The position numbers were made by a program, and so were the translations under genes. Positions 1 to 64,000 of a stretch of 64,000 bases of DNA are shown one piece after another (within the stretch, counting starts at the first letter, position 1; every line of letters begins with the position of its first letter). The DNA is taken from the NCBI GenBank assembly GCA_002118135.1, contig BDIU01000103.1:310001-374000 (forward strand). Reading direction: 5' to 3'. The notes beneath the pieces were generated by a model that saw only the letters and a list, made by a program, of their open reading frames with translations, was not told the DNA's origin and did not search any database. This DNA comes from Trebouxia sp. TZW2008 (lineage: Eukaryota; Chlorophyta; Trebouxiophyceae; Trebouxiales; Trebouxiaceae).

Positions 1-3000
1 ACACCATTGGCAACACCGTTGCTGTTGCTGATACCATAACCTCCGTTGACATTAGTCGTGCCATATCCACCCGCACTTGACACTCTGCTGCCGGCTGAGT
101 CATAGGTTGAGTCAGTGGCACTGCTACCCCAAGTGGGGTCAGTGTTGACCACCCTGACGGGTTCACTGGTAGCACCAATCAGCCCCCCCTCGCCCTTCAG
201 GACCCCCTGCATGGTGTCGAACACCTGCTTTGCGCTAGGGCGGCGGCTGACCTCCTTCTCTAGGCACTGCTGGATGAGTAGCTCAACTGCCTCTGGAGCT
301 TCCTCTGGCACCTACACCAAAAATAGTGCATGCTTGTAAGGATCGTGCCACACTGTAAGCACTGCCACTGTTCATGCTGAGTGTGCTGTGAGCTTGATAT
401 ACAGGATGACACAAGTACAGCACACATGTGCTGGTACGCGTAATCTTCTATTTATTAGTATTATTATTATTATTTTTACAAGTACATTGCTGAACTAATG
501 CCACACCGAACTTACATGCTTGAATGACTACTGTCAAAACCCAGCACAAGCACACATCACCTCCACAACTGAGCTCTGCTGGTGACACTCAAGTCTGACC
601 ATTCCATTTGGGTCATGTCAGTCAAGCTCAAAAGTATGCTCAACAGTTGCTTGACCGCCAACTTAATGCACCAGGCATACAGCAAAGGGATGGCAGAGCA
701 GCAGCATGAAAGCAGGCAATGCATCCGCATTGCCACTGCTGCAGCACCGTTCCTTTGCTTCATGCCTCCAGTCAAGACGCGGCACTTGGCACGCGTTTTC
801 AGTTTTCTGCCCACCAAACATCGCCTGGCACGAGGACATGAGCCAGCAAAACGCAGCATGGCAAGAAGAGCCAGCCTTTGGAAAATTTTACACAGCACAG
901 CGCTGAGAAGCATGCAGCGATCAGCGTGAAGCATTCACCATGCAGCACCCTTGTGCAGCCATCCAATGTGCAGCACTCAGCGCACGTTGCTCTATATGCA
1001 GCGTCCAATGTACGTCAGTCCATGTGAAGCATCCAGCAGGCAACATTGAGCATGAGGCCTACCTTGACAGGGCGCATGCGACCACGCTGTGGCACATCTG
1101 ATGTGACAAGCTCCCACAGCAGCACTCCCAGACTGTAAATATCCGCCTGAAGCAAAGCAGTCAGAATTCATGAGCGCCAGTGATAAATACACGCACAGGC
1201 TGCAATCAATTCCGCTTGCTGCATGGCATGACGTCACTGCAACAGCTGCAAGCCAGGACACGATGCAAGGGTCATCTGGCATGCATGTAGGCACATGTGA
1301 GCCCATTCCAGGCACAAGAACGCTTAGCTGCATTGCAATCTTAGCGAAACAACAGCCATAAGGGACACACTTGTGAGGTAGCAAAACCCATGTGTGATAA
1401 GGCAAAAGCACACCTTGTCATCCCACTTCTCTCCCATCAACATCTCAGGTGCGGCGTAGGCAAAGGTTCCTGCTGGGTCGCCAGTGGCGGTGTTGCTCAG
1501 AGTGTGCTGCATGATTCTGGCCAAACCAACATCAGCAATCTTAGCAGTCCCTGCATGCCAAACAAAGATTCTCAGCTTTGAGCATGGGCGTTGTTGCTCA
1601 GAGTCCGCTGCACACTTCTGACCAGACCAACATCTGAATTCTGGCAGTACAGTCATGCACAATACAGGCCCACAGACACTGGCAGATGCATCACACATGC
1701 TTGCCCAAATCAATGCAGCCATGATGATGAGGCATACGTATCGAGTTTTGTCTCATGTAAATTGCATACGTAGTAGTACGACTAATCAGTGATTTGCGGG
1801 CAGGCCATACGCCATGTGATGCATGACAGCAGAACGGTCTGAAGTGAAAATGTATGCAGCAGTTGCAATACCACAAGAGATTACTGTTCAAATCAGAAGA
1901 GGAGAGGCATACCTGCATTCTGTGTCAGAAGCACATTCTTGGCCTTCAGGTCAGCGTGCACAACCTTATTGCTGTGCAAGAAGACCAGTCCGCGGATGAT
2001 GTCAAGAGCAATTAAATGTCCCTTGCTGCAAGCACACAGCAGGCTGTCAGCGCCACAGCTGACTGCTCTTGTGAGTCTCACAAGCACGAGCACGTCTGTT
2101 ACAGCATGCCTCTTGCACTGTTCAGGCTGCAAGGCATTGCAAAAGCCTGGACATACACAGATCACAAAAGGCAATCAGATTGACAGAGTGACCACACGCA
2201 AGACAATAGCAGACTAGGGCAGGTTGCTGGGGTAGAGAAGGGGGTGAGACTGCTTACTTGTACCAGCTCAGTTCCTTGTTGATGTCAGTGGACAAAGCAT
2301 CCCTCAAATCTCCACCTGCACAAAAGGTCATGGTCAGAGTCCCAATTAGGGCTCAACACAATGCATTGAGATCTTGCCCGAGCAAGCAAGCAAACTGCAA
2401 GCTTGTGTGTTGCAAGACAGACATTGGCAATAGATTGTTCAGGGGTTAATGATGCTACTAGACTCAAGTCGGCCTGATGGACCTGCAGGAGCTGCACTCA
2501 TAGGCTAGCAACACAGCAAAGCAGGGCTCACCTTCCATGTACTCAAGAACCAGCATGGGAGCGGGTGCTGACAGCACAGCTCCGTAAAATTGAACAATGT
2601 TTCTGTCAAATGATAGTTTCTCCATCAAGTTGATTTCCTGCATCATCAGACAGGCAAGCTCAAGTGCTTTCAACAAGTCTGGTCACAATATACATGCTTG
2701 CAAAGCTCAAGCACTCGTTTGGCCAAGTCTGTGAAATTGCAGCCTTGAGCGCCACAAAACACCAGGATCTTTGCAAATGCAAAGTTCAGCAAGAAACAGC
2801 AAAATATACCTTGATGAACTGGGTCATCTGCCAATCATCAGCCTGTGTGATCTTCTTGACAGCCACTGGCTGCACACCTTGGCGCAATGCTTTGTACACC
2901 TGCAGCAGCATTAATGGCTCGTCAGGATGCAAATCCACAAAGGAAACATCAGCAGCAGAGACATGAGGGCGCAAATATGCTTTTGGGTTGAGGCAGCAGC

Positions 3001-4475
3001 ACTTGAAGCACCAGCAGCAATGCACACATAGTTTTGGAAGGCAGCTGATGTGCGTCTGCAAATTGCCTGCTAGCTGTGAAGTCATGGCTGACAGTGTCAG
3101 CACATGATGGTACAGGCGTTCTGAAGCACAACTTGGTTCACACCCCACTTGCAGGTGAAGCACGTACCGTGCCAAAGCTGCCTGTACCAAGCAGGTAAGG
3201 CTTGCCAGATTCCAGCTGCAAGATCTCAATGTCCTTGGCGTCCATGACCCAGCCAGGCAATGCCTGAGCTGAGCTCAAGCTCGATGCAGAGGTGGCTGCA
3301 ATCACAACCAACAGGTTGAATGAATGACCTTGTAACCAACAACATTCTGATGCAAAATCCCTATGTCCTTCGCGCCCATAACCCAGCCAGGCGATGCGTG
3401 TGCTGAGCTCAAACTTGATGCAGAGGTGGCTGCAAACACAAGCAAGATTTTGCATAATTAATCTTGTAGAAATCAATGTTTGTTTGCAAGATTCGAAGGT
3501 CTTTGGCATGCATAACCCAGCTCGGCAAGGCCCAGGCTGAGCTCAAGCTTGATGCAAAAGTGACTGCAGTCACAAGCAAGGGCTCACATACAGGCATAGC
3601 TGACTCGGGAGCGACTTCAAGTTGCAACGGCTTGCAAACCAAGATGTGGGTGTTGTCGCTATACAGCGAGCATGCTATGCGGGCAATGATATAACTTTGC
3701 ATGCTGGGCAATCACAAGTGTCAGGATTGCCGGGTGCAGATCCCTGACAAACCCAGATAGACGAGCGTGCAAACATTGTTGCATTTGAGAACACTATGGC
3801 TGAGATGACACTCACGAATCAGGCATGAGGTTCCATCGACATCATTGCAGCAAAATCACAATTTGTACAACAAGAGGCAGAACAGGCTTCTGTCATATGC
3901 ATGTCAGTCAAGATACGCAGATCATCAGCAGGTGACACATGCTGACACTTCCATGCGCTGACTAAATGATGCTTTCTTTGGTGATGCAAAGTTGTGTGAT
4001 GGAAAGGGAAGTACCAGATGATGAGGAGCTGCCAGTGCTGCTGCCACCCTTGTTTTTCAGCTGCAGGGCAGCTGCTAGCTTCTCTAGTGGTGTGGATTTC
4101 TCAACATCACCTCTGCCTCTTCTTGCAGCAAGGATGCGCTGCCTCCTCTTATACCAATACTTGAACATGTAGAACATACCTAAGCAACAGCAGCGCGAGT
4201 TGGTTGCAGGCTGTTGCAGCTGACTGAGCTAAGTGCTTTAGGTCATTGCTGAAGGTTCAGGTCAGCCTGCTGCTGTAGCGACTCACATGCTGTCTTGAGT
4301 ATAACGAAGACCACGCAACCAATCACAATGCCGGCGATAGCGCCCCCGCTGAGACCCATGCCAAGAGGGGGAGCGAATTGGCTTCAAGCCCGGGGAGGGG
4401 TACGACTCGGAGCCTGCAAGGCTAGGCTAACCTGCAAGACATGGTAGATGTCATGGGTACAAGCGCCATGCGCAT
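1..4475 (-). CDS. Receptor-like Ser/Thr kinase (TKL/RAF-like), C-terminus cut by window edge
   Basis: Single-pass membrane kinase read right to left. The exons join in phase: transmembrane exon (4381 down to about 4290, IAGIVIGCVVFVIL), then a basic juxtamembrane segment (KYWYKRRQRIL) and a Ser-rich linker (about 4180-4010). The kinase exons are 3295-3168 (glycine loop GTGSFGT), 2899-2810 (VAVKKI, the ATP lysine), 2637-2532 (LVLEYMEG hinge), 2315-2258, 2025-1913 (catalytic loop HADLKAKN), 1550-1414 (DVG in place of DFG, then APEML), 1146-1063 (DIYSLGVLLWEL) and 311-1 (C-lobe end plus a Gly/Ser/Asn-rich tail). HAD replaces HRD, so this is a non-RD kinase, a class often tied to immune-type receptors in plants; DVG for DFG is also unusual. 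Mg-binding Asp and catalytic Asp are both present. A 50-nt intron (4382-4431) precedes the transmembrane exon. The first in-frame ATG seen is at 4475, giving a very short ectodomain; upstream exons are possible, so the start is uncertain. Confidence 0.85.
1580..1645 (-). repeat. Exon echo of the kinase activation-loop exon
   Basis: About 100 bp upstream (in gene sense) of the DVG exon lies a decayed second copy reading DVGLVRSVQRTLSNN, against DVGLARIMQHTLSNT in the real exon. It lacks the APE part and has no place in the reading frame. Confidence 0.65.
3237..3575 (-). repeat. Exon echoes of the kinase glycine-loop exon (3 copies)
   Basis: The start of the glycine-loop exon (SSLSSAQALPGWVMDAKD, 3295 downward) is repeated at about 3425-3365 and 3570-3500. 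The copies keep the Ser-rich start, the P-x-WVM-x-AKD core and the upstream acceptor-like context. The middle copy is out of frame (…WLGYGREGH…); the outer copy is open (PSWVMHAKDLRI). Spacing is about 130-150 bp. Only the innermost copy continues into the ATP-binding loop, so the others are intronic relics. Confidence 0.75.
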
Positions 4476-5544
4476 GGTAGCTGTCGTAATCAGGCGGCCA
4501 CAACTGCGAGGTGCAGGGGTTAGGTCACAACGAACTTCATAGGCTGCGAAACTGCCCACGAAGCAAACGACTGCAACTGAGACGGTACGACTGCAAAGGA
4601 GTAGATCCGACGTGACACCGTGTATGTGACAGATGTGGAACAATTCTGGCCTGTCCTGGCTGAAGTAAAATACCTTGTCGATGTCTGGCCAGCAGAGCTT
4701 GACGCCGCTAACAACGGAACCGCCCACGCGCAGCAGACACCGGCGCAGCGCCCTTTTGCAAGCTGTACGCCGCGCTGCTACGGGCTACCGGCGATGCAAG
4801 CGCTACAACCGCCCAGCAAGGTGGTATCCCGCGTAGCGACTTTACAATCGAAGCTTTCCTATTCGCCAGATGACCTAATCAGGAAAAGATGGCAGTGGAA
4901 GTCCTACAATAAGGGGCTGCCACGGCAGCAGATCGGAATTTCCCACGCGATCAAGGGGGATCATCGCAATTATTGCATAAATAACCGCCAAGGAAAGCAT
5001 TTGCCGCGCTCACATGCAGCTAGAATCGATGCAATTGCGCACAGGCAATCTGCTGCTGATTGCATTTGCTTGCCTGGCGCACGCTGGTCAAAAGCTTGTG
5101 CTGAAAATGACATGCTTGACCTGCATAGCTTGACCCGAACGCCTCACTTTCGCAAAGCAGAGAGCAAGGGCAGAACCAGAAGCTGCATAAGCTAGTAACG
5201 CTATTGCTAATAGCCAGTAGCATGCCACTAGTGTTGCACTGAACATGCAGTTGTTACTATACACGTCATATTCATAAAGTACACAGAAACAGAACAGAAA
5301 ACAACAAGAAAGATGATAGTCAAAGTGCATGCCTAGGGCGTGCTGATACCCCTCCAATGCAGCATGCCATTGCTGGTAGCTACTGTGTCAGTCTCTGCAA
5401 ATAACTGAGCATGCTGTCACTGACTGTAACTAAATTTCACAACTTGACTCAACTTTGCCAGATTCATTCGTGGCTGCTGATAAGTATTGCTAGAGCGCTA
5501 CCAGCTAAAATGGGCATCTGAAAGCATCAGACTGTGTCACAATG
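4476..5544. other. Intergenic stretch upstream of the kinase
   Basis: No gene is supported here. A 191-codon open frame on the plus strand (4620-5195) has no recognisable motif and overlaps the probable 5' region of the kinase. The minus strand just above 4475 is open and contains a hydrophobic stretch (VSVAVVCFVGSF) that could be part of a leader if the kinase starts further upstream, but no in-frame ATG was found there. Confidence 0.4.
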
Positions 5545-6136
5545 TCAGTAAGGATGGGCAAGGCTCCCTGCAGGACGCTGGGTTGCAGGCTTGTAGGGTG
5601 AGATGCACACTCGCCCATTGAAATAGCAGCTTGCAGCCAAAGTGACCACAATCACAATGACTGCCAGGATGATTGTCACCCAGACCTGTGTGCCGCCAAA
5701 GCTGCGCTTGCACGAGTTGCCATTTGGTGTGATCTTGACAAAGCCACCGCCCCCTTTGTAACAGCAACAGATCTGGGAGCTGCAATATCACAAAGTTCAC
5801 TTAGTGACAAAGAAAGTGTTGCAAAACTTTACCAAGGCAGAAACAAGCTTGCAGCCATCTAGTGCTTACAAACCGCCACAAGACCAGCAGGCACCACAGC
5901 ACACTAGGATCAGCACCACGAGACGCCTCTCAATATGTAATTTGAGCAAAAGCAGCTCACTTGCAAGTACCACTGAGACCCTGACTTTCGCACTGAGCCG
6001 AGCTGGTATCATTAGAGCTGGCCAATGATCTGGCGTCCGTCGGAACAAGTAATGAGTCAGCCGAAACCTGCCCTTGCGAAATCAGGCCCAACAGGAGACA
6101 GGTGCTCAGCAGGATGTTGTGCCTGCTGAGCAGCAT
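5545..6136 (-). CDS. Small Cys-rich type I membrane protein (136 aa, two exons)
   Basis: Exon 1 (6136-5961) and exon 2 (5779-5545) are joined by a GT-AG intron with matching phase, giving 136 residues. Residues 1-26 are a signal peptide (MLLSRHNILL… ending QVSA). The ectodomain (27-90) is Cys-rich, with two single cysteines (49 and 58), then the triplet ICCCY at 64-67 and a lone Cys at 82. Residues 92-108 form one transmembrane helix (WVTIILAVIVIVVTLAA), followed by a 28-residue tail with two more cysteines and a proline-rich end. I do not recognise a family. It sits head to head with the VPS62 gene across about 416 bp. It could be a cell-surface adhesin or small receptor subunit; that is only a guess from topology. 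The gene itself is well supported by signal peptide, splice phase and topology. Confidence 0.7.
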
Positions 6137-6552
6137 CGCCTCTGCTGTACCTCTAGGTCCAAATGTCCGACATGTCAGGGACGCGTCTTTGAGCTACCGC
6201 AGGTCTATGCAAGTAACAAAGGACGGCAATCGCGGTGTAAACTGCTGATGAAGTCGCTGCAGGCTCCCAGGTTTGAACATACTGCCGAAACGAACGACGT
6301 ATGCAAGCGTTTTATGTTGGCCGCTCGTAACTCGCAACGCAACGCGATTCTGGTGCATCTGTGCCAATCTGTGGGCGATGTAGTCCCTAGAGTCTCATGC
6401 TGATGAGCCAGACGCTGTGCAGGCTGCCTGCTGCTTTGTGTCGCGCGCATGTGGGCTTGATGCACTGCCGACAGCTGATCTCGGTTCCTACCATACAAGT
6501 GAGTCTCGCGAGCTTCATCGCTCTGTGCGAAACGAGCGCTGGTCATGCCGAC
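6137..6552. promoter_or_regulatory. Divergent intergenic region (Cys-rich membrane protein / VPS62 gene)
   Basis: This is the only space between two divergently transcribed genes, so both core promoters should lie here. I see no clear TATA box or repeated element. The assignment is by position only. Confidence 0.35.
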
Positions 6553-9500
6553 ATGACTCTCATCGACTTCTTCAAAGTTTTCATAAAAGTGTCTGCTTTA
6601 CCAACCGTAGGCGCATCTGCGCCAAGATGCGTGCCGTACACGGCTGCAATTCAGCAGGACCCCGCTGCTCAGCTCAACTCGGCCCCTGCAATTGAGTCTG
6701 AAGGTGTGGAAGTCTCTGCTTGATTGAATGATGCGCTCGACACATTCCATGGTACGCTTACGACAGCATGTGTGTTTGACAGGCAGCACTCTCAAGTCAT
6801 GATGCTCCTGTTACAAAGCCAGCACCTACCAGGTTGCAGGTGAACACGGCTGTGCAAACATAACACCATTCTTGACAACTTTGATGCTGACAGTGTCACA
6901 CATGACTCATGATCTGGTCATGCCTCACGAACAGCTTGCACTGCTGCAGACGCTTCATGCTGCTGTTGCAGCCAATCTTCCAGTTTTTGTGTTTCATCCA
7001 GATGAGAGGTAGGAGTACTCGCTTGTGTACTGCTTGTTGGTGATCTGAAGCAGCTGAGTGTGAAGCAACTCAGTGCCTTGACTTGCCACAATCCATGCTT
7101 TGAATTTTATGAAAGCAACACCTGCACTGTGGCGCTGCAACATGGCATCTCGACATCAGCATGTTTCAAACGCAGCGCACTGTCATGTCGCGACGGCCAC
7201 TGGCCGTTAAGTTTGTGAATGCAATAAATGCATTGTGCCCCTCAAAAATTGCATGAAAGCACTTAGCATGCCAAAACTGCAGGTACTGGCCATGCACCGT
7301 GGAGTGGTTCCTGCAACGCTGTGAGTTGCGTCTTATCAAGAAAGGCTGGAAGCGGCGCCTTCTGAAAGGTCAGTGCATTCCAAATTTTGAGCATCGCCAA
7401 GGACCATTGCACAAAGAAAACTTTGGTTGATTGTGGTGCATAAGAGCCAAATGTGCTTTGCAAACACATCCTGTGTCTGGTGCGTGTCAAGACGGCTGTT
7501 GGAGTGCTGTGTAAAGGTCAGTGCATTGCAAATCTCAAGCTTCTCACGAGGGTCAGTGCTTCATGGAACTTGGGTTTTTGTGGTGCATTTCGTCGTGCTT
7601 TGCAAACACAGCCTCTTGTTGGCATGTGCCAAGACAGCTGCTGTAGTGTAACGCAAAATCTAGTGCAACCCCAACCACTGCCGACCCCAAGGTGATTCAT
7701 GTATCATTGCACAAAGGGAATGCTTCATGAATCATTCTCTTTGTGTGACGCATAGCAGCCAGACATGCTTTTTGGCTACTTCCTGTGCGGCACCTGTCAA
7801 CACGGCTGATGCAGTGCTGTGCAAAGCTCAGTGCATTCCCAAACTCCAGTACTTTCATTATGATTGATGTTCTATTGCACAACAGAAACTTTGAATTATG
7901 GTGCACAAGAGCTGCATGTGCTTTTGGAAAATGGCCTGAGTCTGGCATATGTCAATACAGCTGTTACAGTGCTGTGCAGGCAGGGAGAAATTGATGGCAA
8001 TACCCTGCAAAAGGCACAGAAAAGCTTTAGTGATGATCCTGACAACAAAAAGAAGCTGATGCAGCTGTTTCTGGACCCTGCTGCTAGAGCAGGCCAAGCA
8101 GAGGCTATTGATCAGGTATAGTCAATGGTGCGGCAGGATTGCACCCAGACCCAACATGTCTTGACGAGCACTGTCACAGAGGTCAGGCACAAGGGTCAAA
8201 TGTAACACATTCAGTTGCATTCTTGTAAGATGCCAATGCTGCACAGCAACATGGCTTTGGTCACGAAACAGGTTAAGCTGCTGATATATGCTGACATTGC
8301 TTCAGGTTCCTATATATGCCCATGTCAAGGAGATTGTCAGCCCGCAAGGCAGGGTAGAGGCTGTGGACATCAATTACATGAAATTCTTGGCCTTCAATGG
8401 GTCATACAAGGTGCTCAGCTGCACCTAGCATTGCCTTCTGTCATGTGTCACTACTGTGCCATCAGTTGCATCAGTTGCAAAGGTTTCTGTTTGTTGTGTT
8501 TATGCAGTACCCCTCAGTGTTGCACGATGCTTCACAAGGTACTGTGGCTGAGTGAGACATGTTTTGAAGCTGAGACACTAGCTGGACTTGCGTTGCTGAA
8601 TGCACAAAACTTAAACTCTGTACCTAGCAACACCGCTGAAGTGAAGCTTTCACCAGTCCATTGAGTGCTGCTTTCATTGGTGCAGCTTGGCATGTGGTTC
8701 TGTCCACCCCAGCAATTAATGCCTTTGCAGGCACAAAAGCTCATACAAGCTGGAGTTGACTTGATTAAGATGTTTGCTGCTCTTTGACTGCAGATGGGGG
8801 CAACCTTTTTTGTTGTGTTCTACTGGATGGACCTTCTCTTAGCCGCATACGCATTGAAACCGTACTGTCATGCTGGCATGTACTGGCATGTTTGACTGGG
8901 ATCTTGATTGGTGATGGGAAAGTCATTGCGGAGACCTCCTTTTGTGCTGTTGTGCAGCTGTTTGACCAGTCTGGTATTGACGAAGGTGCATGTGTGTTGA
9001 CGATCTGAAATTGCGTTGTGAAGCTGTTTGACTGGATCTACATTGGAGAGGTGGGAGCTCACGACGGAGACTGGGAGCATGTCACGCTTAGGCTAACTTC
9101 TGACGCCTCACAGGTGCTGGGCATCTACTTCAGCGCACACAGGTACATTTCATTAGACCAGCCTATACTAGAGCGCACTCTTACTCAGCGCCTGCACAGA
9201 TGGGCTCCCAACGGCAGCTTTTGCCAAGAATGTGTAGTTTGCCACACCTTGTTTTGACTTCTGCTACGCCTGTAGTCAAGCAGCTATGTGTCAAACTTTG
9301 TTGCAAGTCAGGTATCAACCTCTGCTGCACGATTTGCCTTGGCAGAAGCCATGCCTTGGCAACTGAGTGTGGGACAACTTATGCAGTTACAGTCATCTAC
9401 AGCATACATCTTGAAACGTACCAGCATCTGTGTGCACCAAGATGTGATGTAAAACTCACCAGATGTGAAGCCTTGGCAATGCTGAAAGCACCGGCTGAGC

Positions 9501-12500
9501 ATGTGTTGCAATGCATGCATCCTTGTCTGCAGGCATCAGAATGCAATACACGATGCTGAAAGCATGTCTTGAAGTCAAAGTTTCAAAACGGATCATTCTC
9601 TGCAGGCACAGGGATGGGATTTGCGTGTCAGGATGAGATGCCGCGGACCCCAGAGGGGCGCCCCCTCAGCTATATTGCCCTCAATGGCCATGGCAGCTAC
9701 TCCAGCGCTGCCTTCATTCTCAGAATCCTCCTGGCTGTGAACGCCCACAATCGCAGCAGAGAAATGCTGACTGCAAAATTTGGCATGCAGGCACAGGGAT
9801 GGCATCTGGGTGTCAGCAGATGAGATGCCTCGGACCCCAGAGGGGCGCCCCCTCAGCTACATTGCCCTCAATGGCCATGGCAGCTACTCCAGGGCTACCT
9901 TTATTGCCAGAATCCTCCTGGCTGTTAACCTCCCCAATCGCAGCAGAGAAATACTGATTGCAAAGTTTGGCATGCAGGCACCGAGATGGCATCTGGGTGT
10001 CAGCAGATGAGATGCCTCGGACCCCAGAGGGGCGCCCCCTCAGCTACATTGCCCTCAATGGCCATGGCAGCTACCCTAGGGCCGCCTTCATTCCCAGAAT
10101 CTTTTTGGCTTTCAATGACCGCACTGGCAAAGGTCTGCACACAGTTTGCTTTTGAAAGCTACGCCACTCCTGATCTCAGCAATCAAGAATGTGCCTGCAA
10201 AGCTGTACACACACCTTTAGTTGTACAGAGACTATGCATGCAGGCGTGTGCAGTCAGCAGCTTGGCATGCCTGCTGATGTTGTAGCAGCTGCTGCATCAC
10301 GGTATCTATGCCCTTAGTGATTGCTAAACTTGAGCTCAAACTATTTCTGCCAGTCAATATTTTGCATCAGCACAGGTCTAGATACATCTCAAGCAGTGTG
10401 TTCACTATTTGCTGAGATCATTACTCAAGACATTGCTGCATTGACAGCTGGCACTGGGTGTCAAAGTGAAGATATATGGCATGCATACCAATTTAGCAGC
10501 AAGAAAGCTTGCATGGTATGGGCATGCCTGCAGAATGTCAGGCCGTAAAGTGCGCCAACTTTTGCTTGGTGGTGTTTGGCAACAATATGACCCAGAAATG
10601 TACTGTCCATAAGGTGATGCTGCCAAACACCACCAAACAACATCACTGTGAGCGATTTCCTGTCTAGCAAAGCTCCAAACACTCCAAGTCAACTCTAAAA
10701 GAGCTGAAATGACCTTGTGTCCTGTGGGTCTCAATATGTCAGATTACTTCATATATAGCACTTGCCTTGCAGCACAACAGCACAAGAGTTCTCAACGGGA
10801 TCTGACTGGTGACAGGGGCATCGATATGGTCCTCCCCAGAGTTGACACTTTGGGACAATATTCAGAAATGACAAGCGCTTTCGAAACATATTGACCAGCT
10901 GCTCATAGCAGATGCCAGCTCATATCAGCAAAACAAGTTTGTCAAAGCTAATGTCTCACTTTATGTGGGGTTGCAGGGCGGGTGTGGGACCCCAAGCAGT
11001 GCACATTGGTCACCCCAGATGACGTCCCACAAGTCACAAGCAGAGGCAGCGAACTCAATGGCTCCTCCTACCCCTCAGGTCTGCAGCCTCCCGCCCCCCT
11101 GCACCGCTCTTTACTCTTCCCCAGGGGCTTAGCGATGCTGTGTCACGCTCACACCTGTTGCTGCTGAACAGGTCGCAGTCAGTTGCAGGTGCAAACGTTG
11201 GACAGGCTGTCCTTGCCCTCAAGATTGAGGCTGGTGTGTCATGTTCGCACTTGCTGTTGTTGAACAGGCTTGCAATACTTGAACTTCATCCTGCACTGTC
11301 ATGCTTGCGCTTGTTGTTATTGGACAGGGTCGCATGTTTTGAACTTGATGCTGCTGTGCAACACTTGCACTTCTTGTGTCTTTCACAATCGTGTAACTCC
11401 TGGCATGCACTTCATGCTTCTGTGTCATACTTGCACTCACTGCAAAACAGCCTGGAACTCCTTGCATTCAGCGCTGCTGCTTTATGCTTGAACTTTTACT
11501 AGTAGATTGCCTTGCACACAATGGTGTATGTCCCGTTGGAGTTTGTCATCGTTTGTTTTCGTGCTATTTTGTCAAGTGACAGTCTTCTGCAGCAGGACAC
11601 TCGGCACAGCACAGTTGCAGTGTGCAGTTGAGGCGGGATACAGCACCCTGGCTGGCATACCAAGGCAGGTGGCGCAGGTTTGTAGAAGCCCCTGCCGTGT
11701 GGAACCAGGCCAGGGCTTGGGACTCCATCTTCCTGATGACCATGAGGCCTTTCTACAACAGTTCCAATTTATTTTTGTTATCTCCTAACCTTTTTTATCT
11801 TATCTGCTTTCCATGTGCCCTTTGACATGTAGGGCACCTGCTACGCTACAGCACCAGTGTGCAATGGAGGCAGGATTCGACACCATGAGCTGATTGCCGC
11901 TGTACACAAACTAGATTGCAGCGTCTTCTGACGTTTCTGGTATGCTCTGCTCACCATTTGCGTTTTCACGTGCAGAACACTTGACACAGCACAGCTATGG
12001 CGTGCAACTATTGCAGCTTGCGTCGTCTTTGCTAGCTTTCGAGGGCAGGTGGGCCAGCACTGTAGAAGCTCCTGCTCAGCAAGAGTGGTTTGCCAGGGCT
12101 GAAACCCTCGATTGTAGTCTCATTTTCTGAAAATTTCCAACATGTAGGACACTTGGAAAAGCACAGCAGCGTACAATTGAGACAGGATGCGGCGCCTTGG
12201 CTAGCTTTCCAGGGCAAGTGGGGCAGCACTGTAGAAGCTCCTGCCCTGCAGGAATGGTTTGCCAGGGCTGAAAACCCTGTATCCAGATCCTGGCTTGCAC
12301 AGGTCAGCGGCAAAGCTCAGTTCTTTGCACTTAGTTCTGTGGGTTTTGTACGCTGTGATGCAAAGCACCATGTTTCCTTTGCTCCTACATTTTGTCCAGC
12401 GTCCTAGCAAACTGACAAGGTTTCGGAGTTTCAGGGGTTTGCAAATTCCAGCACCCCAGACCTGGCAGCTGATTTTGTGAAGTCTGTGTAACACTGGACA

Positions 12501-13509
12501 GTAAGTCTGCTTGTCATTTGGCCTAATTAGAGCTGTAGCTGCTCTGCACGGTCACCTGTGCGGTGTTCATGTTTGTCTTTGTTAATTGAACAGAGTCGAA
12601 CTCGTACTTACACTGATACAATCTTGGTGCAGTACTTGTACTTGTTCTTTGGCTGCGCCTGTACAGTGCATTCTATGCATATCGAGCTGCGTAGTAGTTT
12701 GTTGTGGTTGCACAACAGCATGGTGGACGGGTTGCAGTGTCAAAATTAGGGTGTAGCTGTCAATATGTGTGAAGGCACCCAAGTTGGCATCAACTGTGAT
12801 CAAATGATTTGCATATGCAGGTGTTCTTCCCATTAGCTCCAGGCATAGAGTCAATCTGGGAGCCACTGCAAGAGGAGGTAGAAGCACGGCTTCAGGAAGC
12901 GCAGCGCCAATTTGATGAAGTTGTTGAAGGTGAGGGCATTGCTTTGGCAATGAGCTTGTCTTGTGCTGCTATACATCTCTTGAAGAAGTGTGATCTAGTT
13001 GGCAAGCGGGCATGCCGGTTTCTGCTACTACAACGCGGCTTGTGTTGCCGACTATCTGAGCTGACAGACACACTACAATGCTGGGAAAGGTTGCTTTCCT
13101 GCCTGCAACATATCGCTGTTCAAGGTGATCCGGTTTGCTTGCTGTACATTGGCATGATGCCGAGCTGCAGGTTGCATTCACAATGAGCACTTGTGCGGCG
13201 GCCTTGCAATCAACAAAGCTATGCTGCTAGGTTATGACATTGTGCTGGAAGACACTGTAATGCTTTTGTGTTGTAGCATTTTGTCTGCAGTACAATTGTA
13301 AGCTAAGTATTTGCAAGCACTACATCCATCCATGCTGCCTGTATCAAGACATACTTCTGAGTGTGACTGCAGACACGCGAGAGACAGCTGATGAGCTTCA
13401 ACAGGAAATTGAGTCATTACAAAAGCGCATGACCACAGCATCCGGCCATATGAAGCAGATGCTTAAAGACAAGTTGCATCAGCTTTTACGTCAGAAAGAC
13501 AAGTCTTGA
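6553..13509 (+). CDS. VPS62-family (plant DUF946-like) protein
   Basis: Exons that chain in phase: 6553-6703, 6894-7008 (VFVFHPDER), 7283-7368 (YWPCTVEWFLQRCELR), about 7988-8115, 8306-8410 (DINYMKFLAFNGSYK), 9024-9142 (GAHDGDWEHVTLRL), 9978-10132 (YIALNGHGSY, then NDRTGKG), 10977-11078 (RVWDPKQ), 12148-12302 (PWLAFQGKWGS), 12821-12929 and 13373-13509. These blocks follow the order of the VPS62/DUF946 family: FHPDE, the W-F-L-Q block, D-I-x-Y…FNG, H-x-GDWEH, ALNGH-x-SY, and the W-x-FQG-x-WG block. The family is named for a yeast vacuolar protein sorting gene; its biochemistry is poorly known. The C-terminus is a short coiled coil (ELQQEIESLQKRM) ending in QKDKS. The first exon and the junction at 7368/7988 are the least certain; that acceptor is weak. 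Five of its exons have echo copies. Confidence 0.82.
7427..7980 (+). repeat. Intronic tandem array, four copies of about 155 bp (VPS62 gene)
   Basis: Units start near 7427, 7575, 7735 and 7890. They share TGGTGCA…GTGCTTT-GCAAACAC, …GTGTCAAGACGGCTGTT and GTGCTGTG-AAAGG-CAGTGCATT. The last unit runs into the acceptor region of the exon at about 7988, so the array is made of copies of the pre-exon segment. Confidence 0.75.
8885..9050 (+). repeat. Three short echoes of the VPS62 GDWEH exon start
   Basis: CTGTTTGAC…(T)ATTG-GA-G segments recur at about 8888, 8958 and 9024 (spacing about 65-70 bp). The third is the real exon start (LFDWIYIGE). The first two are followed by non-homologous sequence and stops. 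Confidence 0.65.
9606..10132 (+). repeat. Triplicated VPS62 exon (RTPEGRPLSYIALNGHGSY)
   Basis: Near-full exon copies start at 9606, 9791 and 9978, each after a CAG acceptor, spaced 185 and 187 bp. All encode MPRTPEGRPLSYIALNGHGSY. Copy 1 lacks 2 nt where copies 2 and 3 read TCAGCAGATGAG, which shifts its frame. Copies 1 and 2 lose homology before the NDRTGKG end and its donor. Only copy 3 fits both flanking phases. High identity suggests recent duplication. Confidence 0.9.
11596..12302 (+). repeat. Four copies of the VPS62 W-x-FQG-x-WG exon
   Basis: Copies begin at 11596, 11833, 11976 and 12148. Copy 1 is open (APWLAYQGRW…FVEAPA) and has a usable acceptor; copy 2 is short and decayed; copy 3 is frame-broken early but keeps LAFEGRWASTVEAPA; copy 4 (APWLAFQGKWGSTVEAPA) fits the upstream phase and ends at a GT donor that fits the next exon. 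I take copy 4 as the real exon; copy 1 could be an alternative. Confidence 0.8.
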
Positions 13510-14341
13510 CACCATGCCAGTGGCTGTATACATTTGGCTTTTGGCTATGGCTGCTTTCGTTTTCAACAAGTTCACTATGACAACAGCATCACGCCATGTC
13601 AAGCAGATGCTGTCAGACAAGCTGCATCAGCTTTTGCACCAGAAGAGCAAGTCTTGATGTCTTACATGCTGGTGGCTGTGTGTGTGTTCATACTTGGCCA
13701 TGGCTGCTTCCAATTTCAACAAGTTAGCTGCTTTTGTCAAGCAGATGCTGTCAGACCAGTTGCATCAGCTTTTGTGTCAGAAGGACACCTCTTGATGGTT
13801 TACATGCTATTGGCCATAGTTGCTTTCAGTTTGAGACTCAATGGCCATTTCAACATGACGCTGTGACAGCCCAATGTGTGAATCAGCAGCATGCAACATG
13901 ACATGAATGTTTTGCAGCTGACTGTATATGTGGCTAGTTGCCCTTTATGTGTGGCACTGCAGCAGGCGTGGGCGTTTGCAAGTCAGTATAAGATTTTCCA
14001 TGTACACCGACCAACAACATCTTGTGAATGCTGGCTAGTATACCTCAACAACGTCAGGTCATACGCTGGGCAGACCTATGCAACTTAGGCTCAACAGATG
14101 CAAGTTTGCAGGATTGCGTAACCTCTACTGGCCTTTAATCTTGGCCTATATTGCTGCAAGCTTATCTATCAAGGTGGGGGATGCTCCAGCGACATGTGTT
14201 GTGCTGAGATCCAGACAACATGCTGCAACTAACTACACTGCAAGATGCCAACAGACGCAGATACATGCCACACAAAACTGCAACTCACTGCTGAGCTGGC
14301 TCTAGGTACAGTTGCAGGACCACAAAGCGGGTAGACAGCAA
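13510..14341. other. Convergent intergenic region (VPS62 gene / MTR4)
   Basis: This holds the 3' ends of two convergent genes. Apart from the two terminal-exon echoes at 13580-13800 I see no coding evidence. Confidence 0.5.
13580..13800 (+). repeat. Two echoes of the VPS62 terminal exon, beyond the stop codon
   Basis: The end of the last exon (ATGAAGCAGATGCT…AAGTCTTGA, to 13509) is repeated at about 13588-13659 and 13735-13796, each including the TGA. Spacing is about 140-150 bp. These lie in the 3' flank, so the duplications are not confined to introns. Confidence 0.85.
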
Positions 14342-17300
14342 TCAAATATATAAGGATGCTGCAAAAATGATGTCTCTTCGGATAGTTGATGCGCTTTCTT
14401 CAAACTTGGCAGCAAGGTCCTCATCCCCAATGACCTGTCAGACATGTAAAGAAGAGGTGAGTTCGGCATGAACAAATGTAAATAGGATGTGCTGGCCCGC
14501 GTGTAAAGAATTGAATTGGTGTGTTGATGCATGGGCAACCACAATGGCTTATGTGCAAGCCATGCAACGTGCCTCTGTTGACATCAAACTGTTGATGCAG
14601 CAATATTGGTGCCTTGCAAATGCCATGCTCATGCTGATCATGACCTCGATCTTCACACCAGCAGCCTCTTTATATATATCAGAAACGGCATACGCACCCT
14701 TGTCAAATCTGAGGGGAACAGAGAGTGACGGCACACACGGCAGAGGAGATGTATAAATGTGTTACCTTTGCTGCCAGATGCAGATTCTTCATGAGCTCAT
14801 CAAGCCGCCGCATTTCACGTACTACACACCCTTCAAACTTGTCTGTCATGCCACAGATGGTTCCAAAAGATACACCCTGCAAATCATTAGACATGTTCAA
14901 ACGTCATCAAGTCACAGGCTACTACAGCATGAAAATGGCATATCCAGCAACAAGAACGCAACTTCACACGGGCTGCAGGCTTACACTGACAAGAGCAAGT
15001 GTGGCAAAAGCGGTAAAGCAGAAAGAAACTACTGCTTACTGCCTGAGAAGACAAGCTGCAACACCACCCATCAAGCATCAGATGGCACATCATGCTCGTC
15101 ACGTGGGCAATGTTCTGACATTGAAGCATATAGTGCTTCAGAGCACTAGCATGTGAAACACTGCACTCAAACAGTTGCCGCACAAGCACTGCCACCTGTT
15201 CTCCGCATGAATTCTTGTGAAGGCAAAGTGCTATCAGTATGGGAAGATCCAATGTAGCTTGTTATTTCACCACTTTGGGACTAATAGAACATGATGTCAT
15301 GAAGGTGAAGTCGGCCTACTGATCATAGACTTCAAAGTCCCTCTGATCAGCCGTTGACATTGCGCGTCAAGGCTTAGTCCAGAGTGATGCTTGCATCATG
15401 TGAACTAGCAGGAGAGTAATTGAAGTCAAGGCAAGTGAAAGTGTTGAGCACACCTTTGACCAGTGGTAGGTGATGTCCATGGAGAAAGGCTTGAAAGACT
15501 CCACATACGCATCTGGCTCAATGTCTAGTTTGCTTTCCTGACTGATCTCAGCAATGCGGCGTGCTGTCTGCTGTAGCTGACTCAGCGGATCAGCCAAAGC
15601 CCTTGTCAGCTTGATCTCTTCCTGTGCACAGTCACACTATTCTTTCAGGATCACACTGCTATCAGCTGTAACAAAGGCGGTTTCAGACCGTAACTCAAAC
15701 AGTGATGTCAGCAATGGCAAAGCCCGTTTCAGCTTCAAGTCTCCCTGCATCTAACGATGCCATTGCTAAGTGTGGATTTCTCACAGTGTGATATCAGCAG
15801 TGTCCAAGGCTTGGTCAACTTGGATCTTCTTCCTGTAGGTAAGCATGCCTGTATTGTCAGTCTGTACTCTTCCAACTGTGCTTTGCACGCTATTGTTGGC
15901 AGTACTAAGTTTCTTATCAGTCTGTAACTTTTTGAACTGTGCTTTGCACGGTATTGGCAGCAGTACCAGGACTTCCGTCAGCTTGATTTCTTCCTGCAGC
16001 CAAATTTGCCTTGGATGACAGATTCTGTTTCTTACAATATCGCTGCTGGGATCAATGCTGACAGACACAGGTGAACACGCGGCTCAAATTCAATCGCCAC
16101 TTTGTCCCGCCTCACGCGGTGCGCAATCAGCTGATTGCCAAGTGACCCCATGATGACAGTATGTCCAATACAAGATGGGACGTATCTTATTATAAACTGT
16201 ATGCTCAATGTGTTGTGCATGCATATAGAGTCAGACAGCATGCATGAACAGCTGTTAAATCCCCTGTTACGTCCCAAGCAAGATAGATGGATGGACAGAC
16301 AGACAGACGGACGGCCGGACGGACGGATGGGTGCCTGGATTAATGGATCAGGTGATTGGTACCTGTGACTTCTCTCCCGGCACCAGGCAGGAGACCAGAG
16401 CCACTAGCTGATGCTTGTCAAGCCCATTGAAAGTGCCATTGAACATCATCTCTGTCGTCAACAGCTCATCTGCTGTGTCGATCTCGCATGCTGCTCTGCC
16501 TTTCAGTGTAACCAAGCCCTCATCATCAATCATGCCTAGCTTGCGCAGCACCTGAGACCTATGGACAGACAGTCAGTCAGAGCACAGACCACAGCATTTG
16601 CTCTGATGTAAGTGCTGAAGTTCTTTTGCACTGCATACAAGCACTTTCTGAAACAGGAAGCTTTGATGCTCCTTATGGTTACACGCCTTTGCTTGCAGGC
16701 AAGGCAGGGCACATGTGTCTGAATGGCTTTCACATGAATCAAGTTTAGCTCTTCACATGATCCAGCGTAAATGTCAGGTGTACGTGTCACGAGTTCAGCT
16801 TGCAAGGCTGGGCCTATTCCCCATTAACATGGCTGCTTCATTAGTGTACCTGGCTTTGGTTTCTGATCTGAAATTAGTGAGCTGACTGTCCTTCATGGAG
16901 GTCTTGAGCCGCTCAGCTTCGGCAGTCAGAGCTGCCTTCTTCTCAAAAGCACCATACCGGGTCGCATCACGCTCAGCCTGCAAGCACGCACTGCACTTTT
17001 CTGCTAAACTTCCGCTTTACTGTAACATTTGACCTGAAAACCCACTGCTTGAGCATGATTGCTTGCAACCCTTGAAAGCAGCTCAGCAGTCGGCATAGTA
17101 CAACTTCGGAAAATCTGAGTCACAAATGCCTTCACATGCTTGTGACTCACCAGCTGAAGTGTAGAGACTTTGAAGGTTTACCTCGCAGCACATCACCAAA
17201 CAAGCACTGCTCAGCAGCAGACCGCTGGGGTTCATAACATCAATCAACACTTTTAAAGTAATGTGATCTGCTCTCAGGCTGGGATCATTATTTGTGCTCA

Positions 17301-20300
17301 GCATAAGCTCTGCATTGCAGGACAGGTTGAGCAGAATGAGACAGTCAGCAGAACCACGCAAATGCGCTTGCATGTAGTGCACCATTGACATACACTGCAC
17401 TTCACCAGGCCATACCCTCAGTTACTGCATGTTTAGTACTGTGCACTCAACAACACACACAATTGTTCCCTGGACAGCACCTTGAAGACATCATTGGTAG
17501 CGAGCTGGGCTTCCAGCTCTTGTATGCGGCGCACAGCGCTGCCCACGGCAGGCTCCTGGATGTTCATGTCCTCCACAGGGTCTAGCCTAGGCAAGCCATG
17601 CTCATACCGCCGCTCCAGCTCCTGCACAAAGCAACGGATACATCAAGACAATGCATGCCACAGTTGTTTTTGCCTACAGCAGGCTCCTGGATATTCATAT
17701 CCTCCACAGGATCTTGCCTGAGCAAGTCATGCTCATACCGCCGCTCCAACTGTCTAAACACAAGAATGCATTAAGCAACAGCAACAATCCTGACCAAGCT
17801 AGTGCTTATTCTGCCACAACTCCTGGAGGTTCATGTCTTCTACAGGGTCTAGCCCTGGGAGACCGTGCTCACACCGCCGCTCCAATTCCTGGTAATCTCA
17901 ATAATATCAACAACATCAAAATCAACTATAGTAACAACACTAACAGCAACAACAGCAGTGCACGAGTGCATATATGATTATGATCGCAATGATGATACTG
18001 ATTACAATGATGATCACAGTAACAACGACAACAACAACAACAATATTGTTGATGATCATGATGATTTGGATTGATGTTATCGATAACATACAGTTGCAAG
18101 TCATGGCATGCAGTCAAGTCAAAAGTGGCAACTGTAAGTGGTGATGCATTACCAGTCACAGCTTATCAACATGATAGAATGGGTCACCTTCAGGGTGAGC
18201 AGCGTGGCACGGCGGGATTCTGGAGGCCGCAGATCAGCTGGGATGTTCACTCTGAGGGTGGAGATGGCGCTCAGCAGCGTCAGGGGGACAGGCAGGATGT
18301 GCATCTCAGCGTTGCCATCCTTGCTCATGGGCATTGGCTTGCCAACTGCAACCAGAAACACACATCAACATGATATGTTGCAGCTGAAATGTTCACTCTG
18401 AGGGTTGAGATAGCGCTCAGCAGCGTCAGGGAGACAGGCAGGATGTGCATCTCATCATCCGCATCCTTTCTCACGGGCATCCGCTTGCCATTTGCTGTTA
18501 GAACAAGCATCTAGTTGAATGTTGCCCAAGACCAGCATGTACAGGCAGAATGTGCACTTCAGCATTGTATTCCTTGCTCATGGACATCAAGTTGCTAACT
18601 GCAGTCAGACCCAGTTGGCGAATGGTGCGGCCAAGCACCACAATTTACAGGCAGGACGTGAAATAGCATGGCCATCCTTGCTGGTGCACATGTGACCCCT
18701 CACCTTTGACACTGGCAGCGTTACGTGACAGCGGCATGTTCAGCACATGCGCGCTAGCAGGGCCCAAATCTTGACTGAAACTAATGCATGGGGATCCTGT
18801 GTTTTATCTTATCTGTCCCTGCTGTACTCAGCTGTGCTACGCAGCATCTCCAAAGACAACATAGAGTTCTTCCCCTTTGGCGCTAGCAGCATCACACGAC
18901 AGCAGCAGGCTCAAGACATGGGCGCTAGCAGCGCAGCGGCTTAATGCAATCACGTCCTGGACTCCCTGCTGTCTTGTGACGCTGCCACTGTCAAAGGCAA
19001 GAACATTTCTCTCTGTTCTGCTGCTGCTCCATACAAGGGTGCTGTGCAACAGCCATGGTGCTGGTCAGCGGTAGGGCCCATATCTTCAGCCTACACTGCT
19101 GTGTCGACTGCCACAGCCTTGCGCATGATGCTGACCACATTGCAGCAGCACAGCCCCCACTTTAAATGATGACAGCATTGTAGGACAGCAACAGGTCCAA
19201 GACATAGGCGCTGAGAGGGCACATCTGAGTTTGGATGTTACATCAAGATCGCCATGACTGTTGCATACGAGTCCACTGAACATATTAGCAATTAGAAAGA
19301 GGGCCACAGATCTCACTTTTGACACTGAACTGGCAGCTTCACATGACATCAGCAGGTCTGGCATATAGACTTTGGCAGGACCCACATTCCCTGTTTGAAT
19401 GTTGCGTCAAGATCTCACACGCACAATACTTCAATTCAAAAGGAGGCAAAGCAAGTGTCTTGACCTTTGACAGCAGCATCACATGACAGCAAGAGGTCCA
19501 GCACATACGCGCTAGCAGGGCACATAACTTCAGTCTGCACTGCTGCAATGACAACCACAGCCCTCAGTGTTACAGGACGAAGAGCAAGAACCTCGCCTTT
19601 GACGCTAGCAGCATCACGTGACAGCAGCAGGTGCAAGACATAGGCTTTGACAGGGCCCACATTCCCTGCCTGACTGTTGCATTCAGATCTCACACGCACA
19701 ACACCTCAATCCAAAAGGAGGCAAAGCAAGTATCTTGATCTTTGACGGAAGCAGCATCACATGACAGCAACAGGTCCAGCAGGGCACATGACTTCAGTCT
19801 GCACTGCTGCATTGACAACCACAGCTCACCACATGACGAACACAATGCAACAGGAAGAAGAGCCAGAACCTCACCTTTGACGCTAGCAGCATCACATGAC
19901 AGCTGCAGGTCCAAGACATAGGCTTTGGCATGGCCCATAGTCCCTGCCTGACTGTTGCATTGAGGTCTTCCACACACAGTATCTCAAGCCGAAAGGAGGC
20001 AAAGCAAGGAGCCCTGACCTTTGACAGAAGCAGCATCACACGCCAGCTGCAGGTCCAGCACTTGGGCGCTGGCGGGGCCCATATCTTCACCCATCCTCAG
20101 ACATGGAGATCCTATGTAGTACCCATACAAGGATGGTGCTGACTGTGTAGGACCTTGAGAGACAACACAGACATCAAGCTCCCACCTTTGACACTGGCAG
20201 CATCACATGACAGCAGCAGATCCAGCACATAAGCGCTAGCAGGGCCCAAATCTTCAGCCTGCACTGCTGCATTCACTGCAACTGCCTTGCGCATGACGCT

Positions 20301-23300
20301 GACCACAATGCCCCAGCCCCAATCTAGGTGCGCCTCCCTCACCCTCACTAAGCGTCCAGGCCTCAGGAAGTGCAAGCAGCTGGAAGGCTGCTGAATGGCT
20401 GCTAGCATGACTGTCTCGTACCGGGCTATGTCCTGAACANNNNNNNNNNNNNCACACCGCAAAAATGTGTCTGTTTCATGTGCATGTTTGATGACAACAT
20501 TGCCCCAGCCCCAATCTAGATGAGCATCTCTTGCCCGCACCAAGCGTTCAGGCCTCAGGAAGTGCAGACAGCTGGAAGGCTGCTGAATGGCTGCTAGCAT
20601 GACTGTCTCGTACCGGGCTATGTCCTGAACACACCGCAAAAATGTGTCTGTTTCATGTGCATGTTTGATGACAACATTGCCCCAGCCCCAATTTAGATGA
20701 GCCTCCCTTACTGGCATCAAGCATTCTGGCTGCAGGAAGTGCAAGCAGCTGGAATCCTGCTGAATTGCTGCCAGCATGACTGTTTCACACTGAGCTATGT
20801 CCTGCACACACGACAAAAGCACACGTGAGGTGAGAAAAGGCATCATACTCAAGACTATTAGGTTGTTCAAAGACCATGGGATGCTTGACAGCATCAGCCT
20901 GGGTGAGCCTCTCTGACCCTCACTAAGCAGTCAGGCCTCAGGAAGTAAAGATTGCTTGAAGGCTGTTGTATTGCTGCTAGCGTGACTGTCTCATACCAGG
21001 CTATGTGCTGAACACAGAACAGACATACGCGTGAGTTGCAACCGTCCAAAACAGCTGGCAAGATGTGCTTGTGCCTGATTATGTATACATTCATTGAGGG
21101 TGACCTTGCATCAATACAAAGTGCTGTAGACAGGTCTGCTTGAATGAAGCTTGCGCTGTGTATGGATCAAGCAGGGTCATGCAAGCCCACTAGCCATGTA
21201 AATAGTGACTCAGAAGAAGCGTGTCTGGTACAACGGAAGTCTGACAGCCAAGTGAAAACGCTTTGGCTTCAGGACTGTGAAGAGTCAGTGCGCTACAGAA
21301 TGTAAGTGATGTCTCTGGCAAAGGCAACACTACACCAGCAGGACAGCTATGTGCACTTGAAAACAAGATGCAACTGCTGCTTGAGCTGTCAACAATGCGC
21401 CAACTCTCTGATTGTGCAGCAGCACTGTGTGAGTTGCTAGCATGCTGTGCTTGTTTAATGGCAGTCATCTGTTGGAAAGTGTCATCAAGCTGAGTCACCT
21501 GCTTGAGCTGCTGATACTGAGCGTACTCTTCTTCTGTGGCTAAGCCAATGCCTGCAGCCTCTTGCTCTAGCTTTACCACCTCTGCCTGCAGATCACACAT
21601 CTCACTAATGTGTCATATGACGAAATGTTGTCACCAAGCGGGTACAGAATTGGTCTGCTTGTTTACTGGCGGACTGTGTACTGGCAAATGAAGGAGTCAT
21701 CCTCAAGGCTGGGTTGAGACATAAGAGAGAGGAAGCTTGTGAAGTAAGAGTACAGTCGCATGATCAGCAACAGAATTGGGCGCAACAGGACATCAAAATT
21801 GCCAGCCAGCTCCACGAAGCTTGCAGCCTGTCAGAATGTAGGTCATCATGTTGAGCATATCCAGAAGCAGAAAAAATGCTAGATGACAAAGTTTGAAAAC
21901 AAAGGGCGCGTGTGCTGCAGAGCCTGACCTGCTTGTTGGGCAGCCAAAGTCCTGCTGGAAGAAGTGCTAAATCACTTCCAGATTTGTGCCAAATGGCAGC
22001 TGTGTATCAAGGGTTGGTCATTTGCATGAGACCAGCAACTCAGATATAAGCTATGACAAGTGTGTGCTGCAAAAGCTAACCTGCTTTTCAGGCAGGGTGC
22101 GCTCAAACTGGTACTGCTGGAAGGAGTGCTGGATGACATACTCCATGGTCTGCCCCGTGTTCTCCATGCGCCGCATCAGATTCAGCAGAGTGTAGTAGCT
22201 CAGCTTGAAGCTACTCAGCAGTGGCGACGGCTTGCCAGTCACAATCTCTCTGCACCACAACATGATCTCCTAAGCAAAATGAGTGTTAGCTTATGTTGAC
22301 AACATGGTGTTTTAGCTAGAAAGTAGCTCAGCTTGAAGCTACTCAGCAGCGGCGACGGCTTGCCAGTCACAATCCCCCTGCACCACAATATGACTTCCTC
22401 AAAAAAGGTTTCTCAAAACAGCTGCTGTCATGTTCTCATTCATAGCATCAGGTTCAGCAGCGTGTAGTAGCTCAGCTTGAAGCTACTCAGCAATGGCAAC
22501 GGCTTGCCTGTCACAATCTCCCTGCACCACAACATAATCTCCTCAGCAAGACAGGGCTATCAGTACCAGCTACTGTCATATCTCCATGCCCAACAGATGT
22601 TCCTCTTGAGTTTGCATTGCTAGTGATGTGGTGCCAGTCACGTGTTGCTAGTCACACGATGCCCATCACTCGTTGTTAATCATATACTGTCAGTCACAAG
22701 TTGCCAGTCACATGATGACAGTGACAGGTTGTCAACCGCATGTTGTCAGTCACATCTTGCCAATTTCAATCTTTCTGTGCCGCAAGGCAACAGGCCATAG
22801 GCGCCACTTCAAAAATCAGGCACTGCCTATGGCAAAGACGGCAGGGCATACTTGCAGATGACAGTGTCCATGGACTCATCGACTATCATAGTGCACACCT
22901 TGTATGTCACATGTTGCCAGTCATATGTTGTCAGTCACATGTTGCCAGTCGCAATCTGCTTATGCTGCAAAGCAACCTGCTGAAGGCAAACAATTCACAG
23001 GCCTGACAATACGTATGGCAACAGGCAGCCAGGGCATACTTGCAGGTGACTATGAACCATGGCAAACAGACCACAGGCAATAATCAGAGGCCAGACAATG
23101 GACATGGCAAAAGCAGCAGGGCATACTTGCAGGTGAAAGTGTCCATGGACTCATCAACCATCATGATGCAGACCCCTCGGTCGTCCTTGCCTCTGCGCCC
23201 CGCCCGCCCACTCATCTGAATGTACTCCCCGCTCTTGACCCACCTGATCAGGCACACAGTGTGTGAGTGTGTGTGTGAGGCATTCAATGGAGTCATCAAG

Positions 23301-26300
23301 ACTCCAGCAACGCACAGGCCCGCTCATCTGATTGTACTCCCCACTCTTCAACCACCTGACAAGACATGAATGTGAGTGACACAACAAACGTATCACTCAG
23401 GAATGTGCTGACACAGGTGCTTGGCGTGTGAAGGTCAATTCATGCCTTGCCAGACTTGCAAGAGCGGGAGGGTTGGCAAACAGGCATTGCCAGGCACAGT
23501 GAACAATGTGTCGTGAGTTAGCAGAGATGAGGAGCCCTTGCATAGACACAAGAGCGGATGAATTGGCAGACAGGCGTTGTCAGACACAACTGAAAATTTG
23601 CTGCTGATCAGCAGGGAAAAGAAGTCACTACACAGGCATCAGGGCTGGAGGGTTGGCAGACAGGCGTTGTCAGACAACGCCAACAATCTGCTTTTGATGC
23701 ATCAGGACGAGAAGTCATCAGATAGATAGACATGACAGCAGGAGGGCTGCCAGACAAGCGCTGTCAAGCACACTTAACACTCTGACATTGATCAGCAGAA
23801 ATGAGTCCTCACATTTGCACAGCCACAAGAGCGGGAGGATTGGCAAACAAACGCTGTCAGGCACACTCAAGAATCTGCTATTGATCAGCAGAGATATGAT
23901 GTAGGTCAGCGACACAGGTTGTCAAAAGACACCATTTGTCCTGCTCATGTGGTGTCATCTGGCAACCCATGTGGCTGACCTGTTTCTGATCCCTTGGATC
24001 AATTGCAGATTTCTGGAACCACTTCTCAGTTTATGTAAGCCATTTCTGCACAAGGGTCATGCTTCTTTACTGTATCCATCCAATCTTTGGACATGTAGCT
24101 GGAGCTACATGCAGGCAATACTGCCCGCTGCTTGTTGTGAACATAGAAGGAAAATGAAACCGGTGCAGCAAATTATTGTGACATGCACACTTTTGTATGC
24201 CCTTTCATTGAAGCAGAAGCATTTGGTCTTGAGAGCGGCTAGGGCCCTTTTGCTCTTCTTCCTCCTTCATGTCTGAACTGCGCAGCCTGTTCTTTCCCTT
24301 CCTCTTCTTGTGTGCTTTGCACGCACAAGAAGAAGAGTGGCAAAAACAGCTTGCACAGTTCCCGCACCAAGGAAGAAGGGCAGAAAGGCCATTGAAAGAA
24401 ACAAGAGATACAAGGAAAGTGAAAGCTTCTGAATGGCCTGAAGCAAGCACCTGTTAGACTCTCCGTCCCACTTGCGCATACTGGTGAAGACACAGGTGGT
24501 GGCGGGCATGTTCAGCCCCATGGCAAATGTCTCCGTTGCAAACAGACACTGCACCACACAGCAACTCATGAAGACCAGACTTTGAGCCCAAGCTCATCGT
24601 TGAGCAGCACACACAACACGGTGATAAGCTCAGCTAAAAGCTGTATCATCAGGTGATTGGCAAGTAAGCTTCAGACACAAACACAAAGGCTCCTCAGCAT
24701 GCAGGACAGACGTCCCTATTGCGAACAGACACTGCACCACACAGCAGCCAAACACGCTCAGATCATAAGCTGAGGAAACTTTATCAATATGATATGCTCA
24801 GATGATGACTTGCACCATGCATGCCACTGCTGTTTGTGGGCACTCATGTTGAGTCCCACGGCAAGAGTCTTGTTGCAAACAGACACTGCAGCGCACAGCA
24901 TCCTGTCACACTCAGATATCATATTGCACCATGAAAGCATGAGTGAGAAGGCTTTGATCAGGGAAACAAGGGCTATCCTCAGCATGCTTTTTAGCTCCAC
25001 AGCAAACGTCTGCATTGCAAACAGACACTGCACCACACAGCACACAACTATGGTCAGACACAAGCTGTATCATCAAGAGCTTGAAGCAAGCTTGAACACA
25101 AAAGCAATGGCTATCCTCAGCATGCGTGTTCATGGCAAACACCTCTGTCGTAAACAGACAGTGCATCACCCAGTAACCTGTTATTCTCAAAGAACCGACC
25201 AAGTCCAGTTCAAACCATGACCTGCATCAACCAGACCATTGCCATATTTGCGCATGCATGTTCAGCCCTGTGACAACATTCTGCATGGCAGGCAGATGCT
25301 TGCAGCAACTCATCAATCTGGAATTCCATGCTCAGGTCCCAGGTCCAGGTGTATGACATGCTTGGAAAATCAGGTTCGCCAGTATGACATGCTTGGAAAA
25401 TCAGGTTTGCCACAAAAACACAGGCGGTGAGCGTCTGTCTTGATGCATGCTGACATTGATCACACGACGTGCATGTGTGATTTCCACGCATGCATGAGCA
25501 TGTGGTGTTTATGCAGGCATTGAGATTGCATGTGCACTTGTGAGCACAATGTCAACATGCCTGAACAGGCTTTCCAAATTGCATGGGCAGCTTAAAAGAC
25601 TTAGCTAGACATAAGCAAGTTTTCAACTAAGGTATTTGAGAAAAGCATGTTGAAGGAAGTCTGAAAGGTTTCTCCGTTTATCAAGAGATGTCTGCAGAAA
25701 CTGCTTGCATTCACTTGTCCCAGTCAAGTATGGAAAAGGCTATAGAGGATGCAGCTGACACAAGCTGCAACTGCCTCACTCCTCAGAAATCGGAGCAAAG
25801 CACAGGCATAAACCAAATAAGCTTGATCCGGTGCAGATGTCCTGACATAGCACCTGACTGGCTGCTCTCTAACACCAGCACCCAAGACAGCAATCTAAAT
25901 GCAAGAATGAAAGCAAGCAATGCAGCTTTAAGTAGGGGCACAACAGAAGCAACTGGTGCAGTGTGAAAACAAGCTAGCCTTGATGAGAGTCTCTTGGAAC
26001 AGCAGATCATCGTTTTTTGAGAATGGGCGCGATGCAAAGCAAGCACAACACAAGCAACTGCAACAGCATTACAAACAGCTCGCCTTGACAAGGAAAGCAC
26101 ATAAAAAGCAACTGCAGCAGCATCAGGAAAAGCTTGCCTTGGTGAAAGATTCTTGAAAAGGCAGCTCAATGACTTCCTTGAGCGGAGGCAGCAAGCCTGA
26201 GTGCTCACAAAGTGGCGACAGAGGTACACAGAACTTGCCTTGCTGAGGACAGTCAGAGAAGCAGCCCCATCACCTCCTGGAGATTGCGAACAAGCAAAGC

Positions 26301-29300
26301 AGACGCAATGACATCAGCCCCAAAGAGCTGGAAAAAAGCTTGCCTTGATGAGAGACTCTTGGAACAACAGCTCAATCACTTCCTTCAGGATAGGGAGCAA
26401 TCCCGAGTGATGCACGCCTATACCCCGCTTCAACAACGGCAACAGCGTCTCAATGAAGTTTAGCGTTCTGTCTTCTTCTTTGAGGCAAGTCATGGCCTGT
26501 CCAAAGATGGTTTCCACGCATTCCTCCTCTTCCTTGCTGTTGAAGTTGAGGTCCTTGCCCTTCATGAACAGCGCATTGTTCTCACACTCCCTGTGTGCAA
26601 AACACGCTGATACAGACCACACCTGTGTTCACAGCACAAAACACACAAAGGACATATGCAATAAGCAGTCCACGTCCTGGTCCCTCATGCACAGCGCGCT
26701 GTTCTCAATCACCTTGTGTGGAAGCACAGACAAATACACGCCACGCTGTGTATTTGTAGCTCAAAACAATCACAACTACAGGCTGAGCTGCAGATTGACA
26801 TGATGCAATACACAAAGGAGTGTATGTCAGAAGATAGGGTGCTTGCCTCCCAGCCCATTTCTGCTAGTGTGAGCAAGATCGTTGCAATGCATGGATGCAG
26901 ATTGATGCATACGCTAGCTGTAATGCTTTTAGCACCATAGTCGTGGCCATAACGACTCAGCTATGAGACCTCTGCGCTTTTGTCAACTGATGCAAAAACT
27001 AGCTTGATCATTTGTGATCAGTGTGGCAAGGATGATAAAAGGCACATTTGCATGTACACCTGCACGTGAAGCTGATGCCCAAATGTCATGATGCCCAACG
27101 TGCAAAGCAGTGTGTGCAAGCACTTGATATTGGATGCTTGGCATGGCAACGTCAGAGACAAGCGCATCAAGGTGTGTACCTGCGGTTGAAGCTAAAGACA
27201 ATGACTGGTTGGAACTGGCGGGCTTTGATGAGCTTGACAATCTTGTAGATGTCATCAGCAGCACTAGGGCCACCTTGCCCCCTGCCGCCGCGGCCACCTC
27301 GTCCCCCTCGACCCCCTCTGCCTCTACCTCGCCCTCCGTCAAATCCCTCCCTGCAGGCAGGTCACCGTGACAAGTTGACCAAACTCTGTGGCATTGATTG
27401 CAATAGATTGCTGGATGTTCAGAAGCCGCCTGCAGAAGCTACAGCAGAAATACAAATGCAGAGGTATTCTGATGTGCAGATCGATGCATACAAGCAAAAC
27501 CGCTTGTGCCTGACCAAATGGTAAGTCATCAGCACATCATCTGAATCTGTCTGTGATGCCTAGCCAACTGTGTCTCAGATCAAAGGAGGTAATGCAATGC
27601 TTGAACAACCAAAGCACAAAGCTTTGAATATGAATGAGACCATAAGTGTCTGGGTCAAAAGCATGATGCACTGGCAGCAAACACTTTTTACAGCCCGGAC
27701 CCACCATGCTGCAAAGTATGAGGCTGGACAAGCAACACACCAACCCTGCCAACTGACCTTGAACCTACTGGCATTCACTAGTTTGGCTGCTGTCAAAGAA
27801 AGCAATCTTGCTAACCTGGCAGGATTGGCAGTAGCAGGTTTCTCCCCATCGACGTTGCCATCTGGATCTCGGATGTTGAAGGCCACATGCCGCAGCTCAC
27901 TAAAGTTCTCTGACTTGAAGTTGCCTTGCTCATCCTTAATCTGCAAGCAGAAGACAGATGCTGAAGGCTCAGTGATATGGGTTTTGGGTGTGAAAGGCCA
28001 GGAGGTGCAGCTCAGTGAAATTCTCTGACTTGAAGTCAGTCTGCTCGTCTTTGATTTGAACCCACAAGACAAACGCTCATGATGAAAAAATGGGTCGCAG
28101 ACATTGAAGGCCACATGCCGCAGCTCACTGAAATTTTCTTACTTGAAGTTGTCCTGCACGTCCTTGATCTGCAAGCACAAGGAAATTCCCATGACTAAAG
28201 CAGTCCGCTGCAGTTTTGTTGCCAGCCACGTTCTGCAGTTCTCTGTTGGCCGTCAGCATGCCGAAGCTTGCTGAATTCTCTAAGTTGAAGTTGCCCTGCA
28301 TCCAGCAGTTTGATGCAGCAGAAACAATTGCAAGTCTGGGTGCAAATGGTAGCGCAATTGTGCAAGTGAGAGCGAGTATTGAGTGCCAGGGTGAATGTGA
28401 GAGTCAGTGCGAATGTCAGTGTGGGCTATCACTCACACTCAGACTTATGGCAATACCGATGCTCACAGTCTCATCAAGGGCCACAACAACACCCACTCAC
28501 TGCTCACTAGATCAAAACCAGAGCCACCTGTATATAAGCCTGAATTTGCGGGTGTGTGCAAAGTATGTACTGAGTGTGAGCGTGAGCCCGACTGCTAAGT
28601 GGGCACACTGAGTGTCAGGTCGAATGTCAGCATCAGTGTCTGCGTCAAGACAGCACACTGCTCACCAGATAAAGACCGGAACCTCCGCTAGTGCTGCAGC
28701 AGCATTGGTCTGAAGTGTTAATAGACCACATGACAAGGCTTCTTTTGCAGATTGCACACCCAGCCAGCAACCTGAGTGGCACTGGACAGGGCTGTATGTG
28801 ATAGGGCTGTAGGCGGGCATGCATAAGGGTGTGAGTGTCCAGCTAGCATACTGCTCACCAGATAGAGACCAGAGCCACCACTTGGGAAAGCATAGTGCTG
28901 CAGCGGTGTGGGTCTGAAGTCTGTGTACACCACGTGGCAAGGCTGCTTGTGCAGATTGCACACCCAGCCATCAAACTCAGCAGCATTGGGCAAAGGGTAT
29001 GCAGCAGGGCTGTATGCGGGCATGCATAAGGGTGTGGATGTCTAGCTAGCACTGCTCACCAGATAGAGGCCAGAGCCACCACTAGGAAAGGCATAGTGCT
29101 GTAGCGGTGTGGGTCTGAAGTCTGTGTAGACCACATGACAAGGCTGCTTGTGCAGGTTGCACACCCAGCCAGCAAACTCAGTGGCGTTGGACAGGGTGGC
29201 TGATAGGAACACCATGCGCACTCCCTTGGGTAGAAAGATGATTGCCTCTTCCCAGACGACACCACGCTCCCTGTCTTGCATGTAGTGCACCTCATCAAAA

Positions 29301-31535
29301 ATTACCCACGCAACCTCTCGCAGTACCTCTGAACCCCTGCAAAGCAAAATCACAATGAACTCAGTGGCATTCAATTGAGTTGGTCACAGACACATCGTTG
29401 GTACTTCCTTGGGCAAGAAGATGATTGCCTCTTCCCACAGTACACCACGCTCCCTGTCTTGCATGTAACGCACCTCATCAAAGATGACCCATGCAACCTC
29501 ACGCAACACGTCTGAGCCCCTGCACAGCAAGGCGTAATTTGCTGAGTCTGGAGAAATGTCATGACATGTTGAGGCATACTGCCAAGAAGATGCATGCCTC
29601 TTTCCAGACTACATTGCGCTCCTTGTCTTTCTGCATGCAAAGCGCCTTATCAAAGACAAGCCACGCACATCAAGGGTATCTTGGCTTGTGAGTTTGGAAT
29701 CATGCGTCTGGATGACAAAGCCCAGCAAAACAATGCTGCACCTGCATTCTTCAGGTGAATTCTGTCTTGAGCAATGCCTCTGGTTGCTGCTGCAAGGAAC
29801 ACATATGCATAACATGTGTTGCACAGTCATCATCTTTAGACCAGCACAGCAACTGATCTGTACTGTTACTGACGTGCACAACACAAGACTGAGCGAAACC
29901 CACTGCATGCAATGCAGCATGGTCAAGTTCATCAGCTATACTGCCCACTTTGGCATGCATATACACGTATCATGACGGCATCTGATATGTCTTTGTCAAT
30001 GCATGAAGCATCTCGTGTGCAGAGACATCATTGAGCCATGCCTGTAGAGCATGCTGCGCAGGATCTCAGTAGTCATGACGACACATGTTGCGTTTGGTCT
30101 GATGGAAACATCGCCAGTCATCAAACCAACATCATCTTCAAACTCATCGCATAGCTCTCTGAACTTCTGATTGCTCAGTGCCTACAGTGACAATTTGTCA
30201 GTGAGCTAGGATTAGCACAGCTGAGGCTGCTCACACAAAGGTGCTTGAAGCCTGACGACTGCTGCTTTGTACAGTGTCATGTCTGGCACCCTCTAGTTTC
30301 CAGTGCTGACACCCTATGCCTCAAGACAAGGAGGTAAATCCATGATGTTCTGTTGCACAGTGCTCAGAACTGGGCTGCAGTAGATGCCTCGTGCCCTTCA
30401 GAATTGCCAGATTCTTATGCAACAGGTCACAAGGCGTCCATATCGCGACGCTCAAGACAAGCTTGCCTGGCGAGATAGGACTTGTGCCACACATACCTAG
30501 CATTATATGCTGGAACATGTAATGATGATGTTGATGAGGTCACAAGCACTTGAAGTGGGTTTGTGATGCTGTAACACGTCAGCCTGATACACGACACAAG
30601 GCTAGGCATGACAGTACACCCGTGGGCAGCACATCAGAAGGCAGAAAGGTTATAGACAGAGCAGAGGAGCAGAGCAAAGCACGAAAAGCGTACCTTGAGA
30701 GGTGAGGTGTAAATGACTTTCTGATTATCTCTGAACGCCATGGCAATGGCATATCTGCAAGACACATACCATGCATCACGCCCAATTCACAAGGTTCAAC
30801 ATGAAGCATGCATGTACTGCTGTATGACGAGCTGGCACGTCACCATCTTGGCTGGATGTTGAGTTGGATGCATGCAGCACAAGCTGTGCGAGACATGCAG
30901 TTGAAGCATGTGTTGTAATGCAGAACTCTGCTGGTGTTGCTGGGCCCAAACATGCATTGCGCAGGCCATGAAGTGAGAAGGAGCTTGCTTACTCTGCTAC
31001 AGCTGTTTTGCCTGCTGAGGTATGTGCTGCCACAAGCACAGACTCTCTCCGCTCCTGCCATAAGCACAGCAAGGTGTGGTGCCATGCAGACAGGCATTGA
31101 GAGTCACAACACACAGTTGGATGCTTTTTTTGCAGAAGCAACCTCTCACCAGGCATGCTACAGACGTGCTCTGAAATGGGTCTAGCTTGAAAGGGTATTC
31201 CTTGGCCATGGTACCCTTCCACTGAGGGTGTTGAACAGATCCTGAGTGATCCACACATCTTGACTCAGATTAGGCCAATGATCGTGAGGCCAATACTTCG
31301 ATGGACAAGCGACCGCATCAGCAGCATACATACCATAAAGCTCGGGCTGAGAGTCAACCTCAGCGACGTAGTTGTCCGGCAGCGCAACCTCATGCGATAT
31401 TGCTTGCACGGGTACAGTGAACTTCTTTGCCGCAGGCTCGTCAACGACGCCATTTGCTTCAAGTTCTGAACGCTTTCGTTTTGCTGCCTCGCGCGTCGCC
31501 GCGGCTGTTGCGAGGCCTTCCGGAGTTTCCTCCAT
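14342..31535 (-). CDS. MTR4: MTR4-type nuclear exosome RNA helicase (Ski2-like, DEVH box)
   Basis: Twenty-one exons join without a break: 31535-31334, 31241-31150, 31054-30993, 30754-30694, 30181-30042, 29336-29060, 27940-27816, 27350-27180, 26590-26344, 24548-24451, 23243-23127, 22249-22081, 21585-21499, 20432-20186, 18345-18188, 17621-17481, 16977-16850, 16558-16363, 15621-15454, 14876-14766, 14434-14342. They total 3,090 nt, 1,029 residues, the usual MTR4 size. Visible motifs are SHEVALP near the N-terminus, [46 protein letters not shown], arch/KOW DWGWG, and a C-terminal helical bundle ending AASLYI. An RGG-rich insert lies in the eighth exon (27350-27180), before [11 protein letters not shown]4 unwinds RNA for 3' processing and decay by the nuclear exosome, with TRAMP/NEXT-type partners. 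Introns 5 and 9 use GC donors. Most introns hold echo copies. Identity is very secure. Confidence 0.96.
15640..16010 (-). repeat. Exon echoes in MTR4 intron 18 (about 3 copies)
   Basis: The start of exon 19 ([14 protein letters not shown]) recurs in decayed form at about 15995-15960 ([14 protein letters not shown]), about 15835-15790 and about 15745-15700, with linking sequence that also repeats (CTTTGCACGG…, AGTACCA/TAAG). None continues into the [11 protein letters not shown] core. Confidence 0.65.
16278..16340. repeat. GACA/GGAC tetranucleotide microsatellite
   Basis: Imperfect run of GATG, GACA, GACG and GGAC units inside MTR4 intron 18, close to the exon 18 donor. Confidence 0.85.
17675..17900 (-). 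repeat. Two echoes of MTR4 exon 16 start
   Basis: Exon 16 opens [20 protein letters not shown]. Copies at about 17755-17678 ([19 protein letters not shown]) and about 17893-17815 ([20 protein letters not shown]) lie upstream in intron 15 and keep the acceptor side, then decay. Confidence 0.85.
17895..18066. repeat. AT-rich trinucleotide tract (AAC/ATC/GAT)
   Basis: Low-complexity run of AAC, AAT, ATC and GATGAT units in MTR4 intron 15, next to the exon 16 echoes. Confidence 0.85.
18380..18690 (-). repeat. Three echoes of MTR4 exon 15
   Basis: Exon 15 ([19 protein letters not shown]…) is echoed at about 18500-18390 ([20 protein letters not shown], then [12 protein letters not shown]), about 18605-18535 and about 18690-18640. 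Decay increases with distance from the real exon. Confidence 0.8.
18700..20110 (-). repeat. About ten echoes of the 3' end of MTR4 exon 14
   Basis: The real exon ends [21 protein letters not shown] followed by its donor at 20186. Below it, recognisable copies of [19 protein letters not shown] plus a GT donor occur near 20050, 19900, 19760, 19620, 19490, 19345, 19190, about 19000, 18910 and 18740, spaced about 85-170 bp. Several stay open and many keep GTGAGG at the donor. Together with the exon 15 echoes they fill most of intron 14. Confidence 0.88.
20440..20452. other. Assembly gap (13 N)
   Basis: The N run falls just upstream of exon 14 inside a repeat. The flanks TCCTGAACA and CACACCGCAAAAATG match the unbroken sequence at about 20632, so the gap marks a repeat junction; true copy number here may differ. 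Confidence 0.98.
20453..21020 (-). repeat. Three echoes of the 5' part of MTR4 exon 14
   Basis: Copies of [19 protein letters not shown] through LDWGWG occur at about 20630-20500 (nearly identical to the real exon), about 20805-20690 and about 21015-20905, with period near 178 bp for the closest pair. Identity falls with distance from the real exon. Confidence 0.92.
21890..21975 (-). repeat. Echo of MTR4 exon 12 3' end
   Basis: A decayed copy of the exon 12 end ([16 protein letters not shown] plus donor) reads roughly HFQQDFG… and is again followed by CAG|GTCAGG, about 110 bp downstream of the true donor. Confidence 0.55.
22320..22560 (-). repeat. Two echoes of MTR4 exon 12 start
   Basis: [20 protein letters not shown] is repeated at about 22380-22322 (ending SYF) and about 22522-22440 ([20 protein letters not shown]). 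Both keep the TTGTGGTGCAG acceptor. Confidence 0.9.
22610..22990. repeat. Short tandem repeats (CAGTCACATGTTGC-like) in MTR4 intron 11
   Basis: Variants of a 12-15 bp unit CAGTCACATGTTGC recur many times. An echo of the exon 11 end ([11 protein letters not shown] plus donor) is embedded at about 22890-22845, and another trace at about 23060-23035. Confidence 0.8.
23290..23355 (-). repeat. Echo of MTR4 exon 11 (motif VI exon)
   Basis: A partial copy reads [14 protein letters not shown], then diverges (VRCW instead of AGRRG). It keeps the acceptor and lies about 70-110 bp upstream of exon 11. Confidence 0.85.
23460..23905. repeat. Five tandem copies of about 92 bp in MTR4 intron 10
   Basis: Units start near 23464, 23553, 23645, 23738 and 23829. 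They share GGAGG-TTGGCAGACAGGCGTTGTCAG and …GATCAGCAGAGATGA. I could not tie this unit to any exon. Confidence 0.88.
24690..25280 (-). repeat. Five echoes of MTR4 exon 10 (motif V exon) start
   Basis: CAG|TGTCTGTTTGCAACGGAG…([16 protein letters not shown]) recurs near 24735, 24885, 25030, 25160 and, more decayed, 25275. Each copy has the acceptor and about 30-50 nt of exon, then drifts. Spacing is about 115-150 bp. Confidence 0.88.
25345..25420. repeat. Direct tandem repeat of about 31 bp
   Basis: TATGACATGCTTGGAAAATC is found twice in tandem with AGGTT(C/T)GCCA-G linkers, in MTR4 intron 9. Confidence 0.85.
25985..26330 (-). repeat. Echoes of MTR4 exon 9 3' end (3 or more)
   Basis: The exon ends [19 protein letters not shown] before a GC donor. 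Copies read [19 protein letters not shown] at about 26205-26140, and a broken copy at about 26035-25980 ends CTCATCAAG|GCTAGC. Traces lie between. The copies also carry GC rather than GT at the junction. Confidence 0.8.
26680..26725 (-). repeat. Echo of MTR4 exon 9 start
   Basis: [13 protein letters not shown] mirrors [13 protein letters not shown] of exon 9, about 130 bp upstream, again next to the acceptor. Confidence 0.7.
28000..28310 (-). repeat. Echoes of MTR4 exon 7 (3 copies)
   Basis: The exon 7 opening [21 protein letters not shown] is echoed at about 28060-28000 ([18 protein letters not shown]), about 28175-28100 ([20 protein letters not shown]) and about 28305-28240 (…[12 protein letters not shown]). 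All keep CTGCAG-like acceptors upstream. Confidence 0.8.
28340..28650. repeat. Short GTGAATGTCAGT-type repeats
   Basis: Loose 6-12 bp repeats (GAATGTCAGTG, GAGTGTGAGCG) in MTR4 intron 6 between two echo blocks. Confidence 0.6.
28660..29010 (-). repeat. Two echoes of MTR4 exon 6 3' half
   Basis: [18 protein letters not shown] through GGSGLYLV is repeated at about 29000-28860 (nearly perfect) and about 28790-28665 (with stops). Both retain the donor context. Confidence 0.93.
29395..29690 (-). repeat. Two echoes of MTR4 exon 6 5' half (DEVH region)
   Basis: The near copy (about 29523-29405) reads [20 protein letters not shown]: the DEVH box has become DEVR. The far copy (about 29665-29590) reads [20 protein letters not shown]. 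Both sit upstream of the real exon. Confidence 0.92.
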
Positions 31536-31907
31536 GCCGACAAGCTTGACCTCTCACGCTCAACAGACTCGGCACAATATACGACAATGCATACGTTGAT
31601 ATCAACTTCAATGACAGCACGTCAGGTCTACTCCATCGATCAGCCGGCGTCAGTGACGCAATTGCGCGACATGGCATGTTGGGCCCTGCAGCACGTCAAA
31701 GTTCACAACGGCGTCCGTGCCAAAGCTTTCTCTCGAGTTCCGTAGTACTGTAGTAGTGCGCTGACTGCATAGGCTAACTTTGCTGCCAGGCGCGTGCGAC
31801 CAGCAGGCACACATGAGTATTTACGACAGCAGATATATGCTGCAGGACTACGCGTGACTGAGTCCAATGACGTTGTGGCGCCGCACTTGCCTGTAACACA
31901 AGCGATC
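31536..31907. promoter_or_regulatory. Divergent promoter region (MTR4 / AMT1-like)
   Basis: MTR4 starts at 31535 (-) and the first safe in-frame ATG of the methyltransferase is at 31908 (+). The methyltransferase frame stays open upstream to about 31785, so a 5' exon may begin nearer 31670, leaving only about 140 bp between the genes. No TATA box is obvious. Confidence 0.45.
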
Positions 31908-33278
31908 ATGGGCCTGCCAGGCTCGGTGCAACTGTCGCAGACAGACAAGGAGGCAGAGCTTCGATGGGAGGGCATGAGCGATGCGGAGCTCAATGCCGAA
32001 ATCAGCGCGCATAGAGCGAGCCTTAGACAGCTCAGCGAGAGGTTGACAGAGTTAGGTGTCACACCTGCCTGGGAGGGCGATCAGACAAACAAAGGACCTG
32101 CACGTCCAGACAACGATGCTGCTGCTGCTGGCGAGGCGGATGAGACAGAGCTGAGGTAGAACTCTGCTGTGCACCGCAACACAATCACCATCAGACCCCT
32201 CCAGTTACCACAACTCCAGATCGGTTATGGCAAGACTGCTGAAAAGCCCTCTGTTCAGCCTTGCAGGCTGGGGTCCGTTGATGATCTGGATCCCAGTGAG
32301 TGGCAGGTCCCACCGCATTGTGTGCCCATACATGCAAATGTTACAACATATGATTGGAAACCCCTAGCTCAAGCTACACAGTTTGATGTGGTTATGATGG
32401 ATCCGCCGTGGCAGTTAGCTACTGCCAACCCTACCAGGGGCGTAGCGCTAGGCTACAGCCAACTCACAGATCAGGACATTATCAACCTTCCTGTGCCCAG
32501 TCTACAGTGCAATGGATTCCTCTTTGTGTGGGTCATCAACGCCAAGTACAAGTTCACACTTGATCTGTTTGAGCGCTGGGGCTACAAGTGAGACTCAACT
32601 GCTTTCCATTGGCAGCTTGCATGTATGTGCCCTGTGACCACTGTGACCACTGTGTACACCAATGCACAGTAGTTTGTTCAGTCTGATGCAATGCAGTTTG
32701 ATTTTGCAGGCTAGTTGATGAAATTGTCTGGGTCAAGATGACTGTCAACAGAAGGATGGCCAAATCACATGGTTACTACCTACAGCATGCAAAGGAGGTT
32801 TGTCTAATTGGCAAGAAAGGCTCTGATCCGCCTGGAACAAGAAAGTGCGTCGGCAGTGACATCATATATAGTGAACGGAGAGGACAAAGTCAGAAGCCAG
32901 AGGAGATCTATCAGCTGATTGAGGAATTGGTCCCAAATGGTAATTTCGCTTGCACATACATGCATGAGCTTGTCTTTTGCAGGACAGCTCCATTAATATG
33001 CATATCGTGTATGTTATGCATTTGAGAGAGGTATGGCATTGCATAGATGCAGTGTAAATGCATGTAGCGTATGCCTGTCTTGACAGCTCATGTCTGCTAA
33101 AACTCCTTTCTTCAATGCAGGCAAATATCTTGAGATATTTGGCCGCAAAAACAACTTGCACAACTACTGGGTGACAGTGGGCAATGAAGTTACTGGAACT
33201 GGTCTGCCTGTGGGAGATGAAGCTGCATTGAAAGCAAACAAAGCTATACCTGGAGCGGTGTATGGTGCAAGAAATTGA
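31908..33278 (+). CDS. AMT1/MTA1-type MT-A70 N6-adenine methyltransferase
   Basis: Exons 31908-32155, 32195-32587, 32710-32939 and 33121-33278 join in phase to about 342 residues. The catalytic motif is DVVMMDPPWQL, followed by FLFVWVINAKYKF, GYKLVDEIVWVK, YLQHAKEVCLIG, SERRGQSQKPEEIYQ and LEIFGRKNNLHNYW. From memory of the family, MMDPPWQL, WVINAKY and GQSQKPEEIYQ match the ciliate MTA1/AMT1 branch better than METTL3 or METTL14. That branch deposits 6mA on DNA in ciliates and is reported in some algae and basal fungi. SAM is the expected cofactor, and the ciliate enzyme needs partner proteins. The N-terminal part carries a charged helix (MSDAELNAEISAHRA). The first intron is only 39 nt. The 5' end may include another exon. 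Substrate (DNA or RNA) is inferred, not shown. Confidence 0.88.
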
Positions 33279-33532
33279 CACTCGAATGAGCTGCCACATC
33301 TAGCTGTGTGTTTGTAGTCATGCTTCAATGATCAAAATCTGTGTGCGATCCTAGATCTGCTGCTTGCTGAAACACATTTTTGAGCAACTAATAATCCAAC
33401 ACACCAAACAAATGATTGCAGTAATGTGCCATTGCCATTGCAGTGAACAAAACAACCATACATGCATGAGTAAATGCCTCAGGCTTTGAAAGGATGCCTA
33501 AAGGTGCTGCATCAAAACATGGTGGTTCACGG

Positions 33533-35221
33533 TCAGATTTTGCCCTTGAGCAGTCTTTTCCGCCTGTTCCACCACCAACCAGCTGCAAGAAGTGAACCAC
33601 CTATAACAATTGCTGCACCCAACACCACCTGCAGAGCCAGATTTGGGATCAAGGAAGATGTAATTTGACAGAGTGTGGCATCAGCAAGGATGCAATCTAC
33701 AAAATAAAGCAGTATGGCTTGACAGTAGCTTATTGAAGTCGAGTGCATGTCAGCTTCAGTTCAAAAGCATGCGCGCTTTGTGATTTTTGCCAGCAATCCT
33801 GCCTCCAGATGACGACGGTGACAAGACTCATGTGAGCTGAAGGGTGCCAAGTTGGCATAAGCTGTTGCAAGGTACAGAAGGCAGACCTCTTGAGTGCTGT
33901 AAGAGTCTGAAAGGGAACCAAAAGGCCGCGATGAAGCAGCTGACCCTCCAAATACAGATACAGGCAGTTGCGTGCCCAGCTTACTCAAAGCTTCATGTGT
34001 TGCAGCATAGTCTTTGAGAAACTTGCCCTGCACAACATGCAATGTTAGAGGTCATTGCATGACTGAATGCTGCCACTTCCCGGCATGGCTTACCGGTTCT
34101 GCAGCATACTGCTCTACATGCTGTCTTATCTCAGCATCTTGCAGCAATGGAGCATCCTGCGGTATCCTGTCCTGCAATAGGTCCCTGCAAGCAGGTCAGC
34201 AAGCTGATTGCAGCATTGCGTCACAAGCTGCTTTTGCTCCAGCAAATCAAGACACAAGCACTGTGTCAAGACAAAGATCCGGAGGCCAATGCTCATAACA
34301 TCTCGGCAGCATAATTTTGCAGGCAGGGGGTTTATAGGAAACTTGCTTGAAGTACGTGTTGGAAAAGCGCTTGCTTAATTCCCCATATTGCTTGTCAAAG
34401 ATGTCTGAGTCTGTTGTGGTCTCGCGACCCCATCTGCCTATGTAATGTGCTCCACACAAGACCACTAGCTGCTGTGTCGACAACCCCAGCCTCTCAAAGA
34501 CCTTTTTGAGCTGAGGGACAGCGTTCTCAGTGCCTGTACCAAACCGACGTCGCAGCCTTGATATGTCAATGTAGTCTTGCTGACTTCAAACAGGCCACGT
34601 GCACCTGATGGAGTGTTTGTCGCATACCTAAGTCAAAAGAAGGCAATCTGCCTTGTGGTGGCGCTACTCTAGAGTCTCGCCTGCCTACATGTACAAGACT
34701 GCTCAGCTGATTTCTGTGAAGGCTACTGCTGCGAGAGCTATGCTGCAGGCACCTTGGAACATGACTCACCAGCAGTGAAGTTGATGAAGGGGCCACCAGC
34801 TATTCTCACAGCTAGGATGCCTGAGAGCTGAAAGAGGTCTGCAGACAGGTCGCGGTAAGAAGCTGCATGTGTGAGAAAGCTACCTTTGATCCTGCGAGAT
34901 GCAACGACAGCGCATGCCTGCGTATGTGACGATCGGGTATTTTGCTTTGATCGGCTCCAGCAGCCCGAGAGCAGATGCCAGGCTCTCGTTCCCCGGGTGG
35001 TCAAGCTCGCGCTGAGTTCGAATGCTGCCGTTTGCTCCTCCAGTTTTAGTCGTACCGTCGTAAGTCAGGGCATCGTGGTAGGCAAGTCGCAGCAGCAGGG
35101 GCACGCACTTCTTTTCCTCAAGCAAGGCCTCGACGTCTTTTTTGGCACCTTCGACCACCGCCAGGTACGACTTGTCGACTTCGGGGGCGCCAGTGCCAGA
35201 AACTCTGCCGTTCGCAGCCAT
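33533..35221 (-). CDS. Membrane-anchored ascorbate-peroxidase homologue, divergent active site
   Basis: Seven exons (35221-34918, 34838-34770, 34684-34628, 34575-34347, 34184-34094, 34027-33887, 33628-33533) join in phase to 328 residues. Class I peroxidase landmarks are LLLRLAYHDA (distal Arg and His kept, the usual Trp is Tyr), TGGANGSIR, ADLFQLSG, GGPFINF, QGRLPSFD and VLCGAHYIGR (proximal His kept). The Asp of the usual FDNSYF is Ser (FSNTYF) and no PWT-type Trp region is seen, so the His-Asp-Trp proximal triad is not intact. The C-terminus has one transmembrane helix (VVLGAAIVIGGSLLAAG) and a basic tail (NRRKRLLKGK), as in peroxisome- or thylakoid-anchored forms. Activity on ascorbate is doubtful. 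Introns 1 and 4 have GC donors. No echoes noticed. Confidence 0.87.
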
Positions 35222-35629
35222 AGCAGGCGCTCTCAGGCCACAAGCGTTGTTCGCTTGCTGCGCTACTTAGCTGCAGTCGATAGTTTGACCGAGCTGAGCT
35301 TGTTACTCATGCTGTGCTGCGAACACGCACAGACAGACATTGCTTTTTGGGTGTGAAGCCTGCGCATGAGCGACGCGTCAGCGTTCCATGCTTGTTTGAG
35401 ACTCAAAAGCAGTTTGCATGCAACGTATTGCGCAGAAGCAGATCAAGCATTTCAAGCAGATCATACGTTGATGACGAGCTAAACCTAGATCTGTCAATTG
35501 TATCGCCAAGCCACACAGCTTGCAAATTTTTAAAACAACAATTGCAGCTGCATGTCCATGAGCATTCAGTTTGCGTGCCTATCTAAAAGTACGCAGGCAT
35601 GGCCTTCTCGTTGCTGCTGTGAGGAGCGA
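35222..35629. promoter_or_regulatory. Intergenic region upstream of the peroxidase
   Basis: About 400 bp between the 3' end of the GST gene and the start of the peroxidase gene (both minus strand). It should hold the peroxidase promoter and the GST terminator. I see no specific element. Confidence 0.35.
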
Positions 35630-37241
35630 CTACTTCTCAGAGCTGTGAGTGCCTGTGAACTTCCTGACTTCGTCAATGGCTTCTTGAATTTTCTTGGGGT
35701 CTTTGCTTGCTTCTTTGTCAAAGGGTTGTGGCACATCAATCCCACGTTGTACTGCAGGTCGTTCCTCAATGCGCTTCATCCAAGCTTTCACATTGGGGAG
35801 ATCATCCAGCGAGATGCCTGCAATTGTTCAATGCAGTGACTTCTGTATTTACACCCAAACACATTGCGGCAGGACATCAGCTGTCATATGCTAAGGCTGC
35901 TTTGTCCAACACAAGACAATGCTTTGTGATGAAACCATGATGTTACTGCAGTGTGCACCTGACAGGTTGAAGCTATAGCCTCTCACCTGCCATGTAGTGA
36001 ACATACATCCAGGAGAAATTAGCCATGTCAGCAATGGTGTACTCTCCAGCAGCTAGCCACTGCCTGCCATCAGACAGGGCCTTCTCAATCACCCCATACA
36101 GCCTGCTAGTTTCATTGGTGTATCGCTTGATCCCATATTCTATTTTCTCTGGGGCAAACTTCACAAAGTGCGCTGCTTGACCTTGCATTGGTCCAAGCCC
36201 ACCCTGCATGAATCCACCATTCACATGCGCATGCTAGATGCCTTGGGGTTGATTGGTTGGTTTGACACCTGTTCCCGCGCGAGCGCAAGGTAGCCGTGGC
36301 ATGATGCAGGTATGCTCAGCTAGTTGTTGATCTCACTGGGCAGACTCAGCAACAATCTCAGGCGGCATGCTACATGACATGCAAACATCAGCAAATTTGT
36401 CTTTGCTGAGATTGATGTACGGGCAATTGGCTCACCATCTGAAACATGAGCCAGGAGATGACTTCAGCTCTCTTTCTGATGTCACTTGGAAGGAATTTGT
36501 GGTGCTTGTCAGCCAGGTAGATCATGATGGCCCCAGACTCAAAGACAGGCAAATCCTGCTCATCGTGGTCAACTGCAGATCAGCCGACAACAGCACAGTA
36601 AGCTTTTGTTTGTCTCATTGAAATGTACAAAGCCATATCAGCATAATCAGAGCATGCAGCCAGGCCTACCAATGGCTGGTATACGACCGTTTGGGTTGAT
36701 TTTGATGAACCTGCAGTCAGACAAGCGTTGTTATGCACACTGCAGTTCAGCACAGTGCCAGTACATAGAAGTTGTGATGCACTAGTGCCTACATGAGGTA
36801 AACCTATGATTCATGCAGGGTCTTGCAGGCAGGCATTACCAAGGCTCCTTCTGTTCATTCTTGCCAAGAGACAAGGCGTGCACATGGTATGGGATACCCA
36901 ACTCCTCCAGCAGTATGCTTGCTTTCCAACCGTTGGGGGTGCCAGCGGTGTAAAGTGTAACGCCTTGTTTCGCCTGCGTCGCGGACATCACGCCTGTGCT
37001 AGACCTAGTGATCACACCTACAATCAAGCCAACTCGTGGCGTGAAGCAAGCCTTGCAGTATGCTGATGGGCAAAGCTTCGAATGGCCGCATTACGAGAGC
37101 GAAGACATTCGATGCAGCGTGATGTGTCGGTTTTTGCAGGAAACCTGCAAAGGACGCACTTCTGACGTGTCTAGTTGGGGCAGCCCTCAAGAGGACTGTT
37201 CCTACGCTGCTTCGGTTTAACAGCAGAGAAGCTGCAAGCAT
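35630..37241 (-). CDS. Glutathione S-transferase (Ure2p/YfcG type) with predicted organelle leader
   Basis: Six exons (37241-37052, 36993-36840, 36710-36670, 36572-36436, 36203-35987, 35817-35630) join in phase to 308 residues. Residues 1-60 are Arg/Ser/Ala-rich with few acids ([20 protein letters not shown]), like a mitochondrial presequence. The thioredoxin-like domain follows: [20 protein letters not shown] (active-site Thr/Asn region), [10 protein letters not shown] with the cis-proline, and [12 protein letters not shown] (glutathione gamma-Glu site). The C-terminal helical domain has [23 protein letters not shown] (the N-capping box region) and [18 protein letters not shown]. The nu-class relatives act as disulfide reductases on glutathione disulfides. 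Intron 1 is 58 nt with a GC donor; if it is not spliced, translation could begin at the internal Met at 36988, giving a cytosolic form. Confidence 0.9.
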
Positions 37242-38674
37242 GTACGCACTGATGCCGAAAGTGTGACATCGCTACGACCGAAGCGCAGACCCACATGTCG
37301 CCTGGTCCCCCATTAGGTCAGCCATCAGTCAGAATGGAAGCACACAGGCTCGGACAGACCGAAGAGACAGCAAACTTTTCAGTCAGATTTTGTGTTCTGG
37401 ATGTCTGATGGCAATGGCATAGCCCAGGTGAAATGATGCATGCTGATGCAACCTCTCCAAGCAAGCACAATCTGGGTCAGTAGCCAGACAAACCAGCAGA
37501 TGCAATTTTGCTTACACTAAGGACTTGCGTTGGCTGAGCACTTAACCTGCAGTGCACTGGAGCGGTACAATCAGTCAGTTGCACTCAGAACGTTGCTACT
37601 TGTCAGGTTGCAAGGCGCAACCTTAGACTTGTACAGACATCCATTGTAGCTTTGCTGACTCAATTTCACGCTTCTGCAGAAGTGAGTGGGTGCAGGCTGA
37701 TGCAACTGAGGCACTTCGCTGCCAGCAACTGGCAGCAACTGGGACCTAGCAAGGCTGTCAGTTCTGTTGCTGCAGGTTGTTTTGCCGGTGACCTTCACTC
37801 ATAGCCAGATACAAGGCCTGCTTTGCTTGGATCACAGCAGCACATGCATGAGCAGATGCAGGGTCAAAGTTGACTCAGCCGTGCGGGTCTACATTGATTG
37901 TGCATGCCTCACATCAAAGACAGAGATGTGAAGATTTTTCTACCCGTTTGCAACTTGACAGTTCATGCCATCTGCACCAACTGCAGGCACCTGTGGCAGA
38001 AATGAGAGCCACACATGTGTCTCAAACAGCTTTAGTAGGAGCTGATGACTCAGATCGATTCAAGCAGTCTCGACATATCCTCAGCCGAGCCTGTAGAGCT
38101 GCCTGGCTAGCATGTCTTTTAGCAAATTGTGCATGACTTCATGCATACTTCAATTGAAAGGCTGCAACTTGCAAGGCTTGCCAGGAGGCACGCGATTGCA
38201 GTGGTCCTTGTAAGGTACAACTGCAGCTGAAGTCAAGCAGTTGTGTGAGGCCTGTCGCTGTTCACACAATGTCACAGGTGCGGGAAACGCATGCGCACAG
38301 TGCAGACGCAGTCTGCACATCCTCACTGCTTGGTGCCGAACGCTGATGTCTTGTTCACAAGCTGCAGTGCGTGCACATGGCTTGCATGCATTTAACATCC
38401 CAAAATTCTCGAGGTCAGAAGCGTGGCAGAATAGTCAATTGGCTTTGCAGCTGTTGCGGAATTTGCGACTTTCGCGTCACCTGATCACGAACCACGCTTT
38501 GTAGACTGAATTGTTTCACTGGTTGTTGCTTTGCGCTGATCAATCCAAAGGTAACAAGCGTTCACAACCAAGTTGGTGCATGCATGCACGCAGGAGGGAG
38601 TAGCTCTCTCCAATGATGGCGAAAGGCCGCGAAATCTTTGCTATTGCAGGTCTTTTCCGAAAGTCTGAAACATC
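37242..38674. other. Divergent intergenic region (GST / NTF2-like gene)
   Basis: 1.4 kb with no convincing exon on either strand. Short open frames exist but none has splice support or a known motif. It should contain the promoters of both flanking genes. Confidence 0.5.
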
Positions 38675-41600
38675 ATGGCGTTCACTTTGTCGTCTGTGCA
38701 CAGCACGCATGCCTGCTGTCCACACGGCCAAACCTACAGAAGCATGCAGCACGCTGCACCTCGTGCGACATGCAGCAGAAGCTTGCCGACCATGTTCGCG
38801 AGCGGTCGCCGCTTCGCACAAAAGGTACCATGCAAGCAGCAAACCCATCCGATCAGAGCATTGTGCCAGAAGTGTGCGGACAGTTTAAGATCACTATTTG
38901 ATGTCTGCAGATAGCAGCATCGTTCCCATCTGCAAAGCGCTGCAGTAGACTTGTTGTCAAAGCAGAGCAGAAGGGTAAAAGCGTTGGCAGGGGTGGCTAC
39001 CCAGTTGACGAGGACAAGGCAAAGCAGCTGAGACACGTGGCAGAAAAGATGGATGCCTTCTTCGCAAGCAGCGACTCAGCAGCATTTGATGCAGTGGCAT
39101 CTCCCAACATCACTGTGCATGCCGACCTGCTGATCTTGGACAATGACATATCAGGAGCTGACAAAGTCAAATCCACGCTGCAAACCTACACCAGCGCCTT
39201 TGAATACAAGCATGAGAACATTGCTCATGGCGCTGACATTGATGGCAGCAGCGTCTTTCACTTCTGGTTGCATCAGGTGAATGATATGCCATGCCACAGT
39301 CGCATTGCTTGTGCACGCAAGCTTGTGGTAATGTATGACTTGGCAAGGCACCAGCATGCCAGCTTGCAAGCAATCTCTGCGCTTTGCGTTCACACAATGT
39401 GGCCAGTCCATGGGTCTGATCATGTATCTAGTGACGTCTACAGTGTCAGTGCAAGCAGTAGTCAATGTTTCGCAATGCTATGACAACAACCTTAGCGTGC
39501 ATGATGTAATGGGACAGTGCGCTAATGCTTTCAGCTACATTGTGTCCAGGATTTAAAGAAGAAGGATGGCCAAGGAGGAGATGGCTTGGCTGAGGAACTG
39601 ACAGATGGCATCCCCACCAAAGCAGGTCAGTCAATGCATCTCACCTTTGCCAGCGCCGCATTCTTGCTCTTCATTTTGAACCCCAGGTTGTTGAACGGCC
39701 TGCGCGTGCAGTCCATTGAAGTCCTGTGTCAGAGTTCCCTTCTCTCTGCATGTCACCTTTCAGTCGGCTGTGTGCCATGCATATAGTGCAAACAAAGCCC
39801 TCTGTGCACTTTCAGGCTTTACATTGTACAATGCAAGTCAGAATCCCAAGCTGCTGTACAGCTGCAGTGCATTCAAAGCTCCCTGTCAAATTGCAGTTCT
39901 ACAGCGTACATCTCAACCTGTAAGCTGCTATACAGACTGCACATGCCATGCAGTCAAAGCTCTTTGTCACCTTGTGTTCAGTCATGTGCATGTCAAGTTG
40001 CAGGCTGCTTTACAGCTGTCTATTGAGTGTTCAGTCCTTCAACCATATGGTATGCAAAGTTTCCATACAGCCTGCATGCGCAATGAATTGGGAGCTTTGA
40101 GTACACCTTCTGTCTTTCAATCACCTGCTGTGTATGCATACAGCCATCTGAGGGTCAGTATTGACCTTGTGTCTCTGACTGCTGAAATGCACATGTCTGC
40201 ACCCAAGCTGCTGTGCAGCCTGCATGCATAGTCAAAATCAAGCTTTCTGCTGGCAACTTGCATGTGATTTGCTTGTTGCTTATGCATGCAGCCATTTGGA
40301 GGTATGTGGTGGGTGATGATGGCAAGGTCACAGACATCTATTTTCTAACCCAGCTCACACCAGATGAGAAGGTTGCCATGGTAGGCCCAACAATTGCTGT
40401 ATCCACATAATTTCAGGACATGCTGTATTTGCGTTGATGGAACAACGGTATGTTGCTGTTGTAAGCAAGCTCATAGCAGAGACCAAAGCTCGACCAGTTG
40501 CTGCTTATGCTGAACATTGCTTTGGGCATCTTGCAAGCGTTCAAGAAACTTTGATGATCCCATGTTCCTGTATGCCAAAGGTAGAGCTCTCAGTGGTGTG
40601 GTTGCATGCCTTGATGCATCACGCATACTATGCCTAATTTTGGCACTCTGATGTTCGTAGTCCAAAAAGTCATGCAGTACAAATGTGACAAGTGACTTTG
40701 TAGCTTATGCCTTAGGGTTGATGCAAGTTCAGGCTGTGCAAATTCATTGAATCAAGAGTTGGTTTTTTGCTGCAGTGGAATGACCCCAAGCTTGGTAGTG
40801 ACCTCAAGTTTAATGTAATGGACTTTAAAGGCCCAACAATTGAGCCAGTGGACACCAGGATGTCAAGTATGCTGGACTCAGCCAAGATCTTCAGTGAGAT
40901 CTGGGAGACAGGTCAGCATCTTTTGTGTTATGCATCATATTGCATTGCATGGTTGCGCCCTGTGCTTTGCGCAGTATCTCCCCATATATACTCAGAACAG
41001 GACATTCAATCGGCAACGCTTCCTTACAAAATAAGGCTTGCGCATACCGAGTAGATTTTTCAAAAGTTGCCCTTGATGCTTTGCACCTAAAACCTGCTTC
41101 ATGCTAGTCAATTATCTAGAGCAGCTCTTGTCTTCAAGCTCGTTTGGCTCCTAGGTTAGACTTAGACTTTGTATGTTAGCAGTCAATACAGTGCGTCAGC
41201 AACGATCTATTGACTTGCCTTACATTAGCTGGCATTGGTCACAGCGCCTGAGCATAATGGCTTCATGCAGGCAACTCATCTCTGGCAGATGACATCTTGA
41301 GTAAGAAGTTCAAGGAGATTGCGCCCATCTTCGGATCCAAGATTGAGGGAGTGGACAAGTTCAAGAGCACCATTGATGGCCTGTACAGCGTAAGCACCAG
41401 CGCACCACCAGAACCTCGTTCCAGTGATTGATACCCTGAAAAACTTGCATACTATGTATCCTGTATCGCCCTAACACATTGCAGATGCCACAGTTTGCAC
41501 TGCACCTCAGGTAATCATACCTCCAGATGCTTGCAGATTGCATCTTCTGTGATGTGTATGGAACTAGTACAGTGGCAAGCCTTCAGACTAATTCTGTGAC

Positions 41601-43247
41601 AAACCTCACAGCTGCCAAATTGTACTGTACCTGAGTTCAATCTGCAACTGTTGTTTAGCCCCACAGGTGCTGCAACAATGATGTGCTGATGTTCTGCCAG
41701 CTTGGCATGCTGAGACAGTAGTTGCTGTGACGCGCACATCACTGACGATAGTACAGCATATGCACTGAACCTGCCTGTTGTCACACTTATTGGCAGTCAA
41801 GCTGTATTGCACCTGACTGACGCCTGCAAATGGTGTTTGGTCCCCAAAGCATTGCAACAACAAGACTGTTTGTCAGTAAGTCAGCTTGGTATGCTGAGAC
41901 TCTAGTGACCACATTGGTGAAATCGTTGACGCTAGTACAGCATAAACACTGAAATTGCTTGCATTTTTGGGCACGGGCCGCCAAGCTTTAGGCACCTGAC
42001 TGAAATTTGCAAATGGTGTTGTGTCTCATCAGCATTGCAACAGTGATTTGCTGGTGTTCTGGAGGCTCGACATGCTGAGTTGCAGTGGCCGTTTCTGCAA
42101 CATTGTTCACTCTGGTGTAGCCTGAGCTAAACAAACCTGCACTGCCAAGTCATGTGGCATTTCTCTGAGATCTGCAATCAGTGTTTAGCCCCACAAGGAT
42201 TGCAACAACTATGTGCTATTGTTCTGCCAGCTTGATATGCTGAGGGTCTAGCAGCTGTCTTTGCAACATCATTCACTCTGGTACAACATACTGCCAGAGC
42301 GAATGATGTGACCAAGACACAACGCTAGAGTCATGGCACACGCTGTTGGTCAAGCACACCATTTGTCACACACACAGCAAGGCACTGGCACAAGACTGGG
42401 CAATTTGCCAGGTCGCAATCCTGTACCCTTCTCTACATTCATCACTGCAATGCAATGATGTTACACGTGCCTTAGCAACTGTGGTCGTCTGCTCATGCTG
42501 TGCTTCTTTCATCCATCTGAACTGTAATCATTTGCATTCAGAGGAGAGCAATGCATTTAGAGGAAAGCAACGTATGCTTGAATGTACAGTGCTTTCTCTT
42601 TGCGACAAGGGCTTGCGGTTTTCAAGCAAATTGTCCTGACCTCAATTGGCCCTTACTTGGCAGCATTACTGCAGTCAGGCTGCAGTGATTGGGTTGCATT
42701 GTCCTTGCAGCATGAATGTGTTTATACTGACTAACCAGGAGGACTCATCGTACTCTTTCATGGCTCAGGATAAAGTCACAGTACTATAATACTTGGTACT
42801 CATTCACTACATGCGCACATTTGGAACGCCATGTGCAAGCTATTTTTGAGGTTTGCAAACATGCATGACTTTCTGTTCCATGCACTGCAGAGCTATACAA
42901 TCAGAATGCAGTAAGTGATTCCCAGTTGCATTGTCCTTACATCATCAACATATTCATGTCAAGTGCTCTGAATAGGCAAGACTTCTGTACTGCAGAGCTA
43001 TGAGAGGACAGGTGGCATGAGCCAATTTGCTGTTGACCCTGACAGCAACAAGGCGTTCATCCACTGGGAGTCTAAAGGCAAGCTTGGTGATAGCAGCCCA
43101 TTGGGTGTCTCCTTATACGGCATCAACATGCTCATTTTTGACAGCTTTGGCTTGATCGAGACTGTGGTGGGCTTCAGACAGCCACTGCCCAAGGAAAGAG
43201 TGAAGTATCTGAAGAAGGTCCCTGAAAAGGCTGGGGCTACAGTTTAG
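38675..43247 (+). CDS. Plastid-type protein with two NTF2/SnoaL-like domains
   Basis: Seven exons (38675-38824, 38911-39276, 39550-39625, 40292-40380, 40776-40911, 41271-41389, 42996-43247) join in phase to 395 residues. Residues 1-65 are rich in Ser, Ala and Arg with almost no acids (MAFTLSSVHST…FASGRRFAQK…CSRLVVKA), typical of an algal plastid transit peptide. Domain 1 (about 80-200) has VAEKMDAFFASSD, ADKVKSTLQTYTSAF, FHFWLHQ and WRYVVGDDGKVTDIYFLTQ. Domain 2 (about 215-395) has LADDILSKKFKEIAPIFGS, VDKFKSTIDGLY, FIHWESKGK and GLIETVVGFRQPL. The matched positions (DKVKST/DKFKST; the W after F/H) show an internal duplication of one cone-shaped NTF2-like fold. Such folds bind small ligands or act as scaffolds; no catalytic residue can be named. 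Introns 3 and 6 hold tandem arrays. Confidence 0.85.
39670..40235 (+). repeat. Degenerate tandem array in NTF2-like gene intron 3
   Basis: A unit of about 110-120 bp containing AAGCTGCTGTACAGCTGCA…CATTCAAAGCTC…TCAGT recurs about four times (for example near 39855, 39930, 40005, 40205). It is strongly decayed; no exon of origin recognised. Confidence 0.6.
41640..42330 (+). repeat. Four tandem copies of about 180 bp in NTF2-like gene intron 6
   Basis: Units begin near 41640, 41824, 42003 and 42170. They share TCTGCAA-TG-TGTTTAGCCCCACA, GCAACAA-GATGTGCTG-TGTTCTGCCAGCTTG-CATGCTGAG and TA-TACAGCAT. Confidence 0.85.
42885..42930 (+). repeat. Echo of the NTF2-like terminal exon start
   Basis: CACTGCAG|AGCTATACAATCAGAATGCAG precedes the real CTGTACTGCAG|AGCTATGAGAGGAC by about 110 bp; only the acceptor and about 10 nt of exon are kept. 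Confidence 0.5.
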
Positions 43248-43962
43248 TTTGTGTGTCAGGACTGGTCAATTCATCATGCAAGGGCTGCTGCTAATCACAG
43301 AGGTTCAGTGCCATGAGGATCTGCACAGATGTCTTCGTTTTTGTTCTACCAAGCAAGCCAGCCTCAGAAATGCTGCTCCTGCTCAGACTGCTACATTGCT
43401 ATGGATAGAGTTTAGCAGTGTGAATTGTTTGCTCAACTACCTTTGCAGCCATACAGAAGGTCAATACAAAGCGGGCGTAGAGTCTGTTTGAGCTTTTCGC
43501 AATAGCAGCTGGTGCTAAGCTTAGTAAGGCACAGTAAATATGATAAGGCAGCTTCCGATACTATCCTATTAGGATTTCCATACAGCGCAGTCAGCACTAT
43601 CAAGTTGAGAAGACTTTGGTGCATTGCAAAAATGTTGTGACAGATCAGATAATCAATTGGGATGTCCTGCCTGGCTAGAGCCCAAAATATCAAATTCATC
43701 GACCATGCAGAATGACCGAGGCAGTTCCAACCGGGCACACTATGTGACATCCTGTAGCCTAGTACCAACAACAGTGTCTTACCTTCACAGCGCTGGTGCG
43801 CGCTGCCAGCACTAGCAGCGCGCAGGGTGGGGCAGCTGCTTTGAAGGCCGGAGTTGTTGTTGACGCCACTGCATCATAACATTTTGTACCTGCCCATTCC
43901 TTGTTCAGATTGTCATTGGCACCTAGGCCTAGAAAGCTCACTATACATCAATGACTTTGAAA
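43248..43962. other. Convergent intergenic region (NTF2-like gene / F-box gene)
   Basis: A minus-strand frame from an ATG at 43941 (MSFLGLGANDNLNKEW…) runs 53 codons to a good donor (AAG|GTAAGAC), so a small gene could start here, but I found no second exon that keeps the frame. I leave it unannotated. Confidence 0.35.
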
Positions 43963-45554
43963 TCATAGACTGCAACTTTTTACCACACCATAGCAGGATG
44001 TTGGCACATCACGCAAATGCAACCACGTGTTGTCACAGTGGCAAGTAAGGCCTCGTACATCAGGGAGCTGGTTCAATACTGAACAATCTAAGTCTGCTTG
44101 TGAACAACTGCCTACTGAGCTGAAACACACCTCTACTTGCCGCGATTCTGGGAGTGCAATAGACAAAGGAAGTATGTTTCTCGCCGGAAGCATAACTATC
44201 TTGATCTCCACATCAGGCTGGATGGCACAACGGAAATTATGCTGAAAAAGTGTTTGATCATATCGACTTTCCTCATACACATACTCCATCTGATGCTCAG
44301 ATGTCTCTGCCTCAAACTGATGTACTCGATATCCAAATGTATGCACCTGAGGAAGAACTAAGTCTGCAAACAATCGCACCACCTCTTTGGTTAGAAAATC
44401 GCCTAGATGTAACACTTTCAAGCGGTGTAGCTCAGTCAGAGCAGCATGCAAAAGCTCTGAATGCTCTCCAGTAGGATGCAGCAGTATCAGAGAGTGCAGA
44501 TTGTATGGCAAGTGTTGCAGCCAAAAAGGCTGTACGCTTTGCAGACTGACGGAAAGAGGCATCTTCAAAGCTTGCAACTGTGTAAACATGTCTGTGTACG
44601 GCGCTGCCACCTGCAAATTGCCTTCAAAGCACAATTGGACAAGCTTGCTTGGCATTGCATCAACAAACACATCTACACCCAGTTCCAATGCAGTCACATG
44701 TCTTAGGTGCACAGCTGGGATGCAACACGGTTTTGCCATTGTGCCAATTCTCACAGAAGCCACATTTGGAAGCTTCTGCAGCACATGCAGGAACTCACAC
44801 ATTCTGTTTGCACTTAATTGTGGTGTTGGAAAAAGCTGAAGACTTTCCAGTGTTGTCAGGCTCAGAAGTGCAGTCTGACAGTGCAAAATTGTGCCTGGAG
44901 TGCTTGGCAAGGTGAAAGCCAAGACCTTCAAGCTGCTGAGCTGAGAGGTGTTATTCACAAATTCAGACAAACTCTCTCTGATCCTGAGCTGGGTGATGCT
45001 CGACACAACAGCCGCAAGGGCAGTCTGCATGTCTGGCTTGCGTGCATGGCTTGCAACGACTTTCAAAATCAGCTGAACTCTTTTGCATACAGTGCTGCCC
45101 TCAAGCTCTAGCTTCAGCCTTTGCAGAAGTCGCCGTGTCTGTGTGGCTTTTACTATCTGCTCTCGCCAGCCGTCCATACTCCATTTGTATAGAGCACCTT
45201 GATGAGGAGTGATGCAGACTGAGTCACATGCTGTGTTGTGCAAGAGCTCAGCAAGATCCTGCAGGTCTGCACAGTCCTGCCAGTATACGACAGTTGCGAT
45301 TGTTGACAAAACTCGCCGTGCTTTTTGTGAGGCCTCCTGCCACGGCGCTTTGGAGGGCAACCGTATTGAAGTGGTACAAAGGCGTCCCAGCTGACTCCAG
45401 CGTTTGCAGCACAGGCGAAAATCTCGTTGGTCGACAGCAGACAGGCTGTGAGCGATTTTGCGCAAAATTTCGTCCGGAACCTGTCAACATAGCGCATAGG
45501 CTCAGTTCAGGAAAGAAATGAAAGATCGATTGGTCTTACCTGTTCCGAGAGCAT
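43963..45554 (-). CDS. F-box protein with LRR-like C-terminal region (510 aa)
   Basis: Exon 1 (45554-45540) encodes MLSEQ; a 59-nt GT-AG intron (45539-45481) follows; exon 2 (45480-43963) is one long open frame. The N-terminus is an F-box (VPDEILRKIAHSLSAVDQ, then RLCCKRWSQLG), which would bind SKP1 in an SCF ubiquitin ligase. The rest carries irregular Leu-rich segments such as LSSLKVLAFTL, LTTLESLQLF, LHRLKVLHLGDF and VTALELGVDVF, consistent with divergent leucine-rich repeats that recruit a substrate. Length is normal for an FBXL-type protein. The gene stands out in this window: one tiny intron and no exon echoes. The substrate cannot be predicted. Confidence 0.85.
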
Positions 45555-46699
45555 GCCAGCGAGTTTCGTCCGTTGCAGGGCAGAAATGAGACGCGATGTC
45601 TGGCTTGAGCGTAACTATCTGCAGGACTCCTTTGCAGCGAGGTGCCGCTGTCTGTTCTCGCCCTGCCAGATTGACAATTGACGCAAAGCTCTCGCGGCAA
45701 AGGATGCTTCAAAATCACTCCACTTGACTCGAGACCCGCCTGGCGTGACTCATGACCCATCCCCCGGCAATTATTCATGCACTCTCAGCACACAAATACA
45801 GCAAGAACAGCACGGCATCTGCCTGCGTGACGAGTTTGCCCGCACTTGGGACGACAAACAGCTGGTCCGCCAGCCAAGCGTGCAGAGCTCAGCTACCGGG
45901 ATAACCCGCCACCGCCTTGGTACTGCTGAGCGCGCGCTGGCAAACACCGGGAACTGCCTAGTACGTGCCCTGATACGTGCTTGGTACGTGTCTGAGGTTG
46001 GTCCGGCTCAGTAAGGCCTTGGAGCTTGCCACACAGGCAAGCTTTAGCGGTGAAGCGCCGGTCTGAGTTCACGTCCCTGTGTCGCTGTGGTTTTGCTTTT
46101 GCTGATACTTTTGAGGAGTCCAGTCACCGGGATTGCCCGCCTGGAGTCGCCGAGCGCTGGCTAATCCGCATCGGTACGTCCTTTCGAGTGCTCAGCAACA
46201 TCATGAATTTGCCACAGCAAGCAAGCTTGGCAGGCGTAGCTTCAACCCTGACTCCTGTTCTTAATCTGCAGCCTACCACTGTCTTTCAGCTTTTCAGAGG
46301 CTGTCTGCAGCAGCTTTCATCGATATGGCTGAGGAGTTCCAGGCAAGTTCAGCAAATTTCAGCTGCAGTCCTTGTCACATATAGGGTCTTTACAGCTTCA
46401 GTTGCTCAAACACAACTATGCTCTGCTCTGCTGTAATGTTTGCCCTGTCAGCAAACAGTAGTATAACACTGACAGCGGACTGGAGGCTCAAACACAAATG
46501 AATGTTCCCAAGGTACTTCATGTCCACGCTGACCTCAGCACTTGGCTTGCGTGTTTGACTTGTAGCTTGTGGGTGCTGAGCAGGCAGCTGGATGCAGGCA
46601 CAGGGCAAGGTTCAGCAGAAGACTCAAGCTGAATCAAGACTGTGCAGCGTTGAGCTTTGCTTGAGTTTTTGTCAAAACTTCACGACACGTGCCTGCATG
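45555..46699. other. Intergenic region upstream of the F-box gene
   Basis: It should contain the F-box gene promoter. Plus-strand frames at 45724-46014 and 46026-46436 are open but show no motif or splice support. Confidence 0.4.
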
Positions 46700-48121
46700 G
46701 CTCAACGCTGCATGCGCAGGAGTCTCTGAAGGGCTTCATGTGTTTGTGAACACGCCCAATGCGGAATACAATTCTCTGCTCAAACTCTTCAGTTATGCAG
46801 CATACATATTTGCCCTGGAATCTCAGGGTTTTGTTGAACGTGGCTTTCCTTGTTTCTCTGATATTGATTTGGAGAATTCGAATGCATTCAAAGTGCCCAT
46901 AATGGTGCACCTTGATATATTTCGCCATGCTTGTGCAGTACTTAGCATATGCTTTTGCCCAGGTGCTGCTGCAGACGCTTGCTTATGCTGCATGAGGTAT
47001 GCTTTGTTGCTTTGCATTGGGCAGAAGGCGATCAGCTGATGTCTTGCAGCAGTTGGAATATGTATACGCATGTTGTGATCCTGCTGTGCTTACAGCAGTT
47101 GAGGCTGCAGCTGACACTGCAATACCACATGGCATTGCCTTCAGATGTACCTGTGTACTGTTGTTTGTCTTGTTGCACAGCAAAACCACAACTTGAGCAG
47201 CATGTTTGGTTTTGACAGCAAAAGGACAAGTCAGCACAATGACATGCCTCTACAGCAATATGATGTGTTACATGTAAACACTGCTGCCGTGAACTTTTGC
47301 CAACAAACCAATTGTAAGAAGTTGCTGACATCAGTCAGATCTAAAAGTATTTAGTGCTACTACTGCAAGCTGTCAGTGACAGATCCCATGCCCAACTTGC
47401 GCCATCCTGCTTGAATGTCAACTGCTGCTGCTAGACTAGACTTGAGCTTCATGCCCTGCATCACACTTCCGCTGTCTTGAGCTGTGTCAGTGAAAGAATG
47501 CATGCAGAAAGAGTCAGCATATCATGCACATGCCTGCATTTTTGCTGCAAGTAAGCCCCAATGCAGCTGCACATTGTGTGATACTGCATGTTGCTGGGGC
47601 ATGCAGTGCCAGCAAACATTGCACATACACAAGATTGCATGATGGCTCAAAACAAGCAGAACATCAGACTGTCTGATAGCACAGAACTTGATCAAAGCCA
47701 TCAGATCACGCAGCGTGTGACCACATGCACATGTTGGTTGCTGATGACCTGTATGCCAGAAAGAGAGAGGTAGGCAACAAGATTAAGCCAGGCACTCAAT
47801 GCCTTGCCCTATCTCAAACTGGCAGCTCTGAGAGGTGAGCTGGCTTCGCCATCCTGAAATCAACACGAATCCATCTGAGGATGCTTGCATTGAAACTGGT
47901 ACTGACATGGTGTGGCTGTGCAGCTCCTAAAGCAAGCCCTTGACACACACAACGCAGCACGTACGCCAATCTGCAGTACTGACTTGAGCATGATTGCTGA
48001 GCTACTTGTTGGTTGCTTTGGTGAACACTTCTCCCTGAACGTTGGCAGGTATGCATCTGCACTGAGGTGGATAGAATACGTCGGTAGTGCAGTGCAGCAC
48101 TGCAGGAAACCACTCAGGTAA
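46700..48121 (+). CDS. Unrecognised multi-exon gene (tentative, partial model)
   Basis: Three plus-strand segments look coding and have splice signals. About 47020-47150 reads SADVLQQLEYVYACCDPAVL and onward through AAADTAIPHGIAFR. About 47708-47770 reads HMHMLVADDLYARKRE with donor GAG|GTAGGC. 47927-48048 reads LLKQALDTHNAARTP…IAELLVGCFGEHFSLNVG with a CAG acceptor and a possible donor; the last two join in phase. Without the final donor the frame closes at 48121 (…YVGSAVQHCRKPLR). A further possible exon lies near 46727-46840 (HVFVNTPNAEYNSLLKLF). The sequence appears helical and soluble; I do not recognise a family. It is convergent with the AP2 gene. The 5' end is unknown. Confidence 0.35.
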
Positions 48122-48124
48122 ATA

Positions 48125-48540
48125 GGTGCTGCCTGTCCAGGAGAGCAACAGACTGCATTGAACGTGAGCACAACACCTCTTCAAGCTTACACTGTACTGC
48201 ACTGTACTCATAGCCTAATGCAGTGACACAGACTGTGCAAAACAGCATGATACTGCATTCAGCACGAGCAACACAGACCTTGAAAGCTTGTATGGTACTG
48301 CACTGCTTGAACACCGAAATGCAGTGACAAAGACTATTCAGAACAGCAAGACACTGCATTCGGTTTGACCCGCCCACCTCTTGAAAGTTGGCACTCTGCT
48401 GCAATGTACTGAAACCAACTGCTCAAGAACAGCAAGAATGTGCTTTCAGCATAGGCAGCACAGTCACAGACTGTTCACAACAACAAGAAAGGGCGTTGAG
48501 CGTGACTGACCCACCTCCTCAAAGCTTGTACTGTGGTTGC
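48125..48540. repeat. Four tandem copies of about 105-120 bp near the AP2 gene 3' end
   Basis: Units share CCTC-TCAAAGCTTG-ACTG…TGCAGTGACA-AGACTGTTCA-AACAGCAAGA-ACTGCATTC (plus-strand sense). They overlap the last codons of the AP2 gene model, so they may be echoes of its 3' end. Confidence 0.75.
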
Positions 48541-51500
48541 CGTCTGCTGTCACGGTGCCAGGCAGTGCACCAGCTGCCTCAAGGGGATTATTGGTGGCAG
48601 GCAAAAGGCCATCTGGCAGCGCTTCAGTGGCATGCCCTGCTGGGAAATTGCAAGACGTGTTGGTCAGGGGTTCTTGCAAAGTGAACAAGCCAGGAATGTG
48701 GCAGACTGACCCAGATGCAGATGGCTTTGGCAGGCTGGACAATGCCGACGCGGTTTGCGGGACAACACAGGCTAGGCAGTGTGGATTGAGAAAACATTTG
48801 CAGGCATTGCTGGGTCATGGCTCTGAATCAAGCTGAGGCTTAGTCTTCAGAGCTTTCCTCAAGACCTAACCCTACACAGTCAGTGAGGCGCTGTGCAGCT
48901 ACACTGAATCTCAAAGTCAGATGCTCACATGCAAATGACACATGCAACAACTGCATTGTAACAGCAATACTTCTGATTAACACATGAGATTTGATCTGCC
49001 ACATGCATTGCATGTAAGTTTTCACCATGTATGTAAACACATATGCTGTGTTGTGCCTGTTGCTGCACAGTGCCAAAAGAATTTCACTTCTGAGCAGATG
49101 CAGCATGACGAAGAAAGTGCAGCGTAGATAGACAGACAGACAGCCACACAGACGGACAGGCAAGCACGCAGACCAGCCAGCAACACAAACAGCTTGCCAT
49201 CCAGCAACAGGCAAGCACATGTGCGCACCTGATATTGAAGGGTGCAAGCTTGCCATGACATCCTGATTCAATGCCATCAGCTGCTGTGGCACTGAAAGCT
49301 CTGTGACATCAGAAATGGACACAGCACTGCTGCCATAGGCACTGCTAGGGGCAATACTGGCATGGGCAGACGGCTGGCGGGTGCTTGGCTGGCTGGCTGA
49401 TGCAGCTCGGCTGCTGACTGCTGCGTCCTGCTTGATGCGCCAGTAGGATTCAGCATCATCTGCCTCATTGCCTGCAACACGTCACTCAATTTTGTGAGAA
49501 ATTACAGCTTGAAGCAGTCACGAGTGGCAAAGTGAGCAAGTTGGCTGACATGTGCTTGGTTGGCTGGCTGATGCTGCTCAGCTTTAGCTTGCTTCTTCCC
49601 CTTTCATGCAACCATTTTGTCTGCCTCACTGCCTGCCAAACATCACTTGACTTGAGACAAGTACACACAGTGCCTTGCAGGCAGCGCACTGCTTCTGTAC
49701 GCAGCTAGCAGAGTCATAACAGCTCACTGCAATGCATGTGAGGATTCTGCATCATCTGCCAGATTGCCTGCCATACAACACTTGAATTGACACAAGCCCG
49801 TACTACTTGAGGCAACTTACTGCTTCTGTATGCACCTTCTGTCAGGGTGCCATGATGTCGGAGAGCACATTGCAGCATGTAGTGCAATCAGTACACACTG
49901 CAACTGGGAGGAGTGTCGCGCACAGGAAAGAGGTTGTGATGCTGCAAGCAGTACGTGCTGCAGCTCATTCAATTCTGACTCACCTATGTAAGCGCTAGGA
50001 GGGTTGTTACGCACAGCAATTGCTGTGAAGCATACTCGTCATGACATGTGGCAGTGTCAAGTCATCAAAGCAGTGCTGCGGCCATTACCTGCCGGATCTC
50101 TCTTACAAACTTCTGGTGCTGACCTGTGAATGTGCTGGGAGGGTTGTTGTGCACGCTATGGTGCTGTGACGCTGCAGAGGATATGCATCAAGCTGCTGCT
50201 GCAAGCAGTACATGCTGCAGCTCCTTCAGTTCTGACTCACCTGTGTAAGCGCTAGGAGGATCGTTACACACAGCAATGGTACCATGTTGCTGTAGAGCGT
50301 ACTCGGCACGATATGTGGCAGTGTCAAGTCATCAAAGCAGTGCTGCGGCCATTACCTGCCGGGTCTCTCTTACAAACTTCTGGTGCTGACCTGTGAATGT
50401 GCTGAGAGGGTTGTTGTGCACGCTATGGTGCCGTGACGCTGCAGAGGATATGCATCAAGCTGCTGCTGCAAGCCGTACATGCTGCAGCTCCTTCAGTTCT
50501 GACTCACCTGTGTAAGTGCTAGGGGGTTTGTTACGCACAGCAACGGTGCCATGATGCTCCAAAGCATACTTATCATAGGCCTGCCCTGCTTCCTCCTCTT
50601 CTTGGAAGCTACCGATGAGGTGTGAACCGCCTTCAGGCTTCTTGAATCTGGCCTGCCACCTCTGGCTCTGCCTGTGCCAGCTGACGCCCAGGAAATGGGA
50701 GTAGCGCGGTTTTGACATGTCCACAGACCTGCAAAAAAAAAGTTTTGTTTCGTTTACCACCAATTATTTGCAACAAGAACTGCAGTTGCAACAAGCAGTT
50801 TGTGTCAATCTGCTTCATTTGCTTATGATACTGCCTGTGCCAGCTGATACCCAAGAAATGGGAGTGGCACAATTTCATGTGACCACAGACCTGCATAATA
50901 ACAATTCTAGTCCAACCCTTTTTGCTCGTTTGTGGCTCTGTCTGTGCCAGCTGATACTCAAGAGATGGGAGTAACACGGTTTTGATGTGTACACAGACCT
51001 ACAAAACAACGACATTATTGCAGTTGTCCACACATGTCAACCGTCTTCAGGCTTCTTGAATCTGGCCTGCCACTTCTGGCTCTGCCTGTGCCAGCTGACA
51101 CCCAAGAAATGGGAGTAGCAAGGCTTGGATGTGCCCACAGACCTGCAAAACAAGCGCTCAATTTCAACCCCATTTCATTTGCTTCTGGCTGTGTCTTTGC
51201 CACCTGATGCCAAGGTAATGGGAGTAGTGTGGTTCTGATGTGTTCATGGACCTGCAGAACAAGATTGTCATTTGACTTGTCAACATCCATTTGCAATCAC
51301 AACCCCGTTTCAACCTGTATCATCCGCTTCTGGCTCTGCCTGTGCCAGCTGACTCCCACAAAATGGGAGTAGCGTGCTGTCAATGTGTCCACGGACCTGT
51401 GAAACGGATCAGCTCACGCAAAGATCAGCCTTTGAAAACCTGGCCTGCCACTTCTGGCTCTGCCTGTGCCAGCTTACAAGCAAGAAACGAGAGTAGAGCG

Positions 51501-54500
51501 GATTTGATTTGTCCACAGACCTGTCAATGGTTGAGATTGCTTGATTCCAGTCCGCTCTTCCATGCTTGTCATATGCACACAAGTGTTGGAATCCATTTTT
51601 GGGTGCGTGTAGCATCATTCAGCTTTCACTATGTGACTCTATGCTTGACCATGTCAGTTGACTCATATGAGGGGCTAGGAGCAGCAAAGCAAGCACATAA
51701 CTTATGGTGCTTTGTCCAGACACGTGTAGCTATGCTTCTGATGTTGCAACAGCAGTCAAGTGAGTGCGCATGCACTCCCAGCACTTCCACCACAAGCTGA
51801 CATGACATGGATCCATCCACCCAAACAGGTGCATTTGCAGCATTTGAGGCAACCAGTCACAATCTAGCTTGATGCTCACTGCGGCTTTCTGCAGGCGGCA
51901 ATGCCAGGCGATCTATTGACATTGGGCATGTAAGACCCTACTGCTGCTTAACGCAGCAAAGCAGCTAACAGACAGAGTGTTGTCACAGCAACAGCAGCAG
52001 CCAGAGACTGGTGGCTACTAGGTTGGGGGTACCTGGCAGTGGCGGCACGCTTCTTGGTGGGGAGCCCCCTTTCCTGTGCTTTAAGGGCAGAGCCTGCAGC
52101 CCTGGCGGCGCCCTGCAATGCATAAGGCAGCTTTATGCATTTCTGTTTGTAAAGATTGCTTTGTTTACTAAGAAAATGGTCGCATTGTCCTTATTCTGAG
52201 GCTTCACTGCAGGCAAACCCTAAAGCTATCAAATGCAATTGCATTGCCCCTACAACAAAACTCTCTTTGCATCAATTGCCCTTACATGGACAAAATGTTC
52301 TATGGTAGTAGCCATTGAATTGACGCTTGACCCGCTTTTACACAGTGCTGCCAGAGTACCCAGTGCAGGCAGTGCGTGTGATGGACTTTGACCAATTATA
52401 ATAAAAAGCAAGGCACAGCAGCATCACCACTGAATCTTGCCTTGTCCATTGATGCAATGCAGCGTTACCTACTGTGCGGCCGCTTCCCTGGAAGAATTGA
52501 ATGGGCTCTTGGCCCGTTCCTTTGTCAACAACTTGCTGTCAGTCTGGCTACGGCAGCCTGATTGATTGACACAGCCAGCAATGCTGGGTGTTGCTCTCAC
52601 AAGCTGCAGATACATAACATGCACAGCCCGTGTCTGCAAGGGATAGTTGTCAAACTTCTTTCATTACCTGTTCCTCTTTGATGTAGTCTGCCAGCTGGGC
52701 AATGGTGACAGGCAACTCCTGGCTGGTGTAGTCAGCCGCAGGAAAGTTGAGCTCAGCCTCCCTCAGATTGCGCCTGAAGTCCCCTGTCAAGCGTGCCCTG
52801 TAACACATGCAAGTGTGACAGCATGCAGCAAAAGGCATTGCACTCAATTTGCGGTTGCACCAGCTTGCGAGGCGTGCCCTGTTCCACACGCCAGGGTGAC
52901 AGCGCTGAGCAGAAAGTCTCTTGCCTCAAAGTGGGCTTGGAGTTGCCCGTCAGGCATGCCCTGTGACACATGCATGTGAGGCATAATATGAGGCAGCAAA
53001 ACTGGATTTCTGGTAATGAGCTAGAGTCAGGCTGGGTTTTGCCTGTCAGTTTGCGCCAGACCGGTGCATCGATGGTGGGGCATGCAGGAGTGGGAGGCGT
53101 TGAAGGCGTGTGGGCCTAGGAGGGCTGCAGGTGTTTGCTGGTGAGGGGCTGATGGCGGAGGATTGCACCCTGTCAATTTCGCAAACAGGCAGTGTGCACA
53201 CCTTGCCACTCATGCAAACTAGCAGAGACTTGAACATGTGTCTGTCATGCTGCTCTGAGCCAGGTGCAGCAGTGCATGATTGATTCACACTCGATGCAAG
53301 GAGGAGGAGAGCCTGACTGTGTCTGTAACTCCTGCTTCAAGCCAGAATCCTTCGTGTGTTTTGCCCAACATGCATTGCCACACATTAGACACAGACAAGC
53401 AAACATGAGAACAGACAAAGGACAGATAGTGACTGACTTGTGAGTGATGCTGGCTGCAGCCAGGTTGAATTGACAACATTGCACAGCATTGGGACAACAG
53501 GATGTTGGACACAGTACAGGAAGACATGTGCAATGCAAAAAAGAGAGGCAGCCACTGACTTGTGGGCAATGCAGGCTGCAGCTAGGGCGAAAAAGCAGCA
53601 GCTTGGCCACAGTGCTTGAAGCATGTAGAGGCCATGCACTACAGGGTAGAGAGACAGTAACTGACTTGTCGGCAATGCGCGCGGCGGCTAGGGTTGAGGG
53701 CCAGTAGCCCAGGTGCAGGGGCTTCTTCGCCTCAGGGTTCCACAACATCACTGCAATCCTGCACACCCACAACCCAATTGAGCTGTGCTCTTGCAACATG
53801 TCTATGATGTATATGCGCCCACGATGCAACTCAGCTTCGTATCTGCAAGCTCCCATCACACATGCCATTGTAATCCACTTTCATTGACTCGGTTCTACAT
53901 CACCCAGAAGTATTGCACATGCTATATCCTAAGCTAGCTCTCTTCCTTTGATGTAGGCTAAGCAAGGATCTGCACGCACCTACCACCCGGCTTACAACCC
54001 GAGTCGATTATCTTCATACAAGGGCACCTAGACACTACTATACATGCGCGCACAACTCTATTCAGCTGTTTTCGTGTCATGTAACAACACCATGTCAGCC
54101 ACAATGATGCATGTGCAATTCAGCTGTACTTGACCAGGCATGGAATGCCACCCAAACCAAGATGCCACCATGTCGGCCACAACGATGCATGTGCAACTCC
54201 AACTGTACTTGACCACTTTCATGCCATTGCGAGCGTCAACAGAGACTTGCCTGCCGTTCTTGAGGGTGACTCCGCTGAACTCAATCAACTTGTCAGAACG
54301 CTTCCTGCCGCCCGGCACCGCCCGCCTGGCAGCCATCATCCTTGCATCAGCTGGCACACTTCTCTTCTTTGCGCTCTTCTCCACTTTCAGATTCCGCCTA
54401 GCCCTGCCACTGCACCAGAGCAAATGATTTGTTTAGGCACCATTGCACGTAGGTGTTATTGCATGTAGGCATCACTGCATGCAGTCATGATTGCATGCAG

Positions 54501-57500
54501 TCATGATTGCATGTAGACATGACTGTATGTAGGCATCATTGCATATAGGACATCATTGCATGTAGGCATGCTTGCATAAAGGCATGTAGGCATGATTGCT
54601 TAAAGGCATGATTGCAAATAGGCATTTTGGCTTGTCGGCATGATTGCATGTAGGCGTCATTGCATGTAGGCATCACAGCATGTAGGCAAGATTGCATGAT
54701 TGTATATAGGCACTGCATGTAGGCATCAGGCAGGCGTGTAAGCATCTTCGCATTGTCACCATGACTCATCTGCTGCCAGGATGCATGCAAGTGACATTGT
54801 CTTGTATGACATTGTGCTGAATGTTACATACAGCGATTTCAAACAAATGCCAAGCTGACCTGGCAGTTGTAGAAGGCGCCCAGTCTTCTTCAGCATTTGC
54901 ATCGGCCTGAGGAGTCTCAGGGTTTGCTGGATTTAGGAACTGCCCAGAACCCTCATTGTCAGCAGTCAACCTGAGCCTCATCTTTCGCTTGCCCCTGGTG
55001 TTGTGCGCCGGGCTTTCAGCTTCATCTTCTTCTTGACTGCTTGCGGCCAGCTGCTCTTCTTCTTTGATCTGGTGTTGCACAATCATGACAGAAGGCTGAT
55101 GCAACAGCGCTCTACTGTTCAGCCCTGATTGGTCAACATCAACGCCCTCTTGAGCACTTCCCGCATGAAGGTCCTGGACCTGCCTGACTGCCGCAGGATT
55201 TTGGCGGGAGGGCCCCTTTTGGTGAGAAGAGCCCTTTTTGCGGGGCCTGCCGCGCTTCTTCTTGCCTACTGGGTTGGCAGGAAATTCCTGCTCTTCTGGA
55301 ACGGGGATCTGATCTACAAGGGCTGCCAGTCTGCTGGAGGAGGGCCGGGAGCGGGGGACAGGGGGGTGGGAGGGGGGTACAGGGGAGCCGTGCTTGCTAG
55401 GGGAAGGGCGCAGCATCTGCCTTTGTGCTTGTGGTGACAAGCTCAGGCCCAAAGCCACAAGCGACTGTGAGCGCAAGTCAAAGTCCAAGGGGGAATCTGC
55501 TAGTGATGCGGGACTGTCCATGTCGTCTGTACTGTTGGTGCGTCTGTAGGACCGCAGCTCTGCCAAGACCTGCATGACAAGGCTGTGATTGAGCTCGAAA
55601 TTTGTTGATCCTTGGCACCAAAGGTGAGAGTATTGAGTTCAGACCTGCATCCTTGTTCATCCCAGAAGAGCAGGAGGTGAGAGGTCTTGACCGAAGACAT
55701 CCACCCTTATTGATTCCAGGAAAGCAGAACGTTTGCAACATTTGCATGGCATGCACAAAGATGCATGACCAAGTCAAAGAAGTGAAGTACATCGTGTCAG
55801 GAGGATAAAGTTGCTGCAGACAAACACCACTTGTATTGGTTGACAATGGTGTGCATGCAGTCCCAACACCCCATGCTCCAGGCAGGCACAGCAAGCCGAG
55901 CAATCAAAGCTGCATCAGGGTCGGAGACTTTTGGGAAATTGAGCACATTGGATCAGAGCCTGTGAGACTGCCACCCATGCTGTGCTGAATTCATGCAGAG
56001 CAAGGAACGAGACAGAGCGTACATCAGGGTATGAGGCCATTGGGAAGTTGAGCACGCCCTCTGCAATTGGCCCAAAGAACCTCAGAGCAGCAGCATCATA
56101 GGCCTTGGCTGCGTCCTTGGCTGTTGCAAATACCCCGATCGTGTGCTCCTTGTTGTTGTCCATGGGATCAACTGCAGTGGCCACAATCCAGGGTCAGTGT
56201 TCAAGTCCTCAACATTTACTTCACTGGGAAGCGTTCAGTATCTAAGGACGACCAGACAAAATTGAAAGCAGTGGTTCTAACCGCTTGTGGGGGACAACTT
56301 TGTGCAACAGTGTTCGCTGTGGCAAACACTCCAATGGTGTGCTCCTTGTTGTTGTCCATGGGATGTATTGCAGTCACCACACTCCAAGGTCAGTTTCAGG
56401 TCCAATGTTTACTTGAATGTGAACCTGGATATCTGATGGTGACCAGACAAACAAAAAGCAGTGTTGCTGTGTGCTTGATGGGGACATCTTGTTGGCAACA
56501 GTATTAGCTGTGTCAAACACTCCAATAGTGTGCTCCTTGTTGTTATCCATGGGATCAACTGCAGTGACCACAATCTAGGGTCAGCTTTCAGGTCCTAGAC
56601 ATGTACTTCATTGGAGACCTTCTAGTATCTGATGACAACCAGACAACATCAGGAATAGCGATTCTGTCTGCTTACAAGGGTTGACTATGAGCAACTGTGT
56701 TGACGTGGCTTGATGACAGGATTGAATTTCAGTAATGACCACCATTTGGTTTGAAGCCAACATTGCACTTCAGTATCAGTCAGATGCGTGCAATCAATTT
56801 CGCAGGCGGTCAAAACCAGCAAAGCTGGCTGCTGAGGAACAAGCAAGACAAACAAAACAAATCCAGAATCCCTCATCTACTCAGTGGGACTCATGCATAT
56901 CCAACTTTTGGGCCAGCTAGGGGTTTGAGGGGCTGTTTGAGGCGAAATTGACAGTCAAGGGCCAAAGGGCCAAGACGCAGGATTATCGCTGAGAACAACA
57001 CTGAAGAAGACGCTGACTTGAAATCGATTGAACTTGAGGTCGTGTAATAGGTGTGCAGAGGACTGCTCAGCAAGCAGGGTTGTAAAGAGCCATGTGCATG
57101 AGCGTCAAATTGAATGATACGTGCACATTCTCTTGAGTGAGTCTAGCTCACCTAGGTTGGCCATATAGACAACCACGCCAGCCTTGCTAGGTAGGGTCCG
57201 GACCCCTATGTACTCCTCACCCCCTTGTAGGGTCCGGACCCCCATGTACCCCTGACCATCCCGACCATGACCCATATTCAGGGCTGGAGGCATCGCCCAA
57301 CCCGCATTGCCCCTCAGGGCGTTTGAAGGGATTTGAGGCTGGGTCTGTGACTGAAGAGGGAGATTGCCAGCCGTGGGTGACCCAAAACCAGGGTAGGGTC
57401 TAGGCGAGGGGCTAGGGTAGCCGCCAGGCAGATGAGCATCAGCCAAGAACGGAGGCGCCAAGTTGTTTTGTGTTGGCACAAGTTGAGCCTGTGCCACAAT

Positions 57501-60500
57501 CTGCGCAAACTGGCTGCTGTCCCCCAAGATCCTGCATTGCAAACACAGCAAACTCTGGATCAGGCCTGCACATTACAGAAGATGTACTTATTACTCTCCA
57601 TTGAAATGACAGTATCTCCTTGATGAGACCTATGTAAGCATGCCCCTTGACAACAGATTCTGATAGTGATGCAGTAGCACGGCATCATGGGCAAGCCACA
57701 AACGACTGATAGAAACATGTCCTTGACAGCACCAGAAGATGCTCCAAATGCAACATCGTCTTGATAAAGAAAGAAGCATGTTGCAGACAGTGTGCACTCA
57801 CTGCCACCTGAATCAGCCACATGCTGTGTGTAATCACAAAGTGATCAGGGTGATTATGACTCACCCATGTCCTTGAGGCTGTTGACCCCAGGGGAGGGTG
57901 CTGGGGGTATCAGCAGACACCCCACTGCCAGGCTCAGCTAGGGAGCTTTGCCTCTGGGCTAGATCTGGTCCTGGGTGCAAGTTGAGGGGCTTAACAGGGA
58001 CCTGTAGAGCAGGCCTCATTTGCAACCTGCAGGCAGCAAGTCATCAGCTGTTGCACACATGCAGTTTTTCTCACAGAGTCGCTCATGCAAGTGAGGCAGT
58101 TTTTATGCAATGACACCCACAAAGTGGGCCCTCAAGTCATGAGTAGAGCTCTTTTGGCGCATCTGTATTGCTTACACACTATGGCTCATGCAGTCATGCG
58201 AGCCAGTGCAATTTTGGCTGCAACACATCATTGACCTGGGCATGCGTCAAATATGCTGGCATATCTTTCTGCTGCTTGCCTCAAAAAAGGTTTTGCACTA
58301 GATTGAGTTCCACTCATCAAACGCAACGCCCTAACAGCATGACAGGGTGTACAACTCACCCAGCATGGTACAAGGGCATTTGTGGAGGCCCTGCCCTGGC
58401 ATGCAAACCAAAGGAGGCAGGTCCGTTTGCTGCTGGAACCTGGTGAGGCAGCTGCCCATCCAGCAGTGGCCACCGCTGCTGTGCATGCTGAGCATTTAAG
58501 TGCGGCTGCTTCTCATGCGGCAGACGAGTCAGCTCCCAGGGACTGACATGTGTGATGCCTGCATGACAACAGAATCCACACCATTGGTTCTGCCCCTAGC
58601 CAAACTGCTGTTCATTCAACCTGTATACTCATGGGTGGCAGCAACATCATTGGTATAGCGTCACGCTGGCAATCCCATATGGGCAAAAGGGTGTCAAAGA
58701 CTTCGCTCTCTTCCTTCCGCATCCCACATGACCAACACCCCCTCCCAGACAGCCATCACCAATAGCAACGACAGCACGACAGCAAACTCATCTGACTAAA
58801 CTAATACGGCAGAGTAACATGAAAGACTGCTCGGTGCTCATTTCCATAGCATCCCTCATGACAGTCACCCTCTCCCAGACAGGCTGGGGTTGGGGCATGT
58901 ACTCCTTGGCCTTCTTCTATCAGGACACGCATGCTGACTAAACATGCATATATCTTTGTCACTCACTTCCAACAGCATCCCACATGACAGACATGCCTTC
59001 CCAGACAGCCAGGATCACTGGCAGCAACCAGACCATGATGGCAACATACCAAATTGAACTAACACATGTGGGCACTTAGACATCAACCATGTTCTGTGCT
59101 TACTTCCATCGGCATCCCACATGACAGACACCCCCTCCCAGACAGCCTGGGGGTGAGGTCCATACTCCTTGCCCTCCTGAACCACCATGCCGCTGTACCA
59201 TTCCCCCTTGCTGGGCTCACCCGCATGCTTCCACAGCATCTTCACCCTTTGCTGTGGCAGGCATGGCATGCTCAGACTTGTCTCATAACGCTCCCTGCAA
59301 ATGCCCACTGAAACAGTCAGGAACATGTGCATACAGTTGCATATGCTCCCAAACAACCTGGACATGGGGCCCATACTCGTTGGCCTCCTGAAGCGCCATT
59401 CCGCTGTACCACTCTCCCTTGTTGGGCTCCCCCGCATCCTTCCACAGCATTTTCACCCTTTGCTGCAGCAGGTACGGCATGCTTGAGCTAGCCTCATACC
59501 GCTCCCTGCAAATGTGCACATGGTCAAGACCTGAACATGCGCGTTCTCATTCTTGTGATGATGGAATGTGCATATACAAGTTTGCTTGATACTGCTGTCT
59601 GCATGTGGTGTAATGCTGGATGCTTGATAAATTCTATGTAATGGCCTGGCAAAAGTGCACTGTTCCCCTGTGGTTGACACTCAAACCACTCTGGGTGCTA
59701 TCATTGCCAATCACCATGAAGTGTTCCTAAATTTGCCAAAATCTGAAGGCTCAACGCTTGGCTTGTAGTGACCACTGACTGCATTAACTGCCACAAACTG
59801 TTGGCGCGATTGTGCATTGCACATGCACAATGCATGCATCATGCCACAAAGTCCTTTCACCTCACCAAGCTTGCAGCCAACACTTGTTCAGGCTTGCAAG
59901 CATGGCTTGCTACGACATTGATGCACCGCGACTGTGTTGTTCTTGAGCTTTTGCTACACATGCATTGCCCTGTTGTCATGCTTCAAAAGAAAACTGACCT
60001 GCAGATGATGAAGTCGGGCAGGTTAAGGTGCACATGGTGCTCAACCCACACTCCCAGCTCAGCGCCAGCAGGTGCGCCTTGCCGCACCAGCAGCAGCCTC
60101 AGAAACGGCTGTGTTGCTGCAGACAGCTTTCTCTTGCCGCGTCCCTGCCACAGCACCTCACAATTTTGTCTGGCTGGACAGGACAAGATGGCTAGCTTTT
60201 CCTGACATGAAGTAAGAAGATTGGTGCACAGACTGGGTACAACACCTCACATGTCTGTCTGGCCAGACAAGACATGACATCTGGCTAGACCTGACATGAA
60301 GTGAGACCATTGGTGCACAGGCTAGATGCTGCTGGGTTTCAGGCAAGGCTGGCAAACAGTTGCTTGGAATCATTGCTGTAAGCTGCTGAGGCAACATGGT
60401 GGTGAAGTGCAGCCTGCCAGACTGCTCATTTTCTAACTACATCACATGCAAGCATGAGCAACTGTGCTGTACCAGCTGAGAGGCTTGGACCTTGTACTGA

Positions 60501-60556
60501 ACACCTCCGATGATGCAGAACTCAATGTCTGCCAAATCTGCAGCAGGGGCTGCCAT
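48464..60556 (-). CDS. Large nuclear protein: SPWEL-type domain, three AP2 domains, AT-hook
   Basis: Read right to left with phases agreeing at most junctions, about 1,100 residues. Exon 59294-59104 has QQRVKMLWKHAGEP, GEWYSGM and VMWDADG; 58558-58360 continues ITHVSPWELTRLP, a Tudor-like block resembling the V-x-WD…SPWEL part of BRWD/PHIP or ARF proteins. 58026-57865 and 57531-57152 are Pro/Gln/Gly-rich and open AP2 domain 1 (YIGVRTLP), completed by 56171-56023 (HTIGVFATAKDAAKAYDAAAL…VLNFP). 55569-54860 carries the AT-hook KKRGRPRKK. 54409-54209 and following exons to about 52660 build AP2 domain 2 (FSGVTL, KYEAEL, HLGYWPSTLAAARIADK, REAELNFP). An exon near 50730-50510 holds AP2 domain 3 (YSHFLGVSWHRQSQRWQARF…AYDKYALEHHG). 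A Ser/Pro-rich C-terminus ends about 48464. It is probably a DNA-binding regulator. First exon (MAAPAADLADIEF) and last exon are least certain. Confidence 0.75.
49500..49670 (-). repeat. Echo of an AP2-gene C-terminal exon
   Basis: The exon near 49475-49230 (NEADDAESYWRIKQDAA…) has an upstream copy at about 49650-49545 that keeps GCAATGAGGCAGA and the CATCAGCCAGCCA-CCAAGCAC segment but is broken between. Confidence 0.65.
50054..50535 (-). repeat. Recent tandem duplication, 267-bp period
   Basis: The segment from 50054 (GTGTCAAGTCATCAAAGCAG…) is repeated from 50321 with only scattered differences over more than 200 bp, for example CCGGATCTC versus CCGGGTCTC and GCTGGGAGG versus GCTGAGAGG. It includes copies of the end of the AP2 domain 3 exon and its donor. 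It is the youngest-looking echo in the window. Confidence 0.92.
50800..51530 (-). repeat. Six echoes of the AP2 domain 3 exon start
   Basis: The acceptor plus codons for SVDMSKPRYSHFLGVSWHRQSQ recur near 50885, 50990, 51140, 51245, 51395 and 51525, about 105-150 bp apart. Examples are VGTSKPCYSHFLGVSWHRQS (about 51140) and SVDKSNPLYSRFLLVSWHRQ (about 51525). Only the innermost copy (about 50730) runs on through the whole AP2 domain. Confidence 0.9.
52830..52980 (-). repeat. Two echoes of the AP2 domain 2 exon (ARLTGD…)
   Basis: ACAGGGCACGCTTGACAGGGGACTTC is echoed at about 52890-52850 (CAGGGCACGCCTCGCAAGCTGG…) and about 52970-52925 (CAGGGCATGCCTGACGGGCAAC…), each with the acceptor. Confidence 0.7.
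53425..53640 (-). repeat. Two echoes of the AP2 domain 2 AAARIADK segment
   Basis: The real exon end (STLAAARIADK plus GTCAGT donor, about 53672) is repeated at about 53590-53560 (LAAACIAHK) and about 53470-53435 (LAAASITHK), each followed by GTCAGT. Spacing is about 110-120 bp. Confidence 0.82.
54450..54740. repeat. Minisatellite, CATTGCATGTAGG-type unit
   Basis: About 15 imperfect copies of a 13-20 bp unit (GCATGTAGGCATGATT and variants) in an AP2-gene intron. Confidence 0.92.
56290..56740 (-). repeat. Echoes of the AP2 domain 1 second exon (2-3 copies)
   Basis: The exon start DPMDNNKEHTIGVFATA is repeated at about 56370-56300 (HPMDNNKEHTIGVFATA) and about 56565-56490 (DPMDNNKEHTIGVFDTA), with a trace near 56730-56690. 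The core codons are nearly identical; flanks are decayed. Spacing is about 195 bp. Confidence 0.93.
57188..57262 (-). repeat. In-frame coding duplication of the AP2 YIGVRTL strand
   Basis: Within one exon, TAGGGTCCGGACCC occurs twice 36 bp apart, so the protein reads YMGVRTLQGGEE then YIGVRTLPSKAG. The first copy is an extra AP2 strand 1, kept in frame. Confidence 0.9.
58700..59010 (-). repeat. Three echoes of the WEGVSVMWDADG exon end
   Basis: The exon end (AVWEGVSVMWDADG plus donor, 59104) recurs at about 59005-58965 (AVWEGMSVMWDAVG), about 58925-58850 (PVWERVTVMRDAME) and about 58760-58715 (AVWEGVLVMWDAEG), each at a donor-like site. Confidence 0.87.
59330..59512 (-). repeat. Upstream echo of the RVKMLWK…GEWYSGM exon
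   Basis: A nearly full-length, open copy reads RERYEASSSMPYLLQQRVKM and onward to GEWYSGM and EYGPHVQVVW, with an acceptor but without the WDADG end. It could be a genuine alternative exon. Confidence 0.85.
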
Positions 60557-61572
60557 TGCAGCGTGCATGTGCTGCCATTGCAAGGCTTCAGACTGCGCAT
60601 TGAGCTCTTCCTGTGCTTCGTGCCTGACGAAGCAGGGACTGATCAGTTATTAATTGTGAGCGTTTGCAATGAGCATGCATCGTATGCAGTGTTGCACATG
60701 CTTTGAAGGAAGTTGGTGCAGGTGTAAAGAATGTTGATGGGTGCCAGGTGTCAGTCTCACCCTTGTCTGAAAAGCACAACTGGCACCCCTGCCAAGTCCT
60801 GGTGATTAAGGACATAGCTGGAGCTCTCCAAGCAGTGCCCTGCTAGTTGCAACCATTCTGCTCTAGTGAGCTGCATGAACACAGCTGAGTTGCAGATTTG
60901 CCGACCTGATACAGGTGCCCTGCATGTGAATCGTGCTCAGTGCACGATTGACCCACCTCGACTGACTCCATAGCTAAGCCCGTCAAAGCATCTAAAGCAC
61001 TCTGGCACCTTCAAACCTAGCCTACAAGCTTATATGCTGAAGCCTGCTTAAGCCTGTGCAGCTTGTAGCACTTCCGGGAAAACGGACCGCGAAGCTGCTG
61101 GCACAGGCTGGTTTAGCGTGCCGGTAGATTTGTGCTATGATACGCGAGAACGCGTTCACCGCAACAGGCCGTTCGTGGCTGCAGGTTTACAAAGCATATG
61201 TTGCATCCGTTGGGCAACGCACTTAGTCAGCCTTTACGAGCCCGTCGATGGAAGCACGACCCCGCCGACGGAACAGCGACAATGTCGGCTGGATTAGCGC
61301 ACGCTGTTGCAACTTACTATTGCTACAGTTTGACTGCTGCTTTCACTTCCGTGCTGTGTTGAAATCCTGAGTCGATCCGCCGCTCACGTGCTTGACAAAT
61401 TAGTAATTACCGTTCAACGCAGACTCAACGAAGCAGACTCAGACTTGCAAGACATGGCACTCGGAGTCGTTTGAATCACGGTTGTCGGGCTCCTTCCGCG
61501 TGTCGTCGCGTGTCGCTGCATCTTGACCGCTTTGGGTGACACAGCAGACCGTCGGTGACAGTAGCAGCAGAC
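60557..61572. promoter_or_regulatory. Divergent intergenic region (AP2 gene / C2 gene)
   Basis: About 1 kb between two divergent genes. No exon is supported. The stretch from about 61060 to 61560 is richer in CG dinucleotides than the surroundings, as might be expected of a shared promoter and 5' leader; that is an impression, not a count. Confidence 0.45.
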
Positions 61573-63986
61573 ATGGCGTTCACCAAGATTCGGTCAAGGG
61601 TGAGAAACAAGTTTCACTCACGGAACAAGCTTGACGGACAGTTGTCTGACGCCGACGAAACAATGAGCATCATGTCGGATGATTCCGTTGCAATGACAGC
61701 GGTACGTCTGTACAAACCCTCTCGTCTTCACGCCGTCTACACTCACCAGATGTCAGTAGAACCTAATCAGCCACTGGCTTCACATGTGACTGACAGGCAG
61801 ACAGCGACACCCTGTCTCGAGCCAGTTCCACTTCCACGGCGGACATATCAGTTCTGGCAGAGGAAAATGGCATGGCCAACCTTGCAGGCGACGAGGAAGC
61901 TGCAAGCTTTCGCTACATCAGACTGGTCATCTACTCTGCCAGAAATGTGCTCTGCAAGGACTACAGCGGTTTTAGCGACCCGTAAGCACTCTTGTCACTT
62001 TACTGCATATTGCACACCAGCAATGCTGCAGTGTTGAGTGATTGACATGGCTCAATGCAGGTATGTGGAAGCCAGGCTTGCTGACAATCGGATAAAAACA
62101 CGTGTCATCATGCAGACGTTCAATCCAGATTGGAATCAAGAGTAAGCCATACTTGCAGTACTGTCAATGCTTGAGCACATCGTGGCGCAAGCCAGCTATG
62201 TGAAACCTTGCTGCTGCACATGCTTTGCCTCGATAGTCATGACTTTGGTTGCACAGGTAATGTCAGATGCATCCCAAATTACATAAAAATCAAGGCCTTC
62301 GAACAAGTCAACTGCTGTGACACTGAGCTCAGCTGCTGCAAGGTTTACTGCAGGTTTGTACTGCAAATGGCCAAATCAGAGAACCCTTTGGATCATTTGC
62401 TGAAATTGGACATGTGGGATTATGATGGCATCAGAAGAGCACCAGACTTTTTGGGCCAGGTCAATGTGGACTTGACCAACCTGTATAACACAAACGCAGA
62501 TGTGAAAGCCACAGAGCAGACATGGTGCGCGGCACGCCACCTGCTGATTGTGCTTGCATGAGCATAGGACACACTACATGTGCATGCCTTTGTATTCTGA
62601 TGCGGGCAATACACAGGCTCCTGTTTTGGCAAACTTGAACACCAGAGCCTAGGAATTTAAAGCAAGAGCCTCAGCTTGCATATGTAAGTTACTCCTGCAA
62701 TGCACACTGCCTCTTGTGGATGAGACCCCTTCTTGTCGGAAATAGTTCTACAGGTGGCATCCCCCGGCCACCTGTAGAACTACTTGGTCAGATAGGATCC
62801 TGCTGCAACTATACTTATAGCTGCATTTACGCCAGCAGGCTGCGTCAGTGCGTGAAACCAGGCTTGCTTTGCGTGGCAGGTGCACATTGCAGAACAGACC
62901 CTGTCAGCAAAGAGCTGTGTGTTGTGGCAGTTACGCACTGCAAGACAGGCAAAATGCGTAAGTCTCAGCAAGGGAACACGTGTTGTGGCAGGTACCCACT
63001 GCAAGACCGGCCAAATGTGCAAGTATCAGCAGCGAATTTGGTTTCTGGCAGATACCCATTACAAGACAAGCCAAATGTGCAAATGTCAGCAGAAGTTTGT
63101 GTTTTGTGGCAGGTACCAACTGCAGGACACACCAAATGCGCTAGTCTCAGCAACAAACTATATTTTGTGGCAGGTACCCACTGCAAGACAGGCCAAATGT
63201 GCAAGTATCAGCAAGGAACCGCGTGAGGGGTGACCTGTGTCTGGGCATAGAGTTCATCAACTACGCCCAGGCACGCCAGCTAGAGGTGACTAAGGGGCAA
63301 GGCGGTGATGCTGGTAGCGTGGCCAAGTACAGCGAGTTTACTCTGACTGTCAAGGTTCACGGCACACGGGGCATGCTGCCTAAGCTCAAGTCTGGCATGA
63401 GGAAGGGTGTGTATGTGGAGTCAAGGTATGTTATGTTATGTGAATGTGTAGCTCTATAGGCATCTGTTTGCGGAGCACCTGAACAGCGCATGGATAGTGC
63501 ATACAACCCAAAGTGTTGATGCAAGCAGTGTCTTGCATCAATTCCATTCAGCAAGAGCAAGAGCAGAAAAGCGATGCTGACTATAGCAAATAAACAACAT
63601 CAAGCTGTCACATTTGGCATGACTGGCTCTGCCAGCGGCTTAGCATTGATGTACTAATGGTGGCAGCATCACATTGCGTGCAGATGGTTTCGGTATTGCT
63701 TGCATCTCATTGGGAGATGTCAAGCAGCTGTACTGCTGCTCTATATAGACTGCACAGCACAAGTGAATGCCTCTGGACCCTTTGTGGGAGGCTTTGACAG
63801 TGGACATCTACAAAGCTTTGGCCAAGGAGAAAAGCAATTTGCCCGCGTGAATGCTTCTGAATGTAGCCTGAATGATATTGCTGCATGCTTGTATTTGAAT
63901 CCTCACAACAAGAGTTCTGACGCATGGGATGCTGCCTGCAGGGTGGGCAGCTATGCCAAAAAGACCAAGAAGATTGCTGAGAAAAG
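61573..63986 (+). CDS. C2-domain protein, C-terminus beyond window edge
   Basis: Exons 61573-61701, 61797-61981, 62061-62141, 62354-62523, about 63172-63426 and about 63711-63986 can be chained in phase; the gene continues past 64000. The N-terminus is basic then Ser/Asp-rich (FTKIRSRVRNKFHSRNK; SDADETMSIMSDDS). A C2 domain follows: RYIRLVIYSARNVLCKDYSGFSDP, YVEARL, TFNPDWNQEF, LKLDMWDYDG, PDFLGQVNVDL and WYPLQDRPN. The Asp of D-Y-S-G-F-S-D-P and those of MWDYDG sit where C2 domains bind calcium, so Ca-dependent lipid binding is plausible. A second similar beta-strand block (SEFTLTVKVHGTRGM…KSGMRKGVYVES) suggests a second C2 domain. It may be a tethering or trafficking factor; I cannot name the family. 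The acceptor of the last exon is weak. Confidence 0.8.
62743..62782. repeat. Perfect 16-bp inverted repeat, 8-nt loop
   Basis: TAGTTCTACAGGTGGC and its exact reverse complement flank ATCCCCCG, inside an intron of the C2 gene. It would form a strong hairpin in DNA or pre-mRNA. Confidence 0.97.
62870..63171 (+). repeat. Five echoes of the C2-gene WYPLQDRPN exon start (about 58 bp each)
   Basis: Units near 62880 (weak), 62935, 62995, 63052 and 63112 precede the real exon at 63172. Each has TGTGGCAG|GTACCCACTGCAAGAC…AAATGTGCAAGT-TCAGCA, that is the acceptor plus codons for YPLQDRPNVQVSA. Only the last continues into GDLCLGIEFIN. Confidence 0.93.
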
Positions 63987-64000
63987 GTATGCTGCCTGAC

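Follow-up and report, generated by a model that had tools for sequence, protein, structure and literature searches.

Introns in a 64,000-nucleotide stretch of the Trebouxia sp. TZW2008 genome (hereafter, the window) carry decaying tandem copies, or 'echoes', of the exon edges that adjoin them. Given these decaying edge copies, left by local duplications, the introns appear to have grown by engulfing copied pieces of exon. Echoes are present in 16 of the 40 introns of three genes, a receptor-like protein kinase gene and an MTR4/DOB1 exosome RNA helicase gene on the minus strand and a VPS62-like gene on the plus strand, as the original prediction from the bare sequence had claimed for these genes and both strands. 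The observation holds, though within narrower limits than first claimed, and its first interpretation, as intron growth or intron birth, is supported in part.

The echo counts for these three genes are based on homology-based models. The kinase model is a gapless spliced alignment to P0127, with 420 of 421 residues identical. P0127, a 462-residue protein near-identical to the kinase, is presumably transcript-derived because its longest source contig (1,894 bases) is far shorter than the kinase gene, and the kinase echoes are absent from it in the spliced alignment. The VPS62-like model comes from spliced alignment to the Trebouxia proteins P0121 (307 of 403 residues identical) and P0124, both with PF06101; exons upstream of position 6797 are uncertain and were therefore omitted. 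The MTR4 model, aligned to P0002 with 909 of 1,027 residues identical, is also backed by PDB and Pfam matches. For two of the genes, the nearest named relatives are Trebouxia proteins.

Acceptor edges are echoed in 15 of the 40 introns, donor edges in 5 and both in 4 (Table 1). Intron–exon alignment outperformed its control, with a single positive among 80 reverse-complemented edges, and 4 of the 16 echo introns are weak, with scores of 29 to 38 (VPS62 intron 6; MTR4 introns 8, 12 and 18). The proposed range of two to about eleven copies holds up to nine, at the donor edge of MTR4 exon 14, but none of the three modelled genes attains eleven. As had been noted, the copy closest to the exon is often the best preserved: this is so at 9 of 12 edges with at least two echoes, the exceptions being the MTR4 intron 6 acceptor, intron 9 donor and intron 14 donor. 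Introns with echoes have a median length of 788 bases (n = 16), compared with 267.5 bases for those without (n = 24; P = 1e-5). Among the 20 arrays within the three genes, 3 are purely intronic and 1 is ambiguous. The copied edges had been described as carrying their splice sites; splice edges are indeed echoed, but so is the end of the VPS62-like coding sequence with its stop codon, an edge that has no splice site.

Table 1. Modelled genes and echo arrays in the window
Feature	Positions	Strand	Remarks
Receptor-like protein kinase gene	3..4359	-	10 exons modelled, 9 introns; truncated by window start
Kinase exon 8 start (exon base 10 onward)	1486..1642	-	one echo, spacing 101
Kinase exon 3 acceptor edge (79 exon bases)	3217..3580	-	two upstream echoes, spacing 134
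VPS62-like gene	6797..13509	+	12 exons modelled from 6797; stop at 13507-13509
VPS62 exon 8 acceptor edge	9601..10129	+	two upstream echoes, spacing 185-187; 91% identity in the best pair
VPS62 exon 10 acceptor edge	11594..12276	+	two echoes
VPS62 coding end, with stop codon and 3′ flank	13429..13814	+	two downstream echoes
MTR4/DOB1 exosome RNA helicase gene	14345..31535	-	21 exons, 20 introns
MTR4 exon 16 acceptor edge	17540..17891	-	2 echoes, spacing 131
MTR4 exon 15 acceptor edge	18235..18609	-	2 echoes, spacing 146
MTR4 exon 14 donor edge	18694..20317	-	9 echoes along intron 14
MTR4 exon 14 acceptor edge	20300..21016	-	3 echoes
MTR4 exon 12 acceptor edge	22158..22579	-	2 echoes
MTR4 exon 11 donor edge	22666..23174	-	echo
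MTR4 exon 11 acceptor edge	23206..23359	-	echo, spacing 112
MTR4 array wholly within an intron	23459..23902	-	smallest spacing 90
MTR4 exon 10 acceptor edge	24507..25173	-	1 echo by exon-only count; more copies in self-comparison
MTR4 exon 9 donor edge	25964..26409	-	2 echoes
MTR4 exon 7 acceptor edge	27860..28300	-	3 echoes
MTR4 exon 6, both sides	28636..29667	-	donor-edge echoes towards lower coordinates, acceptor-edge echoes towards higher
AP2-like exon (about 50557-50697), either side	49937..51527	-	exon edges from open frames
Putative C2 gene (label of the original prediction)	62902..63225	+	five 61-base units; exon edge from open frames

Self-comparison of the window, proposed as a check, yielded 113 local direct repeat pairs and 1 inverted pair, whereas each of ten shuffled windows contained no local direct pair. 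Every direct pair in the window is separated by at most 2 kb, and the copies are direct, adjacent and local, as in tandem segmental duplication. Three array stretches searched against 68.5 Mb, by a DNA search that ignores very common words, had no match outside their own locus. Across 84 arrays the smallest copy spacing has a median of 146 bases, a mode of 140–160 and a 10–90% range of 89–209; best-pair spacings leave remainders of 0, 1 and 2 modulo three in 34, 22 and 28 arrays, with no clear favouring of multiples of three. Arrays cover 31.1% of intron and 28.4% of exon sequence in the three genes, compared with 15.3% of the window outside them. Young copies are rare, with 6 of the 84 arrays at 90% identity or more and none above 98%, a scarcity unlike a steady ongoing process unless assembly merged such copies. 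The copies look too diverged for breakpoints to be placed to the base.

Echoes differ from their exons by 2 to 24%, mostly 10–24%. Mismatches by codon position amount to 0.132, 0.100 and 0.242 (37 echoes, 12 introns), close to the 1:1:2 expectation for a free copy next to a conserved exon; judged by such comparisons of sequence, the intronic echoes behave as non-coding copies. Between echoes, the corresponding rates are 0.246, 0.167 and 0.266 (51 pairs), with 36 of the pairs coming from one edge, the nine-echo donor array of MTR4 exon 14. Without that array they are 0.185, 0.165 and 0.292, which is not flat and fits copying at different times, as well as some constraint. The ratio of nonsynonymous to synonymous differences is 0.37 times the neutral one; for a free copy, about 0.5 would be expected. 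Splice dinucleotides are retained in 14 of 16 and 9 of 11 echoes, about the level left by decay at the measured rates. Mean acceptor scores are 2.3 for outermost echoes (n = 11), 5.7 for inner echoes (n = 7) and 2.8 for real acceptors (n = 40), compared with −4.1 bits for other intronic AG sites. The claim that introns grew by tandem duplication across exon edges is supported by echo introns about three times longer than the others and by echoes that look like free copies.

The arrays extend beyond the window. In a 157-kb sample of 16 stretches from other parts of the genome, arrays were found in 15 stretches, with 125 local direct and 12 inverted pairs and, within the 10-kb stretches, no direct pair beyond 3 kb. 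They cover 10.0% of predicted intron, 9.2% of predicted exon and 11.7% of the remainder, a class affected by genes that the gene finder overlooks. Its coding and splice models were trained on the three window genes only; on these it recovered 33 to 36 of 43 exons exactly across eight settings and 32 to 33 after retraining, the setting used for the sample being a different one. An earlier version without an acceptor cost over-predicted, became worse upon retraining and was superseded. Exon-edge echoes occur in 12 of 80 usable predicted introns, 37 of the 117 predicted having been excluded for an intron shorter than 40 bases or a flanking exon shorter than 30; together with the 16 of 40 modelled introns, this does not sustain the claim that most introns of ordinary genes are built in this way. 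The sample has eight donor and six acceptor echoes, and the asymmetry seen in the window (5 versus 15) was rejected as non-recurrent. Among the gene families searched for arrays (HSP70, chaperonin, AAA and DEAD, with overlaps counted for HSP70 and chaperonin), the echo pattern recurs in an HSP70 gene (L026) and an AAA gene (L025).

We consider it probable that these arrays arose by genome-wide local tandem duplication of units of about 146 bases, for the most part indifferent to splicing and with selection acting as a filter. Segments of about 146–150 bases would frequently be duplicated head to tail, both within genes and outside predicted genes. Because such a unit roughly matches an exon in length and falls only a little short of an intron, many of the tolerated in-gene duplications would have to span an exon–intron boundary. 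Splicing would then go on using whichever copy leaves the protein intact, its counterpart would turn into intron, and repeated rounds would lengthen the intron. The source may be paired-nick repair or slippage during replication at the scale of nucleosomes or Okazaki fragments, which is a guess. In favour of splicing-blind duplication are the direct and local pairs, the absence of direct pairs from shuffled sequence, the lack of matches outside the locus for the three array stretches searched, the even coverage in the sample, the codon-position pattern, the echoed stop-codon edge, the lack of a recurring asymmetry or a clear frame bias, the retention of splice dinucleotides and the recurrence in the HSP70 and AAA genes. 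Against it stand the doubled array density in the three genes, the excess of coding edges, copies that end near junctions, the non-flat echo–echo rates, the ratio of 0.37 and the scarcity of young copies.

Duplications could instead be directed to genes or exon edges, by nucleosomes on exons with breaks in the linkers at splice junctions or by CAG-type short homologies at acceptors, which we regard as rather unlikely. The spacing mode and median and the twofold array density in the three window genes favour such targeting, but in the sample arrays are equally dense outside predicted genes and in predicted introns. A coding edge lies in 16 of 19 classifiable arrays of the three genes, counting the stop-codon edge and an echo that starts 9 bases inside its exon; under blind duplication with ancestral introns taken as shorter, and with the 1 ambiguous array of the 20 left out, the expected share is 0.44, 0.51 or 0.59 (P < 0.001, 0.003 and 0.020 by assumed age). 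The sample shows a weaker excess, with 17 of 50 arrays against 12.6 expected (P = 0.063). Among echoes reaching to within 6 bases of the junction, likeness to the real copy is lost within 16 bases of it in 14 of 25 outermost echoes, compared with 18–28% in simulation, and in 11 of 15 inner echoes, 6 of the 15 being from one edge. The simulation was run at the observed divergence, the measured indel ratio is 0.08, and significance is lost when introns decay faster or indels are more frequent; because of this sensitivity to divergence and indel rate, the loss of intronic flank is retained as a lead. In MTR4 intron 5, collinearity with deeper coding sequence of exon 6 extends to 37 of the final 66 bases (P = 0.005), in favour of targeting, yet just 3 of 21 scored spacers match the exon remainder at an uncorrected P < 0.05 in a test that omitted two spacers longer than 200 bases: the nearest copy in MTR4 intron 5 (P = 0.005), the outermost in intron 6 (P = 0.009) and one in intron 10 (P = 0.000, out of register). 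The idea that spacers are, as a general rule, decayed exon remainder was not adopted. A mechanism tied to junctions or nucleosomes may still be involved. In a specific form that we find doubtful, duplications of nucleosome scale would have breakpoints at exon edges, each round copying about one nucleosome of exon plus splice signal, with the spliceosome switching to the protein-preserving copy and introns growing outward from exons; intron length would then be a record of chromatin-guided duplication history.

It is very unlikely that the copies serve as functional exons, whether alternative or mutually exclusive. Echo acceptors score like real ones, a single long open frame (20112–20930) runs through echoes, and the echo–echo rates without the exon 14 donor array are not flat; however, echo–exon differences match a free copy, spacings are not clearly in frame, most copies carry one exon edge only, and P0127 skips the kinase echoes. 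The coding constraint expected of alternative exons was not found in the echo–exon pattern, a result that is weaker without the exon 14 donor array. We give still less credence to intron birth by tandem duplication of coding segments (the AGGT model), which the original prediction had entertained. Tandem copies of coding sequence are present in introns, but the signature of a newborn intron, a 5′ end resembling the start of the downstream exon and a 3′ end resembling the end of the upstream exon, was seen in 2 of 40 introns, each exceeding its control by one point only, and in 0 of 40. An artefact of mis-joined reads or haplotypes is the most improbable of all: the sole N run of the window (20440–20452) does sit inside an array, at the MTR4 exon 14 acceptor edge, but reads mis-joined within one genome could scarcely yield copies diverged by 2–24%, mostly 10–24%, in patterns that depend on codon position.

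Intron lengthening is usually attributed to transposons and small indels; splicing-blind duplication would be a different source, a local one that engulfs exon edges and can be traced copy by copy in housekeeping genes such as MTR4 and HSP70. The conserved exon provides a built-in reference for dating each copy, and with acceptor-like decoys lying next to real acceptors, the spliceosome's choice of site can be put to a natural test. Minisatellites and short satellite arrays are likewise tandem arrays able to grow and decay, whereas here the unit derives from adjoining, often coding, sequence and the spacing is mostly 90–210 bases. Intron gain by tandem genomic duplication was reportedly studied by Hellsten (2011) and by Gao and Lynch (2009), and patch-mediated repair in rice is said to have been described by Vaughn and Bennetzen (2014). 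Such gain, as treated in a review (PMC3443670) and a report on potato (PMC4974935), shares with our arrays the local duplication of coding sequence with the extra copy ending up intronic; here, however, existing introns are repeatedly lengthened and the birth signature is missing across the 40 introns. Small tandem duplications from break repair, attributed to Pol alpha-primase/CST in PMC8355091, are also locally made head-to-tail copies of short segments, whereas ours are known from sequence alone, have a spacing peak near 146 bases and are old. Introners (PMC9860276) insert copies in many genes and, as here, alter their intron content, but similar sequence in many unrelated introns was not found for the three array stretches searched. 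Among the open-licence papers searched, none was seen to describe exon-edge arrays for the nuclear genome of a green alga, and the word 'tandem' occurs zero times in the main text of the Trebouxia A48 genome paper (PMC12712428).

Further loci had been named as carrying echoes. At the NTF2-like locus the claim is not confirmed, the one array found there (41629–42282) lying inside a predicted gene. The repeats named for the AP2 and C2 genes are present, but the exon edges are taken from open frames, the AP2 match (26.2 bits) is below the curated Pfam cut-off of 33.3 and the C2 gene is putative. Copies in the AP2-like arrays appear as repeated open-frame text, and the putative C2 array has CAG in five of six aligned rows.

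Tandem copies of exon edges are a real feature of this DNA and of the genome beyond it. Comparison of the window with itself yields 113 direct repeat pairs, all no more than 2 kb apart, against a single inverted pair, and 10 shuffles of the window gave no direct pairs. The count accompanying the shuffles gives 4 inverted pairs, rather than 1, for the unshuffled window because its rule admits self-complementary pairs. Local direct repeats, organized as arrays, cover 14,108 of the 64,000 bases. In three genes modelled by aligning relatives' proteins to the window DNA with a spliced aligner (see table), we compared exon edges, using 60 bases of exon letters only per edge, with the adjoining introns; a copy, or 'echo', had to beat 100 shuffles and 39 other introns. 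Echoes are present in 16 of 40 introns, of the acceptor edge in 15, the donor edge in 5 and both in 4, whereas only 1 of 80 tests passed when the same edges met reversed introns. The predicted echoes are genuine; 4 of the 16 introns are weak cases, scoring 29 to 38. Echo-bearing introns have a median length of 788 bases, versus 267.5 for those without, and 11 of the 13 MTR4 arrays contain an exon edge. One array, 7365–7976, spans VPS62 intron 4 (7369–7969) almost exactly, including only 4 and 7 exon bases.

Gene models and domain matches in the window
Feature	Position	Strand	Exons	Basis
Receptor-like kinase	3–4359	-	10 modelled	spliced protein alignment
VPS62-like gene	6797–13509	+	12 reliable	spliced protein alignment
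MTR4/DOB1 helicase	14345–31535	-	21	spliced protein alignment
MT-A70	about 32380–32935	+		domain match
Peroxidase	about 34934–35143	-		domain match

For both the VPS62-like and the kinase gene the best named match is a Trebouxia protein, and over the aligned parts their products are 76.2% and 85.9% identical to the related proteins P0121 and P0128, respectively, which marks the source as a Trebouxia-like green alga. Another relative, P0127 (462 residues), matches the kinase model without gaps at 420 of 421 residues, and the kinase echoes are absent from it. As its longest source contig (1,894 bases) is far shorter than the kinase gene, P0127 presumably derives from a transcript. Two of the 20 MTR4 introns, intron 5 (donor 30041) and intron 9 (donor 26343), have GC donors instead of GT; both donor echoes of intron 9 likewise start with GC.

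The original prediction held that most introns of ordinary genes are swollen in this way. We sampled 16 stretches on other contigs of the 68.5 Mb, 527-contig assembly (157,367 bases), which contain 125 local direct pairs versus 12 inverted. Arrays cover 11.0% of the sample, half of the window's share, and range from 0 to 45% per stretch, showing that the process is patchy; two stretches, L010 and L021, are 37% and 45% tandem duplicates, and some others are near zero. Coverage is 9.2% in predicted exons, 10.0% in predicted introns and 11.7% in the rest, a mixed class because the gene finder, which learned from the three modelled genes, surely misses genes. Under a comparable though slightly different rule (60 resampled sequences, at most 60 other introns, a minimum score of 28), echoes occur in 12 of 80 usable predicted introns (donor 8, acceptor 6), versus 0 of 160 reversed-edge controls. 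Furthermore, overlapping profile matches, in which one profile stretch occurs twice within 1.5 kb, form five pairs for HSP70, in 2 of 8 contig-strand groups having at least two matches, and three for chaperonin, in 3 of 11 groups, with overlaps of only 21 and 26 residues in two. One HSP70 gene inspected has its exon start in three copies, approximately 173 bases apart and 89% identical; an AAA gene picked for overlapping table matches, which may be FtsH-like from a reading of its residues, has an exon-start copy 191 bases upstream (84% identical). On these counts the pattern is widespread yet affects only a minority of introns; the original prediction was right about the pattern and too high on its frequency.

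Our comparisons read the echoes as decaying copies. Echo–exon mismatches at codon positions 1, 2 and 3 (0.132, 0.100 and 0.242; 37 echoes, 12 introns) are close to the 1:1:2 expected when a free copy is compared with the conserved exon next to it. Changes attributable to the exon itself, at sites where at least two echoes share a base that the exon lacks, number 6, 5 and 24. The nonsynonymous/synonymous ratio is 0.37 of neutral, a free copy predicting one half, slightly higher. Echo–echo mismatches are 0.246, 0.167 and 0.266 over 51 pairs, 36 of them from the MTR4 exon 14 donor array, and 0.185, 0.165 and 0.292 without that array; the residual position-3 excess is in keeping with copying from the exon on separate occasions, and may also reflect some past constraint. 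Seven echo differences would create a stop in the exon's frame, and best-pair spacings in 84 arrays leave remainders modulo 3 of 0, 1 and 2 in 34, 22 and 28 cases. Of 16 acceptor echoes 14 still carry AG, and of 11 donor echoes 9 still carry GT or GC, about what is expected of two bases decaying at these rates. Echo acceptors score like genuine ones, and the cell must therefore choose among look-alike sites.

These observations are best explained by tandem duplication of roughly nucleosome-sized units which, combined with selection, would lengthen introns, as a variation on tandem-duplication processes already known. Intron birth, also proposed originally, is not supported: scored at both ends of 40 introns, the signature of an intron arisen by tandem duplication appears at the 5′ end of 2, each a single point above control, and at the 3′ end of none. 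In MTR4 intron 5, 37 of the last 66 bases are collinear with coding sequence deeper in exon 6 (P = 0.005 before correction, among 21 spacers scored), as if the acceptor had shifted into a second exon-start copy and the first had turned intron. The outermost copy in MTR4 intron 6 likewise continues along its own exon (P = 0.009); the remaining spacers either lack such continuation, show it out of register or are too decayed.

Duplication blind to position, followed by a selection filter, accounts for most observations. Copies are direct and adjacent, the three array stretches searched have no matches outside their own locus, and across 84 arrays the closest spacing within each has a median of 146 and a mode of 140–160 bases, with none below 60 and five above 260; short-unit arrays also exist, mostly under the detection of this count. 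An edge without a splice site was copied too: the VPS62 coding end, stop codon included, has two echoes. Contrary to blindness, the three genes are twice as array-rich as the window outside them (31.1% of introns and 28.4% of exons, against 15.3%), and duplication targeted to genes or exon edges is possible. Consistent with targeting, 16 of 19 classifiable arrays in these genes include a coding edge (one being the stop-codon edge), against a blind expectation of 0.44 to 0.59 (P between less than 0.001 and 0.020, depending on the age assumed) from detection-corrected placement in shortened ancestral introns, and 17 of 50 sample arrays lie at predicted exon edges versus 12.6 expected (P = 0.063). 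Resemblance to the real copy also ends within 16 bases past the junction in 14 of 25 outermost and 11 of 15 inner echoes, versus 18–28% in simulations at the observed divergence with indel ratios of 0.03 to 0.15 (measured, 0.08). With intron divergence 1.6 times faster, however, this junction excess fades or vanishes, depending on indel rate.

Under a steady process young copies should be no fewer than old ones, but best identities across the 84 arrays lie at 80–90% in 53, at 90% or more in 6 and above 98% in none. This points either to a slowing of the process or to young copies merged during assembly. Merging is plausible because the sole N run of the window (20440–20452, just upstream of MTR4 exon 14) falls within a tandem array; the assembly may break or collapse at arrays. 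A 272-codon open frame (20112–20930, minus strand) crosses the exon 14 start copies and this N run. Short minisatellites adjoin larger arrays at 54434–54698 (16-base unit, 17 copies) and 22617–22762 (14-base unit), and the stretch from 29.7 to 41.6 kb, which contains the MT-A70 and peroxidase matches, has no detected array.
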